From Pedococcus bigeumensis (GTDB taxonomy: Bacteria > Actinomycetota > Actinomycetes > Actinomycetales > Dermatophilaceae), in contig NZ_RCZM01000003.1 of NCBI RefSeq assembly GCF_006438965.1, positions 1 through 64,000 of the forward strand: 64,000 nt of DNA, written 5' to 3'. The position numbers and the translations under genes are program-made. Within the stretch, counting starts at the first letter, position 1, and every line of letters begins with the position of its first letter. Shown here in pieces: positions 1-64,000 of this stretch. Below the pieces are notes generated by a model, which saw nothing but the letters and a program-made list of their open reading frames with translations, was not told the origin of the DNA and searched no databases.

Positions 1-377
1 GCAGCTGGCGCCCTGACCTGCTCGAGGAGTTCGGCGTCGGACCGATCGTGGCCGCGACGGTGTTGTGCGCCTGGTCCCACCCCGGCCGTATCCACTCCGA
101 GGCGGCGTTCGCGATGCTCGCCGGCGTGGCACCGATCCCGGCCAACAGCGGCCAAGTCACCACCCGCTATCGGCTCAACCGTTACGGCGACCGCCAGCTC
201 AACAACGCACTGCACACCGTGGTCCAGAGCCGGATCCAGTACCAGCCAGCCACCCGCGACTACGTCGCTCGCCGCACTGCCGAAGGCAAGACCGGCCGCG
301 AGATCAAACGCTGCCTAGCCCGCTACGTCGCACGCGACCTATACCGGCTCCTTGAAAACACGCCCACAGCTGCTTGA
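1..377 (+). CDS. IS110-family transposase, C-terminal part (5' end outside window)
   Basis: The frame is open from base 3 to the TGA at 375-377, so only the C-terminal ~124 residues are inside the window. The helix-hairpin-like stretch EEFGVGPIVAATVL, then FAMLAGVAPIPANSG and RLNRYGDRQLNNAL, are typical of the transposase_20 domain that forms the C-terminal half of IS110/IS1111 transposases. This domain holds the catalytic serine region in the family; the N-terminal DEDD domain would lie left of the window. An N-terminal fragment of the same family occurs at 9410-9553. Whether the full gene is intact cannot be judged here. Confidence 0.8.
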   Translation, partial: SWRPDLLEEFGVGPIVAATVLCAWSHPGRIHSEAAFAMLAGVAPIPANSGQVTTRYRLNRYGDRQLNNALHTVVQSRIQYQPATRDYVARRTAEGKTGREIKRCLARYVARDLYRLLENTPTAA

Positions 378-551
378 CGAAGCATAGGAGCGTCGCTCCT
401 GGCATGGATCTCTGAACCGTTCCGACGGGCCCCCGTCTGGGGCCTTGATCAACTCGAGAGTCTCGATCCCGTACGGCTGCAGATCACGCAAATCCGCCGG
501 TGTTGCGGAAGACGCCGTGTTCGCCAACGTCGCGGCAATTGGCCTGCGGCG

Positions 552-1283
552 TCATGCCGGTGGGGCGTCATAGTGGATCGTGCGGGGTTCGGTCGCGCCG
601 ACGCAGTCGGTGTGGCTCGGAGCCTCGGCTCGCAGGGATAGGAGTACCAGGGCGGCGCCGAGCGGCAGAAGGGGCACGGCGGCGGTGAGGAGGCCGCCGG
701 CGCTGCTGGCTGGGACCAGGAGCGGTCCGAAGAGGGTGAGCACGCCGAGCCACGTCGGGACGGTGCGGGCTCGCAGGAGGGCGATAGCGAAGAGGGTGCC
801 GCCCAGGACGAAGGCCGGGGCGAAGAGGAAGGGCAACCCGAGGATGCCTTGCTGTGCCACCTCGATGACGGCTCGGGCGGTGTCCGGGTGGGTAGGCACC
901 AGCGCGGACATCACCAGGGTCTGCATGACGTCGCCCGCACCCAGGGCGATGGCGCCCGTCCCCCATAGCGCTGCCGCGATGGTGGCCAACCGCGCACCAC
1001 GTCCGGTGACCAGCCGAAGCAGCGACACGAGACCGGGCACGAGAAGGAACGCGCCGAGCGCGATGCTCAACCCGCCCATGGTCCCCCTAAGGTGGTGGGC
1101 GGTGAAGTCCGCGAGATAAGCCGCGGTCCCCTGACCGGAGTCGATGCTCAGGGCATGCCCGGCCACGATGCCGACGCCGGCGCCCGCGAGGGCCAGGGCG
1201 GAGAGGCGCCGCCGCAGCGGCGTCGAGGGGGTCTGGGCCGGCGGGGTCGAGGTCGACTGGGCGGGGATCACGCTGTTCGTCAT
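552..1283 (-). CDS. integral membrane protein of unknown function (DUF4386-like appearance)
   Basis: A 243-residue protein with about six to seven hydrophobic segments: an N-terminal one (LSALALAGAGVGIVAGHAL), several alanine/leucine/glycine-rich helices in the middle, and two more near the C-terminus. I chose the ATG at 1283 because AAGGA lies 7 bases upstream of it; an in-frame ATG at 1298 would add five residues. The layout resembles DUF4386-type actinobacterial membrane proteins, but no motif assigns an activity. It is divergent from the histidine kinase gene at 1458. The same arrangement (leftward membrane gene, rightward kinase/regulator) recurs at 3440-6135, so it may be a target or partner of the two-component system. 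Confidence 0.7.
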   Translation of the reverse strand: MTNSVIPAQSTSTPPAQTPSTPLRRRLSALALAGAGVGIVAGHALSIDSGQGTAAYLADFTAHHLRGTMGGLSIALGAFLLVPGLVSLLRLVTGRGARLATIAAALWGTGAIALGAGDVMQTLVMSALVPTHPDTARAVIEVAQQGILGLPFLFAPAFVLGGTLFAIALLRARTVPTWLGVLTLFGPLLVPASSAGGLLTAAVPLLPLGAALVLLSLRAEAPSHTDCVGATEPRTIHYDAPPA

Positions 1284-1457
1284 GGTGCTGTCCTTCATGG
1301 TCGGCTGTCGCCTCGGATGGGGCGTTGCACGACACTAGGTAGGCGGACCGTCGGCCCGGATCGGCCGCAGCGACCAGAGCGCACCTACCGCGCGGACCAC
1401 CCCAGCTCATCCCTGAGACCGATCTACCGGCCCCGCCGGTCGGCCTACGCTCGCCCC

Positions 1458-2657
1458 ATGAGCAGATGGCACGGGCGCACGCAGCCGCTCGACGCCGCGA
1501 TCGCGCTCGGCTTCGCTGTGGTCGCCGAGATCGAGCGGTCGGTGTCCTCGACGAACGTGCTGCAGGGGACCGCTGCGCCGGGGCTGGACGCCGTGCTCGT
1601 GGTGGTGCCGGTCGTCCCGCTGCTGTGGCGGCGACGGAACCCGTTCGCGGTCCTTGTCGCCACCACCGCCGCCCTCGGTATCGTCGGCGGTCTGTTCCAC
1701 GGCACGATCTGCTTTTTCGGCGGCCTGTTTGCGTTGCTCACGGCCCTGTATGCCGCGTCGAGCTATGCCAGTGCCGCAGCGGACAAGGTGGCCGTTGCGG
1801 TTCCCTTTGGCCTCTACGGCCTGTTGCCGCTGTTCGCTGGCAGCTACTTCAAGATCCCCGGCGACCTCGTCTTTGCCACGGTGCTGACGGCCGGGACCTG
1901 GCTGGCCGGTCAGGGCGCGCGACGGTGGCGCAGTCAGAGCCAGGCGCTGGCGGCAGCGCTGGTGGAGGTCGAGGCGGCCCGGGCCGCCCAGGCCGAGGTC
2001 GCCGTGCAGGCCGAACGCACGCGACTGGCGCGTGAGCTGCACGACATCGTCACCCACGGCCTGAGCGTGGTCGTCCTGCAGGCCAACCGGGCCCGGCTGG
2101 AGCTGCACGACCGCCCGCAGGAGGCGGCCGATGCGATCGTTGCCATTGAGTCGACCGGCCGGGAAGCCCTGATCGAGATGCGCCGGCTGCTCGGGATCCT
2201 GCGCGCCAGCCCCGATCGCAGGCTTGAGCCCGGTCTGGAACCCGCGCCCGGCCTGGCGAGCCTGCCCACCCTGCTGGAGCGGTTGCGCCGGTCCGGGCTG
2301 GACGTCGTCGCCAGCGGGAACGCCGGCCCGGCCCTGCCGACGGCGCTGGACCTCACGGCATACCGGATCGTCCAGGAGTCACTGACCAACGCGCTCAACC
2401 ATGCGCGCCCTCCGGCCGCCCGTGTCGAGCTCACTCGGCTCGACGGCTCGCTGCGGCTTCGGGTGACCAGTCCAGGCGGCCAGCCCAGACAGGCTGGGGC
2501 CGCCCTGGCGCCCCGCGCCAGCAGGGGCCAGGGACTGGTCGGCCTCAGGGAGCGGGTCGGCCTGTTCGGCGGTACCTGCCATGCAGGCCCGACGACGGAC
2601 GGTTCGTTCGTCGTCGACGTCACCCTGCCCGTGCCCGAGCATGAGGCGGCGTCGTGA
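1458..2657 (+). CDS. NarL-type sensor histidine kinase
   Basis: A 399-residue kinase. Four to five hydrophobic segments occupy roughly residues 15-150, followed by a short alanine-rich coiled linker and a HisKA_3 dimerisation domain with the phosphoacceptor His at about residue 195 (RELHDIVTHGLSVVV). The HATPase_c domain has an N-box-like ESLTNALNHA and the G-box GQGLVGLRERVGLFGG. The ATG at 1458 fits the start of the hydrophobic domain; the longer open frame upstream is low-complexity and non-conserved in style. There is no clear ribosome binding site. The GTGA overlap with the next gene indicates translational coupling to its response regulator. The ligand is unknown. Confidence 0.9.
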   Translation: MSRWHGRTQPLDAAIALGFAVVAEIERSVSSTNVLQGTAAPGLDAVLVVVPVVPLLWRRRNPFAVLVATTAALGIVGGLFHGTICFFGGLFALLTALYAASSYASAAADKVAVAVPFGLYGLLPLFAGSYFKIPGDLVFATVLTAGTWLAGQGARRWRSQSQALAAALVEVEAARAAQAEVAVQAERTRLARELHDIVTHGLSVVVLQANRARLELHDRPQEAADAIVAIESTGREALIEMRRLLGILRASPDRRLEPGLEPAPGLASLPTLLERLRRSGLDVVASGNAGPALPTALDLTAYRIVQESLTNALNHARPPAARVELTRLDGSLRLRVTSPGGQPRQAGAALAPRASRGQGLVGLRERVGLFGGTCHAGPTTDGSFVVDVTLPVPEHEAAS

Positions 2658-3301
2658 TCAGCGTGCTCCTCGCTGACGACCAAGCCCTCATCCGCAGCGG
2701 CCTGGCCGCGGTGCTCGACCCTGAGCCCGACATCGAGGTGGTCGGCGAGGCGAGCAACGGCCGGCAGGCGGTGACCGCCGCGACCCGGCTCCGGCCGGAC
2801 GTGGTGCTGATGGACATCCGGATGCCGGAACTGGACGGTCTGGCCGCGACCCGGGAGCTGACCGCTCTACCGGGCGGTCCGCGCGTGGTCATCCTCACCA
2901 CCTACGACCTGGACGAGTACGTGTATGCCGGTCTCAAGGCCGGCGCGAGCGGCTTCCTGCTCAAGGACGCCGAGCAGGGCCGGATCATCGAGGCCGTGCG
3001 GACCGTGGCCGCTGGGGAGGCGCTCCTTGACCCCGGCGTCACCCTACGGCTGATCGAGTCGTTCGTCGCTTCGCCCAGCCCGGCGCCGAGGCCGGGGTTC
3101 GCGTTGACCCACCGCGAGGACGACGTGCTGCGGCAGATGGCCAAGGGCCGGTCCAACGCCGAGATCGCCGGCGCCCTGTTCCTCAGCCAAGCGACAGTCA
3201 AAACGCACGTGGCCGCCCTGCTGGTCAAGATGCGCGCCCGGGACCGACTGCAGGCCGTCGTGCTGGCCTACGAGTCCGGGATCGTCCGACCCGGCGGCTG
3301 A
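2654..3301 (+). CDS. NarL/LuxR-family response regulator
   Basis: 215 residues from a GTG that overlaps the kinase stop codon (GTGA). The receiver domain has the acidic pair ADD at residues 7-9, the phosphorylated Asp at residue 54 (VLMDIRMPEL), the Thr of ILTTYD and the Lys of FLLKDA. A C-terminal LuxR-type helix-turn-helix (EDDVLRQMAKGRSNAEIAGALFLSQATVKTHV) covers about residues 150-210. It is the cognate partner of the kinase just upstream. No target operator is obvious. The paralogue at 5473 has the same architecture. Confidence 0.92.
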   Translation: MISVLLADDQALIRSGLAAVLDPEPDIEVVGEASNGRQAVTAATRLRPDVVLMDIRMPELDGLAATRELTALPGGPRVVILTTYDLDEYVYAGLKAGASGFLLKDAEQGRIIEAVRTVAAGEALLDPGVTLRLIESFVASPSPAPRPGFALTHREDDVLRQMAKGRSNAEIAGALFLSQATVKTHVAALLVKMRARDRLQAVVLAYESGIVRPGG

Positions 3302-3439
3302 GACCCCCACGGTGGTGTCCGGCCTGGCCCGCGTGGCCCCGTATGCGCATGAACGTCCCGTCTCCGGGGGCCAGGCGACCGGGCACGGTTCCGCCCCGGT
3401 CGCCTGGCCGTCGAGTGCCAAAACAGTCTCACGTCACCC

Positions 3440-4159
3440 TCAGGCCTGCTGGCCCTGCCGGAGCGAGTCGGCCACCGCAGGCTGTGATGGTGCAGGCAGG
3501 TTGGCCGGGGTGCTCCAGGAGTGGGCTGGGCTGCGCAGGATCGCGATGGCGGTCCCACCGAAGGCGGCGAGAAGGCACACCGAGGACAGGTAGGACGCCG
3601 CGTCGCTGACCGCGCCACCGGCGAACTCCACGACGAGGAAGGCGATGAGCGTGGCCGGGACCCAGCGTGCGACAACCTGGGACCGCCACAGGCCGACGGC
3701 CAGCAGAAGCAGGCCGACAACGGTGCCAGCCAGGCCCGCGAGGGAGAAGAGCATGACCGGGGTGTTGCCCATTTGGTCGACGAGGGCAGCATACGCAGTG
3801 CGACGACCCGCGTCGGAGTCTGTGGCCATGGCGACCTGGAGCAGCATCACGCCGCCGATAACGGCGTGCCCGAAGGCCCCCAGGACGGCCAGGGTCGCGC
3901 CGCTGGCGGACAGCTTGGGCGCCCTGGATCGGAGCAGGTGCCCGATGCCCAGGACGCCCACGATCAGGGGCAGCTGGGCCAGGACGAAGGTCGCGGCCGA
4001 GATGGCCGCGGACGGCGCGGCGTCCCGCAGGGCGGAGAGGCGCTGTGCGCCGTCTCCGGTCAGGGCGGGCTGGAGGGCGACCGAAACTGCGGAGAGGACG
4101 GCGGTCGCGATCAGGCCGGCGGCCGCAATGTTGCGTCGGTAGGTGGATGGCTGGTTCAT
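3440..4159 (-). CDS. integral membrane protein of unknown function
   Basis: A 239-residue protein with about six hydrophobic helices, among them AAAGLIATAVLSAVSVAL near the N-terminus and VMLFSLAGLAGTVVGLLLLA in the middle. The ATG at 4159 is preferred because GGGAG precedes it by about 6 bases; the open frame extends 16 codons further but without a better site. It is divergent from the kinase gene at 4334, with a 174-bp intergenic region. Size, topology and position match the gene at 552-1283, which suggests the two kinase modules arose by duplication. Function unknown. Confidence 0.7.
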   Translation of the reverse strand: MNQPSTYRRNIAAAGLIATAVLSAVSVALQPALTGDGAQRLSALRDAAPSAAISAATFVLAQLPLIVGVLGIGHLLRSRAPKLSASGATLAVLGAFGHAVIGGVMLLQVAMATDSDAGRRTAYAALVDQMGNTPVMLFSLAGLAGTVVGLLLLAVGLWRSQVVARWVPATLIAFLVVEFAGGAVSDAASYLSSVCLLAAFGGTAIAILRSPAHSWSTPANLPAPSQPAVADSLRQGQQA

Positions 4160-4333
4160 GGGTGCTCCCGTAAGGGTCGGGCCGCGGGCGCGGCTTGGTT
4201 GACGCATCCAGCAAAGCCGCGGGACGAGGCGCGCGTCATCGGTCGCGGGAGCACATCGGGTGGCCTCAGGTTGACTGCGCGATCAACTCCGGATGATGGT
4301 GCCGGGGTGGCGTGGCGACCTATCGTTCACGTC

Positions 4334-5476
4334 ATGAGACGAGCGCTGGTCGTGGATGCCGGGCTGGCGGTCGCCGTCGCGGCCGTCGGCGCCGCCGAGG
4401 TCCTCTTCCCGTTCAGCTCGCGGCAGGGCACCGGCTCTCTGGCCATGACCGCGGCCCAGGCGGTGGCGGCCGGGCTCGTGCTCGGTGTGCGCAGGGTCCG
4501 CCCGATCGCACCCCCCGTGGCCCTGTTGGTCCTTCTCCCGCTGTGCATGGCGGTCGGCCCCCTCTATCTGCTCTTCTACGGCCAGTTCCTGCCCCTGCTC
4601 CTGGCGGCGTACTCGGTCGCCCGGCACGGCAAGGGACGGACGCCGTATGTCGGACTGGCCGCCCTGGCCGTCCTGCTCGTCCTCGGCGAGCTGGCCATGC
4701 CCCTGTTACGGGCGCCCGGTGAACGGGTCTTCCACTGGGCCGTCCTGGCCTTGGCCTGGGCGGCCGGCTGGGCCCTGGCCCGCTACGAACGCAGGACCTC
4801 GGCTGCCACCCGCCGAGCCATCGACGCCGAGGTTGCCGCGGCGACCAGCGCCCTGGCGGCGGTCGCCGCCGAGCGGGCCCGGATTGCCGGCGAGCTGCAC
4901 GACATCGTGGCCCACGCCGTCAGCGTGATGGTCGTGCAGGCCGGCGCCGCCGAGCAGGCAGTGACCGATGATCCTGCTTTCACCCAACAGGCTCTGGCCA
5001 GCATCCGCAGCACTGGGGCGACCGCGCTGGCCGAGATGAGGCGCGTCGTGGAGGTGCTCCGGGACACCCAGGGCGACCGGCTGGCCCTGGCGCCACAGCC
5101 GGGCATGGCGGCGATCGGGGAGCTGGTCGAGGCGGCGCGCTCCGGAGGTCTGGAGGCAACCTTGACCATCTCCGGTGACCAACGCGAGCTGTCGCCCGGA
5201 CTGGAGCTGTCGGCCTACCGGATCGTGCAGGAGGCCTTGACCAATGTCCGGCGTCATGCGCAGGCCACGGCCGTCAGCGTCGCCCTGAACGTCGACGACT
5301 CGGCCGTGCGGATCCTGGTCCAGGACAACGGCACCGGCGCGCGGAACCCGGTGGGCGGCCACGGCCTGGTGGGCATGCGGGAGCGTGCCGCTCTCTACGG
5401 CGGGAGCGTAACCACCGAGGACGGCTCCGAGGGTGGTTTCGCCGTCCGGGCCGTGCTACCCAGCGGCGCGCGATGA
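4334..5476 (+). CDS. NarL-type sensor histidine kinase
   Basis: 380 residues. The N-terminal ~140 residues form four to five membrane helices, with no large extracellular domain. A HisKA_3 domain follows with His at about residue 189 (GELHDIVAHAVSVMVVQ), then HATPase_c with QEALTNVRRHA and the glycine box GGHGLVGMRERAALYGG. The ATG at 4334 starts right before the first helix. The stop overlaps the next ATG (ATGA), so kinase and regulator are coupled. It resembles the DesK/LiaS class, which senses membrane or cell-envelope conditions through few membrane helices; the signal here is unknown. Confidence 0.9.
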   Translation: MRRALVVDAGLAVAVAAVGAAEVLFPFSSRQGTGSLAMTAAQAVAAGLVLGVRRVRPIAPPVALLVLLPLCMAVGPLYLLFYGQFLPLLLAAYSVARHGKGRTPYVGLAALAVLLVLGELAMPLLRAPGERVFHWAVLALAWAAGWALARYERRTSAATRRAIDAEVAAATSALAAVAAERARIAGELHDIVAHAVSVMVVQAGAAEQAVTDDPAFTQQALASIRSTGATALAEMRRVVEVLRDTQGDRLALAPQPGMAAIGELVEAARSGGLEATLTISGDQRELSPGLELSAYRIVQEALTNVRRHAQATAVSVALNVDDSAVRILVQDNGTGARNPVGGHGLVGMRERAALYGGSVTTEDGSEGGFAVRAVLPSGAR

Positions 5477-6135
5477 CCGGCGACCCGGTCCGGGTCGTCC
5501 TGGTCGACGACCAGGAGCTGGTCCGAGTCGGCTTCCGGCTCGTCCTGGAGCGGGCAGGTTTCGCGGTCGTCGGCGAGGCAGCCGACGGACTCCAAGCCGT
5601 CGCGGTGGCTCGGCAGACCACCCCCGACGTCGTCCTGATGGACGTCCGGATGCCACGCATGGACGGCATCGAGGCCACCCGACGCATCGTCGCCGCACAC
5701 CCCAGGACGCGCGTCCTCGCCCTGACCACCTTCGACCTGGACCGCTTTGTGTACGCGGCGGTCAGCGCCGGCGCCAGCGGCTTCCTGCTCAAGGACGTTC
5801 CGCCCGACGACCTGGCCCACGCGGTGCGGGTGGTGGCCCGTGGGGAGGCGATGCTCGCGCCTGTCCTGACCCGCCGGCTCCTGGAGCGCTTCACCAGTAG
5901 CCCAACCCCAGGGCAGCTTCCATCACCGCTGCGGGACCTGCCCGAGCGCGACCTCGACATCCTGCGGCTCGTGGCGCGCGGGCTGTCCAACGCCGAGATC
6001 GGAACCGAGCTGCACCTGTCCCTGAGCACCGTCAAAACCTATGTTTCCAGGCTCCTCACCCACCTCAACCTCCGCGACCGGCTCCAGCTGGCCGTGCTGG
6101 CCTATGAGTCAGGCCTCGTCACGCCCGGACGCTGA
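5473..6135 (+). CDS. NarL/LuxR-family response regulator
   Basis: 220 residues, starting at the ATG that overlaps the kinase stop. Receiver residues: the VDD acidic pair near residue 11, phospho-Asp at residue 57 (VLMDVRMPRM), Thr in ALTTFD and Lys in FLLKDV. The LuxR helix-turn-helix (LSNAEIGTELHLSLSTVKTYVSRLL) ends the protein. It is clearly paralogous to the regulator at 2654, with the same closing motif (AVLAYESG). It ends the second two-component module; the next 1.2 kb hold no convincing gene. Confidence 0.92.
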   Translation: MTGDPVRVVLVDDQELVRVGFRLVLERAGFAVVGEAADGLQAVAVARQTTPDVVLMDVRMPRMDGIEATRRIVAAHPRTRVLALTTFDLDRFVYAAVSAGASGFLLKDVPPDDLAHAVRVVARGEAMLAPVLTRRLLERFTSSPTPGQLPSPLRDLPERDLDILRLVARGLSNAEIGTELHLSLSTVKTYVSRLLTHLNLRDRLQLAVLAYESGLVTPGR

Positions 6136-7346
6136 GCGCGCGCCAGTTTCGGCGTCGCGCAACAGCACCACCTTCGACAAGCCACCTCGCCGGGCAGCAC
6201 GCCGACTCCCCATTGGTACTGGCGAACAACGCCATCTCTGGGGGCGGTGACATGGCGTTCCCGCATATCGCCGGAAGCCTTTGAAGACCCGCGAGAGGAA
6301 CCTCCTCAAGTCGGCTAACATCCGGCAAACGCGCGGGGAGGCCCGCGTCCGTCTCGCGGCCGAAAGGACGCGCAAACGGGGCTCGAACCAGATCTTCGAG
6401 CCGCACGCGGTTTATACGAGGTCTCGACCTCATCTCCCGTCGGATCCGCGGGCAGCAAGTCCTCGTGGAGGCCGACTGCGGCCGTGATGAGGGGCCGCTG
6501 GAGGTCCTCTTCGCTAGTGAGCAGGAAGAGCGCATGGAACCGTTGCCCATACGCTGCAAGCCCCGCGGACACGTCTATCCAGAACACGCTGCCGTCGGCA
6601 TGACCGCGCGGGTCGCGGCATGTCCAGTCGATTCGGGGATGTAGCGCACCAGGTGTCACCTCGAACCGCTGCTTACCTCCCCTGCACGAGCTGGCCGGAG
6701 GGGAGGAGCAGTGGAGGGGCGGCTTACGCCGGGCCATATCGGCGAGTATGTCGATCTTCTCGAACTGCGGCTCGGAAAACAGGACGCCGGCATTCTTCAT
6801 GTCGGCGTCAGGATTTGGGCTTTCTGATGCGCGTGGCACGCAATGAAGAGACATTCGCCCGCGACGACACGCTGCGATGCTTGATGCGAGAGAAGCAGTA
6901 CCAGTCGGGTGCGGGCGCCCTCCGACTGGAGAGGCGGATCGTCCGAGTCCTTCAGGACGTCCGAGGACATTCGCCCTCACCGCTCCCTTTCGATATGACC
7001 GAGGATTGGACGAGCGAGCGGTTGAGTCCGCGCCCAGCCGGGCAGGGACATGGTGCCGCGGCCTGAGGTTAAGGGTCAGAGCCCCCATCCCGCTCCTCCC
7101 TCGGGTCGTGGCCTGAGCGGGACGTTTCCGCAGGCCAGCGCCTGGGTGGGCAGGACGTGTCGCGGCGCCAGTGTTAGGCAGGGGGCCATGGTGGCGCCGC
7201 GACACATCACTACTAGGGGCTCGGTGCGTGCCGGGCGGGCCGCCCCTCGAACGCTTAGGTGACAGGTGGCGGCCGGAAGGGTTAAATCACCTCAACACGC
7301 CCAAGAGTTGAGAAGCCGCCCCGGTAGGGCTCGAGAGGAACCTTCG
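6136..7346. other. 1.2-kb stretch without a convincing gene; possible decayed coding DNA
   Basis: Composition is less regular than in the flanking genes and no frame has consistent coding character. One minus-strand frame (about 6780 down to 6440) gives a short protein-like stretch, DGSVFWIDVSAGL followed by FHALFLLTSEEDLQRPL, faintly like a PAS-domain strand. It has no start signal, no clear family and degenerates on both sides. I read this as a remnant or chance. The last ~80 bases lead into the GAF-ANTAR gene. Confidence 0.4.
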
Positions 7347-8066
7347 ATGCCCCGCGAGCTGGACGAGACATGGCGCTTGCTTGACGACTTCGCGGAGGCG
7401 GCCCGTCTCCTACAACGTCAAGGCGACAGTGCTGCGGAGCTACTTCCGGTGATATGCGAGCTGGCCCGGAAGGTGGTCGGTGGCGACCACGCGTCCCTGA
7501 CCACGGTGCGCGCCGGAAGGTTCACGACGCTCGCGGCCACCAGCGACCTGCCCAGCGGCGCCGACCAGATCCAGCACGACACCAACCAAGGCCCATGTCT
7601 GGACGCGATCGGGACCACTGACGCCATCAGGGTCGACGACCTGTCCACCGACGCTCGATGGCCAGCGTTCGGGCAGCTGACGTCGACCCGGCTCGGGATG
7701 CACAGCCTGCTCCTGCATGTCCTGCCGGTGGCCGACGACGCGGCGGTCGCCGTCAGCGTCTACGCCGCCCGCTCCCAGGCGTTCTCGCCGGAGCACGAGA
7801 CTCTGTTGGGGATCTTCGGAGCCACGGCCACCGCCACCCTGCGCGCTGCCCGCCATGACGACAGGGCCCAGCAGCTTGAACGGGCCCTGCACACGAGCCG
7901 GCGCATCGGCGTTGCGCTGGGAATCCTCATGACCATCCGTCATGTAACGCTCGACGAAGCCTGGACCCTGCTGTCCAAGGAGAGCCAGGACACGAACGTG
8001 AAACTGTCCAAGCTCGCCGAGCAGGTCCTCGAAACCGGAGACCTACGACGGCCCCTCGCAGGCTGA
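7347..8066 (+). CDS. GAF and ANTAR domain regulator
   Basis: 239 residues from the ATG at 7347, which has GAGAGGAA 7 bases upstream. Residues ~15-165 form a GAF domain (VGGDHASLTTVR, GPCLDAIGTTDAIRVDDLSTDARWP). Residues ~180-235 form an ANTAR RNA-binding domain (SRRIGVALGILMTIRHVTLDEAWTLLSKESQ). Actinobacteria have many such soluble GAF-ANTAR proteins; in the ANTAR family the domain binds paired hexaloop RNA hairpins and prevents termination. The GAF ligand and RNA targets are unknown. It stands alone, with no operon partner. Confidence 0.88.
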   Translation: MPRELDETWRLLDDFAEAARLLQRQGDSAAELLPVICELARKVVGGDHASLTTVRAGRFTTLAATSDLPSGADQIQHDTNQGPCLDAIGTTDAIRVDDLSTDARWPAFGQLTSTRLGMHSLLLHVLPVADDAAVAVSVYAARSQAFSPEHETLLGIFGATATATLRAARHDDRAQQLERALHTSRRIGVALGILMTIRHVTLDEAWTLLSKESQDTNVKLSKLAEQVLETGDLRRPLAG

Positions 8067-8652
8067 TCCGCTAGGACCGAACCGTCCTCTGTGGCTATTG
8101 TCGATGTTGGCGCCTTGCCCGGACCCGCACGCCAGCTTCGATGGTGTCTGCCCGGGTCCAACAGCGCGGCTCGGGGGACGAACCATCAGGGTGACGTGCA
8201 GTGCGGGGAAGCACTGGCGTTGACGGCGCAGTGTCCCCACCTCGTTTGCGGAGTGGGGCACTGTTGCTGTCTTGACGTCGAGAGTCTGGGACAAGCGAAT
8301 CCCCTCGACCCAAGGGGGGTTTGGGGAGGGGACGCGCGCTATCCATCCTGCCACCGCCGCGCGAGCCACGCATATGGCCAGTTATGACCATTGCAGCCGG
8401 TTCCTGCCCGAGCGCACACTCGCTGCGGGTAGAGGTGCCCCACGCCGGAGGGGATTCAGGGGGACAGGCGTGGGGAGCCTCGCCGCCCCCGTCACCTTGA
8501 CGTAGGACCTCTGCGCGTCGTTCGCGTGGCCTGCCGTGGATACCTTTGCAACAGCGCGGCCTGCGACCTGTCCCTCACCGGGGCCGCGTAGCCGCCCTGC
8601 CGACCCCCTGTGCGGCGGGGCGGTGCCCAGTTGCTGAAGGGCCGGGTCGCGT
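8067..8652. other. intergenic region, nothing recognised
   Basis: No frame shows family motifs or a convincing start site. A short C-rich run near 8310-8335 is the only compositional oddity. This begins the decayed segment that continues to about 9.5 kb. Confidence 0.4.
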
Positions 8653-8844
8653 TCATTGCGGCCGGCCAAGTCTCGCTTGCGCGTCGGTCAACAGGACCAG
8701 GAAACGAGCGAACTCGCCCTCGGGCATCCCGCAGGCGGTCGCTAGGTGCGCCAAGTTCCGACGCGCCACGGCCGAGTCTGTGGCGTGCCGTGCCATCAAT
8801 ATCCCGAGGGCAACGTTCCAGAAGAACTCGGGCGAGGAGAGCAT
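8653..8844 (-). CDS. short ANTAR-like protein or fragment
   Basis: A 63-residue frame whose middle, VALGILMARHATDSAVARRNLAHLA, resembles the core of an ANTAR domain (compare VALGILMTIRHVTLDEAW in the gene at 7347). The upstream sensory domain that normally precedes ANTAR is absent and the second half fits the family poorly. It could be a stand-alone ANTAR protein, but its place in a decayed stretch next to other fragments makes a gene remnant more likely. No good ribosome binding site is seen. Confidence 0.35.
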   Translation of the reverse strand: MLSSPEFFWNVALGILMARHATDSAVARRNLAHLATACGMPEGEFARFLVLLTDAQARLGRPQ

Positions 8845-8976
8845 GCGTCGCGCCCTCCCGTCCTGGCCACGTGCGGCCGGTTGGTCGCTCTCTCCGACCG
8901 ATCGTAGATGCGCTCTGGTAGGTACAGCACCCCAACCGAACCAGCGCGGTGGGGGTGCCGTGTTGATGTCGAGAGG

Positions 8977-9117
8977 TCAGGCGTTGCGGAAAAGGTCCAC
9001 CACGTCGACGCCCAAGAGGTCTGCCATCGCCTCGACGGCGTCCACCCCGACGTTGGTCGGCCCCCCGGACAGCAGCCAAACGCAGACGGTCCGGACGGAT
9101 GCCGTTAGGAAGCTGAC
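8977..9117 (-). pseudogene. C-terminal remnant of an XRE-type helix-turn-helix regulator
   Basis: The minus-strand frame ending at the TGA at 8977-8979 reads WLLSGGPTNVGVDAVEAMAD then LLGVDVVDLFRNA. This matches the last two helices of Cro/C1-type regulators (pattern G..NV..D.LEA.A..LGV...LF). A TAG in the same frame just upstream removes the DNA-recognition helices, so only about 45 codons remain. Too short to be functional; identification rests on pattern alone. Confidence 0.35.
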
Positions 9118-9409
9118 CTAAGTAGTCGCCTTGGTCCGTCGAAGGAGTCCTTCTGTGCCGCTTGCGTGGGCGGCCAACGCGGCTACTAGAGACTTCCTAG
9201 CAGGACCGGTGTCTGGCCAGACTCGGTCCAGGTGTCCGGCGGAAGGCTCTCCGCGCGGCTGCCCACTTTGTCGTTTGAGGTGTGGCTCTCTTTCGGTCTG
9301 CAATCCGTCGGGCACCGTGACGAGGCGTGGCTCGAAAGGGGACTGCCCAGCTCGTAGTAGCACTGCTCACCTCGCCGTCCCTATCGGTGCGAGGAAGCGG
9401 GAGAAGGCA
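9118..9409. other. leader region of the IS110 fragment
   Basis: The 290 bases before the transposase start hold no convincing gene. If the fragment at 9410 retains its native upstream DNA, this is where the left end of the IS would lie, but no inverted repeat can be defined (IS110 elements usually lack them). Confidence 0.3.
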
Positions 9410-9553
9410 ATGACAAAGGTGATCATCGGGGTCGATCCCCACAAACTGTCGGCCACGATCGAGGTCGTCGACCAGCACGAGAAGCTGCTCGGGTCGGGCC
9501 GGTTCAGTACCGACCAGGCCGGCTTCCGGCTGCCGCCGCCGTCATGGGCATGA
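9410..9553 (+). pseudogene. IS110-family transposase, N-terminal fragment
   Basis: Starts at the ATG at 9410 after GAAGCGGGAGAAGG. The first ~39 residues (VIIGVDPHKLSATIEVVD, then GSGRFSTDQAGF) are the typical start of an IS110 DEDD transposase, including the first catalytic Asp. Similarity stops at about base 9526, after which the frame runs into sequence belonging to the lgt gene on the other strand. The IS was therefore cut by an insertion or deletion whose junction lies at the lgt 3' end. The C-terminal fragment at the left window edge belongs to the same family but need not be the other half. Confidence 0.8.
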
Positions 9554-10432
9554 GGAATCTATATCCGGCCCGGGAGGAGCGTGGAGGGGGTCGCCCTTCC
9601 GGGGACGTGCCCCGAGGAAGTATGCGGTGGCGCTGATGAAGATGAGCAGGCTGGTCCAGTCGTTGAGGCGAAGGCCCAGGATGTGGTTGGCGGTGTCGAT
9701 GCGGAGGTATTCGATCCATGCCCGACCGGCGGTGTAGGTCGCGACGTAGAGGGCGAAGGCGCGTCCGCGTGTCAGGGAGAACCGGCGGTCTGCCCATAGG
9801 ACCAGTCCGGCCACGCCGAGGCACCACAGGGACTCGTAAAGGAAGGTCGGCTGGAAGGTGGCGTATTGCTGGTAGCCGGGCGGCCGGTGCGCGGCGTCAA
9901 TGTGCAATCCCCAGGGAAGGGTGGTCGGGGCGCCGAAGAGTTCTTGGTTGAACCAGTTGCCCCACCGGCCGAACGCTTGGGCGATCGCGATGCCGGGGGC
10001 TGCGGCATCGGCGAACATCGCCACGGAGACTCCTGCGCGCCGAGCGCCGATCCATGCACCCAGGGCACCGAGGGCAACGGCCCCCCAGATGCCCAGGCCG
10101 CCTTGCCAGATCTTCAGGGCGTTCCATGGGTCGCGGCCGGGCTGAAAGTACAGCTCAGGGTCGGTCAGGACGTGGTACAGCCGACCCCCGGCGATACCGA
10201 ATGGGACTGCCCAGCCTGCGATGTCCAGCACCACGCCGGGCGGGCCACCGCGGGCGCGCCAGCGCCGGTCGGTGATTAACACGGCCACCGCGATCCCGGC
10301 CAGGATGCACAGGGCGTAGGCGCGGATGGGTACCGGGCCCAGGTGCCAGACCCCTTGGGAGGGGCTGGGGATGCTCAACGGCAGGCGGGCAAGGTCCAGC
10401 CGGGTGTGGTTGGCCAGATCCGGGGTGGGCAT
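9542..10432 (-). CDS. lgt: prolipoprotein diacylglyceryl transferase (accessory copy)
   Basis: 296 residues. Lgt transfers diacylglycerol from phosphatidylglycerol to the lipobox cysteine of prolipoproteins in the membrane. Visible signatures: PIRAYALCILAGIAVAV near the N-terminus, GGRLYHVLTD, the Lgt signature GRWGNWFNQELFG in the middle, YESLWCLGV, and a C-terminal WIEYLRIDTANHILGLRLND. Seven hydrophobic segments fit the family. I start at 10432, where ATG overlaps the upstream stop (ATGA). Its company (MarR/MFS, IS debris, a second broken lgt at 15424) suggests an accessory paralogue rather than the housekeeping copy. Confidence 0.93.
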   Translation of the reverse strand: MPTPDLANHTRLDLARLPLSIPSPSQGVWHLGPVPIRAYALCILAGIAVAVLITDRRWRARGGPPGVVLDIAGWAVPFGIAGGRLYHVLTDPELYFQPGRDPWNALKIWQGGLGIWGAVALGALGAWIGARRAGVSVAMFADAAAPGIAIAQAFGRWGNWFNQELFGAPTTLPWGLHIDAAHRPPGYQQYATFQPTFLYESLWCLGVAGLVLWADRRFSLTRGRAFALYVATYTAGRAWIEYLRIDTANHILGLRLNDWTSLLIFISATAYFLGARPRKGDPLHAPPGPDIDSSCP

Positions 10433-10755
10433 CAGCGGGGCCATACTGCGAGGGCAACCGCCCACAGGGCCGTGCCGGCTATGCAGCCGGCCACCGCGAT
10501 CAAGTCACGTCCTGACGCGGGACGGCCACGGCGTGCGGCCGCGGTCCGGGCCTGCACGCTGCGGACGGTGTTCGCGAGGGCTAGGAGGTTGAACCCAGTC
10601 GCGGCCAGCGTGAGCGCTGGGTGCAGCCGCAGCATCGGGAGCATGAGCAGCGTGACCAGCATCTGCCCGGCGAAGACGTGCCACCACCCGCGAAGCGGGA
10701 GACGTTCTCGGGTGGAGTCTTCAGCCGATCGGGCGGACACGGGGATCCCCATCAT
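10432..10755 (-). CDS. small membrane protein
   Basis: 107 residues with three hydrophobic segments (HVFAGQMLVTLLMLPMLRL, LTLAATGFNLLALANTV and LIAVAGCIAGTALWAVALAV). It lies between marR and lgt in one leftward operon: its start overlaps the marR 3' end by 35 bases and its stop overlaps the lgt start. No family recognised. The coupling with lgt suggests it travels with that accessory copy. Confidence 0.65.
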   Translation of the reverse strand: MMGIPVSARSAEDSTRERLPLRGWWHVFAGQMLVTLLMLPMLRLHPALTLAATGFNLLALANTVRSVQARTAAARRGRPASGRDLIAVAGCIAGTALWAVALAVWPR

Positions 10756-11218
10756 CGTTGGTGTGGTCGGTGTGCTCGTCCAGTAGCGTCACGAGTCGGT
10801 TCATCACCGGCATCGCAATGGTGATGATCTGTTGCTCTTGGGGGGTCAGTGCGGCTAGTGCGCTCGTGAGGGAAGTGATGTTGGTCTGCCGCCAGGAGGT
10901 GACCTGAGCGACCCCCGCCGACGTCAAGGAGTAAGTCACCGCTCGCCTGTCGGCGGCGTTGGAGGCCCGCTCGAGCATCCCGGCGACGGTCAGGGAATTG
11001 GCCAATGTGCTGATGGAGTTGGGTGCCAGCCGCAGGACCTGGGCAAGCTCTCCAGGCCTTGAGCCGGGGCGTTCGCCGATGACGCTGAGCAGCTCAAGCT
11101 GGGCCACACTCAGGGTCATCGCCGGCTGAGCGGCTCGAGCGGCCCGTCGCATCGCCCGGCGTAGCCTGGCCACGAGATCAGCGAAGTTGGAGGACAAATC
11201 CGTCACTGGCGTCGTCAT
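10721..11218 (-). CDS. MarR-family transcriptional regulator
   Basis: 165 residues. The start is the ATG at 11218, overlapping the stop of the MFS gene (ATGA). The winged helix covers roughly residues 35-110: LSVAQLELLSVIGERPGSRP, then GELAQVLRLAPNSISTLANS as the helix-turn-helix, and ASNAADRRAVTYSLT as the wing with the conserved DxR. The neighbouring drug-type MFS pump makes it the probable local repressor, releasing DNA when a phenolic or lipophilic ligand binds. Unusually it is downstream of the pump in the same operon; the operator may be the perfect repeat at 12644. Confidence 0.9.
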   Translation of the reverse strand: MTTPVTDLSSNFADLVARLRRAMRRAARAAQPAMTLSVAQLELLSVIGERPGSRPGELAQVLRLAPNSISTLANSLTVAGMLERASNAADRRAVTYSLTSAGVAQVTSWRQTNITSLTSALAALTPQEQQIITIAMPVMNRLVTLLDEHTDHTNDDGDPRVRPIG

Positions 11219-12642
11219 GGGCTCAAGATCTTCATGCCGCGGCGACGAACCGGCCCAGCGGTGAACGCCATCAGCAGGCAGGCGAAGGTCAGACCCGCCA
11301 TCACCAGCGGTGGGCTGGCCCAACCATGGGCCAGGCCGACTCGCACCCCCACGGCCGTCAACGCCACTGCCAGCGACGTCCCCAGCGCACGCGCGACGTT
11401 GATCATGCCGCCCGTCACGGCTGAGGCCGACTTCGGCACCGAGGTCATCACCATGGCGTTGTTGGCCGGTAGCACCAGGCCCAGGCTCACCCCGCTGAGC
11501 AGGAGTAACCCAGCCACAACCAGCGGCGATTCCCACACCAGGCACTGGAGCGCCGCGCTGACCGCGGCGGCCGCGGCACCGACCCGAACTCGAACGGGGT
11601 TGCTGACGCGGCGACCCAGACGCGCGCCAAGCAGTGCCGCCACTGCGAACCCGGCGGGAAGGCAGGTCAAGACCAGACCCCCGCGCGCGGTCGGCATGTT
11701 CCAGTCGTGGAAAACCTGCGGGTAGAGCACCAGGGGAGCGAACAACGCCAGGTAGCCCAGCAGCGCCCCACCCAACCCGCTGGCAATTCCCGAGGCCCGC
11801 ATCCGTGCAGGCGAGACCAGCGGCGCCCTAACCCGCCCCTCGACCCCCCAAAAGGCAGCACCCACACCCACCGCCATGACGCCGGCCACGGCCACCAGGA
11901 CCCACTTCGGCCGTGCGTCCGCCAACTGCGCAAGAGTCCACAAGGTCAACAGGGTGCTCGCGCCCAACAGTGCCGATCCGGCCAGGTCGCGGGTGCCGCG
12001 CTTCCTCAGGTCTCGACTTCGCGGCAGCAGCACCAACCCGGCGGCAATCGCGATCACCCCAACCGGGACGTTGACCCAGAAAACCGAGCGCCAGCCGAAC
12101 TGGTCGACCAACAGCCCGCCCAGCGCCGGCCCCCCAGCCAGGCCCAACGCCTGTGCCGCCGCCTGCACGCCCAGCGCAGCGCGGGCGTGGCCGCTGCCGA
12201 CGCTGCGCACCACCAGCGCAACACTGTTGGCCTGCAACAAGGCCGCCCCCAGGGCCTGCACCGCGCGCGCGGCCACCAACCAGCCCAAACTCGGGGCCAG
12301 CGCACACCCGGCCGAGGCCATGGTGAACAGGCCGAAACCATACACGTAGAGGAGCTTGCGGCCCCGCGCATCCGACCAGCGCCCAACTGGCACCAGCATC
12401 ACGGCGAGTACGCCCAAGTAGGCCAGCGACACCCACTGCACGCCGGCAAGCGGAGCGTGGAAGTCGGCCTGCATGCGGGGAAAGGCCAACGTGACGATGC
12501 TGGCATCGAGCTGGCCCATGAAGGCACCCAGACATACCGCCAGGACCGCACCCCACGGCGCCCGCGGATGCTCACGCACGCGGGCCGGCCGTGCCATCTC
12601 TCGGCCCCACCAGGCCAAGGCGGCGGCCTCGGTCTTCTCCAT
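11215..12642 (-). CDS. MFS efflux transporter, DHA2 (EmrB/QacA) type
   Basis: 475 residues with about 14 hydrophobic segments, as expected for the 14-helix drug:H+ antiporter family. The start of helix 1 (GAFMGQLDASIVTLAFPRMQ) carries the DHA2 motif D1 with its membrane Asp, and GRWSDARGRKLLYVYGF is the family motif A between helices 2 and 3. The ATG at 12642 abuts the inverted repeat at 12644-12674, so translation may be leaderless; an in-frame ATG at 12597 starts MARPARV. First gene of the operon MFS-marR-small membrane protein-lgt. The substrate is likely a hydrophobic drug or metabolite. Confidence 0.92.
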   Translation of the reverse strand: MEKTEAAALAWWGREMARPARVREHPRAPWGAVLAVCLGAFMGQLDASIVTLAFPRMQADFHAPLAGVQWVSLAYLGVLAVMLVPVGRWSDARGRKLLYVYGFGLFTMASAGCALAPSLGWLVAARAVQALGAALLQANSVALVVRSVGSGHARAALGVQAAAQALGLAGGPALGGLLVDQFGWRSVFWVNVPVGVIAIAAGLVLLPRSRDLRKRGTRDLAGSALLGASTLLTLWTLAQLADARPKWVLVAVAGVMAVGVGAAFWGVEGRVRAPLVSPARMRASGIASGLGGALLGYLALFAPLVLYPQVFHDWNMPTARGGLVLTCLPAGFAVAALLGARLGRRVSNPVRVRVGAAAAAVSAALQCLVWESPLVVAGLLLLSGVSLGLVLPANNAMVMTSVPKSASAVTGGMINVARALGTSLAVALTAVGVRVGLAHGWASPPLVMAGLTFACLLMAFTAGPVRRRGMKILSP

Positions 12643-12643
12643 G

Positions 12644-12674
12644 GGTATTAGTCTGTCACAGACAGACTAATACC
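12644..12674. promoter_or_regulatory. perfect 13-bp inverted repeat, operator of the MFS-marR operon
   Basis: Arms GGTATTAGTCTGT (12644-12656) and ACAGACTAATACC (12662-12674) are exact reverse complements around the 5-bp centre CACAG. The repeat ends one base from the pump ATG, so a bound dimer would cover promoter and start. MarR proteins bind such repeats, but the TAGTCTGT half-site is also typical of TetR operators; no TetR gene is adjacent. Confidence 0.85.
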
Positions 12675-13061
12675 TCCATCCTGCACTGGGTCTGGCCGAC
12701 GGAGCCGCCACCAATCGCGCCGCGTGAGTGGACAGCCTCGGCCCTGGCCGCGGAGTCGGAACAGGACGCCGCCGCAAGGCTCCCACTCCGGGGTCGGGGA
12801 ATCAACACACCCGAGGCACCGCCGTCGCCCTCGCCGACGGACGTCGCGGCCGCCGGCAATGCCGCCGAGGTCCCCGTCAAACCTACGTCCCCACTCTGGG
12901 TCGCTGCCGAGACAGTCAGCCGAGCCGCGCAGCATCGCAGGGGGTCCGACGTCCGCCCCTGACCTGCGGGTGGAACCGACCTCGCGGCACCCGTGCCGAC
13001 TACTCTAGGAGCCCGCTGCGGTCGTTGGTCCGCCGATGGTTCCGGAAAGGCTGATGACACC
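12675..13061. other. intergenic region, nothing recognised
   Basis: About 390 bp between the MFS operator and the small gene at 13062. Open frames exist on both strands but are low-complexity (Arg/Pro or Gly/Ala rich) with no start signals or motifs. Confidence 0.4.
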
Positions 13062-13208
13062 GTGCTTCAGCGTGTGAAGTGCCTTTTCAGGGGACACCAG
13101 TGGCGCCCGGTCCGGCGGTACGGCAGCAATCTGCTCGTCTGCCTCAGGTGCGGACAGATGACGGAGCGCGACACAGCTCTGGGACGAGCGAAGCGACAAC
13201 GTCCCTGA
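13062..13208 (+). CDS. small zinc-ribbon-like protein
   Basis: 48 residues from a GTG at 13062 with GGAAAGG about 11 bases upstream. The sequence CLFRGHQW ... LLVCLRCGQM has one Cys and a His in the first half and a CxxC in the second, the pattern of small actinobacterial zinc-ribbon proteins. The 5' sequence before the GTG is not protein-like. It stands alone between the MFS operator and sulP. Function unknown; length makes the call uncertain. Confidence 0.5.
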   Translation: MLQRVKCLFRGHQWRPVRRYGSNLLVCLRCGQMTERDTALGRAKRQRP

Positions 13209-13282
13209 GGACCACTCGCGCTTGAGTGAATGGCTGCCGTCGCGGGGGCGGTGCGATTGGCCGTCGGTGCCTGGACCGCTCG

Positions 13283-14815
13283 TCAGTGGCCGCCGCCGAG
13301 GTGACCGGCCAGTCGGGTGTGTCGTTCTTGGCTGGCGTCGTTGAGGCCGATGATGGTGACGTTCTTGCCCTTGGCTGCGTACTTGGTGGTGATGGCGTCC
13401 AGGGCGGCGACGGTGGAGGCGTCCCAGATGTGGGAGCGGGACAGGTCGATGACGATGTTGCGGGGGTCGCCGACGTAGTCGAACTGGTAGACGAGGTCGT
13501 TGCTGGAGGCGAAGAACAGCTCGCCGACCACGGCATACACGCGGGTGTCCTCGTCGGGGTGGGCGATGTCGACGACCTGGGTGAAGTGGGCGACCCGTCG
13601 GGCGAACATGACCATCGCGACGATGACGCCGACGATGACGCCGATGGCGAGGTTCTGCGTGGCCACGACCACGGCGACAGTGGCGACCATGACCAGGGTC
13701 TCGCTCTTGGGCATCCGGCGCAGGGTGGCGAGCTGGATGCTGTGCCAGTCGAACGTGCCCACGGAGACCATGACCATGACCGCGACCAAGGCCGCCATCG
13801 GGATGACGGCCACGATGTCACCCAGACCTACGACAAGGATGAGCAGGAACAGTCCAGCCAGGAACGTGGAGATGCGGGTCCGGGCCCCGGAAGCCTTCAC
13901 GTTGATCATGGTCTGCCCGATCATGGCGCAGCCGCCCATACCGCCGAAGAAGCCCGTGATGATGTTCGCGGCGCCTTGGCCCCACGCCTCACGGGTCTTG
14001 TGCGAGTGGGTGTCGGTGACGTCGTCGACGAGCTTGGCCGTCATCAGCGACTCCATCAGCCCGACGAGCGCCATCGCCAACGCGAACGGGCCGATGACGG
14101 ACAACGTCTGGAGGTTGAACGGCACGTTCGGGAAGAACAGGGACGGCAGGTTGTCGGGAAGCTTGCCCTCGTCCCCGACGGTCGGCACGGCGATGGCCGT
14201 CGCCACGGTGAGGATGGTCAGGGCGACGATGGCCACCAACGGGGCGGGTACCGCCTTGGTGAACCGGGGCAGGAACACCATGACGACGATGCCGACCGCC
14301 ACGAGCGGGTACACCGCCCACGGGACGTTGACCAGGTGCGGCACCTGCGCGAGGAAGATGAGGATGGCCAGGGCGTTGACGAAGCCGACCATGACCGAGC
14401 GCGGGATGAACCGCATCAGCTTGGCCACGCCGAGGACGCCGAGCACAACCTGGATGACGCCGCCGAGGATGACGGTGGCTATGAGGTAGTCCATCCCGTG
14501 CTCGCGCATCACCGGGGCGATGACCAGGGCGACCGCACCGGTCGCGGCCGAGATCATCGCCGGGCGGCCGCCGAGGAACGCGATCGACACCGCCATGGTG
14601 AACGAGGCGAACAAGCCGACGCGGGGGTCGACGCCGGCGATGATGGAGAACGAGATGGCTTCGGGGATCAGAGCCAGGGCGACGACGAGACCGGCCAGGA
14701 CCTCGGTGCGCAGCCGCTTGGGCGAGCGCAGCGCGGCGCGCACCGACGTGGTGTCCCGTTCGTGGGGGAACTCGGTGACCTGGTTGAGGGCGGGGCTGGG
14801 TGGGGCAGCGGACAA
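13283..14815 (-). CDS. SulP-family anion transporter with STAS domain
   Basis: 510 residues. About ten to twelve hydrophobic segments cover residues ~40-410, with the SulP signature around [20 protein letters not shown] and [19 protein letters not shown], and a conserved [15 protein letters not shown] in the middle. The C-terminal ~100 residues form a STAS domain ([21 protein letters not shown]). SulP proteins carry sulfate, bicarbonate or other anions; the length and the PEAISFSII motif resemble the bicarbonate/sulfate bacterial group, but the substrate cannot be fixed. The MerR gene lies just upstream on the same strand. Confidence 0.92.
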
Positions 14816-14911
14816 GGGGTGCTCCTGTGGAGGGCGTGGTGGGTAGTGGCCCAGGGGGCCGGCCTCGGCACGACGGCGTGCGGGGGCGACGTGGGTGGGT
14901 GGTGCGGCGGG

Positions 14912-15307
14912 TTAGCTGAGCTCGTCGCGCAGCTGGTCGACGAACGCCTGCGCGCTGTCGGTCTGCTCGCGCAGGACGGTGAGCTTGTGCTCGACCAAGG
15001 CTTGGTAGGTGGCCATGCGCTCGGACAGGGACGCGCGGGTCTTGGCGGACAGGCGCGGGTTGGTGAGCCGGTCGCGGGCCTCGATGAGGTCACGCATCTC
15101 CTCGAGGGTGAAGTCCAGCGGCTTCATCCGCTTGATGAGCAGCAGCCGGGCGACGGCGTCCTCGCCGTACAGGCGGAACCCGCCGGCGCTGCGCTGCGCC
15201 TCGGGCAGCAGCCCGACCTCTTCGTAGTGGCGGATGGTGCGCAGGCTCAGCCCCGTGCGCTCGGCGACGTCACCGATCTGCATCAAGCTGGTTCGGGTGG
15301 GGTCCAA
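14912..15307 (-). CDS. MerR-family transcriptional regulator
   Basis: 131 residues. The N-terminal winged helix (MQIGDVAERTGLSLRTIRHY then EEVGLLPEAQRSAGGFRLYG) is classic MerR, followed by a helical dimerisation region (RMKPLDFTLEEMRDLIEARD) and a short C-terminus without cysteines, so it is not an obvious metal sensor. The first ATG is at 15307; a second at 15283 starts at MQIGD. It is upstream of and co-directional with sulP (97 bp apart), and the operator at 15394 precedes it, so it probably controls itself and the transporter. Confidence 0.9.
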   Translation of the reverse strand: MDPTRTSLMQIGDVAERTGLSLRTIRHYEEVGLLPEAQRSAGGFRLYGEDAVARLLLIKRMKPLDFTLEEMRDLIEARDRLTNPRLSAKTRASLSERMATYQALVEHKLTVLREQTDSAQAFVDQLRDELS

Positions 15308-15393
15308 GTTCCGGTGCCTTCATCTCGCGTTAGGACTGGGGGTGGGACGGCGGGCGACCGTGGTGGTCCGTCGTCAGCGTGCCGTCGCCGTGG

Positions 15394-15421
15394 AACTCTA
15401 CCCTGACGTGAGGGTAGAGTT
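15394..15421. promoter_or_regulatory. inverted-repeat operator upstream of the merR-sulP operon
   Basis: Arms AACTCTACCCT (15394-15404) and AGGGTAGAGTT (15411-15421) are perfect reverse complements around GACGTG. Read leftwards the centre is CACGTC, giving the CTCTACCCTCACGTC type of site commonly bound by MerR regulators between -35 and -10. It lies 87 bp upstream of the merR start. Confidence 0.85.
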
Positions 15422-15423
15422 GA

Positions 15424-15662
15424 AAATCGCGTGAGGCTGCCTCTGGCGCAGGAGAGTGACGCGAACGTGCCGTGACGAAGTAGGTGACGGCGCTGATGAA
15501 GATGAGCAGGCTCGTCCAGTCGTTGAGTCGAAGGCCGAGAACGTGGGTTGGCGGTGTCGACGCGTAGGTACTCGATCCAGGGCCGGCCGACGGTGTATGC
15601 GGCAACATGGAACGGGAAGGCCCGCCCGTGGGTGAGGGCAAAGCGCCGGTCTGCGGGCGGTG
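15424..15662 (-). pseudogene. lgt: frameshifted remnant of a second lgt
   Basis: The minus strand encodes the last third of Lgt in two frames: ADRRFALTHGRAFPFH and PWIEYLRVDTAN in one, then HVLGLRLNDWTSLLIFISA in another. Compared with the intact lgt at 9542, the DNA is closely similar (same GATGAAGATGAGCAGGCT core) but has one extra G at about 15546-15549 (GTGGGTTGG against GTGGTTGG), which shifts the frame. The upstream two-thirds are gone. This shows that two lgt-bearing segments were once present here. Confidence 0.85.
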
Positions 15663-15906
15663 GCGGGGTGCCTATGCGCTGCTGCCGCGAGCAGTGCTGG
15701 GCGCTCTGGGAGGAGACCCCAGTCATTTTGCAGGTGGAGGCCCTTGACTCAAGCCGCCGCCATCACCGTTGGGCTGTTCCGCCGCCTCCTCGACGCGATT
15801 CTAGGAAGCGGGAGCGTCACGCTGGAGAACACCGTCGAGGTGTGCGTCCAACACGTGCAAGTCAGGGCCTAACGTCGCGAGGACCGATTGACTTCAGCCG
15901 CAGCGT

Positions 15907-16392
15907 TCAGGGCCTCTGCAGGGAAGCCGCGTAGGCGGCTTCGGCAGCCGCTGCGAGCGTGGTCAGGGTCTGCTGAATCCCACGGCGCAGCTGGCGGTCT
16001 CGTGGGATCAAGGTCTCCAGGATGCGGTTGGCCAACGGGCACCACAGGAACTCGTAGGACTCAACGACTTCGGTCCCGGTTTCGGTGGGTGTGAGGAGAT
16101 AGCGCCAGCGGGTCTCTTCGCGACCGTCAGGGTGCATCACACTGAATGCGAACTCATCGCCTGGCGTGGCAGCGGTGATGGTGCACTCGGTTCGCCACCT
16201 GACCGGACCCAGATGGTTCGCGCCACGGAACCGGACCCCGACCGCCGCGCTGGTCGCACCGTCGAGCCATTCACATTTGTCGGTCTCGGGTGACCAGTCC
16301 CCCATTCGGCTGACGTCCGAGATCAACGCATAGATGCATTCGGCGGGCGCAGCGACGCGAACACGCGCTACTCCCTGCGTTGCTGAGGTCAT
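15907..16392 (-). CDS. SRPBCC (START/Bet v1) family protein
   Basis: 161 residues from the ATG at 16392. The pattern ARVRVAAPAECIYALISDVS, then RMGDWSPETDKCEW and a C-terminal long helix, is the polyketide-cyclase/dehydrase-like SRPBCC fold, which forms a hydrophobic ligand cavity. Such proteins bind lipids or aromatic compounds; none has a readable substrate. It is alone between lgt debris and the broken desulfurase. The longer frame (to 16440) adds 16 residues without similarity. Confidence 0.8.
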   Translation of the reverse strand: MTSATQGVARVRVAAPAECIYALISDVSRMGDWSPETDKCEWLDGATSAAVGVRFRGANHLGPVRWRTECTITAATPGDEFAFSVMHPDGREETRWRYLLTPTETGTEVVESYEFLWCPLANRILETLIPRDRQLRRGIQQTLTTLAAAAEAAYAASLQRP

Positions 16393-16492
16393 GTCGGGAG
16401 CGTAGCTCCGTTGCCGTTGAAGGCATGCCGCCCGGACCATTGCCGGGGGCCCACCACGATCACGGTTCCAAACACGGTGCGATTCGGGTCGA

Positions 16493-17370
16493 TCAGGCCG
16501 TCAGCGTGCCGGCTGCGGCCGTGATGGCGGTGGCCGAAGCGGAGACCTGGTCGGGGGTGGTGTGCCTGCCCAGGGACAGTCGGATCGCCCCAGCGGCCAT
16601 CTCGGCGTTCACCCCCATCGCAACCAGCACGGCCGACGGCTCGATGTCTCCTGTGTGGCAGGCCGATCCGGTGGAGGCGGCGATCGCGGGGCAGATGGCC
16701 AGGACGTCCAACCCGCGGGTGCCGGGGACGGAGATGCTCAGCGTGTTCGGCAGCGCGTGCGCCGGGTCGCCGAGTCGGACGATGCCGGGGATCATCGCGG
16801 CGAGCTCGGACCAGAGTTGGTCGTGCAGGTGACCGATCCGTTCGGCATCGGCGCCCAGGTTCGCCGCGGCAAGAGCGCACGCGGCGCCCAGGCCGACGAC
16901 GCTGGCCACGTTCTCGGTCCCGGGCCGGATGCCGTGCTCCTGGCCGGCACCTGCCACGACCGGGTCGATGGGGGTGCCGCGACGGATGTAGAGGGCGCCG
17001 ATCCCTTTGGGGGCGTATCACTTGTGCCCGGCAATCGACAGCAGGTCCACGCCCAGGTCGTCGACGTCGACGGGGATCTTGCCTACGGCCTGTGCGGCAT
17101 CGGTGTGGACCACCGCGCCGCGAGCGTGCAGAGACTCGGCCAGGTCCCTGATGGGCTGGATGGTGCCCACCTCGTTCTGGGCCAGGATCAGAGTGCCCAG
17201 CCCGACCGGGGAGCGCTCGGCACTGCAGGCGCCCGGGTCGATCCGACCAGCGCCGTCCACGGCCAGGGTGGTCACCTCCCAACCAGCGGCGGTCAGTAGG
17301 CGGGTGGTTTCGGTGGTGGCGGGGTGCTCAGCGGCGCTGGTGACCACGTGCATGCGTCCGGCCTGGATGG
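16493..17370 (-). pseudogene. cysteine desulfurase-like gene, N-terminally truncated and interrupted by TGA
   Basis: The minus strand encodes most of a NifS/IscS-type PLP enzyme: HVVTSAAEHPATTET, ILAQNEVGTIQPI, VHTDAAQAVGKIPVD and the PLP-lysine motif SIAGHK. A TGA follows at 17018-17020, exactly between GHK and YAPKGIGALYIRRG. The frame then continues with PGTENVASVVGLG and the catalytic-cysteine loop STGSACHTG. The N-terminal third (including the usual TSGGTEANN) is missing; the frame instead fuses to a thioredoxin-like remnant at about 17370. Residues for PLP and cysteine binding persist, but two lesions make it a pseudogene. UGA read as selenocysteine is a formal alternative. Confidence 0.85.
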
Positions 17371-17693
17371 CAGCGGCGGCGGCTCGCTGCGTGAGGGCGG
17401 CAGCGAGCTGGCGGACCGTGGGTGAACCAGCCATGCCATCCGCGGTGGTGTACACGCGGCACGCCAGTGCCGGCACAGCACATGGCTGCTCGAACGGGTC
17501 GGTGCCCTCTAGCCAGACGGGGGGTGACCGCTCGAAGCCAACCCGCTGCGCTTCCTCGATGGTCTCAACCGCCAGAGTGGTCACCGAAACCGAGACTCCG
17601 GCTAGGTAACTCGGCCGCCGTGTTCACGCGCTGCACCGTCGGCTGCCAGCTGGGGCATCCGGCGAAGTACAGCACCGTCACGTCCACGCTCAT
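17371..17693 (-). pseudogene. thioredoxin-like small protein, frameshifted
   Basis: Starts at the ATG at 17693 with MSVDVTVLYFAGCPSWQPTV, the usual opening of small actinobacterial thioredoxin-like proteins found near metal-resistance genes. After ~30 residues the frame goes off, while another frame continues the family with EEAQRVGFERSPPVWLEGTD and CRVYTTADGMAGSPTVRQLA. A short deletion and frameshift near 17590 therefore broke the gene. Its 3' end is joined in frame to the truncated desulfurase, which marks a deletion junction. Confidence 0.65.
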
Positions 17694-17766
17694 GCGCTCA
17701 TCGTCGCCCCACGCCCCATCGCGCGGACCCCCGACTGCCCAATCGGCTTGCGGCAGGCATTCGCGC

Positions 17767-18102
17767 TCACGCGGAGCGGGGCGCGTACATGATGAGCCCG
17801 ACCCCAACCAGGCAGACCACAGCACCGAAGATGTCGAACCGGTCCGGGCGGAACCCGTCGAACACGACACCCCAGGCCAGCGACCCGGCGACGAACACCC
17901 CGCCGTACGCGGCCAGGATGCGCCCGAAGTTCGGGTCCGACTGGAAGGTGGCGACGAACCCGTACGCAGCCAGCGCCAGCACGCCGGCGCCGACCCACAC
18001 CCAGCCGCGGTGTTCACGCACCCCCTGCCAGACCAGCCAGGCCCCACCGATCTCGGCGATGGCGGCGGTCAGGAACAGCAGGATGGAGCGGGTCACGGTC
18101 AT
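17767..18102 (-). CDS. UPF0060 (YnfA-like) membrane protein
   Basis: 111 residues and four transmembrane helices: [56 protein letters not shown] and [20 protein letters not shown]. The motifs [11 protein letters not shown] and [12 protein letters not shown] define UPF0060/YnfA, a small family related to SMR-type efflux proteins; function is not firmly known, though metal and drug links have been proposed. The ATG at 18102 gives the normal family length; one at 18135 would overlap the upstream gene. Last gene of the leftward MerR operon. Confidence 0.9.
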
Positions 18103-18115
18103 GACGGCCGTGCTG

Positions 18116-18406
18116 TCATCCGCCTTGGGCCTCATGTCCTGGCGGCGCGGTGGTGAGGGTGACGTCGACCGGCCCGGGCGCGGACGGCGTGCATGAGGCC
18201 GCGGCGACCGCCTTGCGGCGACGGGGCAGAGCGAGTCCGGCGGCCGCCGCGACGACGAGTGCGAACACGGTCCCGGCGAAGACGAAGGTGACGGCGGTCG
18301 CGGCAAGTCCTGCCACTCCCAGCAGGGCAAGGAGCGGTGGGGCGCAGCAGACCGCGCAGGCTGCGGCGCCCGCACCGACCAGATGTCGGTCCCGAAACCC
18401 GCTCAT
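18116..18406 (-). CDS. small MerT/MerF-like membrane protein
   Basis: 96 residues with two to three helices. The first carries paired cysteines, [16 protein letters not shown], resembling the vicinal Cys of mercuric-transport proteins (MerT, MerF, MerC) that pass Hg(II) across the membrane. The C-terminus is short and charged. The start overlaps the stop of the merR gene (ATGA). Together with the mercury-like MerR promoter, a heavy-metal uptake or handling role is likely; the exact metal is not certain and no mercuric reductase is nearby. Confidence 0.65.
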
Positions 18407-18924
18407 GCCCGGCCCTTCGCCCTGCGGGCCGGGCGACTCGAGTCGGACCCAACCATCGGCAGCATCCTCGCCGACCCCTGGGTGGGTTGCCCGGTCGCGA
18501 GGCGCTCGAACGGCAGAGGGCAGCAGTCACTGCTGGCGCAGGAGACCAGGTCGTCACAGCCTGCGTCGAGTGCCGCCAGCAGGGTGGACCGGATGACGGT
18601 CAGGTCCGCCATGCGCGCCTCGACCTCGGCCAGTTTGGCCCTTGCCTGGGCCTGCAGACCGGTCTTGGCCGGGCGACCGTGGTGGTGTCGGCCGACCTCG
18701 AGCAGGTCCGCGACTTCCTCGAGGGTGAACCCGAGACGTTGGGCGGCCCTGATGACCCGCAGCACGGTGACCGCGTCGTGGTCGTACAGCCGGTGCCCTC
18801 CGGGGGAGCGGTCCGGCGCCGGGAGGAGTCCGCGGCGCTCGTAGTAGCGAAGCGTCTGCGCGTTCACCCCGGCCGCACGCGCCACTTCACCGCTGCGCAA
18901 ACCTTGGCCGGTTCCGGCGTTCAC
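18403..18924 (-). CDS. MerR-family regulator, metal-responsive type
   Basis: 173 residues from a GTG that overlaps the stop of the upstream gene (GTGA). The N-terminus has the MerR winged helix (RSGEVARAAGVNAQTLRYYE, RRGLLPAPDRSPGGHRLYDH). The C-terminal region holds a cysteine cluster, DAGCDDLVSCASSDCCPLPF, absent from non-metal MerR proteins and suited to binding a soft metal. The promoter at 19395 has a 19-bp spacer and the GTAC-N4-GTAC repeat typical of mercury MerR. It is likely an autoregulated activator of this four-gene operon. Confidence 0.88.
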   Translation of the reverse strand: MNAGTGQGLRSGEVARAAGVNAQTLRYYERRGLLPAPDRSPGGHRLYDHDAVTVLRVIRAAQRLGFTLEEVADLLEVGRHHHGRPAKTGLQAQARAKLAEVEARMADLTVIRSTLLAALDAGCDDLVSCASSDCCPLPFERLATGQPTQGSARMLPMVGSDSSRPARRAKGRA

Positions 18925-19349
18925 GCGCGCCTCCGAGCTGCGCCCGAGGGGTCGGCGTGGGCCTGGGCTTGGGCTCGCGTCACCAGTGCGGCCAGCACGT
19001 CCACGTGCGCTGGAGGAACCTCGATGTCCAGGACCACGTCCCCTGGGCGGGCGGCCACCCGACCTGCGGCGGCAGGCCCAGGCAGCTGAGCATCGACGGT
19101 GAAGGTGAAGAACGAGCAGCACGCCGACTCGCGTTCGGTGAGGTCGAGGACGGCGGCCGTGAACTCGTCCGCCTGACGGCGCGGGCCGGCGGCCAGAACC
19201 AAGCGGGCGCGGGCCGCGTCGACGCGGTCGACGCGGTCGACGGCAACCAGGTGGTGGGCGAACAGTGTGTCGAACTCGGCCACCCGCAACGGTTGCTCGA
19301 TGGTCGGCAGGGTGCACGCCTGCGGTGCCACCCAATCCAGATTGGTCAT
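18921..19349 (-). CDS. conserved protein of MerR metal operons, function unknown
   Basis: 142 residues, first gene of the leftward operon. The ATG at 19349 (MTNLDWVAP) follows a ribosome-site-like GGAGGAA; five more residues are possible. The protein contains LTERESACCSFFTFTVD, with adjacent cysteines next to aromatics, and an alpha/beta pattern. I know the ES(A/E)CCSFF signature only from proteins next to merR genes in actinobacteria, where it may bind metal; no biochemical role can be stated. A GTCGACGCG triplet repeat near 19220-19245 encodes RVDRVDA. Confidence 0.7.
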   Translation of the reverse strand: MTNLDWVAPQACTLPTIEQPLRVAEFDTLFAHHLVAVDRVDRVDAARARLVLAAGPRRQADEFTAAVLDLTERESACCSFFTFTVDAQLPGPAAAGRVAARPGDVVLDIEVPPAHVDVLAALVTRAQAQAHADPSGAARRRA

Positions 19350-19394
19350 CAGCGATTCCTCCATCCGAACCCGTCGAACGGGCCCTGACCATCA

Positions 19395-19425
19395 CGGTAA
19401 ACCTGTACCTCAGTACCAGATGCAA
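19395..19425 (-). promoter_or_regulatory. MerR-type promoter/operator
   Basis: Read leftwards: -35 TTGCAT (19420-19425), a 19-bp spacer and -10 TTACCG (19395-19400). The spacer holds GTAC (19413-19416) and GTAC (19405-19408) four bases apart, the core of mercury-type merO. The over-long spacer is the hallmark of promoters that MerR untwists on metal binding. Confidence 0.75.
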
Positions 19426-19468
19426 GCCCCCAGAGCATGGTGGCAACCGGTCGTCCAGTCACTGCTAA

Positions 19469-19490
19469 CATCTGAGCATGCGCTCAGATG
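19469..19490. promoter_or_regulatory. ArsR-type operator overlapping the arsR start codon
   Basis: Arms CATCTGAGC (19469-19477) and GCTCAGATG (19482-19490) are perfect reverse complements. The start codon ATG (19478-19480) sits in the 4-bp centre. This fits the SmtB/ArsR style TGAGC/GCTCA site and implies a leaderless or very short mRNA whose start is occluded by the repressor. Confidence 0.8.
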
Positions 19491-19888
19491 ACAAGGTTGC
19501 CGGGTTGGACGCGTGCGCGGTCGCGTGCGTGCACCCGCAGAAGGTCCAACTGGTCCGTGACGCCTCCCTGCCGGAGGCCGAACTGGTCCGCGCGGCGGGG
19601 ATGTTCAAGCTGCTGGGCGACCCGACCCGCTCGCGGCTGCTGTACGCGCTGCTGGAGGCGGGCGAGCTGTGCGTGTGCGACCTGGCCGCTGCCACCGACA
19701 CCCAGGAAGCCACGGTGTCGCAGTCGCTGCGGATGCTGCGAGCCTCCGGGGTCGTGACGGGTCGCAGGCAGGGACGGCTGGTGTACTACCGGCTCGCGGA
19801 CGCTCACGTGCGGATGATGCTGGACCTGACCCGCGAGCACATCGGCCACGGACGCTCCCCCGCCGCTCCGGCGTTGGTGTCCACGTGA
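19478..19888 (+). CDS. ArsR/SmtB-family metal-sensing repressor
   Basis: 136 residues. The winged helix (MFKLLGDPTRSRLLYALLEA, then EATVSQSLRMLRASGVVTGR and RRQGRLVYYRLAD) is standard. Metal-site candidates: ELCVCDLA in helix alpha3 (the alpha3 CxC of CadC/ArsR), an N-terminal DACAVACVHP, and His residues in the C-terminal helix (EHIGHGRS). The N-terminal and alpha3 cysteines resemble the CadC site for Cd/Pb. It overlaps the downstream CDF gene by GTGA and is likely its repressor through the operator at 19469. Confidence 0.92.
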   Translation: MRSDDKVAGLDACAVACVHPQKVQLVRDASLPEAELVRAAGMFKLLGDPTRSRLLYALLEAGELCVCDLAAATDTQEATVSQSLRMLRASGVVTGRRQGRLVYYRLADAHVRMMLDLTREHIGHGRSPAAPALVST

Positions 19889-20787
19889 GCGGAGGGCACT
19901 CCCACGGTGGTCACGCAGGGGGCGCGCACCGGTGGCGGCTGCAGACTGCGTTCTTCCTCGTGGCCGGGTTCTTCGTCGTCGAGCTCGTCACCGGGCTGAC
20001 GTCCGGGTCCCTGGCCCTGCTGTCAGACGCCGGGCACATGGCGGCCGATGTCGTCGCACTCGGCGCTGCGCTGGTCGCCACCCGCATCGCCACCCGCCCG
20101 GACAGCACCGGGCGGCGCACGTTTGGCTCCTACCGCGCCGAGGTGTTCGCCTCCGGACTGGCGGTCCTGCTCATGCTCGGCGTGTCGGTCTACATCGGGA
20201 TCGAGGCCGTTCGCCGCATCGGGGGCACCCCGGAGGTGTCCTCCGGGCCCATGCTCCTGGTCGGCGCCATCGGGTTGGTCGTCAACATCATCTGCATCGT
20301 CCTGCTGCGCGGCGGCGCCGGAGAGTCCCTCAACGTCAAGGGCGCCTACCTCGAGGTGGTCGCCGACACGCTCGGGTCGGTCGGCGTCATCGTCGCCGGA
20401 GTCATGGTTGCCACAACGGGAAGCGCCTGGTGGGACACCGGCATCGCACTGGCCATCGCGGTGTTCGTTGCAGTGCGCGCGGTCATGCTCGGCCGGGAGG
20501 TGCTCGTCGTCCTTGGCCAACACGCCCCGGCCGGGATGGACCCCGACCGGGTCGCGGACGCGCTGGCCGCCGTGCCAGGAGTCAGCGAGGTCCACGACCT
20601 GCACGTGTGGACGCTGACCTCTGGGATGAACGTCGCCACGGCGCACCTGATGACCGGCGAAGATGCTGACCCGCACGCTGTGCTGGACGAGGCGCGGCAG
20701 GTCATGCGCACGAAGTTCGGCGTCGAGCACGCGACCCTCCAGGTCGAACCCGACACCCACACCGGATGCAAGGAGGTCACCTGGTGA
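19885..20787 (+). CDS. CDF-family metal cation efflux protein (CzcD-like)
   Basis: 300 residues from a GTG overlapping the arsR stop. A His-rich N-terminus (SGGHSHGGHAGGAHRW) is followed by six transmembrane helices and a cytoplasmic C-terminal domain. Helix 2 has LSDAGHMAADVVAL and helix 5 AYLEVVADTLGSV, the HxxxD/DxxxD-type metal sites of cation diffusion facilitators. CDF proteins exchange cytosolic Zn/Cd/Co for protons. Being coupled to a CadC-like repressor, Cd/Zn is the likely cargo. Confidence 0.93.
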   Translation: MSGGHSHGGHAGGAHRWRLQTAFFLVAGFFVVELVTGLTSGSLALLSDAGHMAADVVALGAALVATRIATRPDSTGRRTFGSYRAEVFASGLAVLLMLGVSVYIGIEAVRRIGGTPEVSSGPMLLVGAIGLVVNIICIVLLRGGAGESLNVKGAYLEVVADTLGSVGVIVAGVMVATTGSAWWDTGIALAIAVFVAVRAVMLGREVLVVLGQHAPAGMDPDRVADALAAVPGVSEVHDLHVWTLTSGMNVATAHLMTGEDADPHAVLDEARQVMRTKFGVEHATLQVEPDTHTGCKEVTW

Positions 20788-21572
20788 CCGCATGGACCAC
20801 CCTCGCCAGCCCCGCACGGCGTGTGACCCTGATGCGCCGCGCGCAGCTGCTCGCCGCGGCATCCGTGGCGTACAACGTCGTCGAGGGCGTCATCGCCATC
20901 ACCGCCGGCAACATCGCCGGCTCCTCCGCCCTGGTCGGGTTCGGCCTCGACTCCTTCGTCGAGGTGTCCTCCGGCCTGGTCATCCTCTGGCAGTTCCGGC
21001 ACGCCATGCCCGAAAGCCGCGAACGAAGCGCACAGCGACTGATCGCGGTCTCGTTCTTCGCCCTTGCCGCCTACCTGACTATCGACGCCGGGCATGCCCT
21101 GCTGACTGGCGCGCGGCCGGATGGCAGCCCCATCGGGATCGGGTTGGCGGTTGCTTCGCTGGCGGTCATGCCGTTCCTGAGCCTGTGGCAGCGGCGCACG
21201 GGCCGCGAGCTCGGCTCCGGCGCCGTCGAAGGCGACGGCACCCAGACCTTGTTGTGCACGTACCTGTCCGCGGTCCTGCTCGTCGGACTCGTCCTGAACG
21301 CGACCCTCGGCTGGTCCTGGGCCGACCCCATCGCCGCGCTGGTCATCGCCGCCGTCGCCGCCCGCGAAGGCTGGCAGAACTGGCAGGGCGACGACTGCTG
21401 CGCCCCAGCCACGCTGTCCGCGGCAGGAGTCGGGGCGGACGCGTCGGCCGCTGCCATGGACGACAACTGCGGCGACGACTGCTGCGCCCTTGTCTCAGCC
21501 GAGCAGCCAGTGCTCGCCGAACCGTCGCGGCCGGTGGGTATCGAGCTCACCCGTCGCGGCGGCCACGACTGA
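20784..21572 (+). CDS. CDF-like membrane protein with Cys-rich tail
   Basis: 262 residues from a GTG overlapping the previous stop. Six helices with NVVEGVIAITAGNIAGSSAL, FGLDSFVEVSSGLVILWQ and WADPIAALVIAAVAAREGWQ place it in the CDF transmembrane-domain family, but the normal C-terminal cytoplasmic domain is absent. Instead the tail carries two copies of an acidic cysteine motif, GDDCCAP and GDDCCAL, about 30 residues apart. These could bind metal. It forms a three-gene operon with arsR and the CzcD-like gene. Confidence 0.85.
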   Translation: MTAWTTLASPARRVTLMRRAQLLAAASVAYNVVEGVIAITAGNIAGSSALVGFGLDSFVEVSSGLVILWQFRHAMPESRERSAQRLIAVSFFALAAYLTIDAGHALLTGARPDGSPIGIGLAVASLAVMPFLSLWQRRTGRELGSGAVEGDGTQTLLCTYLSAVLLVGLVLNATLGWSWADPIAALVIAAVAAREGWQNWQGDDCCAPATLSAAGVGADASAAAMDDNCGDDCCALVSAEQPVLAEPSRPVGIELTRRGGHD

Positions 21573-21676
21573 CCCGCCGAGAGGCCCCAGCGGGAACCTG
21601 TGCCGCCGAGCACACGTTTCGCCCTAACACGCCCCCGCCCGACCTGACCGCACACCAGTTCTGGAGCTGACTCCCC

Positions 21677-22333
21677 GTGAAGCGCAACGCCGTCATCTCG
21701 GCTGCCACCGTGGCCGTGTTCGCGGCCATCGTGGCCGCCGCCCTGACCCTCGGTCCGGAGAGCAAGACCCCTGCGGATGCCGCTGAGCCCGGCCAGTCGG
21801 CCGGCCGGCTTATCCGCGACGACAGCCACCGACTCGGGGCGCCCGGCACCGGCAAGGTCGTCCTCGTCGAGTTCCTCGACTTCGAGTGCGAGTCCTGCCG
21901 CGCGGCATACCCGGTCGTGGAGGACCTGCGAACCAAGTACGCCGGCAAGGTCGACTTCGTCGTGCGGTACTTCCCCATCCCCAGTCACGCGAACGCGCTC
22001 AACGCCGCCGTCGCCGTCGAATCCGCCGCCCAGCAGGGCAAGTTCGAGGAGATGTACAAGCGGATGTACGAGACCCAGACCAGCTGGGGCGAGCAGCAGG
22101 ACTCCAAGGCCGACGTGTTCCGCGGCTTCGCTGCCGAGATGGGACTGGACATGGTCGCCTACGACAAAGCCGTCGCCGACAAGGCAACCGCGGAGCGGGT
22201 CGAGCGCGACCGCGAGGACGGCCTCGCCCTGGGCGTGAACGGGACGCCCACCTTCTTCCTCAACGGCAAGCAGCTCGAGCCCACCTCCGTCGAGGACTTC
22301 CACGCCCAGATCGACGCAGCCCTGGCCGGCTGA
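21677..22333 (+). CDS. DsbA-like thiol:disulfide oxidoreductase, membrane-anchored
   Basis: 218 residues from GTG at 21677 with GGAG upstream. An N-terminal hydrophobic anchor (AVISAATVAVFAAIVAAALT) is followed by a thioredoxin fold with active site CESC (EFLDFECESCRAAYPVVEDL) and the cis-Pro loop GVNGTPTFFLNG near residue 185. This matches the extracellular DsbA/thioredoxin_4 group of actinobacteria that introduces disulfides into secreted proteins. The VKOR gene follows after 3 bases, which in actinobacteria is the reoxidising partner. Confidence 0.92.
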   Translation: MKRNAVISAATVAVFAAIVAAALTLGPESKTPADAAEPGQSAGRLIRDDSHRLGAPGTGKVVLVEFLDFECESCRAAYPVVEDLRTKYAGKVDFVVRYFPIPSHANALNAAVAVESAAQQGKFEEMYKRMYETQTSWGEQQDSKADVFRGFAAEMGLDMVAYDKAVADKATAERVERDREDGLALGVNGTPTFFLNGKQLEPTSVEDFHAQIDAALAG

Positions 22334-22336
22334 CCC

Positions 22337-22990
22337 GTGGACTCGCCAAGCACCACCAAGACCGGAGCGGCCGCGGTCAACCCCAACGGACCCAGCCCTG
22401 CCACGGGCCGCGCACCCGAGGTCACCCGCGGGACCGCCTGGGCCCTCATGCTGGCCGGCCTCGCCGGGCTCGCGGCCGCCTTCACACTGCTCGTGGAGAA
22501 GGTCGCACTCCTGACCGACCCGGCATACGTGCCGTCCTGCAGCATCAACCCGGTCCTGTCCTGCGGGTCAGTCATGAACACCACCCAGGCGTCCGCCTTC
22601 GGCTTCCCCAACCCCATCCTCGGCGTCGCCGCCTTCACCGCCCTACTCACCCTCGGCAGCCTTCTGGTTGCCCGAGGGTCCCTGCCGCGGTGGTTCTGGT
22701 GGGGCATCCAGGCCGGGACCACGCTCGGGCTGGTGTTCGTGCACTGGCTGATCTTCGCCAGCCTCTACCGCATCGGCGCCCTGTGCCCGTACTGCATGGT
22801 CGTCTGGGTGGCCACCATCACCGCGTTCGTCACCACCACAGCCCACAACCTCAGGACCGGTCGGCTGCCGCTGGCGGTGCGGTGGCGCGGGGCCGCGGCC
22901 TACTCACCGAGTGTGGTCACCATCTGGCTGGTTGTCATCGCGAGCCTTGCCGTGGTCAGGTTCTGGGACTACTGGTCCACCTTGGCCTGA
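22337..22990 (+). CDS. vitamin K epoxide reductase family protein (DsbB-like)
   Basis: 217 residues starting GTG. Four to five helices, a cysteine pair in the extracytoplasmic loop (SCSINPVLSCGSVM) and the membrane active site CPYC (IGALCPYCMVVWVATI). Bacterial VKOR homologues reoxidise DsbA and pass electrons to menaquinone. The gene is 3 bases after the dsbA-like stop, so the two make a complete disulfide-forming unit. A hydrophilic N-terminal ~30 residues precede helix 1. Confidence 0.93.
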   Translation: MDSPSTTKTGAAAVNPNGPSPATGRAPEVTRGTAWALMLAGLAGLAAAFTLLVEKVALLTDPAYVPSCSINPVLSCGSVMNTTQASAFGFPNPILGVAAFTALLTLGSLLVARGSLPRWFWWGIQAGTTLGLVFVHWLIFASLYRIGALCPYCMVVWVATITAFVTTTAHNLRTGRLPLAVRWRGAAAYSPSVVTIWLVVIASLAVVRFWDYWSTLA

Positions 22991-23025
22991 GCGCCACCGG
23001 GTAGAGCGCGCACCCCGAAGCGGAA

Positions 23026-23051
23026 GTCATTCTATATAAATGTAGAATGAC
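23026..23051. promoter_or_regulatory. AT-rich inverted-repeat operator overlapping the MBL-rhodanese start
   Basis: Arms GTCATTCTATA (23026-23036) and TGTAGAATGAC (23041-23051) pair with one mismatch around TAAA. The start ATG (23047-23049) is inside the right arm. A TATAAA-like centre in 70% GC DNA is conspicuous. The ArsR-rhodanese protein encoded at 25801 in the same operon is the probable binder. Confidence 0.8.
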
Positions 23052-24432
23052 CTCGTCCGAGCCCACCCCCGCCTTGCCGGTCCGCATCCTCCCACTGGTT
23101 GACGAGGGGCTGGGGAACTCGGCCTACCTGCTCGATCTCGGTGACGGGCGCGGGTTGGCGGTGGACGCGAGCCGGGACCTTCGGGCCCTGCACGCGACCG
23201 CCGACCAGCACGGGCTGAAGGTGGCCTTCGCCGCGGACACCCACCTGCACGCGGACTTCCTGTCCGGCTCGCTGGGTCTTGCTGCCAGTGATGGTGCGAC
23301 GGTGTTGGCATCAGCCGCCGGCGGCCGCGAGTTCGCCCACAGGGCCTTGGCCGACGGTGACGAGGTCGACCTCGGTGGCCTGACCCTGCGCACCTTGGCC
23401 ACTCCGGGCCACACCCATGAGCACATCGCGTTCGAGCTGCTCGACGGCGCGAACACCGTCGGCGTGTTCACCGGCGGGTCCCTGCTGGTCGGGTCCGCGG
23501 CCCGCACCGATCTCGTCTCGCCCGAACGCACCGAGGAACTCACACGGGTGCAGTACCAGTCGCTGCAACGCCTCGCCCGACTCGATGACCGGGTCGCGGT
23601 GTGGCCCACCCACGGAGCCGGGTCGTTTTGTTCCGCACCCCCCGGTGCCCAGCGAACCTCCAGTATCGGGACCGAGCGCGCCACCAACCAGCTGCTGCGC
23701 GCGCCGTCCGAGGACGCATTCGTCCAGGCCCTGCTGGGTTCGTTGGGCACGTACCCGCCGTACTTCAGCCGGCTCGGCGAGCTCAACCGCCTCGGGCCGC
23801 CCTTGGTCGACGGCGACTCCCTGAACTTCTTGGAACCGGGACAGGTTCGGGCGCTGGCGTCGGCCGGGTCCCCTGTCGTCGACGTGCGCGCCTTGGAGGC
23901 GTTCTCGGGCGCCCACGTGCCCGGGGCGGTGTCAATCCCGTTGCGGGACGCGTTCGCGACCTGGCTCGGCTGGCTCATCACCCCCGGCACGCCGCTGGTC
24001 GTGGTGCGTGACGCCGACCAGGACCCCGCTGAGATCGTGTGGCAGGCGCGCAAGGTTGGCTACGACCTGTTCGCTGGCGAGCTCACCGAGGGCCTAGCTG
24101 GATGGACCGCAGCCGGGTTGCCCACCGCGTCCATCCCGCTGGTCGCCGCCGACGCCCTGGACGGTGCGACCGTCCTGGACATCCGCCAGAGCGGCGAGTT
24201 CACCTCCGGACACGTGCCCGGTGCAGCCCACGTCGAGCTCGGTACCCTGACCGGCCACCCCCTCCCAGCTCTGCCGGCGGGACCCCTGGTGGTCATGTGC
24301 GGTCACGGGGAGCGTGCGATGAGCGCCGCCAGCCTCCTGGCCCGCGCCGGCCGACGTGAGGTTGCCGTCCTGGCCGGCGGACCCGGCGACTGGGCGGCCA
24401 CGACCAGCCGGACGTTGGAGACCGGACGATGA
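23047..24432 (+). CDS. metallo-beta-lactamase/rhodanese protein (persulfide dioxygenase-like)
   Basis: 461 residues. Residues ~10-250 form a metallo-beta-lactamase fold with THLHADFLSG (HxHxD), TPGHTHEHIAFEL, GGSLLVGSAARTD and WPTHGAGSFC, as in ETHE1-type persulfide dioxygenases, which oxidise glutathione persulfide to sulfite. Two rhodanese domains follow: the first (VVDVRALEAFSGAHVPGAV) lacks the active Cys; the second (VLDIRQSGEFTSGHVPGA) has it in VMCGHGERAMS. The order MBL-rhodanese-rhodanese is that of CstB-like enzymes. First gene of an operon with an MFS carrier and ArsR-rhodanese. A related protein is at 39193. Confidence 0.9.
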   Translation: MTSSEPTPALPVRILPLVDEGLGNSAYLLDLGDGRGLAVDASRDLRALHATADQHGLKVAFAADTHLHADFLSGSLGLAASDGATVLASAAGGREFAHRALADGDEVDLGGLTLRTLATPGHTHEHIAFELLDGANTVGVFTGGSLLVGSAARTDLVSPERTEELTRVQYQSLQRLARLDDRVAVWPTHGAGSFCSAPPGAQRTSSIGTERATNQLLRAPSEDAFVQALLGSLGTYPPYFSRLGELNRLGPPLVDGDSLNFLEPGQVRALASAGSPVVDVRALEAFSGAHVPGAVSIPLRDAFATWLGWLITPGTPLVVVRDADQDPAEIVWQARKVGYDLFAGELTEGLAGWTAAGLPTASIPLVAADALDGATVLDIRQSGEFTSGHVPGAAHVELGTLTGHPLPALPAGPLVVMCGHGERAMSAASLLARAGRREVAVLAGGPGDWAATTSRTLETGR

Positions 24433-25808
24433 GCGGCACCAACGCCCCCGACTCCACGGACGCTGCGCGGACTGAAGGAGCTCCAGCCATCCGGTTGGGG
24501 CTGCGGCAGAACGCCGCCCAGTTCGGGCTGCTCGTTGCCGTCAACGCCCTCGTCGGCGGGATGCTCGGGCAGGAACGCACCGTTCTTCCGCTGCTGGGCG
24601 AGCGCGAGTTCGGGCTGAAGGCGTACACCGCTGGGCTCAGCTTCATCCTCGTGTTCGGGCTCGCGAAGGCGGCCACGAACTACTTCGCCGGCACGATGGC
24701 CGACCGGTACGGGCGCAAACCGGTCCTGGTCGCTGGGTGGCTGGTCGCTGTCCCGGTGCCGCTGATGTTGATCTGGGCTCCTTCGTGGGCGTGGGTCATC
24801 GTCGCCAACGTCCTGCTCGGCATCAGTCAGGGCCTGACCTGGTCCACCACCGTGGTGATGAAGATCGACCTGGTCGGGCCGGCCCGCCGTGGCCTGGCGA
24901 TGGGGCTAAACGAGGCCGCGGGCTACGGGGCCGTGGCCGTGACCGCGTTGCTCACCGGGTACCTGGCCCAGTCCTACGGGCTACGCCCGGCACCGTTCCT
25001 GCTCGGCATCGCGTTCGCCGCCCTCGGCTTGGGTCTGTCCACGCTGGTCGTGCGGGAGACCCGCGACCACGCACGCTTGGAGGCCGCCAGCCATGTCGCC
25101 CGGGACGACGGGTTGCATGACCACCTCCATGCCGAGCTGGGCAACCGGGCCGTGTTCACCCAGACGAGCTTCCGTGAACCCGCGCTGTCCTCAGCCAGCC
25201 AGGCCGGGCTGGTCAACAACCTCAACGACGGCCTGGCCTGGGGGCTGTTCCCCATCCTGTTCGCCGGCGCCGGCCTGAGCGTGGGACGCATCGGCGTTCT
25301 GGCCGCCGTGTACCCGGCCGTGTGGGGTGTGGGGCAGCTGCTCACCGGCGCCCTGTCCGACCGGTGGGGCCGCAAGTGGCTCATCGCCGGCGGCATGGGC
25401 CTGCAAGCGGTCGCGTTGGGGCTCGTCGCGCTTGGTGACTCGTTCACCGTCTGGGCCAGCGCGGCCGCACTGTTGGGGTTGGGGACGTCGGCGGTGTACC
25501 CGACGCTGCTCGCGTCCATCGGTGACGTCGCCCACCCGGCATGGCGCGCCCGTGCGGTCGGTGTCTACCGGCTGTGGCGCGACGGCGGGTTCGCCGCTGG
25601 CGCACTCCTGGCTGGCATCATCGCCGACGCGGTGGGGGTCCGGGCCGCGATCTGGGTGGTGGCCGCCCTGACCGCCGCGTCCGGGCTGGTCGTGGCGGTC
25701 CGCATGTACGAGACCCACCCCCGCGCCCACCGCCAACCGCGCACCCGGACTCCCGACGCAGAATCGACTCAGTCCGTCACGTCCGAGCAGGAGGCTCATC
25801 ATGGGTGA
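24429..25808 (+). CDS. MFS transporter (DHA1-like)
   Basis: 459 residues, 12 helices, start overlapping the previous stop (ATGA). GTMADRYGRKPVLVAGWL and GALSDRWGRKWLIAGGMG are the two family A-motifs after helices 2 and 8. Between the halves is a His-rich cytoplasmic loop (DDGLHDHLHAELG). Its position between an MBL-rhodanese and an ArsR-rhodanese indicates a role in sulfur-stress export, for example of sulfite or thiosulfate, but this is inference; no substrate motif is known. Confidence 0.88.
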   Translation: MSGTNAPDSTDAARTEGAPAIRLGLRQNAAQFGLLVAVNALVGGMLGQERTVLPLLGEREFGLKAYTAGLSFILVFGLAKAATNYFAGTMADRYGRKPVLVAGWLVAVPVPLMLIWAPSWAWVIVANVLLGISQGLTWSTTVVMKIDLVGPARRGLAMGLNEAAGYGAVAVTALLTGYLAQSYGLRPAPFLLGIAFAALGLGLSTLVVRETRDHARLEAASHVARDDGLHDHLHAELGNRAVFTQTSFREPALSSASQAGLVNNLNDGLAWGLFPILFAGAGLSVGRIGVLAAVYPAVWGVGQLLTGALSDRWGRKWLIAGGMGLQAVALGLVALGDSFTVWASAAALLGLGTSAVYPTLLASIGDVAHPAWRARAVGVYRLWRDGGFAAGALLAGIIADAVGVRAAIWVVAALTAASGLVVAVRMYETHPRAHRQPRTRTPDAESTQSVTSEQEAHHG

Positions 25809-26466
25809 CCGCACCGCGAAGGCTGCGCTCTTCGCCGAGTTCGCCGCCACCGGAAAGGCCCTGTCAAACCCGTCCCGCCTCGAGCTGCTGGACCTGCTCG
25901 CCCAGGGACCACGCAGTGTCGAAGACCTCGCCGCCGCTGCGGACCTCGCGGTCGGGACCTGCTCGGCCCACCTGCAGACGCTGCGCGAGGCAGGCATGGT
26001 CAGCACTCGGCGCGACGGCAAGCGCGTCTTCTACTCCTTGACCGGCGACGACGTCGCCGCCCTGTTCGCGCAGCTGCGCACCGTCGCTCAGGGGCACCGC
26101 CCGCACACCGAGCTGGCCCGCCAGGCGTACTTGGGTCCCGACGACACGACCGCGGTGAGCACCCAGGAGCTCCTGGCCCGCCTGGGCGACGGCCGCACCG
26201 TTGTCCTGGACGTTCGCCCCGGCACCGAGTACGACGCCGGGCACCTGCCGGGGGCGGTGAACATCCCGCTGGACGAGCTCGCCGACCGACTCGCTGAGCT
26301 GCCTGCCGGGGCGGACATCGTCGCGTACTGCCGCGGCAGGTACTGCGTCCTGGCCCACGACGCCGCGCGGCTGCTGAACAGCGAAGGCATGACGGCTCGA
26401 CGCGCGGAGGACGGCGTCCTGGAATGGCGCATCACTGGCAGCGCAAGGCTGGATGGAGCCGCCTGA
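25801..26466 (+). CDS. ArsR helix-turn-helix fused to rhodanese domain
   Basis: 221 residues. Residues ~8-100 are an ArsR winged helix (LSNPSRLELLDLLAQGPRSV, ADLAVGTCSAHLQTLREAGM, RDGKRVFYSL). Residues ~120-215 are a rhodanese with an active-site loop YCRGRYCVLAH. The Cys in the recognition region (GTCSAHL) and the rhodanese cysteines suit a persulfide-responsive sensor, as proposed for ArsR-rhodanese fusions and shown for the BigR/SqrR class. Start overlaps the MFS 3' end by 8 bases. It likely represses its operon through the repeat at 23026. Confidence 0.92.
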   Translation: MGDRTAKAALFAEFAATGKALSNPSRLELLDLLAQGPRSVEDLAAAADLAVGTCSAHLQTLREAGMVSTRRDGKRVFYSLTGDDVAALFAQLRTVAQGHRPHTELARQAYLGPDDTTAVSTQELLARLGDGRTVVLDVRPGTEYDAGHLPGAVNIPLDELADRLAELPAGADIVAYCRGRYCVLAHDAARLLNSEGMTARRAEDGVLEWRITGSARLDGAA

Positions 26467-26488
26467 CGGGTAAGTCCAGGCCGTTCGC

Positions 26489-26950
26489 TCAGTACAGGCA
26501 CCAGCTCAGGACATAGTCGGCCGGGCTTGCCTGCAGCGCCTGCACTGTCCACACGGTCACCGGTGCCAGCGCGGGGAATGCAAACAGTCCCACGCGGAGC
26601 CGGTACCGGGTTCGCCACAGGGTGACAGCCCACGGGATGGCGACCAGGGCAGCGAGCAGCACGAGTGACCGTTGAGCTTCGCCGAGGTCAGCAGCCTGTG
26701 CGGGTTCGTTGCACACGCCCGCGTGCATGAGGGTCTGGTACGCGGAGACGACGAAAGTGACGACCCACGTGACCAGCATCCCGACGACGATGGCGGTCCA
26801 CCGGGCCGGGCGCCAGCCGCGCCACCGGATCAACGGACGCCGGCCAGTGTCTACACCAGTGGACGCACAAGTTGGACCGACGGCACCCTGGCCGGGCGCC
26901 TCCGACGAACCTGCTGTGTGCATGCCCAACCCTGACGTGTCCCAGTGCAC
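26489..26950 (-). CDS. membrane protein of unknown function
   Basis: 153 residues. About 50 hydrophilic N-terminal residues, then three hydrophobic segments (WTAIVVGMLVTWVVTFVVSA, LVLLAALVAIPWAVTLW and LFAFPALAPVTVWTVQAL). ATG at 26950 is the first in frame; 26923 is an alternative. Convergent with the ArsR-rhodanese gene. No family recognised. Confidence 0.55.
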   Translation of the reverse strand: MHWDTSGLGMHTAGSSEAPGQGAVGPTCASTGVDTGRRPLIRWRGWRPARWTAIVVGMLVTWVVTFVVSAYQTLMHAGVCNEPAQAADLGEAQRSLVLLAALVAIPWAVTLWRTRYRLRVGLFAFPALAPVTVWTVQALQASPADYVLSWCLY

Positions 26951-26994
26951 ACCACATCCGCTCAGGTACTCACCGGAAGCGACCCCGCGTCAGC

Positions 26995-27495
26995 TCAGGA
27001 GGGACCCGCCTCTGGTCCAGCGTGACGTCCGTCCGGACGCTGCGGCTCAGAGCGCCCCGGCTCCTCGAGGTGTTGCTTCAACGCGGTCAGGTTGGCGGGC
27101 ATCTCCTTGGCCGCTTGGCGGCGCACCATGAGTGGGACGAGCAGCTTGCCGATGCCGTGGCCCTCGAAGTCGACGGCGATGGTCAAGCGGGAACGGGCAT
27201 CGTCGAGCGGTTCGACGGTGACGTCGACGATGGCTCGGATGGGGCCGTCGATGCCGTGCACTCCCCACCGGTGCGGCGGCTCGATGTGGGTGACTGTGGA
27301 GGTGGAGGACCGGACGGCGCCGCCGATGCGGCGCGACGTCAGGCATCGGTCTCCGACCTTGGGGGCGCCGGTGGCCTCCATGTGGCCGTCAACGACGCCG
27401 TTCTGCCACTCGTGGAACCGGGTGGGGTCGGTGGCGTAGGCGAACACGTCCGCAGCGGCGCGGTTGACGTCCATGGTCACGGCGACCGGTGCCAT
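26995..27495 (-). CDS. SRPBCC family protein
   Basis: 166 residues. VTMDVNRAAADVFAYATDPT, FHEWQNGVVDGHM and a C-terminal helix are typical of polyketide-cyclase-like SRPBCC proteins. The N-terminal ATG overlaps the previous stop codon (TGATG style), so it is the last gene of an ArsR-SRPBCC-SRPBCC operon. Ligand unknown. Confidence 0.8.
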   Translation of the reverse strand: MAPVAVTMDVNRAAADVFAYATDPTRFHEWQNGVVDGHMEATGAPKVGDRCLTSRRIGGAVRSSTSTVTHIEPPHRWGVHGIDGPIRAIVDVTVEPLDDARSRLTIAVDFEGHGIGKLLVPLMVRRQAAKEMPANLTALKQHLEEPGRSEPQRPDGRHAGPEAGPS

Positions 27496-27977
27496 CAGGA
27501 CGCCCCGTTGGTGATGGCGGCGTACCGGTCCAGGTACAGCGGCCAGCCCTGGTCGCCGTCGATACCTTCATGGACCGCTTCCCAGCCGGGTCCGTGCCGG
27601 TCGATGTGGCGGTGCTCGAGCACGACACGTGTCTGACCGTCGCTCAACGGCGTGAACTGGACATCGACTTCGCTGGTCTTCGCCGGGTCGGTCTCGACCT
27701 GCCAGGTCGGGCCGATGTCCCAGCTGAACACGACCCGGCTCGGCGGGTCGTAGGTGAGGATTCGTGCCCACCGGCACTCGGACCCGTCCGTGCCGCGGTC
27801 GATGATGTGACCACCGACGCGCGGCTCGAACACGGTCGACGCGATGGGCACTGCCAGCAGGTTGTGCTCGGCCGGCTTGAAGTCGCCAAACCCGTCGGTG
27901 AACAGGGCGAACGCCCGCTCAACCGGGACGTTCACCACCACTTCCTTGCGCACCACCGGCGCGGCGGTCTGGGTCAT
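27495..27977 (-). CDS. SRPBCC (AHSA1-like) family protein
   Basis: 160 residues from ATG at 27977, overlapping the arsR stop. VRKEVVVNVPVERAFALFTD, VGGHIIDRGTDGSECRWARI, PSRVVFSWDIGPTW and the C-terminal GWPLYLDRYA match the AHSA1-domain proteins that in actinobacteria are commonly co-transcribed with an ArsR repressor. The family forms a hydrophobic cavity; ligand and role in this pairing are not established. Confidence 0.88.
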   Translation of the reverse strand: MTQTAAPVVRKEVVVNVPVERAFALFTDGFGDFKPAEHNLLAVPIASTVFEPRVGGHIIDRGTDGSECRWARILTYDPPSRVVFSWDIGPTWQVETDPAKTSEVDVQFTPLSDGQTRVVLEHRHIDRHGPGWEAVHEGIDGDQGWPLYLDRYAAITNGAS

Positions 27978-28300
27978 GACTGCTCCCTTGGTGTCGGTTC
28001 GTTGGTGTTCCGCACGTACCCGGTCAGGGCCCGATTCCAGAAGGTGTCGAGTTGGTCGCGCATCGCGGCCACACCCGCGGGGTTGAGCCGGTAGATGCGG
28101 CGAGTGCCTTCGGCCTGCTCGGTGACCAGGCGGGCGGCCTTGAGGACCTTCAGGTGCTGGGACACCGCGGGCCGGCTCACGGGCAGGACATCGGCCAGCT
28201 CCCCCACGGCGCGGGGCCGTTCGGCCAGGCACTCGAAGATGGCGCGCCGCGTGGGGTCCCCGAGGGCGCTGAGCCCATCCACCTGTTGGTTAGCCACCAC
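27974..28300 (-). CDS. ArsR-family repressor
   Basis: 108 residues starting GTG at 28300. The winged helix ALGDPTRRAIFECLAERPRA, then SRPAVSQHLKVLKAARLVTE and EGTRRIYRL is clear. There are no cysteine metal sites (one Cys in FECLAERP is conserved structurally), so it belongs to the non-metal ArsR group paired with SRPBCC proteins. The operator at 28304 lies 4 bases upstream of its start. First gene of the leftward operon with the two SRPBCC genes. Confidence 0.9.
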   Translation of the reverse strand: MVANQQVDGLSALGDPTRRAIFECLAERPRAVGELADVLPVSRPAVSQHLKVLKAARLVTEQAEGTRRIYRLNPAGVAAMRDQLDTFWNRALTGYVRNTNEPTPREQS

Positions 28301-28303
28301 GAA

Positions 28304-28323
28304 CGGTAAGTTATCACTTACCG
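28304..28323. promoter_or_regulatory. inverted-repeat operator of the ArsR-SRPBCC operon
   Basis: Arms CGGTAAGT (28304-28311) and ACTTACCG (28316-28323) are perfect reverse complements with TATC between. It abuts the GTG start at 28300, so repression would block initiation. The site also overlaps the last codons of the upstream CDF gene, so the arsR promoter lies inside that gene. Confidence 0.8.
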
Positions 28324-29403
28324 ATCGAGTTGCCCACCCTCGACCGCTGCCGGGTAGGCGTGGACGACTGCTCGTCGCAGGCGAGGAACGGCGGCGACCA
28401 TGTGTTGCTGCGCCTCGTGCGCCAGGTCATGGGCGGCCGCCGCGCTCACGCCCGTCTCTACGTCGAGGGTGACGTCTGCCAGTAGCTCGTGACCGACCCA
28501 CCGCATCCGCAGGTCACGCACCCCCACTACGTGCGGCATCGACACCAAGGCGTTCTGCGCGGCTTCGACCTTGTCCGGTTCCACGCCGTCCATCAGGCGC
28601 CGGAACACCTCGCGCGCCGCGGTGCGGAGCACCATGACGATGGCGACTGTGATGAGCAGGCCCACCAACGGGTCTGCCCAGTTCCAGCCGACGGCTACAC
28701 CTCCTGCCCCGACCAGGACCGCCAGGGAGGTCAGGCCGTCGGTGCGCGCATGGTGGCCCTCTGCAACGAGAGCTGCCGAGCCGATGGCGTTGCCCTCGCG
28801 GATCCGGTACGCGGCCACGGCTTCGTTGCCGAGGAAGCCGACGAACCCGGCCAGAGCGACCCAGCCAAGGTTGTGTACCGGTGCCGGTTCAAGCAGCCGG
28901 CGGACGGCCTCCCAGCCAGCCAGGACCGCCGAGGTGGCAATCATCAGGATGACGAAGAGGCCGGCAAGGTCCTCGGCGCGCCCGAACCCGTACGTGTACC
29001 TGCGGGTCGGTGGACGCCGACCGAGCCAGAACGCCACCCACAGCGGGATGGCGGTGAACGCGTCGGAGAAGTTGTGGATGGTGTCGGCCAACAGAGCGAC
29101 CGACCCTGACGCGAGGAAAACCAGCAGCTGGAGGACAGCGGTGAGGGCCAACCCGACGAGGCTGACCTTGACGGCGCGGATTCCGCGGGCGCTGGACTCC
29201 AGGGCGTCATCGACGGAGTCCGCCGCATCGTGGGAGTGCGGGGTGAACACGTGGCGAGCCCGACCCAGCCACCCGTGCTGGTGGTCGTGGTCATGGTCGT
29301 GGTCACGCACTGGCTCGCCCTCGTACGCATGCTCGTGGCCGTGCAGGCCCTCGACACTCCGTGGCTCGTGAGGCTGGTTCGGCACGTTGGGCGGCGCGGG
29401 CAT
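28318..29403 (-). CDS. CDF-family metal cation transporter
   Basis: 361 residues from ATG at 29403 (the 33 further upstream codons are not conserved in style and overlap the divergent gene). The N-terminus is His/Asp rich (RDHDHDHDHQHGW), followed by six helices. LLADTIHNFSDAFTAIPLWV and AEGHHARTDGLTSLAVL are the two metal-site helices; the HxxxD variant suggests Zn, Cd or Fe. A cytoplasmic domain ends the protein. Divergent from an ArsR gene at 29458, with an operator between, so it is likely derepressed by metal. Confidence 0.92.
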   Translation of the reverse strand: MPAPPNVPNQPHEPRSVEGLHGHEHAYEGEPVRDHDHDHDHQHGWLGRARHVFTPHSHDAADSVDDALESSARGIRAVKVSLVGLALTAVLQLLVFLASGSVALLADTIHNFSDAFTAIPLWVAFWLGRRPPTRRYTYGFGRAEDLAGLFVILMIATSAVLAGWEAVRRLLEPAPVHNLGWVALAGFVGFLGNEAVAAYRIREGNAIGSAALVAEGHHARTDGLTSLAVLVGAGGVAVGWNWADPLVGLLITVAIVMVLRTAAREVFRRLMDGVEPDKVEAAQNALVSMPHVVGVRDLRMRWVGHELLADVTLDVETGVSAAAAHDLAHEAQQHMVAAVPRLRRAVVHAYPAAVEGGQLDR

Positions 29404-29416
29404 GAGTCCAGCATAA

Positions 29417-29440
29417 CTGCGTGTATGTGAAGGTACGCAG
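29417..29440. promoter_or_regulatory. putative ArsR operator in the CDF/arsR divergent promoter
   Basis: Arms CTGCGT (29417-29422) and ACGCAG (29435-29440) with a 12-bp AT-richer centre (GTATGTGAAGGT). It lies centrally in the 54-bp gap between the divergent genes. Arms are short, so this is only probable. Confidence 0.55.
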
Positions 29441-29457
29441 GCGGTAGGGTTTGATGT

Positions 29458-29859
29458 GTGCACGACGAACTCCCCACCCTGTCCATGCCGCACGACGACC
29501 AAGCTCAGCTGGCGGCGGAGACCTTCCGGATGCTGGCCGACCCGACGCGGATCAAGCTGCTGTGGGCGCTGATGCAGGGCGAGTCATCAGTGACCTGCCT
29601 GGCCGAGCTTGCCGGGGTCACGCCGACGTCGGTGAGTCAGCACCTGGCCAAGCTGCGACTGGCTGGCTTGGTCCGGGGACGCCGGGAAGGAACGTTCATT
29701 TACTACACGGCCGCTAACACCCATGTGCATACCTTGTTGGCTGAGGCAATGTCCCATGCGGAGCACGCCGATTCCGACCTCGGCTCGGAGGGCATGCACC
29801 GGCATGCCCTTCGTGCTGGCGCCCCGCCCACGTCTGGCGCCGCCCCATCACCCCGCTGA
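29458..29859 (+). CDS. ArsR-family metal-sensing repressor
   Basis: 133 residues from a GTG at 29458 only 54 bp from the divergent CDF gene. The winged helix is ETFRMLADPTRIKLLWALMQ, then SVTCLAELAGVTPTSVSQHL and RREGTFIYYTAANTH. The C-terminus is His-rich (HVHTLLAEAMSHAEHADSD, then MHRHALRAG), as in CzrA/NmtR-type proteins with an alpha5 His/Asp site for Zn, Co or Ni. It most likely represses the CDF transporter gene and itself. Confidence 0.9.
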   Translation: MHDELPTLSMPHDDQAQLAAETFRMLADPTRIKLLWALMQGESSVTCLAELAGVTPTSVSQHLAKLRLAGLVRGRREGTFIYYTAANTHVHTLLAEAMSHAEHADSDLGSEGMHRHALRAGAPPTSGAAPSPR

Positions 29860-29915
29860 GGAATCCCTGACCGGGCGAAATAACGTCACGAACGCTGCGA
29901 GGCGGACGCTGACGT

Positions 29916-30536
29916 TCAGCTCGCCGAGAGCAGCCCCTTCATCGCGGCGATTTCCTTCGTCTGACCGTCGATGATGCTCTGCGCCAGGGTCCGAACCTGC
30001 GTGTCTTTCGTGGTGGCCAGGACGTCGTTGGCCATGGTGAGTGCGCCCTGGTGGTGGGCGATCATCATCGTCAGCCACATTCGGTCGAACTGGGCACCGG
30101 ACGCCTGGCTCAGCTTGGTCATGTCGGCCTGGCTCATCATGCCGTCACTTCCGTGGTCCATGCCGGCCATACCGTTCATGTCCGCGGAGCCGGTGGGTGC
30201 GCCCCACGTGCCCAGCCATCCGGTCATGGTGGCGATCTCGGGGTCCTGGGCGGCCTTGATCTTCGTGGCGAGGGCCTTGACGTCGGCGGAGGAGGCCCGG
30301 GTCAGGGCCAGGTCGGCCATCTGCACGGCCTGCTGGTGGTGCGGCACCATCGTCTGCGCGAACATCACGTCGGCTGGGTCAACCTTGGCCGTGGACGTCG
30401 CGCTCGAGCTGGCGGTTCCCATTCCGTTCATCCCGGTCATGCCGTTGTGATCGGTGTCTGCCCCGCCGCAGGCGCTGAGGGCGATGGTGCCCGCCAGGAC
30501 AGCGGTGACGGACAGGGCACGGGCAGTGGTGCGCAC
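29916..30536 (-). CDS. DUF305 family lipoprotein
   Basis: 206 residues from a GTG at 30536 with AAGGAG 8 bases upstream. The signal peptide ends in a lipobox (LAGTIALSACGG). A Met/Gly-rich linker is followed by two DUF305 four-helix units with MFAQTMVPHHQQAVQMADLA and WLTMMIAHHQGALTMANDV; the HHQ motifs in both halves may bind copper. DUF305 proteins commonly occur in copper-resistance clusters. It lies near the multicopper oxidase gene on the same strand and shares a promoter motif with it (30657). Confidence 0.9.
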   Translation of the reverse strand: MRTTARALSVTAVLAGTIALSACGGADTDHNGMTGMNGMGTASSSATSTAKVDPADVMFAQTMVPHHQQAVQMADLALTRASSADVKALATKIKAAQDPEIATMTGWLGTWGAPTGSADMNGMAGMDHGSDGMMSQADMTKLSQASGAQFDRMWLTMMIAHHQGALTMANDVLATTKDTQVRTLAQSIIDGQTKEIAAMKGLLSAS

Positions 30537-30656
30537 GGCGTGAGCTCCTTGCGTGGGGGGCGGGACGCGGGTGCCGGGCCGGAAGGGGGGACTCGCAGGC
30601 CCGGCACCCACACCTACCACGGTCCGGTTCGTCCCCTGAGGGTCCGGTGGGTATCC

Positions 30657-30678
30657 GATGAAGGTTCGATGAAGAACC
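30657..30678. promoter_or_regulatory. direct-repeat regulator site upstream of the DUF305 gene
   Basis: GATGAAG (30657-30663) is repeated as GATGAAG (30668-30674), spaced 11 bp start to start. A near copy occurs at 32657. Direct repeats at an 11-bp period are typical of OmpR-family regulators such as the one encoded at 32735. Confidence 0.65.
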
Positions 30679-30759
30679 AGCCGGACCAGGTCCGCGGAGC
30701 CCTCCCCCTGTGGTCGGGCCACTCGACCTCCAGAGACGCGCGTCCAGGTGGGGTGGGCG

Positions 30760-32295
30760 TCAGGTTCGATACGACAGGGTCGTCATCATCCCGGCCTCAC
30801 CGTGGTATGCGTTGTGGCAGTGCGTCATCCACTGGCCGGGGTTGGTTGCGTCGAGGTCGACTGTGACCGTGCGCATCTGGGCCACGATGACGGTGTCCTT
30901 GCGCACCCCGGGGCGACCGGCGGCGTCGACGACGGCGAACGTGTGGCCGTGCAGGTGCATGGGGTGGAACATCATCGTCGCGTTCTTCAGCCGCAACCTG
31001 ACCCGTTCCCCCTGGCGCACGTCCAGCGGTCGCTCATGGTCGAAGGTGCGCCCGTTGATGGTCCACTCGTAGCCGCTCATCGACCCGCCCAGGACGACGT
31101 CGTGAGTCCGGTCCACACGGCCGACGGGCATGGCCGCGGGCTCCGCTGGTGTCAGGTCGGCGACGGTCAGGACCCGTCCATCGAGCTCTTCCGGACGCAC
31201 CTGCGGGGTCGGCACGGGCCCGGTGGACGTGCGCACCACAGCCATCCCCTGGCCTTGCTTGCCCTCGGCCGACGCCACGAGCGGGAACGCGCCGTCGCCC
31301 AGGTTGAGCATGACGTCGACGCGTTCACCCATGCCAAGCAGGACCGCGTCGCCGGTCACGGGCACCACGGGGAACCCGTCGGCGTGGGTCAGGCTCAGCT
31401 GGTGCCCGCCGACCGCGACACGGAAAGCGGTGTCCGAGGCGGCGTTCACCAGGCGTACCCGGACGCGCTGCCCGGGACGACCGGTCAGTGTCACCGGCGC
31501 CGCTGGCACGCGGCCGTTGACCAGGTAGTACGGGTAGGCGATGTCGCCGGCGCCACCCAGCAACGGTGACGTCATCGACTCACCACCCATGCCACCTCCA
31601 CCCATGCCCATGCCGCCCATCCCGCCCGTGGCACCCATACCGGACCCTGTGGCGGCCCTGAGCGAGGCCAGGACCTGGTCGGGGGTGCGGCCGGTGCCGT
31701 CGATCCAGTCGTCGAGGACGACGACCCACTCGTGGTCGTACGCGCCGGGTTCGGCCGGGTCGTCCACCACTAGGACGCCGTAGAGGCCCCTGTCGAGCTG
31801 GACGCCGACATGTGGGTGGAAGAAGTACGTGCCCGGGTCGGGGACGGTGAAGTCGTACCGGAACGAGGTGTTCGGGGCGACCGGGGCCTGCGTCATGTCG
31901 GGGACGCCGTCCATGTCGTTCCGCAGCGCAATCCCGTGCCAGTGCACCGTCGTGGGCGTCGGAAGGCCGTTGCTCAGGTCGACGACCAGGCGGTCACCGG
32001 CTCGGGCGCGGATGGTGGGTCCTGGAACGGTCCCGAACGACCAGGTGTCGACCACCGGTCCGCCGAGGTCGACGCGGCCCGGCGTGGCGCTCAACTGGGA
32101 CGTCACAGTCCGTCCGGTGTGCAACCGGGCGCGCTCGACCACCCCGACCACCGGGGCGGTGGGTGTGACGAGCCGGGTCGTAGGGGCTCCGCACGCTGCC
32201 AGGACGCCCAATCCGGCGAGCCCGGCACCTCCCGCGAGCACGGTCCGTCGTGCCAGGCGCCCAACGCCGGGATCGGGCGTCCAGGGACGGCTCAT
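30760..32295 (-). CDS. multicopper oxidase (CueO/CopA type), Tat lipoprotein
   Basis: 511 residues. The N-terminus has a twin-arginine signal (ARRTVLAGGAGLAGLGVLAA) ending at a lipobox cysteine. Three cupredoxin domains follow, with all four copper motifs: TVHWHGIAL, FFHPHVGVQ, FHPMHLHGHTF and the C-terminal HCHNAYHGEAGMM, which has the axial Met. A Met/Gly-rich loop (GMGGMGMGGGGMGGESM, about residues 220-240) may bind Cu(I). Such enzymes oxidise Cu(I) to the less toxic Cu(II) outside the cell. Start overlaps the SHOCT gene stop (ATGA). Confidence 0.94.
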   Translation of the reverse strand: MSRPWTPDPGVGRLARRTVLAGGAGLAGLGVLAACGAPTTRLVTPTAPVVGVVERARLHTGRTVTSQLSATPGRVDLGGPVVDTWSFGTVPGPTIRARAGDRLVVDLSNGLPTPTTVHWHGIALRNDMDGVPDMTQAPVAPNTSFRYDFTVPDPGTYFFHPHVGVQLDRGLYGVLVVDDPAEPGAYDHEWVVVLDDWIDGTGRTPDQVLASLRAATGSGMGATGGMGGMGMGGGGMGGESMTSPLLGGAGDIAYPYYLVNGRVPAAPVTLTGRPGQRVRVRLVNAASDTAFRVAVGGHQLSLTHADGFPVVPVTGDAVLLGMGERVDVMLNLGDGAFPLVASAEGKQGQGMAVVRTSTGPVPTPQVRPEELDGRVLTVADLTPAEPAAMPVGRVDRTHDVVLGGSMSGYEWTINGRTFDHERPLDVRQGERVRLRLKNATMMFHPMHLHGHTFAVVDAAGRPGVRKDTVIVAQMRTVTVDLDATNPGQWMTHCHNAYHGEAGMMTTLSYRT

Positions 32296-32594
32296 GCCCG
32301 GCTCATCGGGGCGGCGAGCCGGGCCCGGTACTCGGTCTCGTCGATGTCACCTGCGGCGAACCGTTGCTCGAGCAGGGCTCGCGCCGCCGGGGACACCTCG
32401 TGCCCGACCGGGGGCGCCGAACCGTTGTCGGTCCTGGCGACCATCGTGCGGTCACGTGCACCCCATGGCCAGCGCATCACGGCCACGATGGCCACAGCCA
32501 CCAGGACCCATAGCCCGACCATCATCACCGACATGACCACCCAGTTGCCCCAGCCGGTGTCGTAGCCACCCATCATCGGGACCACCCTCTTCAT
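32292..32594 (-). CDS. SHOCT-domain small membrane protein
   Basis: 100 residues from ATG at 32594. One membrane helix (WVVMSVMMVGLWVLVAVAIV) follows a Met/Gly start, and the C-terminal ~30 residues form a SHOCT motif (LLEQRFAAGDIDETEYRARL). Such proteins are often adjacent to multicopper oxidase and copper ATPase genes in actinobacteria; function is unknown. Coupled to the oxidase gene by ATGA. An alternative start is the Met five residues later. Confidence 0.85.
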   Translation of the reverse strand: MKRVVPMMGGYDTGWGNWVVMSVMMVGLWVLVAVAIVAVMRWPWGARDRTMVARTDNGSAPPVGHEVSPAARALLEQRFAAGDIDETEYRARLAAPMSRA

Positions 32595-32656
32595 CTTCTT
32601 CTCGTTGTGTGTCCTCCCAGCGTGCGACGGCCCCACTGCACCCCCGGTCGCGCAAC

Positions 32657-32677
32657 GATGAAGGTTCGCTGAAGAAG
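32657..32677. promoter_or_regulatory. regulator site in the divergent SHOCT-MCO / copRS-like promoter
   Basis: GATGAAG (32657-32663) is followed 11 bp on by GCTGAAG (32668-32674). With the intervening GTTC it matches the site at 30657 over most of its length. It sits between the leftward SHOCT-oxidase operon and the rightward two-component genes, so one site may serve both. Confidence 0.65.
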
Positions 32678-32734
32678 AACCCGGTATGGCTCTTCGCACC
32701 TCGGCCGCGCGCGTTGGCCTGCGACGATGTCGCC

Positions 32735-33472
32735 ATGAGCACCCCCGACGCCGCCCAACAAGCCAACGAAGTACGCGGGCTGCGCGCGCTGGTCGTCGAG
32801 GACGACACCCCGATGGCTGACGTCATCGCCAGCTACCTGGACCGCGACGGATTCGAGGTCCGCACCTGCGGAAACGGCCTCGACGCAGTCGAGGTCGCCC
32901 GCGAGCTCGACCCGGACGTCGTCGTCCTCGACCTCGGGCTACCGGGCCAGGACGGGCTGGAGGTGTGCCGGCAGCTGCGCACCTTCTCCGACGCGTACGT
33001 GGTCATGCTCACCGCACGTACCGACGAGGTCGACACGCTCGTCGGGTTGTCCGTCGGGGCCGACGACTACATGACCAAGCCGTTCAGCCCCCGCGAGCTC
33101 GTCGCGAGGTTGCGCGCCATGCTGCGCCGCCCCCGCCCCATCGGTGGGCACGGTACCGAGCAGCCCCACCTGCGCACCTTTGGTGACCTGTCCATCGACC
33201 CGCTGGGTCGCGACGTGTGGGTTGGTACGGAGCCGGTTCCCCTGACCCGCACCGAGTTCGACCTCCTCGCTGCCCTGTCAGCCAGGCCGCAGATGGCGTT
33301 CAGCCGACGGCAGCTCATCGAGGACGTGTGGGGGTCGGGCTGGGTCGGTGACGAGCACCTCGTCGACGTCCACGTACTCCACCTGCGTCGCAAGCTCGGT
33401 GACGACGCCACTACGTCCCGGTTCATCCGCACCGTTCGCGGCATCGGGTACCGGATGGGGACCGGCGCATGA
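32735..33472 (+). CDS. OmpR-family response regulator, probably copper-responsive
   Basis: 245 residues from ATG at 32735; upstream codons in the same frame are non-conserved. The receiver domain has EDD at residues 22-24, phospho-Asp at 66 (VVVLDLGLP), MLTAR and YMTKPFSPRELVARL. The C-terminal winged helix ends with VDVHVLHLRRKLG and RTVRGIGYRMG. Coupled by ATGA to the kinase. Flanked by a multicopper oxidase/DUF305 operon and a P1B ATPase, it is likely the copper regulator (CopR/CusR role); the sites at 30657 and 32657 are candidate targets. Confidence 0.92.
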   Translation: MSTPDAAQQANEVRGLRALVVEDDTPMADVIASYLDRDGFEVRTCGNGLDAVEVARELDPDVVVLDLGLPGQDGLEVCRQLRTFSDAYVVMLTARTDEVDTLVGLSVGADDYMTKPFSPRELVARLRAMLRRPRPIGGHGTEQPHLRTFGDLSIDPLGRDVWVGTEPVPLTRTEFDLLAALSARPQMAFSRRQLIEDVWGSGWVGDEHLVDVHVLHLRRKLGDDATTSRFIRTVRGIGYRMGTGA

Positions 33473-34677
33473 CCACCTCGACGCCGCCGACGCCCCCGCC
33501 CTCGCCCGAACCAGCGCGCTTAACGCAGTCGTCAGGAACGCCGGCACCTTCGTCGTCAGGGCGGGAACGGCGGCGTCCCGCGGGGCTGTCGACGCGCCTG
33601 CTGCTCGCCCAGGGGCTGCTCCTGGTAGCCGGGGCAGGCACAGCATGGCTCGTCGCCATCGCCATCGGCCCCGGCATCTTCCACCAGCACATGATCGAGG
33701 CCGGGGGCACCCACACCCCGGCCGAGCTCGACCACATCGAGCGCGGTTTCCGTGACTCGCTCGTCGTGGCGCTGTCCACCGGCCTGGTCGCCGCCGTCCT
33801 CATCGCACTGGTCGTCACGTGGTGGTTCAGCCGCCGGCTGCGCACCTCTACCGCTGCCGTCGCCGCGTCCACCACCCGCATCAGCCACGGCCACTACGAC
33901 ACCCGCGTCCCGACCGTCGGCCTCGGTCAGGAGTTCGACCACCTCGCCGACACCGTGAACGAGCTCGCCACCCGCCTCGGGCACGTCGAACAGACCCGCA
34001 CCCGGCTGCTGGCCGACCTCGCCCACGAGATGCGCACCCCCCTGGCCAGCATCGACGCCCACCTCGAGGCCATCGAGGACGGGGTCCGCACCACCGACGC
34101 AGCCACCATGGCCGTCCTGCGCGGCAACAGCCGGCGCCTGCACCGCTTGGCCAACGACATCACCACCGTCAGCCGCGCTGAAGAAGGACGCCTGGGCCTG
34201 CGACCGACACCCACGGCAGCGGCCGACCTCCTGCGCGGCGCCGCCTCTGCTGCCGCGGACGCCTACTCCACCGCTGGTGTCACCCTGCGGACCGAGGTCA
34301 ACACCCCCGCCGCCATCGACGTCGACCCCGACCGCATCAGCCAGGTCCTGACGAACCTGCTCGACAACGCCCTGCACCACACCAGGGCCCCAGGAGCAGT
34401 CACCCTCACCGCCCGCCGCGGTCACCTCCACACGGTCGAGCTCGTCGTCACCGACACCGGCGACGGCATCAGCGAAGCCGACCTGCCGCACATTTTCGAA
34501 CGGTTCTACCGCGCCGACCCCTCCCGCCAGCACCGCGGCGGCAGCGGCATCGGGCTGACCATCAGCCGCGCCATCATCGACGCCCACGGCGGCACCCTCG
34601 TCGCCACCAGCAACGGACCCGGACGCGGCGCCACCTTCACCGCCACCCTCCCCGAATCCGGGCACCACCACCCCTGA
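33469..34677 (+). CDS. sensor histidine kinase, partner of the OmpR-type regulator
   Basis: 402 residues. A proline-rich N-terminus, helix 1 (LLLAQGLLLVAGAGTAWLVA), a short extracytoplasmic loop of ~45 residues, helix 2 (LVVALSTGLVAAVLIALVVT), a HAMP domain, then HisKA with His at about residue 186 (LADLAHEMRTPLASI), and HATPase_c with LTNLLDNALHH, DTGDGISEADLPHIFERFYR and GGSGIGLTISRAII. The small sensor loop contains His and Met candidates (FHQHMIEAGGTH) that could bind copper. Co-transcribed with the regulator. Confidence 0.92.
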   Translation: MTTSTPPTPPPSPEPARLTQSSGTPAPSSSGRERRRPAGLSTRLLLAQGLLLVAGAGTAWLVAIAIGPGIFHQHMIEAGGTHTPAELDHIERGFRDSLVVALSTGLVAAVLIALVVTWWFSRRLRTSTAAVAASTTRISHGHYDTRVPTVGLGQEFDHLADTVNELATRLGHVEQTRTRLLADLAHEMRTPLASIDAHLEAIEDGVRTTDAATMAVLRGNSRRLHRLANDITTVSRAEEGRLGLRPTPTAAADLLRGAASAAADAYSTAGVTLRTEVNTPAAIDVDPDRISQVLTNLLDNALHHTRAPGAVTLTARRGHLHTVELVVTDTGDGISEADLPHIFERFYRADPSRQHRGGSGIGLTISRAIIDAHGGTLVATSNGPGRGATFTATLPESGHHHP

Positions 34678-34716
34678 CCCCAAGCCGGCACCGCCGCCTC
34701 TAGTGACCTTCACCTC

Positions 34717-34744
34717 TTGACAGGATACCCCCTAGGGGTATCGT
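34717..34744 (+). promoter_or_regulatory. promoter with CsoR-type operator for the copper ATPase
   Basis: -35 TTGACA (34717-34722), 16-bp spacer, -10 TATCGT (34739-34744). Between and over them lies the near-palindrome GATACCCC (34724-34731) CTA GGGGTATC (34735-34742), the GC-tract repeat bound by CsoR-family repressors. The start of transcription would fall at about the ATG at 34752, so the message is probably leaderless. Confidence 0.85.
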
Positions 34745-34751
34745 GGTGGAT

Positions 34752-37151
34752 ATGGACACAACCCACGACCACGCGAACCACTCCGACCTGCTGGGTGATG
34801 TGCGGGTGTCGTCGGTGAAGGACCCCGTCTGTGGCATGGACGTCGACACCGCCACCAGCGAGCACCGCACCGACCTCGACGGGCGCCCCCATCACTTCTG
34901 CTCGCCCGGGTGCAAGGCGAAGTTCGACGCCGACCCCAGCGCCTACCTGGTCGCCGGACCCGAGGCCCACCAACCCCACGCCCACGCCGACCAGCCTGCG
35001 CACGCCGCCGGCGCTGGCGACTCCGGTGGGGGCGTGGCGGCGGCAGAGTGGACGTGCCCGATGCACCCCGAGATCCGCCGGCCCGGGCCCGGCACGTGCC
35101 CCATCTGCGGGATGGCACTCGAGTCGGTGACCGTCACCGCCGACAGTGGCCCCAACCCTGAGCTCGCCGACATGGCCCGCCGGTTCAAGCTCGCAACCGC
35201 GCTGAGCATCCCGGTCCTCATCCTAGGCATGGGCCGCGACCTGGTCCCAGCCCTGCACGATGCCGTCTCCACGACGGCGTCGAACTGGGTCCAGCTGGCG
35301 TTCGCGACACCGGTCGTGCTGTGGGCAGGTGCCCCGTTCTTCGCCCGGGGCTGGACCTCGGTGCGCACGATGAAGCTGAACATGTTCACCCTCATCGCCA
35401 TGGGCACCGGCGTCGCGTGGCTGTTCAGCGTCGTCGCCACCCTGGCCCCCGGGGTGTTCCCGGAGTCGTTCCGCATGGACGGCGGGGTCGCGGTCTACTT
35501 CGAAGCGGCCGCCGTCATCACCGCCCTCGTCCTGCTCGGCCAGGTCCTCGAGCTGCGCGCCCGAGAGAGCACCTCGGGCGCCATACGAGCCCTGCTCGAC
35601 CTGACCCCGAAGACCGCCCGCCGACTCGACGGCTCCGGGACCGAGACCGACGTGCCGCTGGAGCAGGTCGTCGTCGGCGACCTGCTGCGCGTCCGTCCCG
35701 GGGAGTCCGTCCCCGTCGACGGACAGGTCCACGACGGGTCCTCCACCCTGGACGAGTCAATGGTGACCGGCGAGTCCATGCCCGTCACCAAGACCACCGG
35801 TGACCCGGTCATCGGTGGCACCGTCAACCAGACCGGTTCCCTGCTCGTGCGCGCCGGCAAGGTCGGCGCCGACACGATGCTGGCCCGGATCGTTCAGATG
35901 GTCGCCGACGCCCAACGCTCCCGGGCACCCATCCAGCGCCTCGCCGACAAGGTCTCAGCCCTGTTCGTCCCTGCCGTCATCCTGGCCGCGGTTGTCGCAT
36001 TCGTCATCTGGGCCGCCCTCGGCCCCGACCCGCGCCTCGCGCACGCCCTGGTCATCGCCGTCAGCGTGCTCATCATCGCCTGCCCCTGTGCCCTCGGCCT
36101 GGCAACGCCGGTGTCGATCATGGTCGGCGTCGGACGCGGCGCGTCCCTGGGGGTGCTCATCAAGAACGCCGAAGCGCTCGAGCTGCTCGAGAAGGTCGAC
36201 ACCATCGTCGTCGACAAGACCGGCACCCTCACCCAAGGCAAGCCGTCCCTGACCCACATCAGCCCCGCGGCTGGATTCGACAAGAACGACGTGCTGCGCC
36301 TCGCGGCCGCCGTCGAACGACCCTCCCAGCACCCGCTCGGGGCGGCCATCGTCTCCGCAGCCACCGACGCCGCCCTGACGGTCCCGGACGTGGCCGACTT
36401 CGACGCCCCCACCGGCAAGGGCGTCGTCGGAACCGTCGAAGGGCGACGCGTCCTGGTCGGCACCGCCTCGTTTCTGGCGGCCAACGACGTTGCCACGGCT
36501 GCCTTGGACGAGGAGGCGGACCGGTTGCGCACCGACGGCGCCAGCGCCGTCTACGTCGCCGTCGACGGAAGCTTGGCCGCGGTCCTGGCCATCGCCGACC
36601 CCGTCAAGGACACCACGGCCTCAGCCCTGAACGCCCTGCGCCGGGACGGCATCGAGGTCGTCATGCTCACCGGCGACAACACCAGGACCGCCCAGGCCGT
36701 CGCACGCACCTTGGGCATCGACCGGGTCGAGGCCGAAGTCATGCCCGACCACAAGGCCGACGTCGTCACCAGGCTCCGCGCCGAGGGCAAGGTCGTGGCC
36801 ATGGCCGGCGACGGCGTCAACGACGCACCCGCCCTGTCCGCGGCCGATGTCGGCATCGCCATGAGCACCGGGACCGACGTGGCCATCGAGAGTGCCGGCG
36901 TCACCCTCCTGCGCGGTGACCTCAACGGCATCGTCGCAGCGCGCGCCCTGTCCAAGGCCACCATGGGCAACATCCGCCAGAACCTCGTCTTCGCGTTCAT
37001 CTACAACGCCGCCGGCATCCCCCTGGCCGCGGGCGTCCTGTACCCGGCGTTCGGGCTGCTGCTCTCACCGATGATCGCCGCCGCGGCGATGGCACTGTCA
37101 TCGGTCAGCGTCATCAGCAACGCGCTGCGGCTGCGGAGTCGTCGCCTGTAG
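34752..37151 (+). CDS. P1B-type copper-transporting ATPase with YHS and HMBD domains
   Basis: 799 residues. N-terminal YHS domain ([31 protein letters not shown], about residues 20-65), then a heavy-metal-binding domain ([20 protein letters not shown], about 95-120) instead of the common ferredoxin-like CxxC domains. The ATPase core has VTGESMP, the membrane metal motif [10 protein letters not shown], phosphorylation motif [27 protein letters not shown] and a final helix with [16 protein letters not shown], the Cu(I) P1B-1 pattern. It should export Cu(I). I take ATG 34752; GTGs at 34743 and 34746 are in frame. Confidence 0.94.
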
Positions 37152-37483
37152 GCGGGTATCCGCGTTGTCGTAGGGACTGGTGAGGCCGTGAGCCCTCGCC
37201 CGGTCAGCGTTCAACGCGTCTGGCAGGCGGAGCAGCTGACCTCATCCGAAGGTGACCGACCGGCGCCTCACGCTGCGGTGAGAGCGGCGACGACCGGGTT
37301 CCGAATGTGTCAGCGAGGACGACGAACTCGTCTGCAGCAAGCAGCGGGAGCACGGTGCGCTCTTGTCCGCGTTGCCGCCGACGAGGGCGTTGACGAAACT
37401 GCGGCAGGTTGGCGCGTCGGCTGAGGGTGGGCGTGACGGCGTGGCCCGCGCCGAGTGTCGAGGGCGCGGTGGGTGTAGGCATC
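37152..37483. other. intergenic region, nothing firm
   Basis: 332 bp between the ATPase and the CsoR-family gene (convergent ends). One minus-strand frame contains CRSFVNALVGGNADKSAPC, faintly transposase-like, but it is too short to name. No hairpin terminator is obvious. Confidence 0.4.
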
Positions 37484-37783
<300 letters not shown>

Positions 37784-38176
37784 TCAGGCGGTGAGGGCGG
37801 TGAGGGCGGCCGTGAGTCGTTCGCGGGCGTCGGCGGCGACGTCGATGAGGTTCTCGTTGCGGGTCATGGTGACCATGACCTTGGGGTCCATGGCCTCGAC
37901 GAGGGTGGTGGTGTCATCGATGGCGCGGACGAGCACGTTGCACGGCAGCAGCAGCCCGATCGACGGCTCGGCCTGGACCGCGGCGTACGCCAAAGGCGGT
38001 CGGCAGGCGCCGAGGATGACCTGGGCGGGGATGTCGACGTCCAGCTTGGCCTTGAGGGTGGCCGCGAGGTCGATCTCGGTCAGGACGCCGAAGCCCTGGT
38101 CGGCCAGCGCTGACCTCGCGGCCTCGAGGGTAGGTCCGAACGGCTGGTCGACGGTGGTGCTCAGGGCGTAGCTCAC
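37784..38176 (-). CDS. DUF302 family protein
   Basis: 130 residues. YALSTTVDQPFGPTLEAARS, ALADQGFGVLTEIDL, VILGACRPPLAYAAVQAEPS and IGLLLPCNVLVRAID match DUF302, small alpha/beta proteins often found in sulfur-oxidation or copper clusters. The two conserved cysteines (GACRPP and LLPCNV) are present. Lies between thioredoxin and the CstR-like gene on one strand, 33 bp from the latter. Function unknown; a thiol or metal role is plausible. Confidence 0.9.
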   Translation of the reverse strand: MSYALSTTVDQPFGPTLEAARSALADQGFGVLTEIDLAATLKAKLDVDIPAQVILGACRPPLAYAAVQAEPSIGLLLPCNVLVRAIDDTTTLVEAMDPKVMVTMTRNENLIDVAADARERLTAALTALTA

Positions 38177-38244
38177 GGTGAGGCTCCTTGGTCAGTGCTG
38201 GCGGTGGCGCTTGGCGGAGCCGTTCGGGTGCTGGCGGCAGCCGG

Positions 38245-38613
38245 TCACGCGGGCTCGGTCTGCTGGGCGAGCTGGGTGCGGATGGCGTCCATGTCCAGGG
38301 CGCGCACGCCGTCGATGACCTGCTCCAGGCCGGCTGTGGGCAGGGCGCCGGGCTCGGAGAACACCAGGATGCCGTCGCGGAACGCCATCAGGGTGGGAAT
38401 CGACGTGATCTTCGCAGCGGCGGCGAGGGCCTGCTCGGCCTCGGTGTCGACCTTGCCGAACACGATGTCCTCGTGCTGGATCGAGGCGGCCTCGAAGACC
38501 GGGGCGAACTGGCGGCACGGGCCGCACCAGGACGCCCAGAAGTCGACGAGGACGATGCCGCCGCCGGTGATGGTGGACTCGAAGTTCTGCCCGGTCAGGG
38601 TCGTGGTGCTCAT
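38245..38613 (-). CDS. thioredoxin
   Basis: 122 residues from ATG at 38613 with AAGGAG upstream; 36 more in-frame codons run through the operator region and are not coding. Classic thioredoxin: ILVDFWASWCGPCRQFAPVF-like active site (FWASWCGPCRQFAP), FGKVDTEAEQAL, and cis-Pro SIPTLMAFRDG. First gene of the leftward thioredoxin-DUF302-cstR operon. In this setting it likely reduces persulfides or regenerates the rhodaneses encoded divergently. Confidence 0.92.
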   Translation of the reverse strand: MSTTTLTGQNFESTITGGGIVLVDFWASWCGPCRQFAPVFEAASIQHEDIVFGKVDTEAEQALAAAAKITSIPTLMAFRDGILVFSEPGALPTAGLEQVIDGVRALDMDAIRTQLAQQTEPA

Positions 38614-38642
38614 GGGGTTCTCCTTGGTCTGCTGAGGTGAGG

Positions 38643-38796
38643 ATACCTGCTGGGGTATGCAGCGCCCGACCAGTCTGCTCCATTCCCAATGCCCGGATGG
38701 ATACCCCGTGGGGTACGTCACATGCCCGCTTCGCGATTTGACGGGAATGCCCCGGGGGGTACTACTCTTGGCCTCATCGGATACCCCACTGGGTAT
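38643..38796. promoter_or_regulatory. divergent promoter region with four CsoR/CstR-type operator boxes
   Basis: Between divergent operons lie four GC-tract repeats: ATACC/GGTAT (38643-38658), ATACCCCGTGGGGTAC (38701-38716), ATGCCCCGGGGGGTAC (38747-38762) and ATACCCCACTGGGTAT (38781-38796). The third sits between a -35 TTGACG (38738-38743) and -10 TACTAC (38760-38765) for the rightward operon. They share the ATACCCC/GGGGTAT pattern with the ATPase operator at 34724. Four sites in 154 bp suggest cooperative repression by the CstR-like tetramer. Confidence 0.85.
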
Positions 38797-38824
38797 CAGA
38801 GTCCCCGTGAAGGAGAGCCGTCAG

Positions 38825-39145
38825 ATGTCCGAGGTCAGCCTCGAAGCGTTCGCCGCGGCCCACGCCGACGGTGCTGCCGTCATCGACGTCCGGGAGCCCG
38901 GCGAGTACGTCGGTGGCCACGTCCCCGGTGCCGTGCTGATGCCGATGGGACAGCTGTCGTCGCGCACCAGCGAGCTCGCCCGGGACCAGACCGTGTACGT
39001 CATCTGCGCCAGCGGCAACCGATCCGGCGCCATGACCGACTACCTCGTCCGCGCCGGCTTCGATGCCGTCTCGGTCGCCGGCGGCACGTCCGCCTGGGCC
39101 AGCACGGGCCGCCCCGTCGTCACCGGGCAGCGCCCGACCGCCTGA
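38825..39145 (+). CDS. single-domain rhodanese sulfurtransferase
   Basis: 106 residues from ATG at 38825 after AAGGAGAGCC. AAVIDVREPGEYVGGHVPGA and the active-site loop VICASGNRSGAM (catalytic Cys in CASGNRS) are typical of GlpE/CstA-like rhodaneses that move sulfane sulfur between thiols. First gene of the rightward persulfide operon. The upstream in-frame extension covers the operator boxes and is not used. Confidence 0.93.
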   Translation: MSEVSLEAFAAAHADGAAVIDVREPGEYVGGHVPGAVLMPMGQLSSRTSELARDQTVYVICASGNRSGAMTDYLVRAGFDAVSVAGGTSAWASTGRPVVTGQRPTA

Positions 39146-39192
39146 CCCTGCCCAGCCCGCAACGCACCCAGACCAGTCCCGGAAGGACACCC

Positions 39193-40602
39193 ATGAACAC
39201 CGCCGCCACGACCGTGAGCACCCCGGTCATCGTCCCCATCGAAACACCCACCCTCGGCGACCGCTCCTACCTGGCCCATGACGGTCAGGTCGGCGTGGTC
39301 ATCGACCCGCAACGCGACATCGACCGCGTCCTGGCCCTGGCCTCGGACGGCGGCGTGCGCATCACCGACGTGTTCGAGACCCACATCCACAACGACTACG
39401 TCACCGGCGGCCTCGCCCTCGCCCAGGCCACCGGCGCCCGCTACCACGTCAACGCCGCAGACGAGGTGTCCTACGACCGTTCGCCCATCAGCGATGGCGA
39501 CGTCATCGACGTGTCCGCAACGATGCGGATCCGCGCCATCGCGACTCCCGGCCACACCTACACGCACCTTTCCTACGCCCTCGAGTCGGCCGAGCAGGCA
39601 GGCGACGAGTTCGAGCCGGTCGGCGTGTTCACCGGCGGGGCCCTGCTGTTCGGGGCTACCGGCCGCCCGGACCTGCTCGGGCATGACCACACGAACGACC
39701 TGGTCCACCACCAGTTCGCGTCCGCGCACCGCCTCGCGGACGATCTCCCCGAGCACACCCACGTCCTGCCCACCCATGGCTTCGGGTCGTTCTGCTCCGC
39801 CGGCTCGACTGGCGACACCACGGCCTCGACCATTGGGGCAGAGAAGCGCCAGAACCCGGCCCTCACCCAGGACGAGGAGCGCTGGGTCGCGAACACCCTC
39901 GCTGGCCTCGACGCCTACCCCGCCTACTACGCGCACATGGCCCCCGCCAACAGTGCCGGGCCTGTCGCCCCAGACCTCGCCACCCCCGAGGAAGCGGACA
40001 AGAACACCCTCGCTGCGCGCATCGCGGCCGGTGAATGGGTCGTCGACCTGCGCACCCGCACCGCGTACGCAGCCGGGCACGTCAGCGGCACCCTCAACTT
40101 CGGCCTCGACGGCCAGTTCGCCACCTACCTCGGCTGGCTCATTCCCTGGGGCAGCCCAGTGACCCTCCTCGGAGACAGCCCGGAGCAGGTCGCCGAAGCC
40201 CAGCGTGAGCTGGTCCGCATCGGCATCGACCACCTCGCCGGCGCCGCCACCGGCACCCCGCACCAGTGGACCGACGACGAACTCGGCGCCTTCGAGCGGG
40301 CCGTGTTCGGCGACCTCGCCGAGGTCCGCCACCACCGCCGGGTCACCGTCCTGGACGTCCGAGGCGCGAGTGAGTTCGACAACGGGCACATTGACGGCGC
40401 CTTCAACATCCCCCTGCACGAGCTGCTCGCCCGCGTCGACGAAGTCCCTGCCGGTGAGGTCTGGGTGCACTGCGCCGGCGGCTACCGCGCCTCCATCGCC
40501 GCCTCGGTCCTGGCCGCCCGCGGCATCCCGGTGGTGGCAGTCGACGACAGCTTCGGCGAGAACGCTGCCAGCTCCGGCCTGCCCATCACCGCAGCGGCCT
40601 GA
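39193..40602 (+). CDS. MBL-fold/rhodanese persulfide dioxygenase (CstB-like)
   Basis: 469 residues with GGAAGGAC as ribosome site. MBL domain ~15-255: ETHIHNDYVTGG, TPGHTYTHLSYAL, GGALLFGATGRPDLLG and LPTHGFGSFCSAG. Rhodanese 1 (VVDLRTRTAYAAGHVSGTLN) has lost its Cys; rhodanese 2 (VLDVRGASEFDNGHIDGAFN) has VHCAGGYRASI. This MBL-pseudorhodanese-rhodanese order is that of S. aureus CstB, which oxidises low-molecular-weight persulfides to thiosulfate. It is a distant paralogue of the protein at 23047 but under a different repressor type. Confidence 0.92.
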   Translation: MNTAATTVSTPVIVPIETPTLGDRSYLAHDGQVGVVIDPQRDIDRVLALASDGGVRITDVFETHIHNDYVTGGLALAQATGARYHVNAADEVSYDRSPISDGDVIDVSATMRIRAIATPGHTYTHLSYALESAEQAGDEFEPVGVFTGGALLFGATGRPDLLGHDHTNDLVHHQFASAHRLADDLPEHTHVLPTHGFGSFCSAGSTGDTTASTIGAEKRQNPALTQDEERWVANTLAGLDAYPAYYAHMAPANSAGPVAPDLATPEEADKNTLAARIAAGEWVVDLRTRTAYAAGHVSGTLNFGLDGQFATYLGWLIPWGSPVTLLGDSPEQVAEAQRELVRIGIDHLAGAATGTPHQWTDDELGAFERAVFGDLAEVRHHRRVTVLDVRGASEFDNGHIDGAFNIPLHELLARVDEVPAGEVWVHCAGGYRASIAASVLAARGIPVVAVDDSFGENAASSGLPITAAA

Positions 40603-40648
40603 CCCTCTTTCACCCGCGTACGACCCCATCCCTCGAAGGAGAACCACC

Positions 40649-40828
40649 ATGTGCCGTCCCGCCACCTGCAAGGTCTGCGGCAAGACCACCTGGGCCGGCT
40701 GCGGCCAGCACGTCGACCAGGTCATGGCCAGCGTGCCCCGCTCCGACCGCTGCCCCGGCCACAGCGCCCAGGAGCAGGCCGCCGCCGGCGGTGGGTCATT
40801 CCTGAGCCGCCTGTTCGGCAGGAACTGA
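40649..40828 (+). CDS. small Cys-rich protein of persulfide operons
   Basis: 59 residues from ATG at 40649 with GAAGGAG upstream. CRPATCKVCGKTTWAGCGQH has five cysteines in two CxxC-like pairs plus His, and SDRCPGH a further Cys/His, so a zinc-ribbon fold is likely. The C-terminus (GGGSFLSRLFGRN) is short and basic. It lies between the CstB-like gene and the TSUP gene in one operon. I recognise this pattern as a short conserved actinobacterial protein with no known function. Confidence 0.8.
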   Translation: MCRPATCKVCGKTTWAGCGQHVDQVMASVPRSDRCPGHSAQEQAAAGGGSFLSRLFGRN

Positions 40829-40991
40829 CCGGTTCCCACCCAAGACCGGGCGTCGCCCTCATCCCCCCTGGCGGCGGCGCCCAGACCGGGACGCACACCC
40901 CCCGTACTGCGTCTTGGTCAACCCGTCGGGGACCTGCGCTCCTGCGCTGGTCTCCGGCGGGCCCACGAAAACCTAGGAGAGAACACCCACC

Positions 40992-41801
40992 GTGTCGCCC
41001 CTGGTAATGCCCCTTGGACTGCTCATCGGCCTGGCACTCGGCGCGCTGGGCGGTGGCGGATCCATCCTGACCGTCCCCGCCCTGGTGTACCTACTGGATC
41101 AGGACCCCAGGGCGGCCACGACCAGCTCGTTGCTCATCGTGGGCCTCACCTCCCTGATCGCTCTGACCCCGCACGCCCGCGCCGGGCGAGTCCGCTTCGG
41201 TCAAGGGCTCATGTTCGGGGCGCTCGGCACCGGTGGGTCGTTCGCTGGGTCCGCCCTGGCCTCCCACGTCAGCCCGCAAGTCCTGCTGACCGCGTTCGCC
41301 GGACTCATGCTCGTCGTCGCAGTCCTGATGTTGGCCAGGTCCCTGCGCCCACCCAGCGCCGCCGGACACGAGGACCCCACCGCAGAGCCCTTCATCACCT
41401 TCCACCCGCTCACCTGCGCCTGCCCCCGCGTCGCCAAGATCGTTGTCACCGCCACCGCCGTCGGACTGCTCACCGGGTTCTTCGGCGTCGGTGGCGGATT
41501 CATCCTCGTCCCCGCCCTCGTCCTTGCACTGGCCTTCCCGATGCCCGTGGCCGTCGGCACCTCGCTGCTCGTCATCGCCGTCAACAGCGCCACCGCCCTG
41601 ACCGCCCGGATCTCCACCGGCAGCACGCACCTCGACTGGCCACTCCTCACCACATTCACCGCAGCCGCCATCGCCGGCAGCCTGCTCGGCGGCCGCATCA
41701 CCACCCGCGTCCAACCCCGCCACCTCACCCAGGCATTCGCCGTCCTGTTGGTCGCCGTCGCGGTGTACACCGCAGCCAGCAGCATCGCCTCCTTGCGCTG
41801 A
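40992..41801 (+). CDS. TSUP (TauE/SafE) family membrane transporter
   Basis: 269 residues starting GTG. Eight helices with the paired repeats GALGGGGSILTVPALVYLL and GLLTGFFGVGGGFILVPALV that define TauE/SafE permeases. The family moves organosulfonates, sulfite or thiosulfate. In S. aureus a tauE gene is part of the CstR regulon, as here, where it likely exports sulfite or thiosulfate formed by the CstB-like enzyme. A Cys-containing loop (CACPRVAK) lies between the halves. Confidence 0.92.
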   Translation: MSPLVMPLGLLIGLALGALGGGGSILTVPALVYLLDQDPRAATTSSLLIVGLTSLIALTPHARAGRVRFGQGLMFGALGTGGSFAGSALASHVSPQVLLTAFAGLMLVVAVLMLARSLRPPSAAGHEDPTAEPFITFHPLTCACPRVAKIVVTATAVGLLTGFFGVGGGFILVPALVLALAFPMPVAVGTSLLVIAVNSATALTARISTGSTHLDWPLLTTFTAAAIAGSLLGGRITTRVQPRHLTQAFAVLLVAVAVYTAASSIASLR

Positions 41802-41889
41802 CGTCAGGACGGGGGACGTTGTGCCCTGTGACTTCCAAGCCCTCTCTCTAGCGTCAGTAGTGCTGGATCAGGAGCTAGGAGTGAGACGC

Positions 41890-42066
41890 ATGAGGCGACT
41901 ACTGGTTCTCGGTGGCGGTACTGCCGGGACGATGATCGTGAACAAGCTGCGGCGCAGGCTGCCGGCGCGGGAGTGGGACATCACCGTCGTCGACCGCGAC
42001 GACGAGCACCGGTACCAGCCCGGTTACCAGGTTGACGGTCGGACCTGCCGCCCCGCCGAGGCGTAG
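41890..42066 (+). pseudogene. sqr: truncated sulfide:quinone oxidoreductase (N-terminus only)
   Basis: From ATG at 41890, preceded by AGGAG, the frame encodes a Rossmann FAD-binding start: RLLVLGGGTAGTMIVNKLRR, then ITVVDRDDEHRYQPGY, the normal beginning of SQR. Similarity ends at about base 42030, and unrelated codons follow to a stop at 42064. Intact SQR is ~380-420 residues. It would have been the last gene of the persulfide operon (sulfide to persulfide). The cut lies just left of the tRNA-Phe attachment repeats at 42133-42241, so deletion or insertion at that site removed the rest. Confidence 0.85.
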
Positions 42067-42132
42067 CCGGCCGAACCAGAGGGCGACGATGACGACGCGT
42101 TCGCGCCTCCTGGATGCAGGCTTGAGAGGTGA

Positions 42133-42156
42133 GATGTTGCACGAGTTGGTGCACGG
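42133..42156 (+). repeat. tandem 12-bp repeat, putative integrase arm site 1
   Basis: GATGTTGCACGA (42133-42144) and GTTGGTGCACGG (42145-42156). Three similar tandem pairs occur at 42489, 59398 and 59614, all near the att repeats and nowhere else that I noticed. Tandem 12-mers close to an att core fit tyrosine-recombinase arm sites. Confidence 0.7.
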
Positions 42157-42196
42157 ATGATCGGAAATGGCCGCTGACCTGCGCGTTCGTCTACGT

Positions 42197-42241
42197 CTGA
42201 AAATCGGAAGGTCGGCGGTTCGACCCCGCCCCTGGCCGCCA
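42197..42241 (+). repeat. attachment site: 3' end of tRNA-Phe (copy 1)
   Basis: 45 bases equal to tRNA-Phe positions 32-76: anticodon loop CTGAAAA (GAA anticodon), stem, variable loop, T-arm GGCGG TTCGACC CCGCC, acceptor CCTGGCC, G and CCA. The 5' half of a tRNA is absent (no complementary anticodon stem or GGCCAGG start), so it is an att copy, not a gene. It matches 59678-59722 in 43 of 45 positions. The crossover at the anticodon loop is a common integrase target. Confidence 0.9.
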
Positions 42242-42335
42242 CAATCTTCTTGCAAAACCGCCCCTGACCTGCGGAAACGTGCCCGCGAATGGCACCCGAC
42301 GGCGAGGCCCAATCGGGTCCCCCACACTCCGACCG

Positions 42336-42375
42336 AGAATCGGAAGGTCGGCCATTCGACCCAGCCTGGCCACCA
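42336..42375 (+). repeat. degenerate tRNA-Phe 3' end (copy 2)
   Basis: AGAATCGGAAGGTCGG then CATTCGACCCAGCCTGGCCACCA resembles copy 1 but has lost two bases in the T-stem and carries substitutions. It lies 95 bp after copy 1, as if a small remnant of another element lies between them. Confidence 0.8.
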
Positions 42376-42380
42376 CCCCG

Positions 42381-42415
42381 AAGCCGCGGGTCGCAGCCCT
42401 GTGACCTGCGGCTTT
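42381..42415 (+). terminator. hairpin after the degenerate att copy
   Basis: AAGCCGC (42381-42387) pairs with GCGGCTT (42408-42414), followed by TTGAT. It has the same stem theme as the hairpin after the att copy at 59.7 kb, so it is probably a copied tRNA-Phe terminator. Confidence 0.6.
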
Positions 42416-42486
42416 GATCTCAACTCGGCACCTTCGGACGGAGGCTCAAATGACGTAAATGGTCGCCAGAGACCCCGATTGGCCAA

Positions 42487-42519
42487 GAGATGTGGCACGA
42501 GATGTTGCACGACATCTCG
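42487..42519 (+). repeat. tandem 12-bp repeat, putative integrase arm site 2
   Basis: GATGTGGCACGA (42489-42500) then GATGTTGCACGA (42501-42512), one mismatch apart. The block is also framed by GAGATGT (42487-42493) and ACATCTC (42513-42519), a 7-bp inverted repeat. Confidence 0.7.
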
Positions 42520-42702
42520 AAGTCAAGAGAACGTCTGAGCGAGAGAGCCCACACGGCCGGGAAGTTCGTGTCATCCAATGCGATCGGCAGCCTGTCCGAC
42601 CCGAGTGGCCTTCTGAGCGCTCGCGGGCGGGCGGTCTGAGACCACGCCGCATGACATGGATCCGGGACGAGTCGCGCGCCGGGTGGCTCCGGAACAGGCG
42701 GA

Positions 42703-43686
42703 CTAGGCAGACGGGTCCGTCGCCAGCTCGCGTTTGCTCATCAGCGCGACCAAGTCGTAGATCACGGTGGCCGCTGCCAGAGTGGTGATCTCGGCATGGT
42801 CGTATGCGGGTGCGACCTCCACGACGTCGGCGCCAACTACGTTTAGGCCGTCGAGGTTGCGCAGCAGCGACAACAGCTCACGACTTTGCAGACCGCCTGC
42901 CTCGGGTGTGCCGGTGCCTGGCGCGAAGGCAGGGTCCAGAACGTCGATGTCGATGGACAGGTAGACAGGCGTGTCACCGACTCGCTGCCGCACCTGCTCG
43001 ACGGCGCCCTCGATGCCGATCCGGTCGAGGTCGCTGGCACGGATCGCCTTGAAGCCGAAGTCGGCGTCCTCCTTCAGATCGATCCGGTCATAGAGGGGAC
43101 CTCGGACGCCCAAGTGAATGGAGTGATCCTCAGCGAGGAGGCCTTCCTCGAAGGCACGGCGCAGCACCGTGCCGTGGGTGACCGGGGCGTTGAAGTAGGT
43201 GTCCCACGTGTCGAGGTGGGCGTCGAAGTGGATCATCGCCACTGGCCCGTGCTGGCGCACCACTGACCTCAACATCGGCAGGGATATCGTGTGATCCCCA
43301 CCGATCGCGATCACGCGCCGGTCGCCGCTACCCCCTTGCACTGCGTCGGCGTGGGCCTCGGTCTGCGCGATCGCCTCATTGATGCTGAACGGCGTGCACG
43401 CAACGTCCCCAGCATCGACGACCTGGACACGCTCGAACGGAGCCACGCCGAGCTCGACGTGAAACGCGGGTCGCAGGTGGCGCGAGGACTTGCGGACCTC
43501 CATCGGCCCGAAACGCGCACCCGGACGGAATGACGTACCACCGTCGAAAGGGACGCCCAGGATCGCGATGTCGTAGTCGCTCACCGTGTGGATCTCGGGG
43601 ATGCGGGCAAAGCTCGAGGAGCCCGCGTAGCGCGGGACCTCAGTACCGCTGACCGGGCCGATGGGTAGAGGCACCCGCGCGCTCAC
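42703..43686 (-). CDS. ureohydrolase of the agmatinase/guanidino-acid hydrolase family
   Basis: 327 residues from a GTG at 43686. The di-manganese ureohydrolase motifs are all present: IGGDHTISLP, IHFDAHLDTWD, and LSIDIDVLDPAFAPGTGTPE near residue 240. N-terminal ILGVPFDGGTSFRPGARFGP fits agmatinase-type enzymes rather than arginase. The enzyme releases urea from a guanidino compound. In a creatine/sarcosine island a guanidino acid such as guanidinoacetate (giving glycine plus urea) is a likely substrate, but agmatine, guanidinobutyrate or guanidine cannot be excluded. Last gene of the leftward operon. Confidence 0.88.
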   Translation of the reverse strand: MSARVPLPIGPVSGTEVPRYAGSSSFARIPEIHTVSDYDIAILGVPFDGGTSFRPGARFGPMEVRKSSRHLRPAFHVELGVAPFERVQVVDAGDVACTPFSINEAIAQTEAHADAVQGGSGDRRVIAIGGDHTISLPMLRSVVRQHGPVAMIHFDAHLDTWDTYFNAPVTHGTVLRRAFEEGLLAEDHSIHLGVRGPLYDRIDLKEDADFGFKAIRASDLDRIGIEGAVEQVRQRVGDTPVYLSIDIDVLDPAFAPGTGTPEAGGLQSRELLSLLRNLDGLNVVGADVVEVAPAYDHAEITTLAAATVIYDLVALMSKRELATDPSA

Positions 43687-43747
43687 GACTGGGCCTTCAC
43701 GGCGTCGACGATAGTGGTTGCAGTGAACATTCAGTGCTCTTCTCGAG

Positions 43748-44596
43748 TCAGCGGAAGACGACGGTACGGTCGTTGTTGAGCAGGATCCGATGCTGGCCGT
43801 GCCAGGTCACGGCGCGAGCCAGAGCGAGGCTCTCAGCGTCGCGACCCGCCGTGACCAGGGCTTCGGGACCGTAGGTGTGGTCGACCCGGATGACCTCCTG
43901 CTCGATGATCGGTCCCTCGTCGAGGTCCGGGGTGACGTAGTGCGACGTCGCGCCCACCTGCTTGACGCCACGGTTGTACGCCTGGTGATAGGGCTTGGCG
44001 CCCTTGAAGCTGGGCAGGAAGGAGTGGTGGATGTTGATCGCACGCCCCTCGAGCTGCCTGCAGAGGTCGTTGGACAGCACCTGCATGTAGCGCGCCAGCA
44101 CCACCAGGTCGATCTCGTGGCGGTCGATCAGGGCGAGCAGCCGCGCCTCGGCCTCCTCCTTGGTGTCCGGGGTGACCGGCACGTGCATGAAGGGAACGCC
44201 AGCCGACCCCGCCATCGTCCCGAGGTCCGGGTGGTTCGAGACGACGAGTGCGATGTCCACCCCCAGGCTGCCGACCTGCCAGCGGTAGAGCAGGTCGTTG
44301 AGGCAGTGGCCAAACTTCGAGGCCATCACCAGGACGCGCGTGCGTCGTGTGGCGTCGTGGAGCTGCCACTTCATCTCGTATGCCGTGGCCACCGTCGCGA
44401 AAGCGGCCTCCAGCTGCTCACGGGCACCGGCCGGAGCCTCGAAACAGGTGCGCAGGAAGAGCAGCCCGTGCACCGAGTCGTCGAACTGCTGATGCTCAGT
44501 GATGTCACAGCCGCCGTTCACCAGGACCGAGGTCACGGCGTGGACGATGCCGGCTCGGTCGGGACAGCTCAGGGTGAGGACGTACCGGTTGCTCAT
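43748..44596 (-). CDS. purU: formyltetrahydrofolate deformylase
   Basis: 282 residues. N-terminal ACT domain ([33 protein letters not shown]) and a C-terminal formyl-transferase fold with [39 protein letters not shown] and [20 protein letters not shown] (catalytic Asn/His, with the Asp in a later loop, [11 protein letters not shown]). PurU hydrolyses 10-formyl-THF to formate and THF. Here it would vent the one-carbon units released by sarcosine oxidase when glycine-to-serine conversion does not use them all. 13 bp after sdaA. Confidence 0.95.
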
Positions 44597-44609
44597 GGTG
44601 GTCTTCCGC

Positions 44610-45983
44610 TCAGCACTCGACGACGTTGAGGGCGAGGCCGCCGCGTGCGGTCTCCTTGTACTTGTCCTTCATGTCCGCGCCGGTCTCGCGCATCGTCTTG
44701 ATTGCCTTGTCGAGCGACACGTGGTGGCGCCCGTCGCCACGAATCGCCAGTCGCGCTGCGGTGATTGCCTTGACCGAGGCCACCGCGTTGCGTTCGATAC
44801 AAGGGATCTGGACGAGCCCACCAACAGGGTCACAGGTCAGACCGAGGTTGTGCTCGATGCCGATCTCGGCCGCATTCTCGACCTGCTCTGGCGTGCCGCC
44901 GAGCACCTCGGCGAGGCCGGCCGATGCCATCGAGCATGCTGAGCCGACCTCGCCCTGGCACCCGACCTCGGCGCCGGAGATGGATGCGTTCTCCTTGAAG
45001 AGCACACCGATCGCAGCGGCGGTGAGGAGGAACCGCACCACGCCGTCGTCGCTGAACGAGGGGATGAACCGCTGGTAGTAGTGCAGCACCGCCGGGATGA
45101 TGCCAGCAGCACCATTCGTCGGGGCCGTGACCACCCGGCCGCCAGATGCGTTCTCCTCGTTGACAGCCAGCGCATAGAGGGTGACCCAGTCCATCGGCGC
45201 GAGGTGGTCGCGTTCGGCGTCGCCGTTGGCCAGGCTCCGTCGCAGGTGCGCAGCGCGCCGACGGACCTTGAGTCCCCCGGGTAGCACGCCATCGGTGCGG
45301 CAGCCGCGCTCGACGCACTCCTGCATCACCGCCCAGATGCGCAGCAGCCCAGACCTGATGTCCTCCTCGGTGCGCCAGGTGAGCTCGTTGGCGAGCATGA
45401 CCTGGCTGATCGGCAGCCCCGTCTCGCGACAGTGCGCCAGCAGCTCCGCACCCGTGGTGAACGGGTAGCGGACCGGACTGCTATCCGGCACGATGCGCTG
45501 CTCCCCTGCCTCGCCCTGGTCGAGGACGAAGCCACCACCGACGGAGTAGTACTCGCGGACGCTGACGACTGCGCCGTCCGCACCCGTCGCCGCGAAGCGC
45601 ATCCCGTTGGTGTGGAAGGGAAGCCGTTTGCGGCGATGCAGAACGACGTCCTCGTCGACGTCGAAGCCGATGGTATGCCGCGTGAGGAGTCCCAGCCGAC
45701 CGGACTCCCGGACCGCCTGGACCGACGGCTCCGCCGCCGCGGGATCGACCTCCTCAGGCGTCTCCCCCAACAACCCGAGCACCACCGCCTTGACGCTGCC
45801 GTGACCGTGACCGGTGGCGCCGAGCGACCCGAACAGCTCGACCCGAACCCCCTGGACCGCCTCGAGGAGACCGTCCTTCTCGAGCGAGGCCGCGAACGAC
45901 CTCGCCGCGCGCATCGGCCCCACCGTGTGCGAGCTGGAGGGCCCGATGCCCACGGAGAAGAGGTCGAAGACGCTTAGTGCCAT
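44610..45983 (-). CDS. sdaA: L-serine ammonia-lyase (iron-sulfur type)
   Basis: 457 residues from ATG at 45983. Alpha and beta domains are fused: [20 protein letters not shown] and [16 protein letters not shown] in the beta part, [40 protein letters not shown] and [20 protein letters not shown] in the alpha part, which carry the cysteines of the [4Fe-4S] cluster. It converts serine to pyruvate and ammonia and completes the creatine-to-pyruvate route. Overlaps the soxG 3' end by 10 bases. Confidence 0.95.
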
Positions 45984-46579
45984 GACGGATCCTGGTGGTA
46001 CTCCGTGCAGGCGTCGACGATCCAGTCGGCGAGGTAGCGGGCGAAGGATGACCGGACCAGGATCCAGAACTCTGTCGCGGTGTCGTCGCGCACGACGAGC
46101 ACGACCCCGGCGAGGGCGAGCATCGTCTGGATGCACGTCCCCTGGATGGCGACCCGTGGGTGCAGGTCGGTGGAGCAGCCGTGGGCGAGCAGGTCGCGTG
46201 CCTTGGGTCCGCTCAGCGAGATCGTCGTGCGCTGTGCGGAGACGTCGACGACGGCGCCGTGACCCGCCACTGCGGCGTCGAGGGAGTCGAGCAGGTCGGT
46301 GCGCTCGGCGGGTGCGACGACCAGCCACTCGTCGGGCCCCAGCCACAGGACCGACACGTCACCGGCGGTCACCGCGGTACAGGCGTCCTGCGGCACTGCA
46401 ACACCCAAGACCTCCGCGACGGCCGCCGCCGCCGGACCCGTGGGGTCCAGACGCAGGTCGAGCTGCACGAGCAGGGGCAGCTCACGGACGAGGACCCCGG
46501 CGGGCAGTGCCTCCAGCTGGGTCGTTGCCGAAGCCAACGGGCTACGGCGCTCGGACCGGGAAATCGTCTCAACCGTCAC
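45974..46579 (-). CDS. soxG: sarcosine oxidase gamma subunit
   Basis: 201 residues starting GTG, overlapping soxA by 11 bases. [51 protein letters not shown], and [20 protein letters not shown] are the SoxG pattern, related to the GcvT fold. The subunit is a structural part of the heterotetrameric sarcosine oxidase. Gene order B-D-A-G is the usual one. Confidence 0.92.
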
Positions 46580-49430
46580 GACGGCTGCCCTCCTTGTCGA
46601 ACAGGACGCTGTCGGTGACCGTCACCGGCACCAGCTCGTCCTCGATGGGTACGTACAGGGTTTGGCCGATCCGCTCGCGCCCCGACCGGACGACGGCCAG
46701 GGCGAAGGTCCGGCCGAGAGCCGCGCTGCGGTAGCTCGACGTGACGTGGCCGAGCATCGGCACCGGTGGCGGTGGCAGCTCGGAGCACTCGACGACCTGT
46801 CCACCCTCGGGCAGCAGCACTGTCGGGTCGACGGGCACCAGGCCGACGAGCTGCTTGCGGTCCGCCCGGTGGTTCTCGGGTCGGTTGAAGGACCGCTTGC
46901 CGATGAAGTCGAGCTTCTTCTTGGAGATGATCCAGTCCATGCCGAGGTCCTGCGGGGTGACCGTCGCATCGGTCTCCTGGCCGATGATCGGGTAGCCCTT
47001 CTCTGCTCGCAGGACGTGCATGGTCTCGGTGCCATAGGCGGTGATGCCGTAGGGCTCACCTGCCGCCCACAGCGCCTCCCAGACGGCCTGGCCGTCCCAG
47101 GCGCTGACGTTGACCTCATAGGCCAGCTCGCCGGAGAAGCTGATTCGGGCGACCCGAGCCGGGATGCCGGCGACGGTGGCATCCCGCCAGGACATGAACG
47201 GGAACGCCTCCTTGGACACGTCCAGGTCGGGCGCCACCGCCGCGAGGACGTCCCGTGAGCGCGGTCCGACGAGCGGGATGGTGGCCCACTGTTCGGTCAC
47301 CGAGGTCAGGTGCACCCTGAGCTCGGGCCACTCGGTTTGGACCCACTCCTCCATCCAGTCGAGGATCTTGGCCGCGTTCCCGGTGGTGGTGGTGAGCAGG
47401 AAGTGCTCGTCGGACACCCGGATGACGGTGCCGTCGTCGATGACCATGCCGTCGACGCCGCACATCACGCCGTAGCGTGCTGAGCCGATCTTCAGGCTGC
47501 TCATCAGGTTGGTGTAGAGCCGGTCGAGCAGCTCACCGGCGTCGGCGCCGCGGACGTCGATCTTGCCCAGCGTCGACCCGTCCATCATCCCGACGGAGTC
47601 TCGGACGGCTGCGCACTCGCGCAGCACCGCCTGTTCGATGTCCTCGGCGTCCTGCGGGTAGTACCAGGGTCGCTTCCACTGGCCGACGTCCTCGAACTCG
47701 GCGCCGTGCAGGACGTGCCAGTCGTGGATCGCGGTGACTCTGACGGGATCGTGGAGCGTGCCGCGGTCGCGACCCGCCAGGGCCGCGAACCCAACAGGCG
47801 TGTAGGGCGGCCGGAAGGTCGTCGTCCCCAACTCGGCGACGTCGGCGCCCAGCGCCTCGGCGATGATCCCGGACGCGATGACGCCGGAGGTCTTGCCCTG
47901 GTCGTGCGCGGTGCCGATCGTCGTGTAGCGCTTCACGTGCTCCACCGACCGCAGCCCGGCACCGGTGGCGCGCAAGATGTCGGAAACCGTGGCGTCGCGT
48001 TGGAGGTCGACGAACCGGGTGCAGGGAGCACCCGGATCGGCTTCGGGTACCGACCACAGGACCATGGTCGGGCAGCCGACTGGCGCGGCGGGTGTCCCCG
48101 GAAGGGACTCGGGCGAGGTGGCGGGCAGACCCAGGTCGGCGAGGGCCTGGACTGACACGGCCGCACCGCCGCTCAGGGCGCCACGCAGGGTGAACTCACC
48201 CGTTGCCGCCCCAGCCACGCTTGCAGCCGGGATGGCCGCACCGGGCACGAAGGCGCCGAGGCCGGCGTCGTAGCGCAGCTTGCCGCGCGCCTGGCTGAAC
48301 AGGTGCACTGCGGGGTTCCATCCACCGCACACCAGGAGCAGGTCGCAGGCTATGCCGTCGCGGGTGCCCAGCGCGCCACCGACATATGGGGCCACGTGGG
48401 CCCGGCTGACGTGGCTGGTGCCACTGGTGCCGGTCACGACGTGACCCTTGCGGACCTCGATGCCGCGGTCGGCGCAGGCGGCCGTCCAGTGGGCTGGGAC
48501 CTCCTGGCGTGCATCGATGACCGCCCGCACGGTGGCGCCTGCGTCCGCGAGGTCGATGGCCGCGGCATACGCGCTGTCGTCGGTGGTGAAGACCACGACC
48601 TCGCGCCCGGCGACGACTCCGAAGCGGTGCAGGTAGGTCCGAGCGGACCCGGCAAGCATGATGCCCGGCTTGTCGTTGCCAGGGAACACGAGCGGTCGTT
48701 CGTGTGCGCCGGTCGCGACGATGACGTGACGTGAGCGGATGCGCCAGATGCGTTGGCGCGACAGGTGTGCCGGTGCATCCAGTCCCAGGTGGTCGGTGCG
48801 CTTCTCGAGGGCGAGCACGAAGCCGTCGTCGTAGTAGCCGAAGGCCGTCGTGCGCTGCAGGACGGTGACATCGGGAAGGCTGCCCAGCTCGGCCACGGCC
48901 TCGGCGACCCACTGCAGGGCTGGGGCACCATCGATCTCGTCACTGATGCCCAGCAGGGAGCCGCCCGCTTCGGGCTGTTCGTCGACGAGGACGACCCGGG
49001 CACCGGAGCGGGCCGCGGTCAGGGCCGCCGCGAGCCCTGCCGGTCCGGCACCGACGATCAAGAGGTCGCAGTGCGTGTGGACCGCGTCGTAGCGGGACGG
49101 GTCGGGACGGTCGGCGAGCTTGCCCTGGCCAGGCAGCCCGCGGGCCACCAGCCCGTCGGAGAGCTCCACCGTGGTGGCGGTCAGCATCGGCTCTGGGAAG
49201 GGCGTCTCCACCTGGACCAGGGCGTTGGGGTCCTCGGCGCCGGCTGACATGATGCCGCGTGGCCGACCGAGCTTGATGCTGGTCGTGACCTGGTGGACTC
49301 CGTTGGCGAGGAGGGCCGAGGCGAGGGTGTCGCCGCGCAGACCCTCGTAGACCTCACCGTTGAAGGTGAAGGACATGGTGGCGTTGTGGTCGACCCGGCC
49401 TCCCTTGGGGAGACGGAACGTGGCGCTCAT
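46569..49430 (-). CDS. soxA: sarcosine oxidase alpha subunit
   Basis: 953 residues from ATG at 49430 (ATGA with soxD). N-terminal Fer2_4-like domain (MSFTFNGEVYEGLRGDTLAS, RPRGIMSAGAEDPNALVQV), a dinucleotide-binding domain (CDLLIVGAGPAGLAAALTAA), and after residue ~560 a GcvT-like aminomethyltransferase domain (MDGSTLGKIDVRGADAGELL, AEKGYPIIGQETDATVTPQD, KKLDFIGKRSF). The complex demethylates sarcosine to glycine and, with THF, produces 5,10-methylene-THF plus H2O2. Length matches the family (~960-1000). Confidence 0.95.
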   Translation of the reverse strand: MSATFRLPKGGRVDHNATMSFTFNGEVYEGLRGDTLASALLANGVHQVTTSIKLGRPRGIMSAGAEDPNALVQVETPFPEPMLTATTVELSDGLVARGLPGQGKLADRPDPSRYDAVHTHCDLLIVGAGPAGLAAALTAARSGARVVLVDEQPEAGGSLLGISDEIDGAPALQWVAEAVAELGSLPDVTVLQRTTAFGYYDDGFVLALEKRTDHLGLDAPAHLSRQRIWRIRSRHVIVATGAHERPLVFPGNDKPGIMLAGSARTYLHRFGVVAGREVVVFTTDDSAYAAAIDLADAGATVRAVIDARQEVPAHWTAACADRGIEVRKGHVVTGTSGTSHVSRAHVAPYVGGALGTRDGIACDLLLVCGGWNPAVHLFSQARGKLRYDAGLGAFVPGAAIPAASVAGAATGEFTLRGALSGGAAVSVQALADLGLPATSPESLPGTPAAPVGCPTMVLWSVPEADPGAPCTRFVDLQRDATVSDILRATGAGLRSVEHVKRYTTIGTAHDQGKTSGVIASGIIAEALGADVAELGTTTFRPPYTPVGFAALAGRDRGTLHDPVRVTAIHDWHVLHGAEFEDVGQWKRPWYYPQDAEDIEQAVLRECAAVRDSVGMMDGSTLGKIDVRGADAGELLDRLYTNLMSSLKIGSARYGVMCGVDGMVIDDGTVIRVSDEHFLLTTTTGNAAKILDWMEEWVQTEWPELRVHLTSVTEQWATIPLVGPRSRDVLAAVAPDLDVSKEAFPFMSWRDATVAGIPARVARISFSGELAYEVNVSAWDGQAVWEALWAAGEPYGITAYGTETMHVLRAEKGYPIIGQETDATVTPQDLGMDWIISKKKLDFIGKRSFNRPENHRADRKQLVGLVPVDPTVLLPEGGQVVECSELPPPPVPMLGHVTSSYRSAALGRTFALAVVRSGRERIGQTLYVPIEDELVPVTVTDSVLFDKEGSRRDG

Positions 49431-49705
49431 GAGATCACCGGCTTGGGCTGGTCGAGACGGTAGACGGCGAGCATCTGGTGCGTGGCGGTGTCGCGGACGG
49501 CGTTGAACCACCTGCGGCAACCGGACGAGTGCAGCCAGCGCTCGGCGAAGGGACCCTTGGGGTTGTCCCGGAAGAAGAGGAAGGCCGCCCACTCGACGTC
49601 GGACAGCGCCGCCGTGTCGGCGGGGTAGGCGACGTGCGCCTGGCCGCCGTAGTGGTATTCGGCTTCTTCGCGTGGCCCGCAGTAGGGGCATTCGATGAGC
49701 TGCAT
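49427..49705 (-). CDS. soxD: sarcosine oxidase delta subunit
   Basis: 92 residues from ATG at 49705, with GGAG about 6 bases upstream. IECPYCGPREEAEYHYGGQAH and the HSSGCRRWFNAVRD motif give the Cys3His zinc site of SoxD. VEWAAFLFFRDNPKGPFAER is a conserved core. Lies 17 bp after soxB and overlaps soxA. Confidence 0.95.
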   Translation of the reverse strand: MQLIECPYCGPREEAEYHYGGQAHVAYPADTAALSDVEWAAFLFFRDNPKGPFAERWLHSSGCRRWFNAVRDTATHQMLAVYRLDQPKPVIS

Positions 49706-49722
49706 GCATACTCCTCGGTGGG

Positions 49723-50961
49723 TCAGTGAGCCACGGCAGCGGCGCCGTGCTCGTCGACGAGGGCGCCGGAGACAAAGCGCTCGAGCGTGAAGGGGGCGTT
49801 GTAGGGGTGCGGGCTGTCGTTCGCGACGGTGTGTGCGAAACACCAGCCGACGCCCGGCGTGGCCTTGAAACCGCCAGTGCCCCAACCACAGTTGAGGTAG
49901 AGGCCCTCGATGGGTGTCAGGCCCACGATCGGCGAGGCGTCTGGGGTCGTGTCGACGATGCCGCCCCAGCTGCGCAGCAGGTGGGCCCTGGCGAAGATGG
50001 GGAAGAGCTCGAGAGCGGCGGCCATCTGGCGTTCGATGATGTGGAAGGCACCGCGCTGGCCGTAGCCGTTGTAGCTGTCGATGCCGGCGCCCATCACCAG
50101 CTCGCCCTTGTGGGCCTGGGAGACGTAGACGTGCACGGCGTTGGACATCACGACGGTGGGGTGCACCGGTTCCAGCAGCTCGGACACAAGTGCCTGCAAC
50201 GGGTGCGACTGGATCGGGAGCCGCAGACCGACCATCTCGGCGAGGACGGACGAGTGGCCAGCCGCAGCGAGCGCGACCTTGCCGGCCTTGATCGTGCCGC
50301 GGTTGGTGCGTACGGCGGCGATCCGGCCGTCCACAACGTCCAGGCCCTGCACCTCGCAGTTCTGGATGATGTCGACGCCCATGTCGTTGGCCCGACGCGC
50401 ATACCCCCACGCGACGTAGTCGTGCTTCGCGATGCCGGCGCGCGGCTGGTAGGTCGCACCGTGCACCGGGTAGCGCACGTCGGGGTCGATGTTGACGATC
50501 GGGCACACCTCTTTGACCTGCTGGGGATCGAGCCACTCGGCGTCGATGCCGTTGAGCTTGTTGGCATTCACCCGGCGCATGGAGTCGCGCACGTCCTGCA
50601 GGCTGTGCGCAAGGTTGACCACACCGCGCTGGCTGAACAGGATCGGGTACTCGAGGTCCTCCTCCATGGTTTCCCACAGCTTCAGCGAGTGCTCGTAGAT
50701 GCCGGAACTCTCGTCCCACAGGTAGTTGGACCGAATGATCGTGGTGTTGCGGGCCATGTTGCCGCCCCCGAGCCAGCCCTTCTCCAGGACTGCGATGTTG
50801 GTGATGCCGTGGTTCTTGGCCAGGTAGTAGGCAGTCGCCAGGCCGTGCCCGCCGCCGCCGACGATGACGACGTCGTAGGACGGTTTCGGGTCGGGGTTGC
50901 GCCACAGGAAGTCGGGGTGGTCGGGCAGGTCGGCGCCCGGGGCGCGGGTCGTGGTCGTCAT
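49723..50961 (-). CDS. soxB: sarcosine oxidase beta subunit
   Basis: 412 residues. N-terminal FAD-binding Rossmann fold ([40 protein letters not shown]), a DAO-type oxidase core, and C-terminal [20 protein letters not shown]. The covalent FMN histidine of SoxB should lie in the middle (around [18 protein letters not shown]), but I do not fix the residue. Carries the sarcosine-oxidising site. Start overlaps glyA (ATGA). Confidence 0.95.
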
Positions 50962-52265
50962 GACTGGTGCCCCTCGTGGGTCGGGTAGAGCGGGAAGCGG
51001 TCGGTGAGGGCGCGGACGCGGGCGCGGAGGCCCTCGGCCACCGCGTCGTCGAAGCCGGGCAGGAGGGCCGAGGCGATGATGTCCGCGACCTCGCGGAACT
51101 CCTCGTCGCCGAATCCGCGGGTGGCCAGGGCCGGGGTGCCGATGCGGATGCCGGAGCTCACCATGGGTGGGCGGGGGTCGAACGGCACCGCGTTGCGGTT
51201 GACGGTGATGCCGACCTGGTCGAGCCGGTCCTCACCCTGCTGGCCGTCGAGGTCGGAGTCACGCAGGTCGACCAGGACGAGGTGGACGTCGGTGCCACCG
51301 GTGAGGACGGTGATCCCGGCCGCGGCCACGTCCGCGGAGAGCAGCCGGTCGGCGAGGATGCGGGCGCCTGCGAGGGTGCGGCGCTGTCGTTCGGCGAAGT
51401 CCTCCCCTGCGGCCACCTTGAACGCGACCGCCTTGGCGGCGATGACGTGCTCGAGCGGGCCGCCCTGCTGGCCCGGGAAGACGGCGCTGTTGATCTTCTT
51501 GGCCAGCTCGGCCGTCGAGAGGATCACCCCGCCCCTGGGTCCGCCCAGGGTCTTGTGGGTCGTCGTGGTGACCACGTGGGCGTGCGGGACCGGGTTGGGG
51601 TGCAACCCGGCCGCCACCAGCCCGGCGAAGTGGGCCATGTCGACCATGAGGTAGGCGCCCACCTCGTCAGCGATCGCCCTGAAGGCCGCGAAGTCGAGCT
51701 GACGCGGGTAGGCGGACCAGCCCGCGATGATGAGCTTGGGACGGTGCTCGTGGGCGAGCCTGCGGACCTGCTCCATGTCCACGCGGTGGTCCGACTGCGC
51801 CACCTGGTAGGCCGCGACGCGGTAGAGCTTGCCCGAGAAGTTGATCCGCATGCCGTGGGTGAGGTGACCGCCGTGCGCGAGGTCCAGACCAAGGATCGTG
51901 TCACCGGGCTCGATCAGCGCCACCATCGCCGCGGCGTTGGCCTGCGCGCCGGAGTGCGGTTGGACGTTGGCTGCCTCAGCGCCGAACAGGGCCTTGACCC
52001 GGTCAATGGCGAGCTGCTCGACCACGTCGACGTGCTCGCAACCGCCGTAGTAGCGGCGACCGGGATAGCCCTCGGCGTACTTGTTGGTCAGGACCGAGCC
52101 CTGGGCTTCCATGACCGCGAGGGGGGCGAAGTTCTCGCTGGCGATCATCTCGAGTGTTCCGCGCTGGCGGGCCAGCTCGGCGTCGAGCGCCACGGCGATC
52201 TCGGGGTCGAGGATGGCCAAGGGCGTATCGAGTACCGAGTCAGTACGCGGCAGCAGGTCAGTCAT
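50958..52265 (-). CDS. glyA: serine hydroxymethyltransferase
   Basis: 435 residues from ATG at 52265. Motifs: [48 protein letters not shown] and the PLP-lysine [19 protein letters not shown]. The start gives the normal family length. In this operon it joins glycine with methylene-THF to make serine, so both products of sarcosine oxidase are used. First gene of the leftward operon glyA-soxBDAG-sdaA-purU-ureohydrolase. It is probably a second, pathway-specific copy. Confidence 0.95.
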
Positions 52266-52303
52266 GGTCACGGTCCTTAAGCTCAGTCGTGTGATGTGTA
52301 GAG

Positions 52304-52420
52304 AATGCAACAGTGTTGCGTTCAAGTCAACACCTGCATGCCGACGAATCTCGGTATGGTGGTCTTGACAGCATGTCGTAGGCGCGCCTACCGTCCCATT
52401 AAACGCATACCTGTTGCAGA
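52304..52420. promoter_or_regulatory. divergent promoter region of the glyA-sox operon and creatinase
   Basis: The 179-bp gap has AATGCAACAGTGTTGCGTT (52304-52322), arms GCAAC and GTTGC around AGT; a perfect 14-bp palindrome GTAGGCGCGCCTAC (52378-52391); and CTGTTGCAG (52411-52419), another GTTGC half-site. TTGACA (52365-52370) is a possible rightward -35. The GTTGC repeats on both flanks suit one regulator for both operons, IclR (53834) or PucR (57266). Confidence 0.6.
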
Positions 52421-52444
52421 TAACTCAACGAAAGGCATTTGCAC

Positions 52445-53665
52445 ATGAACCTCGAAAGGCTCAAGGACATCCCCAACGGCGAGAAAGTCCAGCCGACCTT
52501 CTCGGCGGCAGAGTTCGAGCGTCGGCTGACCAACCTGCGCAAGCACATGGCCGACGACGGCCTCGATGCGGTGCTCCTCACGAGCTACCACAACATCAAC
52601 TACTACTCGGACTTCCTCTACACCTCGTTTGGGCGCAGCTACTTCCTGGTCGTGACCCAGAACGACTCCACCACCGTGTCCGCGAACATTGACGCCGGTA
52701 TGCCGTGGCGTCGCAGCCAGGGCTCCAACATCGTCTACACGGACTGGCGCAGGGACAACTACCTGTATGCCGTCCAGCAGGTCCTTGAGCGCCAAGGTTT
52801 GCGCGGTGGTCGGCTCGGGGTCGAGGACGACCACATCAGCACCGATCTACGCGCTAAGGTCTCCGACGCACTGCCGGCGTGGACGCTCACCGACGTCGCC
52901 GCGGCAACGATGCGACACCGCATGGTCAAGTCGCCCGAGGAGATCGAGCTCATCAAGCACGGAGCGCGCATCGGAGACCTGGGTGGCGAAGCCATCCGTG
53001 AGGCCATCGCCGAGGGTGTCCCCGAGTTCGAGGTGGCCATCGCCGGCTCGAACGCGATGATCCGCGAGATCGCCAGGACCTTCCCCCATGCCGAGCTGCG
53101 GGACACCTGGGTGTGGTTCCAGTCCGGCATCAACACCGACGGCGCGCACAACTGGGCCACGAGTCGCAGGGTGCAGCGGGGCGACATCCTGTCGCTCAAC
53201 TGCTTCCCCATGATCGCCGGCTACTACACCGCACTTGAGCGCACCCTCTTCTGGGGCGAACCGTCCCCCGAGCACCTGCGGCTGTGGGAGGTCAACGTCA
53301 AGGTGCACCGTCGCGGCCTCGAACTGATCAAGCCCGGCGCCGTGTGCAAGGACATCGCCGCAGAGCTCAACGAGATCTTCGACGCCGAGGGCCTGCTCGC
53401 CAACCGCACGTTCGGCTACGGCCACTCGTTCGGCGTGCTCTCGCACTACTACGGGCGCGAGGCGGGACTCGAGCTGCGCGAGGACATTGACACAGTTCTC
53501 GAGCCGGGCATGGTCGTGTCGATGGAGCCGATGATCATGGTGCCCGAGGGCCAGCCAGGCGCCGGCGGCTACCGCGAGCACGACATCCTCGTCGTCGGCG
53601 ACGACGGGGCGGAGAACATCACCCGCTTCCCCTTCGGACCGGAGCACAACATCCTCGGAGTCTGA
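52445..53665 (+). CDS. creatinase (creatine amidinohydrolase)
   Basis: 406 residues from ATG at 52445 with GAAAGG about 9 bases upstream. This is a peptidase M24-fold ('pita-bread') protein whose details are those of creatinase, not aminopeptidase P: TSYHNINYYSDFLYTSFGRS, GMPWRRSQGSN, YTDWRRDNYLYAVQQ, FQSGINTDGAHN with His at residue 235 (the catalytic His), ALERTLFWGEP, GHSFGVLSHYYGREAGLELR and MEPMIMVPEGQPGAGGYREH. Length matches Pseudomonas creatinase (~403). It hydrolyses creatine to sarcosine and urea in the cytoplasm, without metal, feeding the divergent sox operon. Confidence 0.95.
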   Translation: MNLERLKDIPNGEKVQPTFSAAEFERRLTNLRKHMADDGLDAVLLTSYHNINYYSDFLYTSFGRSYFLVVTQNDSTTVSANIDAGMPWRRSQGSNIVYTDWRRDNYLYAVQQVLERQGLRGGRLGVEDDHISTDLRAKVSDALPAWTLTDVAAATMRHRMVKSPEEIELIKHGARIGDLGGEAIREAIAEGVPEFEVAIAGSNAMIREIARTFPHAELRDTWVWFQSGINTDGAHNWATSRRVQRGDILSLNCFPMIAGYYTALERTLFWGEPSPEHLRLWEVNVKVHRRGLELIKPGAVCKDIAAELNEIFDAEGLLANRTFGYGHSFGVLSHYYGREAGLELREDIDTVLEPGMVVSMEPMIMVPEGQPGAGGYREHDILVVGDDGAENITRFPFGPEHNILGV

Positions 53666-53711
53666 AGCCCCTACGCGTCCCTGGTCCCTCACCCGGGCGC
53701 GCCGGAACCAT

Positions 53712-53750
53712 GCCGACGCCGGCCGTGCCACCTCATGTGGCAAGGTCGGC
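53712..53750 (+). terminator. hairpin between creatinase and the iclR gene
   Basis: Inner stem TGCCAC (53726-53731)/GTGGCA (53737-53742) with loop CTCAT, outer stem GCCGAC (53712-53717)/GTCGGC (53745-53750). There is no T-tract, so it may be a weak terminator of the creatinase transcript or, by its inner repeat, an IclR operator. Confidence 0.5.
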
Positions 53751-53833
53751 GTTGGCGGTTCCGGGCATGCCGCCGCGTCCAGCAGGGCGCGGGCCAGGTC
53801 CCCGAACACCCGACCACGCCGAAAGGAACAACC

Positions 53834-54628
53834 GTGGCCAAACACGACACAGAGCCCGAGGGCGAGTCGCGCGCCTCGGCGTCCGTGCTGCTCAACGGGT
53901 TACACGTCCTTGAGGCCTTCTCCATCGACGAGCCGGTGCTCGGGGTGACCGAGATCGCCCGCAAGGTCGACCAGCACAAGAGCACCGTCTCGCGGATCCT
54001 CGCGACACTGGAGCGGGCAGGCTACGTCGAGCGCGACGAGCGCAGCGGTCGCTTCCGGCTCGGACTCGGGCTCATCGCCCTGGCCGGGCCCCTGCTGGCC
54101 GACCTCGACGTGCGCCGAGTGGCCCTGGGGTCACTGCAGCAGCTGACCGACCGCACCGGCGAAACCTCCGCCCTGATGGTCTGGAACGGCCATGAATCGG
54201 TCGTCGTGGAGCAGGTCCAGAGCCCCAAGCAGGTCAAGCACACCGCTGCGATCGGCACCCGCTACGACACGTACGAGAGCTCCTCGGTCAAGGTCTTCCT
54301 GGCTGCCCTTCCGCCCAGTGAGGTAACGCGCCTGTTCGAACGACGACTGCTGGTCGGGACCTACGAAGAGCATGCGCTCGAGAGCTACGTCGCCGAGCTC
54401 GAACGCGTCACGGAGCTGGGCTTCGCCGTCAACGACGGCCGCACCTCGGTCGAGGAGGTCGGCGTTGCCGCCCCCGTCCGCGACCACCGCGGCGTCGTCG
54501 TCGCCGCCGTGCTGCTCTCGGCTCCTCGGTTCCGCGTGCCGCCGGCCATGCTGGACGTGCTCGCCCGAAGCGTCGCCGACACCGCCCTGGAGGTGTCGGC
54601 CCGACTGGGAGACACGTCGACGGCCTAG
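53834..54628 (+). CDS. IclR-family transcriptional regulator
   Basis: 264 residues from a GTG at 53834 after AAAGGAACAACC. Winged helix near the N-terminus (VLEAFSIDEPVLGVTEIARK, VDQHKSTVSRILATLERAGY) followed by the IclR effector domain (TGETSALMVWNGHESVVVEQ, GTRYDTYESSSVKVFLAALP, FAVNDGRTSVEEVGVAAPVR). The frame extends upstream into a non-conserved stretch. It lies next to the creatinase gene and is a good candidate regulator of creatine or sarcosine genes; effector unknown. Confidence 0.92.
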   Translation: MAKHDTEPEGESRASASVLLNGLHVLEAFSIDEPVLGVTEIARKVDQHKSTVSRILATLERAGYVERDERSGRFRLGLGLIALAGPLLADLDVRRVALGSLQQLTDRTGETSALMVWNGHESVVVEQVQSPKQVKHTAAIGTRYDTYESSSVKVFLAALPPSEVTRLFERRLLVGTYEEHALESYVAELERVTELGFAVNDGRTSVEEVGVAAPVRDHRGVVVAAVLLSAPRFRVPPAMLDVLARSVADTALEVSARLGDTSTA

Positions 54629-54694
54629 GAACACCAGACGACGCACCCGCCCACGGAGTCCGAGGGCGGGTGCAGTCAGTTCCGGGCGCAGAAG

Positions 54695-55657
54695 TCAGCC
54701 AAGGGTGGCAGTCTCACGCGCCCGGCTGGCGCCACCGACGGGAGTCCCGTCCTGCAGGATGGGTGCGTCCGGGAAGGTCGGCACCTCATAGCGGGTGTGC
54801 GTGCGCACCACCTTCGTCACGTTCGCAGCGTGCTCGGCAATCTCCTCCAAGGTGGTCACCCACATCCCGTCAAGGGCCTTGACACCCTCGATGAGCTGCT
54901 CGAGCGCGTGCGCCCGCGAAGGCCGCCCTGAGATGAACGGGTGGTTCGTCAGGACCCAACAGCCGCCCTGCGCGTGCTGGGCGTCGGCCTCCAGCTGCCA
55001 CATCTCGCGCGCCTTGCTCGGGCTCTCGATGACTCCGCTGCCGGTCCAACCGGGATAGAACGCGTACTGCTCCCAGTCGTCCAGCGCCCAGTCGACCGGA
55101 ATCTCGATGAGCGACTCCGCCGACCCCGGCTCGACAGCGAACCGGTAGGGGGCATCCCCGTCCAGCAGGCTCGAGTCGTACCGGAAGCCACGCTCGACCA
55201 GCAGCCCTGGCGTCTGGTAGTTCATCTCCCACCACGGCGCTCGATACCCCACCGGCACGACCCCTGCCACCCGGTGCAAGGCCTCCAGCCCACGATCGAG
55301 GTAACGCGCCTCCGTCTCACGGTCGATCCCCTGCATCTGCTCGTGCAGATAGCCGTGGTGACCGATCTCGTGGCCGCCGTCGACGATGGCTTGCACGACG
55401 TCGGGATGGCACTCAGCCGTGAAGCCTGGGACGAAGAAGGTCGCCCGAATGTCCTGTCGCGCAAGGATGCTCAGGATCTTCGGCACCGCGACCAAGGGAC
55501 CGTAGGATTGGTGCGACATCAGCGACATCCGCTTCGCCGCGCCAGGGTCGTGCGCTAGCACGCACGACTCCGCGTCGACGTCGAAGGTGAACGACGCAGC
55601 AGCCCGTATGCCGTCCGGCCAGCTGAAGACTGGGTCGTCACCTCCCAGCAAGGTCAC
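54695..55657 (-). CDS. polysaccharide-deacetylase-fold hydrolase (PuuE allantoinase-like)
   Basis: 320 residues from a GTG overlapping the permease stop (GTGA). NodB/CE4 fold motifs: AAASFTFDVDAESCVLAHDP with the catalytic/metal Asp pair, GHEIGHHGYLHEQMQ with the metal HxxxxH, YRAPWWEMNYQTPG and TNHPFISGRPSRAHALEQL. The length, lack of signal peptide and the GYLHE/YRAPWW pattern fit the cytoplasmic PuuE group, some of which open hydantoin-type rings (allantoin). Beside an NCS1 permease and an Fcy1-like deaminase it may hydrolyse a cyclic ureide or amide, such as N-methylhydantoin. Substrate is inference. Confidence 0.85.
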   Translation of the reverse strand: MTLLGGDDPVFSWPDGIRAAASFTFDVDAESCVLAHDPGAAKRMSLMSHQSYGPLVAVPKILSILARQDIRATFFVPGFTAECHPDVVQAIVDGGHEIGHHGYLHEQMQGIDRETEARYLDRGLEALHRVAGVVPVGYRAPWWEMNYQTPGLLVERGFRYDSSLLDGDAPYRFAVEPGSAESLIEIPVDWALDDWEQYAFYPGWTGSGVIESPSKAREMWQLEADAQHAQGGCWVLTNHPFISGRPSRAHALEQLIEGVKALDGMWVTTLEEIAEHAANVTKVVRTHTRYEVPTFPDAPILQDGTPVGGASRARETATLG

Positions 55658-57174
55658 TGCTCGACTCGCAGTGCGTTGGCGCCCACGACGGAGTCCGTGG
55701 ATGCCGCGGAACTGAGCGGCACGGCGCGAGTATCCGACGTCTGGCCGGTGCCTGCGGCATACCGACGGTGCACCTTTCCACCGATCAGTGCATAGGTGCC
55801 CGCCGCGGACAGGCCACCGGCCAGCCACGAGAGGTCGAGCCCGCCCATGGCGCGGGCGGCGAAGCCCTGGAGAGCCGGGGTGAGGCCGTAGAGGAACAGC
55901 CAGGTGAAGAACACGCCGACAGCGAAGGAGGCCATGGTCGCCCAGTTGACGTCGGGGAGCTTCTTCGACCCGACCGGCTCGAAGAGCACATCTGCGTCGA
56001 TGTGACCCTTCGCGAACTTGTAGTAGTGGACGAGCATGATGCCGCCCCAGGCCGCGATCCACGCGACGATGCCGATCAGCCAGGTGTCGAGGACGCTGCC
56101 CAGGTCGCCCGCGTAGATGAAGAAGATCACCGCCGCCATGGAGAACACACCAACGACGAGGCTGAGCGTGCGACGGTTGATCTTGATGTCGAGCGCCTGG
56201 GCGGCCACCGAGAAGGTGTAGATGTTGAGGATGTTGGTCGCGATCGGACCATGGACGACCAACAAGAGCACGGGGATGGCGAGCGCGCCGAAGTTGTCGA
56301 CGACGAGCGCACCAGGGTCGACGGTGCCGTTCTTGGTGGCCAAGGTGGCTCCGAGGACACCGAGCCACACGACGGGGATGAACTGGCCCAACACGCTGGC
56401 GGAGTAGAGCTTGCGTCGCGACATCGTGCGGCTCACGAATCGCGAGTAGTCCGCGGCATACGTGAACCACGTGATCCCCCAACCGATTCCGATCGCGGTC
56501 ATGACACCCGACATCACGACCCAGCGGTCGGCACCGGTGAGGATGTGACCGGCCTGGCCTGCGTAGCCCCAGTCGATGTCGAGGAAGAACCAGGCCGCGA
56601 TCGACATGGCGACGAGCACGACGATAGTGGGGGGCACGGTCCAGCGTTCGAAGGCGGCGATGGTGCGGTAGCCCGCCCACGAGATCGCGACCTGGATGCC
56701 CATGATGAGCGCGGCCACCCCGATCTTCCACGGGTAGTTGCTCGCATCCGGGTCGACGACACCGATCTTGCCCAGCAGGGCCATGACGAGGTCGAGGATG
56801 ATCCAGGTATTCACCGCGCACCAGCCCACGGCGAGCGCGGCCTGGATGGTGGCGGGGAGGTAGGCGCCACGGCGCCCGAAGGCGGCGCGAGAGAGCACCA
56901 TCCCGGTCACACCGGTGCGCTGACCCATCAGGACGAACAGGCCGAAGAGCGCCATGCCGATGAGGTTGCCGACGACGAGGACGATGAGGGTGTCGCGCAG
57001 GCCGAGGCCCAGGGCCACCCCGAGCGCGCCGAGCACCCAGTTGATCGGGGCGATGTTGGCACCACACCAGATCCAGAACTGGCCGGACACGCTGTGGGTT
57101 CGGGCTTCTTCGGGGATCGGCTGGAGAACCTGCTCGACCTCGTAGATGATGTGGGACTGGTCCGCAGAGCTCAT
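55654..57174 (-). CDS. NCS1-family permease (cytosine/purine/hydantoin type)
   Basis: 506 residues, about 12 helices. ATG at 57174 has GGAGG 5 bases upstream; another ATG at 57186 is in frame. GQFWIWCGANIAPINWVLGA, LVVGNLIGMALFGLFVLMGQ, TGVTGMVLSRAAFGRRGAYL, WGITWFTYAADYSRFV and INRRTLS are typical of NCS1 carriers, which import nucleobases, allantoin or hydantoins with H+ or Na+. In this island a creatinine or N-methylhydantoin-like cargo is plausible. Divergent from the pucR gene and co-transcribed with the PuuE-like hydrolase. Confidence 0.93.
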   Translation of the reverse strand: MSSADQSHIIYEVEQVLQPIPEEARTHSVSGQFWIWCGANIAPINWVLGALGVALGLGLRDTLIVLVVGNLIGMALFGLFVLMGQRTGVTGMVLSRAAFGRRGAYLPATIQAALAVGWCAVNTWIILDLVMALLGKIGVVDPDASNYPWKIGVAALIMGIQVAISWAGYRTIAAFERWTVPPTIVVLVAMSIAAWFFLDIDWGYAGQAGHILTGADRWVVMSGVMTAIGIGWGITWFTYAADYSRFVSRTMSRRKLYSASVLGQFIPVVWLGVLGATLATKNGTVDPGALVVDNFGALAIPVLLLVVHGPIATNILNIYTFSVAAQALDIKINRRTLSLVVGVFSMAAVIFFIYAGDLGSVLDTWLIGIVAWIAAWGGIMLVHYYKFAKGHIDADVLFEPVGSKKLPDVNWATMASFAVGVFFTWLFLYGLTPALQGFAARAMGGLDLSWLAGGLSAAGTYALIGGKVHRRYAAGTGQTSDTRAVPLSSAASTDSVVGANALRVEQ

Positions 57175-57241
57175 CTGCGCCTCCATTCATGGCGGGGTGT
57201 TACCGCACAGAGTGACCTTCCGCGCAGCCCTACGACAAGAT

Positions 57242-57282
57242 ACATTTCGACAGTCAACAGCCCCAATGATTGGACGAAATGT
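57242..57282. promoter_or_regulatory. spaced inverted repeat in the permease/pucR divergent promoter
   Basis: ACATTTCG (57242-57249) and CGAAATGT (57275-57282) are exact reverse complements 25 bp apart (centre to centre three helical turns). AT-rich half-sites in GC-rich DNA, overlapping the pucR start region, suggest a PucR-type regulatory site. Confidence 0.7.
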
Positions 57283-58801
57283 CATGCCGATGCCACTGCG
57301 GGAGGTGCTCAAGGATCCAACCGTGCTGGCTGCCGAGCCCCTGGTGCTCGCAGGCAGAACCCGGCTGGGACGCCTGGTTACCTGGGTACACACGAGCGAG
57401 GTGCTCGACATCGCCACACTGCTGCGCGGTGGCGAGCTGCTGCTCGTGGGCGGCGTCAGCCTCGCGACCGCATCACGGGAACAACGGGTCGCCTACATCC
57501 AGGAGCTGGCGGCGCGGGAGGTCGCGGGCATCGCCATCGAGACGGGTGGGCGCCTGCCCACTGTGCCCGAGGAGATGGTTCAGGAAGCCGAACGGCTGCA
57601 CCTACCCCTGCTCGAGCTGCGCAAGGTCGTGCGGTTCGTCGAGGTGACACAGTCGATCAATGGCCTGCTCGTGAACGAGTCGGTCCGCCGCCTGCAGCTC
57701 GCGGACCGGGTTTCGCACGCCCTGGCCGCCGGCCTCGCCGGTGGTGCCGAGGTCAGCCAGCTGATGGACATCCTCGCCGCGGAGGTCCAGGCCGACGCAA
57801 CACTGACCGCGCCGAACGGCGACGTCATCGCCGAGGCAAGCGCCGACCTCGAAGGGCCCTCTCCCCGGAGCAAGGAGCACCCGATCGTGGCGCCCGTGAG
57901 CAGCGCAGGCGTGACCGTCGCCCTGCTCACCCTCAATCCACGCCCCGGAGCGGACCTGCTGCTGCTCGACGCCGCACGGGATCGCGCGCCTGAAGCGCTC
58001 GGCCTCGCCCTACTGCGGTCTCGGCCACTGTCCCGGGTCGAGCGGGACGCGCACGAACTGCTGGGACTGGCAGTGTCCGGTGGACGATCGCCGCGACGAT
58101 TTGTCGAACTCGCGACCCGACTGGGCATCAACGCCCACGACGCCTGGGTCTGCACGGTCGCCAGAATCGGACCTGGCCAGGGTCTGACGGCCGGGATCGA
58201 GGCCGCCGTCAGCCGCAGTGGCCGCACCGCGATCAGCCAGATCGACCACGACTCCTACCTGTCGGTCATCGCGCTGCGGCTGGATGGCACGACCCTGGGT
58301 GCCGCCCGGGCCAGCATCATCGCGGACTTACGAGACGTGCCGATGCCCCCGCAGGTGAAGGTAGCTGTCGGGCCGGCCACCCGGGCGCTGGCCGGCATCG
58401 GACACTCCTTGGCCGAGGCGGAGTCAGCTCTGGACCTGGCCGAGGACTCTGGCGAGGTGGTTGTCGACGCGGTCGCCCTCGGCGTCCCGCGGTTGCTCGG
58501 GGCGCTGGGACGCCCCGACCTAGTCGGCGCTTTCATCGAGGAGCAGCTGGGCGACCTCCTCGAGCTCGACCGTCGCCGCAGCGGTCAGCTCTTCGAGACC
58601 TTCGCGATGTACCTGCGGCAGTCAGGTCACAAGACCGACACCGCCGCCGCCCTGCACCTGCAGCGACAGAGCCTCTACCAGCGGCTGGACCGCATCATGA
58701 CCGCCTTAGGGAATCCCGAGCCAGGCACGAGCCGATGGGGCGCCCTGACCCTGGCGACCGAGCTGGAAGCGGCCCGACGGCGCACCGGGGAGCGACAGTG
58801 A
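57266..58801 (+). CDS. PucR-family transcriptional regulator
   Basis: 511 residues from ATG at 57266; ATG 57284 and 57290 are alternatives within the operator. N-terminal PucR domain (PLREVLKDPTVLAAEPLVLA, LGRLVTWVHTSEVLDIATLL, RGGELLLVGG, AGIAIETGGRLP) and C-terminal PucR helix-turn-helix (ETFAMYLRQSGHKTDTAAAL, HLQRQSLYQRLDRIMTALG). The family controls purine, allantoin and hydantoin catabolism. Divergent from the NCS1 permease-hydrolase operon and upstream of the deaminase gene, it likely controls both. Confidence 0.93.
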   Translation: MIGRNVMPMPLREVLKDPTVLAAEPLVLAGRTRLGRLVTWVHTSEVLDIATLLRGGELLLVGGVSLATASREQRVAYIQELAAREVAGIAIETGGRLPTVPEEMVQEAERLHLPLLELRKVVRFVEVTQSINGLLVNESVRRLQLADRVSHALAAGLAGGAEVSQLMDILAAEVQADATLTAPNGDVIAEASADLEGPSPRSKEHPIVAPVSSAGVTVALLTLNPRPGADLLLLDAARDRAPEALGLALLRSRPLSRVERDAHELLGLAVSGGRSPRRFVELATRLGINAHDAWVCTVARIGPGQGLTAGIEAAVSRSGRTAISQIDHDSYLSVIALRLDGTTLGAARASIIADLRDVPMPPQVKVAVGPATRALAGIGHSLAEAESALDLAEDSGEVVVDAVALGVPRLLGALGRPDLVGAFIEEQLGDLLELDRRRSGQLFETFAMYLRQSGHKTDTAAALHLQRQSLYQRLDRIMTALGNPEPGTSRWGALTLATELEAARRRTGERQ

Positions 58802-58862
58802 GGGATGGGACACTGCACCGACGACCGCAGCAGCCACGAACCGTGGAACGGCAGGAGGCGCG

Positions 58863-59348
58863 ATGACGGCGAACGTCGAGGATGACCAGCGTTGGCTGGC
58901 CCTGGCCGTGGAGCAGGCACGGATCGGGTGGTCCGAGGGCGGCATCCCGATTGGGGCGGCCCTCGTGCACAACGGGCAGCTGATCGCGGTCGGACGCAAC
59001 CGACGGGTCCAGCAGGGCAGCGTCATTCGCCACGGAGAGACCGACTGCCTCGAGAACGCCGGCCGACTGACGGCGCGGACCTATCGCTCCAGCGTGCTCT
59101 ACACCACGCTGTCACCATGCTTCATGTGCGCGGGAACTGTTCTGCTGTACCAAATTCCGCGCATCGTCGTCGGTGAGAACCGCACCTTCGAGAGCTCGGA
59201 GGACCTGCTTCGGTCGCGTGGCGTTCGGGTAGACGTCTTCGACGACCTGGAGTGTCGTTCCCTCATGGACCGGATGATCGTGGAGAAGCCTGAACTTTGG
59301 AGGGAAGACATCGGCCTCGAGCCCTCAGCGCAGAGCCGGACCGTCTGA
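58863..59348 (+). CDS. Fcy1-like cytosine/creatinine deaminase
   Basis: 161 residues, ATG at 58863 with AGGAGGCG 3-9 bases upstream. Zinc deaminase motifs: HGETDCLENAGR (zinc His and catalytic Glu) and SPCFMCAGTVLLYQIPRIVV (two zinc Cys). IRHGE..CLENAGR, VGENRTFESSEDLL and ERPELW-like EKPELWREDIGL closely follow yeast cytosine deaminase rather than guanine or tRNA deaminases. Bacterial creatinine deaminase activity is known to overlap with cytosine deaminase. With creatinase and sarcosine oxidase in the same island, creatinine is the attractive substrate; cytosine remains possible. Confidence 0.88.
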   Translation: MTANVEDDQRWLALAVEQARIGWSEGGIPIGAALVHNGQLIAVGRNRRVQQGSVIRHGETDCLENAGRLTARTYRSSVLYTTLSPCFMCAGTVLLYQIPRIVVGENRTFESSEDLLRSRGVRVDVFDDLECRSLMDRMIVEKPELWREDIGLEPSAQSRTV

Positions 59349-59397
59349 CGCGTTTGCACCGATCTGGCACCGTCGAAGGTCATGGCCTCGGACACAA

Positions 59398-59421
59398 GAG
59401 GTTGCACGAGATATCGCACGG
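59398..59421 (+). repeat. tandem 12-bp repeat, putative integrase arm site 3
   Basis: GAGGTTGCACGA (59398-59409) then GATATCGCACGG (59410-59421); same tandem pair as at 42133, 42489 and 59614. Confidence 0.65.
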
Positions 59422-59435
59422 CCGGTATAGCAACC

Positions 59436-59474
59436 CTGACGCGCGCAAATGCGTAGGTCCGAGATTGGAAGGGC
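59436..59474 (+). repeat. decayed island-end/att remnant
   Basis: CTGACGCGCGCAAATGCGTA... (59436-59459) matches 20 of 24 bases of the sequence just before the right att (59655-59678), and GAGATTGGAAGGG then resembles the start of the tRNA part. Arm-like repeats precede both. It looks like an older, eroded copy of the right end. Confidence 0.5.
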
Positions 59475-59613
59475 AACAGCACCTCCGATACAGCACAGAG
59501 GTACAGCAACCGGTCCGACGGAGCTTGGCGCTCTGCGCAGGCTGATGGCGGGTCCCAAGCACGATCACGGCTCCCGAGGCCGATGCCTAGAGTTCGGGAC
59601 GAAGGGGCGGCGA

Positions 59614-59637
59614 GATGTTGCACGAGATGTAGCACGG
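59614..59637 (+). repeat. tandem 12-bp repeat, putative integrase arm site 4
   Basis: GATGTTGCACGA (59614-59625) and GATGTAGCACGG (59626-59637), two to three mismatches apart; first copy identical to 42133-42144 and 42501-42512. Confidence 0.7.
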
Positions 59638-59677
59638 CGTCCGAAAAGGGCCCTCTGACCTGCGCAATTGCGTACGT

Positions 59678-59722
59678 CTGAAGATCGGAAGGTCGGCGGT
59701 TCGACCCCGCCCCTGGCCACCA
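59678..59722 (+). repeat. attachment site: 3' end of tRNA-Phe (copy 3, right end)
   Basis: Same 45-base tRNA-Phe segment as 42197-42241 with two differences (CTGAAGA in the anticodon loop; A as discriminator base). The preceding 24 bases are also shared with the left copy (CTGACCTGCGC ... TACGT), showing that both boundaries derive from the same kind of element. No 5' tRNA half precedes it. Confidence 0.9.
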
Positions 59723-59725
59723 CGA

Positions 59726-59761
59726 AAGCCGCAGGTCCGCGCCGTGCGCGGCCTGCGGTTT
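59726..59761 (+). terminator. terminator of the tRNA-Phe locus
   Basis: AAGCCGCAGG (59726-59735) pairs with CCTGCGGTTT (59752-59761) around a GC-rich loop. It lies 4 bases after the tRNA CCA end, the usual place for a tRNA terminator, and marks the right side of the island as original chromosome. Confidence 0.75.
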
Positions 59762-59792
59762 CTGGTTGGGCGACGAAGTCCGGACGCCGAGA

Positions 59793-62230
59793 CTAGGCCG
59801 TCACCGTGATCACAAACCGGCGCGAGGTCGAGAGCCCGCCCTGGTCCTCCGCGCGGATCACGAACGGGTAGGTGCCAGCCGTCGTCGGCACTCCCACGAA
59901 GAACTTGCAGTCGACGCTCGAGTTCGGTGCACAGGGCAACGTCCGGACGGCTAGACCGGGCGGAAACTCACCGTCCGGGAAGCTCAGGTTGTAGCCACCA
60001 TTACCGCCAGTGATCGCGACCATGGCCTGATACTCCGACCCCACCAGGCCGTCCGGCATCGAGTCGACCTGGAACTGGGGGACACCGTGGAACGCGAGGA
60101 TCTCGACGACGTAGTTCAGGTAGGCCAGTCGCCCCTGCGCGTCATGCACGCGGATGAACGGCGCATACGAGCCGACAGTGGTGGGTGAGCCCTCCAACCG
60201 CCCGGTCTGGCTGTTGAGGGTCAGTCCCGGAGGGATCGTGCCCGACCTCACCTCCAGGGTGTAGGGCGCACCTGCCGGATCCAGCTCCCCTCGCGCGGAG
60301 TACGGCTGACCCACCGTGCCCGGCCCGTAGCCGAGGGAGGTGATGAGGTAGTCCTGGACATCCAGCCGAAGGTTCTGGCTCGTCGTGGTTCCCCAGGCGT
60401 CAGTGACCAGGACCGTGAACGAGAACTCGCCTGAGCTCTGGGCCGGCTCAGCCACTAGGAGGCCGCTGCTCGACAGGGTGAACCCCGGGGGGAGCGTGCC
60501 AGCCGTGAGTGACCATGAGTATGGCGCCACCCCACCCTGGGCAGTGAGCTGCAGCCGGTAGTCGTTGCCCACCACCCCCCGGTCGGGATAGGGCCATTCG
60601 GCGACCAGCGGTGCCGGGGCGGCATACAGGCTGTAGGCGACATCCATGGAGGTGCCGTCCACGCACTCGTAGTGCAGCGTGAAGTAGTACGTCCCCCAGT
60701 GGGGTGGCAGGAACATGAACTGCCAGTGCGAGCCCTTCGGGTCCCCCCTCCCGGTGGCTGGTCGCCGCCTCCGGTTGTCTGGTCATACAACTCGCTGTTC
60801 GGCGGCAACGGCGTCACGGGTGTGACCTTGCAGGAGGTGAAGAAGCCCTGGTCGGCGATCTGGCCGTAGTAGCCGCGGTCGGCCATCCCGTCTGGGAGGG
60901 CAACCGCCCCACCCGGAGAAGGATCGGCAAACCACCCTGCCACATCCACTGCGAGGTTCACGTTCCCAGCGAAGTCCAGGAGTCGGACCTTTCCCGTCAC
61001 GCCGACCTTCACCACGACCAGGTTGGATCGGATTTCTCCTACGCCGAGGTTGACCGTCGAGGTCTCCGGCCAGTGCTCCCAAGCGGGAAAAGCGCTCACG
61101 AAACCAGCGCGGTCCGGTCTGATTGCCGTGATGTTGAGGACGACGGCAGTGGCAGTGGTGGGGATCCCGGCGCGGCCGACTACCTGGACGTCGCGCAAGC
61201 CGGTTGGCACGCCTCCTCCGGACTCCTTCCCGTCGATGGTCAGGCCACCGGGTCGCGAGTCGGTCAGCCGTGCGGGGGTCATCGGTCTGTACATCGTCCC
61301 GGTGGGGATCCATCCCGCAACGTCAACCACCATGTTGAGCAGTCCCGCGGCGTTCGAGATGGAGACCGCTCCGCCGTCGCCCACCATGGCGATGACGAGG
61401 ACCGGCTTCGTGTCCCCGTTGGCGAGGTTGAGGTTGGAGGCATTGGGCCGCGGTGCACCGGCGGGCCAGACCGTCGCGTAGGTCGCCGCTGTCGCCTTGA
61501 CGCCGGTGACATTGAGGACCACGGCCGCCACACCAGTCGTGGGAATGCCGTATCGGCCCGCGAGTCGCAGTTGCCGCACCTCGCCGCTTCGGAGGGGACC
61601 GCCTCTCTGGGCTTGGCCGTCGACGCTCAGGCCGGTAGCCCGGGTGTCCATCAACCTGCCGGGATCGAGTGCGGTGTAACCGGCGCCTGCAGGGAAATAC
61701 CCGGACACGTCGACCGTGACGTCGACCCTGCCAGCCCCGTTGGCGAAGGTGATGGACCCCTGCGGTCCAACCTTCACGATGACGAGGTTCGCGGAGGTCT
61801 CACCCCTGCCGACGTTGAGGTTGGAGGCTCTCGGTGGCGCCCCTCCGGCCGGATACACGGTCAGGTACGTGTCGCTCGTGGGCTGCACGGCGGCGACGTT
61901 CACCACGACGGCTGAGACGCCGTCGGCCGGGACACCGCCCCGACCCAGGACGTGGAGACTGCGGGGGGTCGCGGCGCCGATCACCCCGGCCTTGGCCCCG
62001 ACTCCGTCGACGGTCTGTCCAGACGCCCTGGTGTCCATCAGGCGAGCCGGCGTCAGGGGGACATAGGTCGGGCTCGTCGCCCCTGGGCTCGCCGACGCAG
62101 ACACGGCCTGATCGGGTGCAGCCGCCGCCAGGGCGCTGGTACCAAGCACGCCCGGAAGGACCGGCAGGAGGAGCGCGAGAGGGACAACAGAGCCCAGGAC
62201 CACACGAGCTCGGCTGCGCTGGCCGCCCAT
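59793..62230 (-). pseudogene. secreted repeat protein broken by one frameshift (or sequence error)
   Basis: Starts at ATG 62230 with a signal peptide (VVPLALLLPVLPGVLGTSAL). Three ~125-residue repeats follow, opening YVPLTPARLMDTRASG, YTALDPGRLMDTRATG and YRPMTPARLTDSRPGG, a surface/cell-wall-associated repeat of actinobacteria with unknown ligand. After residue ~500 the frame is lost at a C-run (plus strand, about 60750-60760), and the other frame continues with HWQFMFLPPHWGTYYF and several Ig-like He_PIG domains (PPGLTLNSQTGRLEGSPTTV). Both halves are otherwise intact, ~812 residues in all, so the break is recent, a phase-variable homopolymer, or a sequencing error. Confidence 0.85.
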
Positions 62231-62344
62231 CCATCACCCCCACAGGTGCCGCACCCCGCGTGCGACGGGCCATCGTTGCACGGGGCCACCGCGGCGCAGC
62301 GACGTTTGGGGACAATTCGACACGGACGGACGAGGCCGATGGCG

Positions 62345-62462
62345 GCCCCGATCGGCAGTTCGTCGCCGTCTTCGCCGAGATCGACGGCCTTTATGTCGGG
62401 AAGCTGCTCTACGTCAACGCCGGCGAGTCCCTGAGCTTGCAGCTGCACCACGAGAAGACGTC
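62345..62462 (+). pseudogene. fragment of a mannose-6-phosphate isomerase-like cupin
   Basis: The plus-strand frame reads FVAVFAEIDGLYVGKLLYVN then AGESLSLQLHHEKT, the start of the cupin core of type II phosphomannose isomerase-like proteins. Similarity ends at about 62460, where the GNAT gene of the other strand begins. Roughly 40 codons survive, without the rest of the barrel. Confidence 0.55.
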
Positions 62463-62479
62463 AGGCGGCGGTCCGTGCG

Positions 62480-63040
62480 TCAGAGCCGTCTCGTCGTGAA
62501 CAGGGTGGTCCCGTGGACGACATCCAGCTCCTTGCGCCCGGTCTCGGTGAACCCGAGCTTGGCGAGGACACGGCGAGAGGGCGTGTTCCACTCCCAGACC
62601 GTGGCCCACACACGTTCGTATCCGGACGATCTCGCCCAGTCCAGGACCGCCAGCGAGGCCTCGGTCGCGTACCCCTGACGCCAGAATCGGCGCAGCATCT
62701 CGAACGCCAGTTCCGGTTCGTCCTCCGCCCCCCTGCCACTGTCGACCAGCCCGCAATAGCCGAGGACCTCCCGATCGGCCCTCCGCTCGACCGCCAGCAG
62801 GCCGATCGACGATGTCTGGTTGGCGCGGATCAAGTCCTCGAGCTCCGCGACCGTGGGGTGTCCGGTCGCGTCGATTCGACGATGCGGCGGCACTCGTGGA
62901 TCACGCTCGGTCCACAGCTCCCACTGAACGACGGCTTCGGCCACCCGCCACGGTCTGAGCCACAGGCGATCCGTCTCGAGCACGACGTCGGGGCGCGCGG
63001 GGTCGCATGATCCGCCCCCCGGAGTCGCTCCGTCTGCCAT
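62480..63040 (-). CDS. GNAT-family acetyltransferase (RimJ/RimL-like)
   Basis: 186 residues from ATG at 63040. ETDRLWLRPW near the N-terminus, then ELAFEMLRRFWRQGYATEAS (the acetyl-CoA pyrophosphate loop, RQGYATEA) and WNTPSRRVLAKLGFTETGRK define the RimJ/RimL/SpeG type. It transfers an acetyl group from acetyl-CoA to an amine, often a protein N-terminus; the substrate is unknown. It stands alone on its strand. Confidence 0.9.
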   Translation of the reverse strand: MADGATPGGGSCDPARPDVVLETDRLWLRPWRVAEAVVQWELWTERDPRVPPHRRIDATGHPTVAELEDLIRANQTSSIGLLAVERRADREVLGYCGLVDSGRGAEDEPELAFEMLRRFWRQGYATEASLAVLDWARSSGYERVWATVWEWNTPSRRVLAKLGFTETGRKELDVVHGTTLFTTRRL

Positions 63041-63183
63041 GACAGCACCCTCTCACCGCCGACGCTACGTCGTTCCCGACCCCCGCAGCGTCATCGTGCG
63101 GCCACCCGGACAGCTCCCGCGGCCGACCTCGGCCCACCGGTTTCGGGGCGAATCGAGTGTTTGAGTGGGCTTCCGTGCATCTG

Positions 63184-64000
63184 ATGAAGGAAGATCACTG
63201 GGTGCAGGATCCGCAGACTCGCGACCTCGGTGCCGTCGGCGATACGTCCGGCCTCGGCGACCGCCTGGACCCAGGCGACCTCAGCCGATGGCTGATCGAG
63301 GCCTCCCCTGACGGCCTGTGGGTGTTCGATGCCGAGGGCAACACGGTGCTCGGCAACGCGCGGTTGGCAGAGATGCTGGGTCGCACGGCCGCGGAGATGG
63401 AGGGGCTGTCCGTCTTCGAGACCCTCGACGAGACCGGACAGGCGCAGTTCGCCGACCACCTGCGTGGGCTCGAGTCCACCAGCGAGCCCGGCAGCAACCT
63501 CGAGTGCAGCCTGCTGCGCAAGGACGGCGAGCGGTTCTGGGCGCTGGTCAGCCACAGCCCCATCAAGGACGACGACGGCAACCACGTCGGCTGGTTGCAC
63601 CGTGTCACCGAGTACAGCCAGCAGCGGCGTCTGATCGACACCCTGCAACGCCGCGAGGCGCAGCTCGCCGAGGCTCAGCACATCGCCAAGATCGGCAGCT
63701 GGGAGTGGGACGTCGTCAGCGACGTCGTGTCGTGGTCCGACGAGCTGTACCGCATCTACGGCCTCGAGCCCGGCACGGACTTCGCGCCGAACTACCAGGG
63801 GTTCCTCGACCGGATGCACCCCGACGACCGGGACGGCGTCGAAGCCGCCATCACCCGCGCCCTAGAGGAGACCGACGAGTTCGTCTTCGACGCCCGGATC
63901 TCCCGGAAGGACGGGTCGCTGGCGTGGATCCGCGGCCGGGGCCGGGTCGCCAGGGACGAGACCGGTGCGGTGGCACGCATGGGTGGCACGTCGCAGGACA
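63184..64000 (+). CDS. PAS-domain signalling protein (3' end outside window)
   Basis: Open from ATG 63184 (GTG 63175 is in frame) to the window edge, at least 272 residues. First PAS at ~30-140 (IEASPDGLWVFDAEGNTVLG, LLRKDGERFWALVSHSPIKD, DDGNHVGWLHRVTEYSQQRR), a short linker, then a PAS_3-type second domain (IGSWEWDVVSDVVSWSDELY, MHPDDRDGVEAAI, RISRKDGSLAWIRGRGRVAR). No membrane segment, so it is cytoplasmic so far. The output domain (kinase, GGDEF/EAL or phosphatase) lies beyond the edge. Confidence 0.88.
   Translation, partial: MKEDHWVQDPQTRDLGAVGDTSGLGDRLDPGDLSRWLIEASPDGLWVFDAEGNTVLGNARLAEMLGRTAAEMEGLSVFETLDETGQAQFADHLRGLESTSEPGSNLECSLLRKDGERFWALVSHSPIKDDDGNHVGWLHRVTEYSQQRRLIDTLQRREAQLAEAQHIAKIGSWEWDVVSDVVSWSDELYRIYGLEPGTDFAPNYQGFLDRMHPDDRDGVEAAITRALEETDEFVFDARISRKDGSLAWIRGRGRVARDETGAVARMGGTSQD

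Follow-up and report, generated by a model that had tools for sequence, protein, structure and literature searches.

Probable tandem integrase-less islands at a tRNA-Phe gene of Pedococcus bigeumensis, with attachment sites of the pMR2 type

Gene content of the locus

The window, that is, the whole 64,000-nucleotide stretch of DNA analysed, forms the left end of contig C7 (C7:1-64000) in the 13-contig, 4.22-Mb genome of Pedococcus bigeumensis. It opens with the 3' part of an IS110-type transposase gene (1..420, plus strand; PF02371, E 1.5e-17). Copies of this gene occur elsewhere in the genome, on C4, C11 and C7, at 91-100% identity, and the repeated transposase is a likely cause of the assembly break. 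The right part of a region termed island A follows (421..42132). Pfam searches with selected ORFs of this island identified two-component systems, cation efflux proteins, a multicopper oxidase, a heavy-metal-type P-type ATPase, rhodanese-domain proteins and TauE.

Gene assignments place the cargo of a second block, island B, at 42513..59396. Its minus strand encodes agmatinase (42703-43686), PurU (43748-44596), SdaA (44610-46346), sarcosine oxidase alpha (46569-49889) and beta (49723-50961), and GlyA (50958-52325). These are followed on the plus strand by creatinase (52439-53665; PDB 1chm, E 1.1e-176) and an IclR-type regulator (53735-54628). Further to the right are a polysaccharide-deacetylase family protein, encoded by the C-terminal part of ORF 54695-57190 (minus strand), a cytosine/purine-type permease (55654-57186, minus strand), a PucR-type regulator (57146-58801, plus strand) and a deaminase-family protein (58863-59348, plus strand). 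The creatinase frame replaces two overlapping minus-strand ORFs that matched no family (52388-52834 and 52847-53845), and the permease frame replaces the N-terminal part of ORF 54695-57190. No transfer family was found among the island B ORFs scanned. The gene set suggests that island B serves creatine-sarcosine-glycine-serine catabolism, with a predicted route from creatine to pyruvate.

All 58 genomes compared match some part of island B, mostly as single genes. The longest outside matches, 7.7 kb on G009:C11 (74% identity) and 5.4 kb on G035:C2 (73%), lie away from the att sites found in those genomes. Base composition was of little use as an island marker, with GC values of 0.697 for island A, 0.679 for island B, 0.696 for the C10 flank and 0.696-0.711 for the right backbone.

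Repeats and attachment-site anatomy

Island B is flanked by a pair of 72-nt repeats (42171-42242 and 59652-59723) that are 89% identical and spaced 17,481 bp apart. Comparison with the tRNA-Phe gene called by ARAGORN at C10:347552-347628 showed that their shared core begins at CTGAARA, the anticodon loop, exactly where a first-pass annotation of this DNA had placed the start of the repeats. At up to three mismatches, the 23-nt core occurs three times in the window, against a shuffle mean of 0.00 (n=100). The same annotation held that both boundaries also share the preceding 24-bp motif and tandem 12-mers; a conserved spacer and tandem 12-mers do lie before each core, except that the second 12-mer on the left is the diverged GTTGGTGCACGG. 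A two-arm pattern allowing up to three mismatches gave six rows in the whole genome, four in the window and two overlapping ones just 3' of the tRNA-Phe gene; the pattern was composed from the window sites themselves, so that their detection is by construction. Its backwards control gave no forward match and one reverse match. The 12-mer on its own is weak evidence, with 10 matches at up to two mismatches against 4.77 expected and 2 of 100 shuffles equalling that count.

From left to right, the array is read as tRNA-Phe with attL arms, island A, attR1, a decayed attL2, island B, a decayed attR2a, attR2b with a terminator copy, and the chromosome. All sites in the window lie on the plus strand. 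The arm pattern locates the attR1 arm pair, whose second arm is the diverged one, at 42133..42156, and the core pattern and repeat comparison place the attR1 core, running from the anticodon loop to the tRNA-Phe 3' end, at 42197..42242. Just 5' of these arms, an apparent truncated start of an FAD/NAD oxidoreductase gene was noted by eye (41900-42065). The attL2 site consists of a decayed core and, after it, a tRNA-Phe terminator copy (42328..42422), both identified by similarity to tRNA-Phe regions, and an arm pair that fits the arm pattern (42489..42512). Positions 42328-42416 align with the genome's own tRNA-Phe region at 83.5% identity over 91 nt, and attL2 through to its arms shows 73% identity with the tRNA-Phe region of G035 and 76% with that of G017. 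The middle junction has two cores 136 bp apart, as against the single hybrid core of simple accretion.

At the right end, attR2a (59397..59472; 76% identical to attR2b) comprises an arm pair at 59398-59421 and a damaged core, and G009:C6 matches window positions 59397-59611 at 73%. Pattern matches place the attR2b arms at 59614..59637 and its core at 59678..59723. A terminator copy resembling the one 3' of tRNA-Phe follows at 59724..59772 and likely represents, on the similarity observed, the original chromosome side of the site. Positions 59670-59745 are 89.6% identical to the own tRNA-Phe region, and 59670-59772 are 85% identical to that of G017. The loop reads CTGAAAA in the tRNA and in attR1, CTGAAGA in attR2b and CCGAGAA in attL2. 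The decayed attL (42328-42512), the decayed attR (59397-59472) and the terminator copy past the right core had been missed by the first-pass annotation, so that the array has more parts than it described.

Duplication of a tRNA gene or homologous recombination could in principle have spread such repeats with no integrase event, and attL2 does retain TCCGA before the loop, like the tRNA. However, no tRNA 5' half above chance lies upstream of any of the four copies (347 to 4320 of 5000 shuffles scored as high), and the same arms at the same distances follow the int genes of relatives. We consider this origin highly improbable.

The intact tRNA-Phe gene and empty sites

ARAGORN called no tRNA in the window. 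The core pattern, at up to three mismatches, has four matches in the genome, and at these places ARAGORN called an intact tRNA-Phe gene solely at C10:347552-347628, which is 3,440 bp from the right end of contig C10. A terminator and three arm-like 12-mers lie 3' of the gene, the distal arms being at C10:347742-347777. The left part of island A would then be C10:347629-351068 plus a gap, since C10 presumably joins C7 across an unassembled gap.

The chromosomal backbone at 63143..64000 (plus strand) was identified by flank matches in three relatives, in which it directly follows tRNA-Phe. The match begins 66 bp (G004; 81% identity), 98 bp (G008; 79%) and 253 bp (G003; 78%) past the ARAGORN-called gene. 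Both flanks were aligned for G003, whose empty site has a left flank, up to the tRNA, 76-82% identical to C10 and a right flank 78-84% identical to C7 beyond 63 kb; G004 and G008 show the right flank directly after tRNA-Phe. In G004, tRNA-Asp and tRNA-Glu genes also lie near tRNA-Phe, as on C10. Because the G003 empty site joins both flanks, the tRNA-Phe gene lies on the left side, as had been predicted from the repeat geometry. The intact gene and the empty-site comparison also support the earlier proposal of tandem islands at one tRNA, given the presumed C10-C7 join.

Ten genomes of the same genus were tallied, every full-length core match being taken as tRNA-Phe. Three sites are empty, four carry an insert before the backbone of about 4.5 kb (G007), 4.9 kb (G006), 20 kb (G010) and 41 kb (G001), and G002, G005 and G009 fall in neither class. 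In P. bigeumensis, at least 66.5 kb separate tRNA-Phe from the backbone, of which C10 contributes 3.4 kb and C7 63.1 kb, the gap coming on top. Between the last attR and the backbone lies a 3.4-kb segment with an Ig-like domain protein (59773-63142), which is missing from the three empty sites.

Cognate integrases in relatives

Two relatives, G035 and G017, encode tyrosine integrases (76% identical to each other) whose genes end just 5' of an attR of the same make-up. A protein scan of genome contigs with both integrases returned four loci, one (L113) being that of G017, which together with G035 makes five distinct loci. The pMR2-type integrase homologues are 75-76% identical to the G017 enzyme. 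In all five loci the core starts 70-85 bp from the start of the int stop codon; two of these (G017 and G035) had been chosen via their att sites and the other three via protein search alone. At up to two mismatches, both arms were found after int in G017 and G035, one in L116 and none in L114 and L115; the arm pairs of these last three were read by eye, those of L114 and L115 bearing TCGCAC.

The integrase of pMR2 is 57% identical, and the same plan can be read by eye on both sides of its core. Similarly, a Nocardia plasmid record has an integrase at 59.7% and, by eye, a similar plan on the near side of the core. The pMR2-type site plan, comprising an arm pair, a spacer, a tRNA-Phe 3' core and a distal arm group, is present in the window, the arms of pMR2 and of three of the five relatives having been read by eye. 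In G035, tRNA-Phe, attL arms, int and attR all lie on one contig inside 79 kb. Further, a second arm group follows the attR core in G017, as tandem insertion predicts.

Nine proteins encoded near int (in L113, L084, L115 and L116) were scanned. Two, from L113 and L116, match PF12728 and are excisionase-sized helix-turn-helix proteins, two match other families and five match none. No rep or tra family was found among the nine, and these relatives are therefore not established as AICEs. No close phage relative of the integrase was found: all 1457 phage records matched were below 60% identity, the best among the matches listed being 39.1%, and viral contigs held two relatives at 24%.

Absence of a close integrase homologue from the assembled P. 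bigeumensis genome

The genome of P. bigeumensis gave nine PF00589 rows at E <= 0.001, the ninth sharing a frame with L035, and none falls in C7:1-64000; the earlier statement that no recombinase lies between the repeats thus holds. A tblastn search of the window with three integrases revealed no relic beside attR1 or attR2 (best E 0.21). The first-pass annotation had also predicted a helper integrase to the left of the window or elsewhere. A resident helper is not supported: aligned over at least 200 residues, the integrases encoded at the eight own-genome loci tested (L030-L037) share at most about 28% identity with the cognate ones. An integrase may lie in the unassembled gap between C10 and C7.

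RepSA has no match in the window and occurs once in the genome, at C10:270855-272198, near an integrase and a tRNA-Thr gene (C10:270855-273763). This stretch appears to represent another element, likely an AICE with a different target.

Another reading is that an integrase acting from a different locus still excises island B, which would then be an integrase-less mobile passenger. Both attR1 and attR2b have well-preserved cores, and the genome does encode other tyrosine recombinases, but the low identity of the integrases tested and the decay of attL2 make such mobility very unlikely.

Island A and its copies in relatives

G003 carries a 19-kb copy of island A some 650 kb from its own empty tRNA-Phe site. 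Positions C1:3366404-3385634 correspond to window positions 22955-42132 at 95% identity, a match that extends into the attR1 core and stops there. Window positions 17378-18309 come next at 92%, and about 1 kb past them is another R-type site, weaker than the first (77% over 99 nt); the two sites are 21.3 kb apart. In G007 the island A stretch is partly present, at 92% with two gaps, and stops short of the core. The genes at 37.3-41.8 kb also occur at other places, at 79-85% identity, in G001, G002, G006, G007 and G010, which disfavours a single origin of all of island A.

Of four R-type sites in the genus, those of G003, G007 and G009:C3 lack a close cognate integrase in the stretches fetched, and the fourth, on G009:C6, has only about 0.4 kb of contig past its arms, too little to judge. 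The G003 copy is terminated by an att site, and directly on the outer side of that site C1:3364819-3366120 (L087:6820-8121) encodes another tyrosine integrase (PF00589), only 27% identical.

The G003 copy, lying between two sites of which one is weak and with no cognate integrase in the stretches fetched, is the basis for a broader proposal. Integrase-less cargo blocks with pMR2-type att sites might form a genus pool, moved as units by a passing cognate integrase at tRNA-Phe and elsewhere. We regard this as possible but rather unlikely.

Joint entry of A and B, as a composite element already bearing att relics instead of separate insertions in this lineage, would fit the decayed sites just inside both ends of B. 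It would also fit G009:C6, where an attR relic and the next 140-bp stretch (73%) sit beside another tRNA-like 3' end, recognised by eye. Against this, attR1 is well kept, and in G003 the attR1 core closes island A, the 8.3 kb retrieved past it containing no match to B. Joint entry is accordingly the less favoured course and appears unlikely.

Origin of the array

The 17.5-kb block is very probably island B, one unit of tandem site-specific insertions at tRNA-Phe whose integrase is now missing. Insertion would have proceeded through attP sites organised as in the pMR2-type tyrosine integrase family. Such an attP would have as its core the tRNA-Phe 3' half, starting at the anticodon loop, with an arm pair 40 bp 5' of it and, past the tRNA terminator at about 110-130 bp 3' of the core, a second arm group. 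Recombination within this core would leave an intact tRNA-Phe far to the left (attL) and a 3'-half copy at the right end of each element (attR). The int gene, just 5' of the attR arms in relatives, is missing here, and some att sites have decayed. For these reasons, the islands can probably no longer move, barring the arrival of a cognate integrase. What was observed is the att anatomy, a relative's empty site, the pairing of cognate int with att sites in relatives and the lack of int in the window; the C10-C7 join, the order of insertion, the loss of int as opposed to its never having been present, and mobilisation by an incoming element are what we infer.

Several observations speak against tandem insertion, namely the attR2b loop one base off the tRNA, the two-core middle junction, the C10-C7 join, which is not assembled, and the extra 3.4 kb at 59.77-63.14 kb. 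The decay of attL2, and of attR2a, also weakens island B as a self-contained unit, and its separate mobility is doubtful on the state of these sites. As a rule, integrases that target tRNA genes use the loop as crossover segment. If this applies here, the tRNA attL and attR1 match best, and island A should excise more readily than island B. Overall, these islands without an integrase are most likely a CIME-like tandem accretion, now decayed, that was built with pMR2-type sites.

Relation to known elements

Both the CIME concept (PMC5704250) and AICEs in tandem at a single tRNA (PMC3218068) have already been published, and the pattern described here, while real, is of a known kind. As CIMEs are presented in the part of the source available (PMC5704250), they share with island B a site-specific, att-bounded island, tandem placement at one site and an integrase that was not found. 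Island B differs in its decayed attL, putative mobilisation, actinobacterial tRNA-Phe site and metabolic cargo. It lacks integration genes and attR2b is well kept, while the attL2 core is changed. The array would work like a CIME array, and CIME membership is not established, as attL2 is decayed and mobilisation putative.

The attP plan and tRNA-Phe core are the same as in pMR2 of Micromonospora rosaria and the pMR2 integrase subfamily of AICEs, as far as the portion of the paper available describes them (PMC3218068). However, pMR2 is annotated with an integrase, an excisionase, a replication initiator and an FtsK-type protein, none of which was found in island B. An AICE carries its own int, xis, rep and tra genes, and the window has neither a PF00589 nor a RepSA match. 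Tandem insertion in one tRNA gene is likewise seen in Fean5518 and Fean5534, AICEs at tRNA-Lys in Frankia. According to the same portion, these encode two closely related integrases and excise singly and jointly (PMC3218068).

Among the papers listed in literature searches, none concerned this tRNA-Phe array. The array clearly illustrates the stacking of integrase-less islands at a single actinobacterial tRNA gene, and the cognate integrase family was deduced from its att sites. Arms, spacer and core together could reveal further decayed islands missed by integrase-gene searches, here with creatine and metal cargo.

Two other att-like sequences were observed in the P. bigeumensis genome. At C8:539710-539773 (L004, L027) there is a tRNA-Phe core and terminator copy whose arms are not recognisable; it lies about 0.3 kb from an apparent tRNA or tmRNA 3' end seen by eye, where ARAGORN calls none. 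The other, at C8:117558-117658 (L005, L026), is an R-type att relic about 310 bp from tRNA-Met and far from tRNA-Phe.
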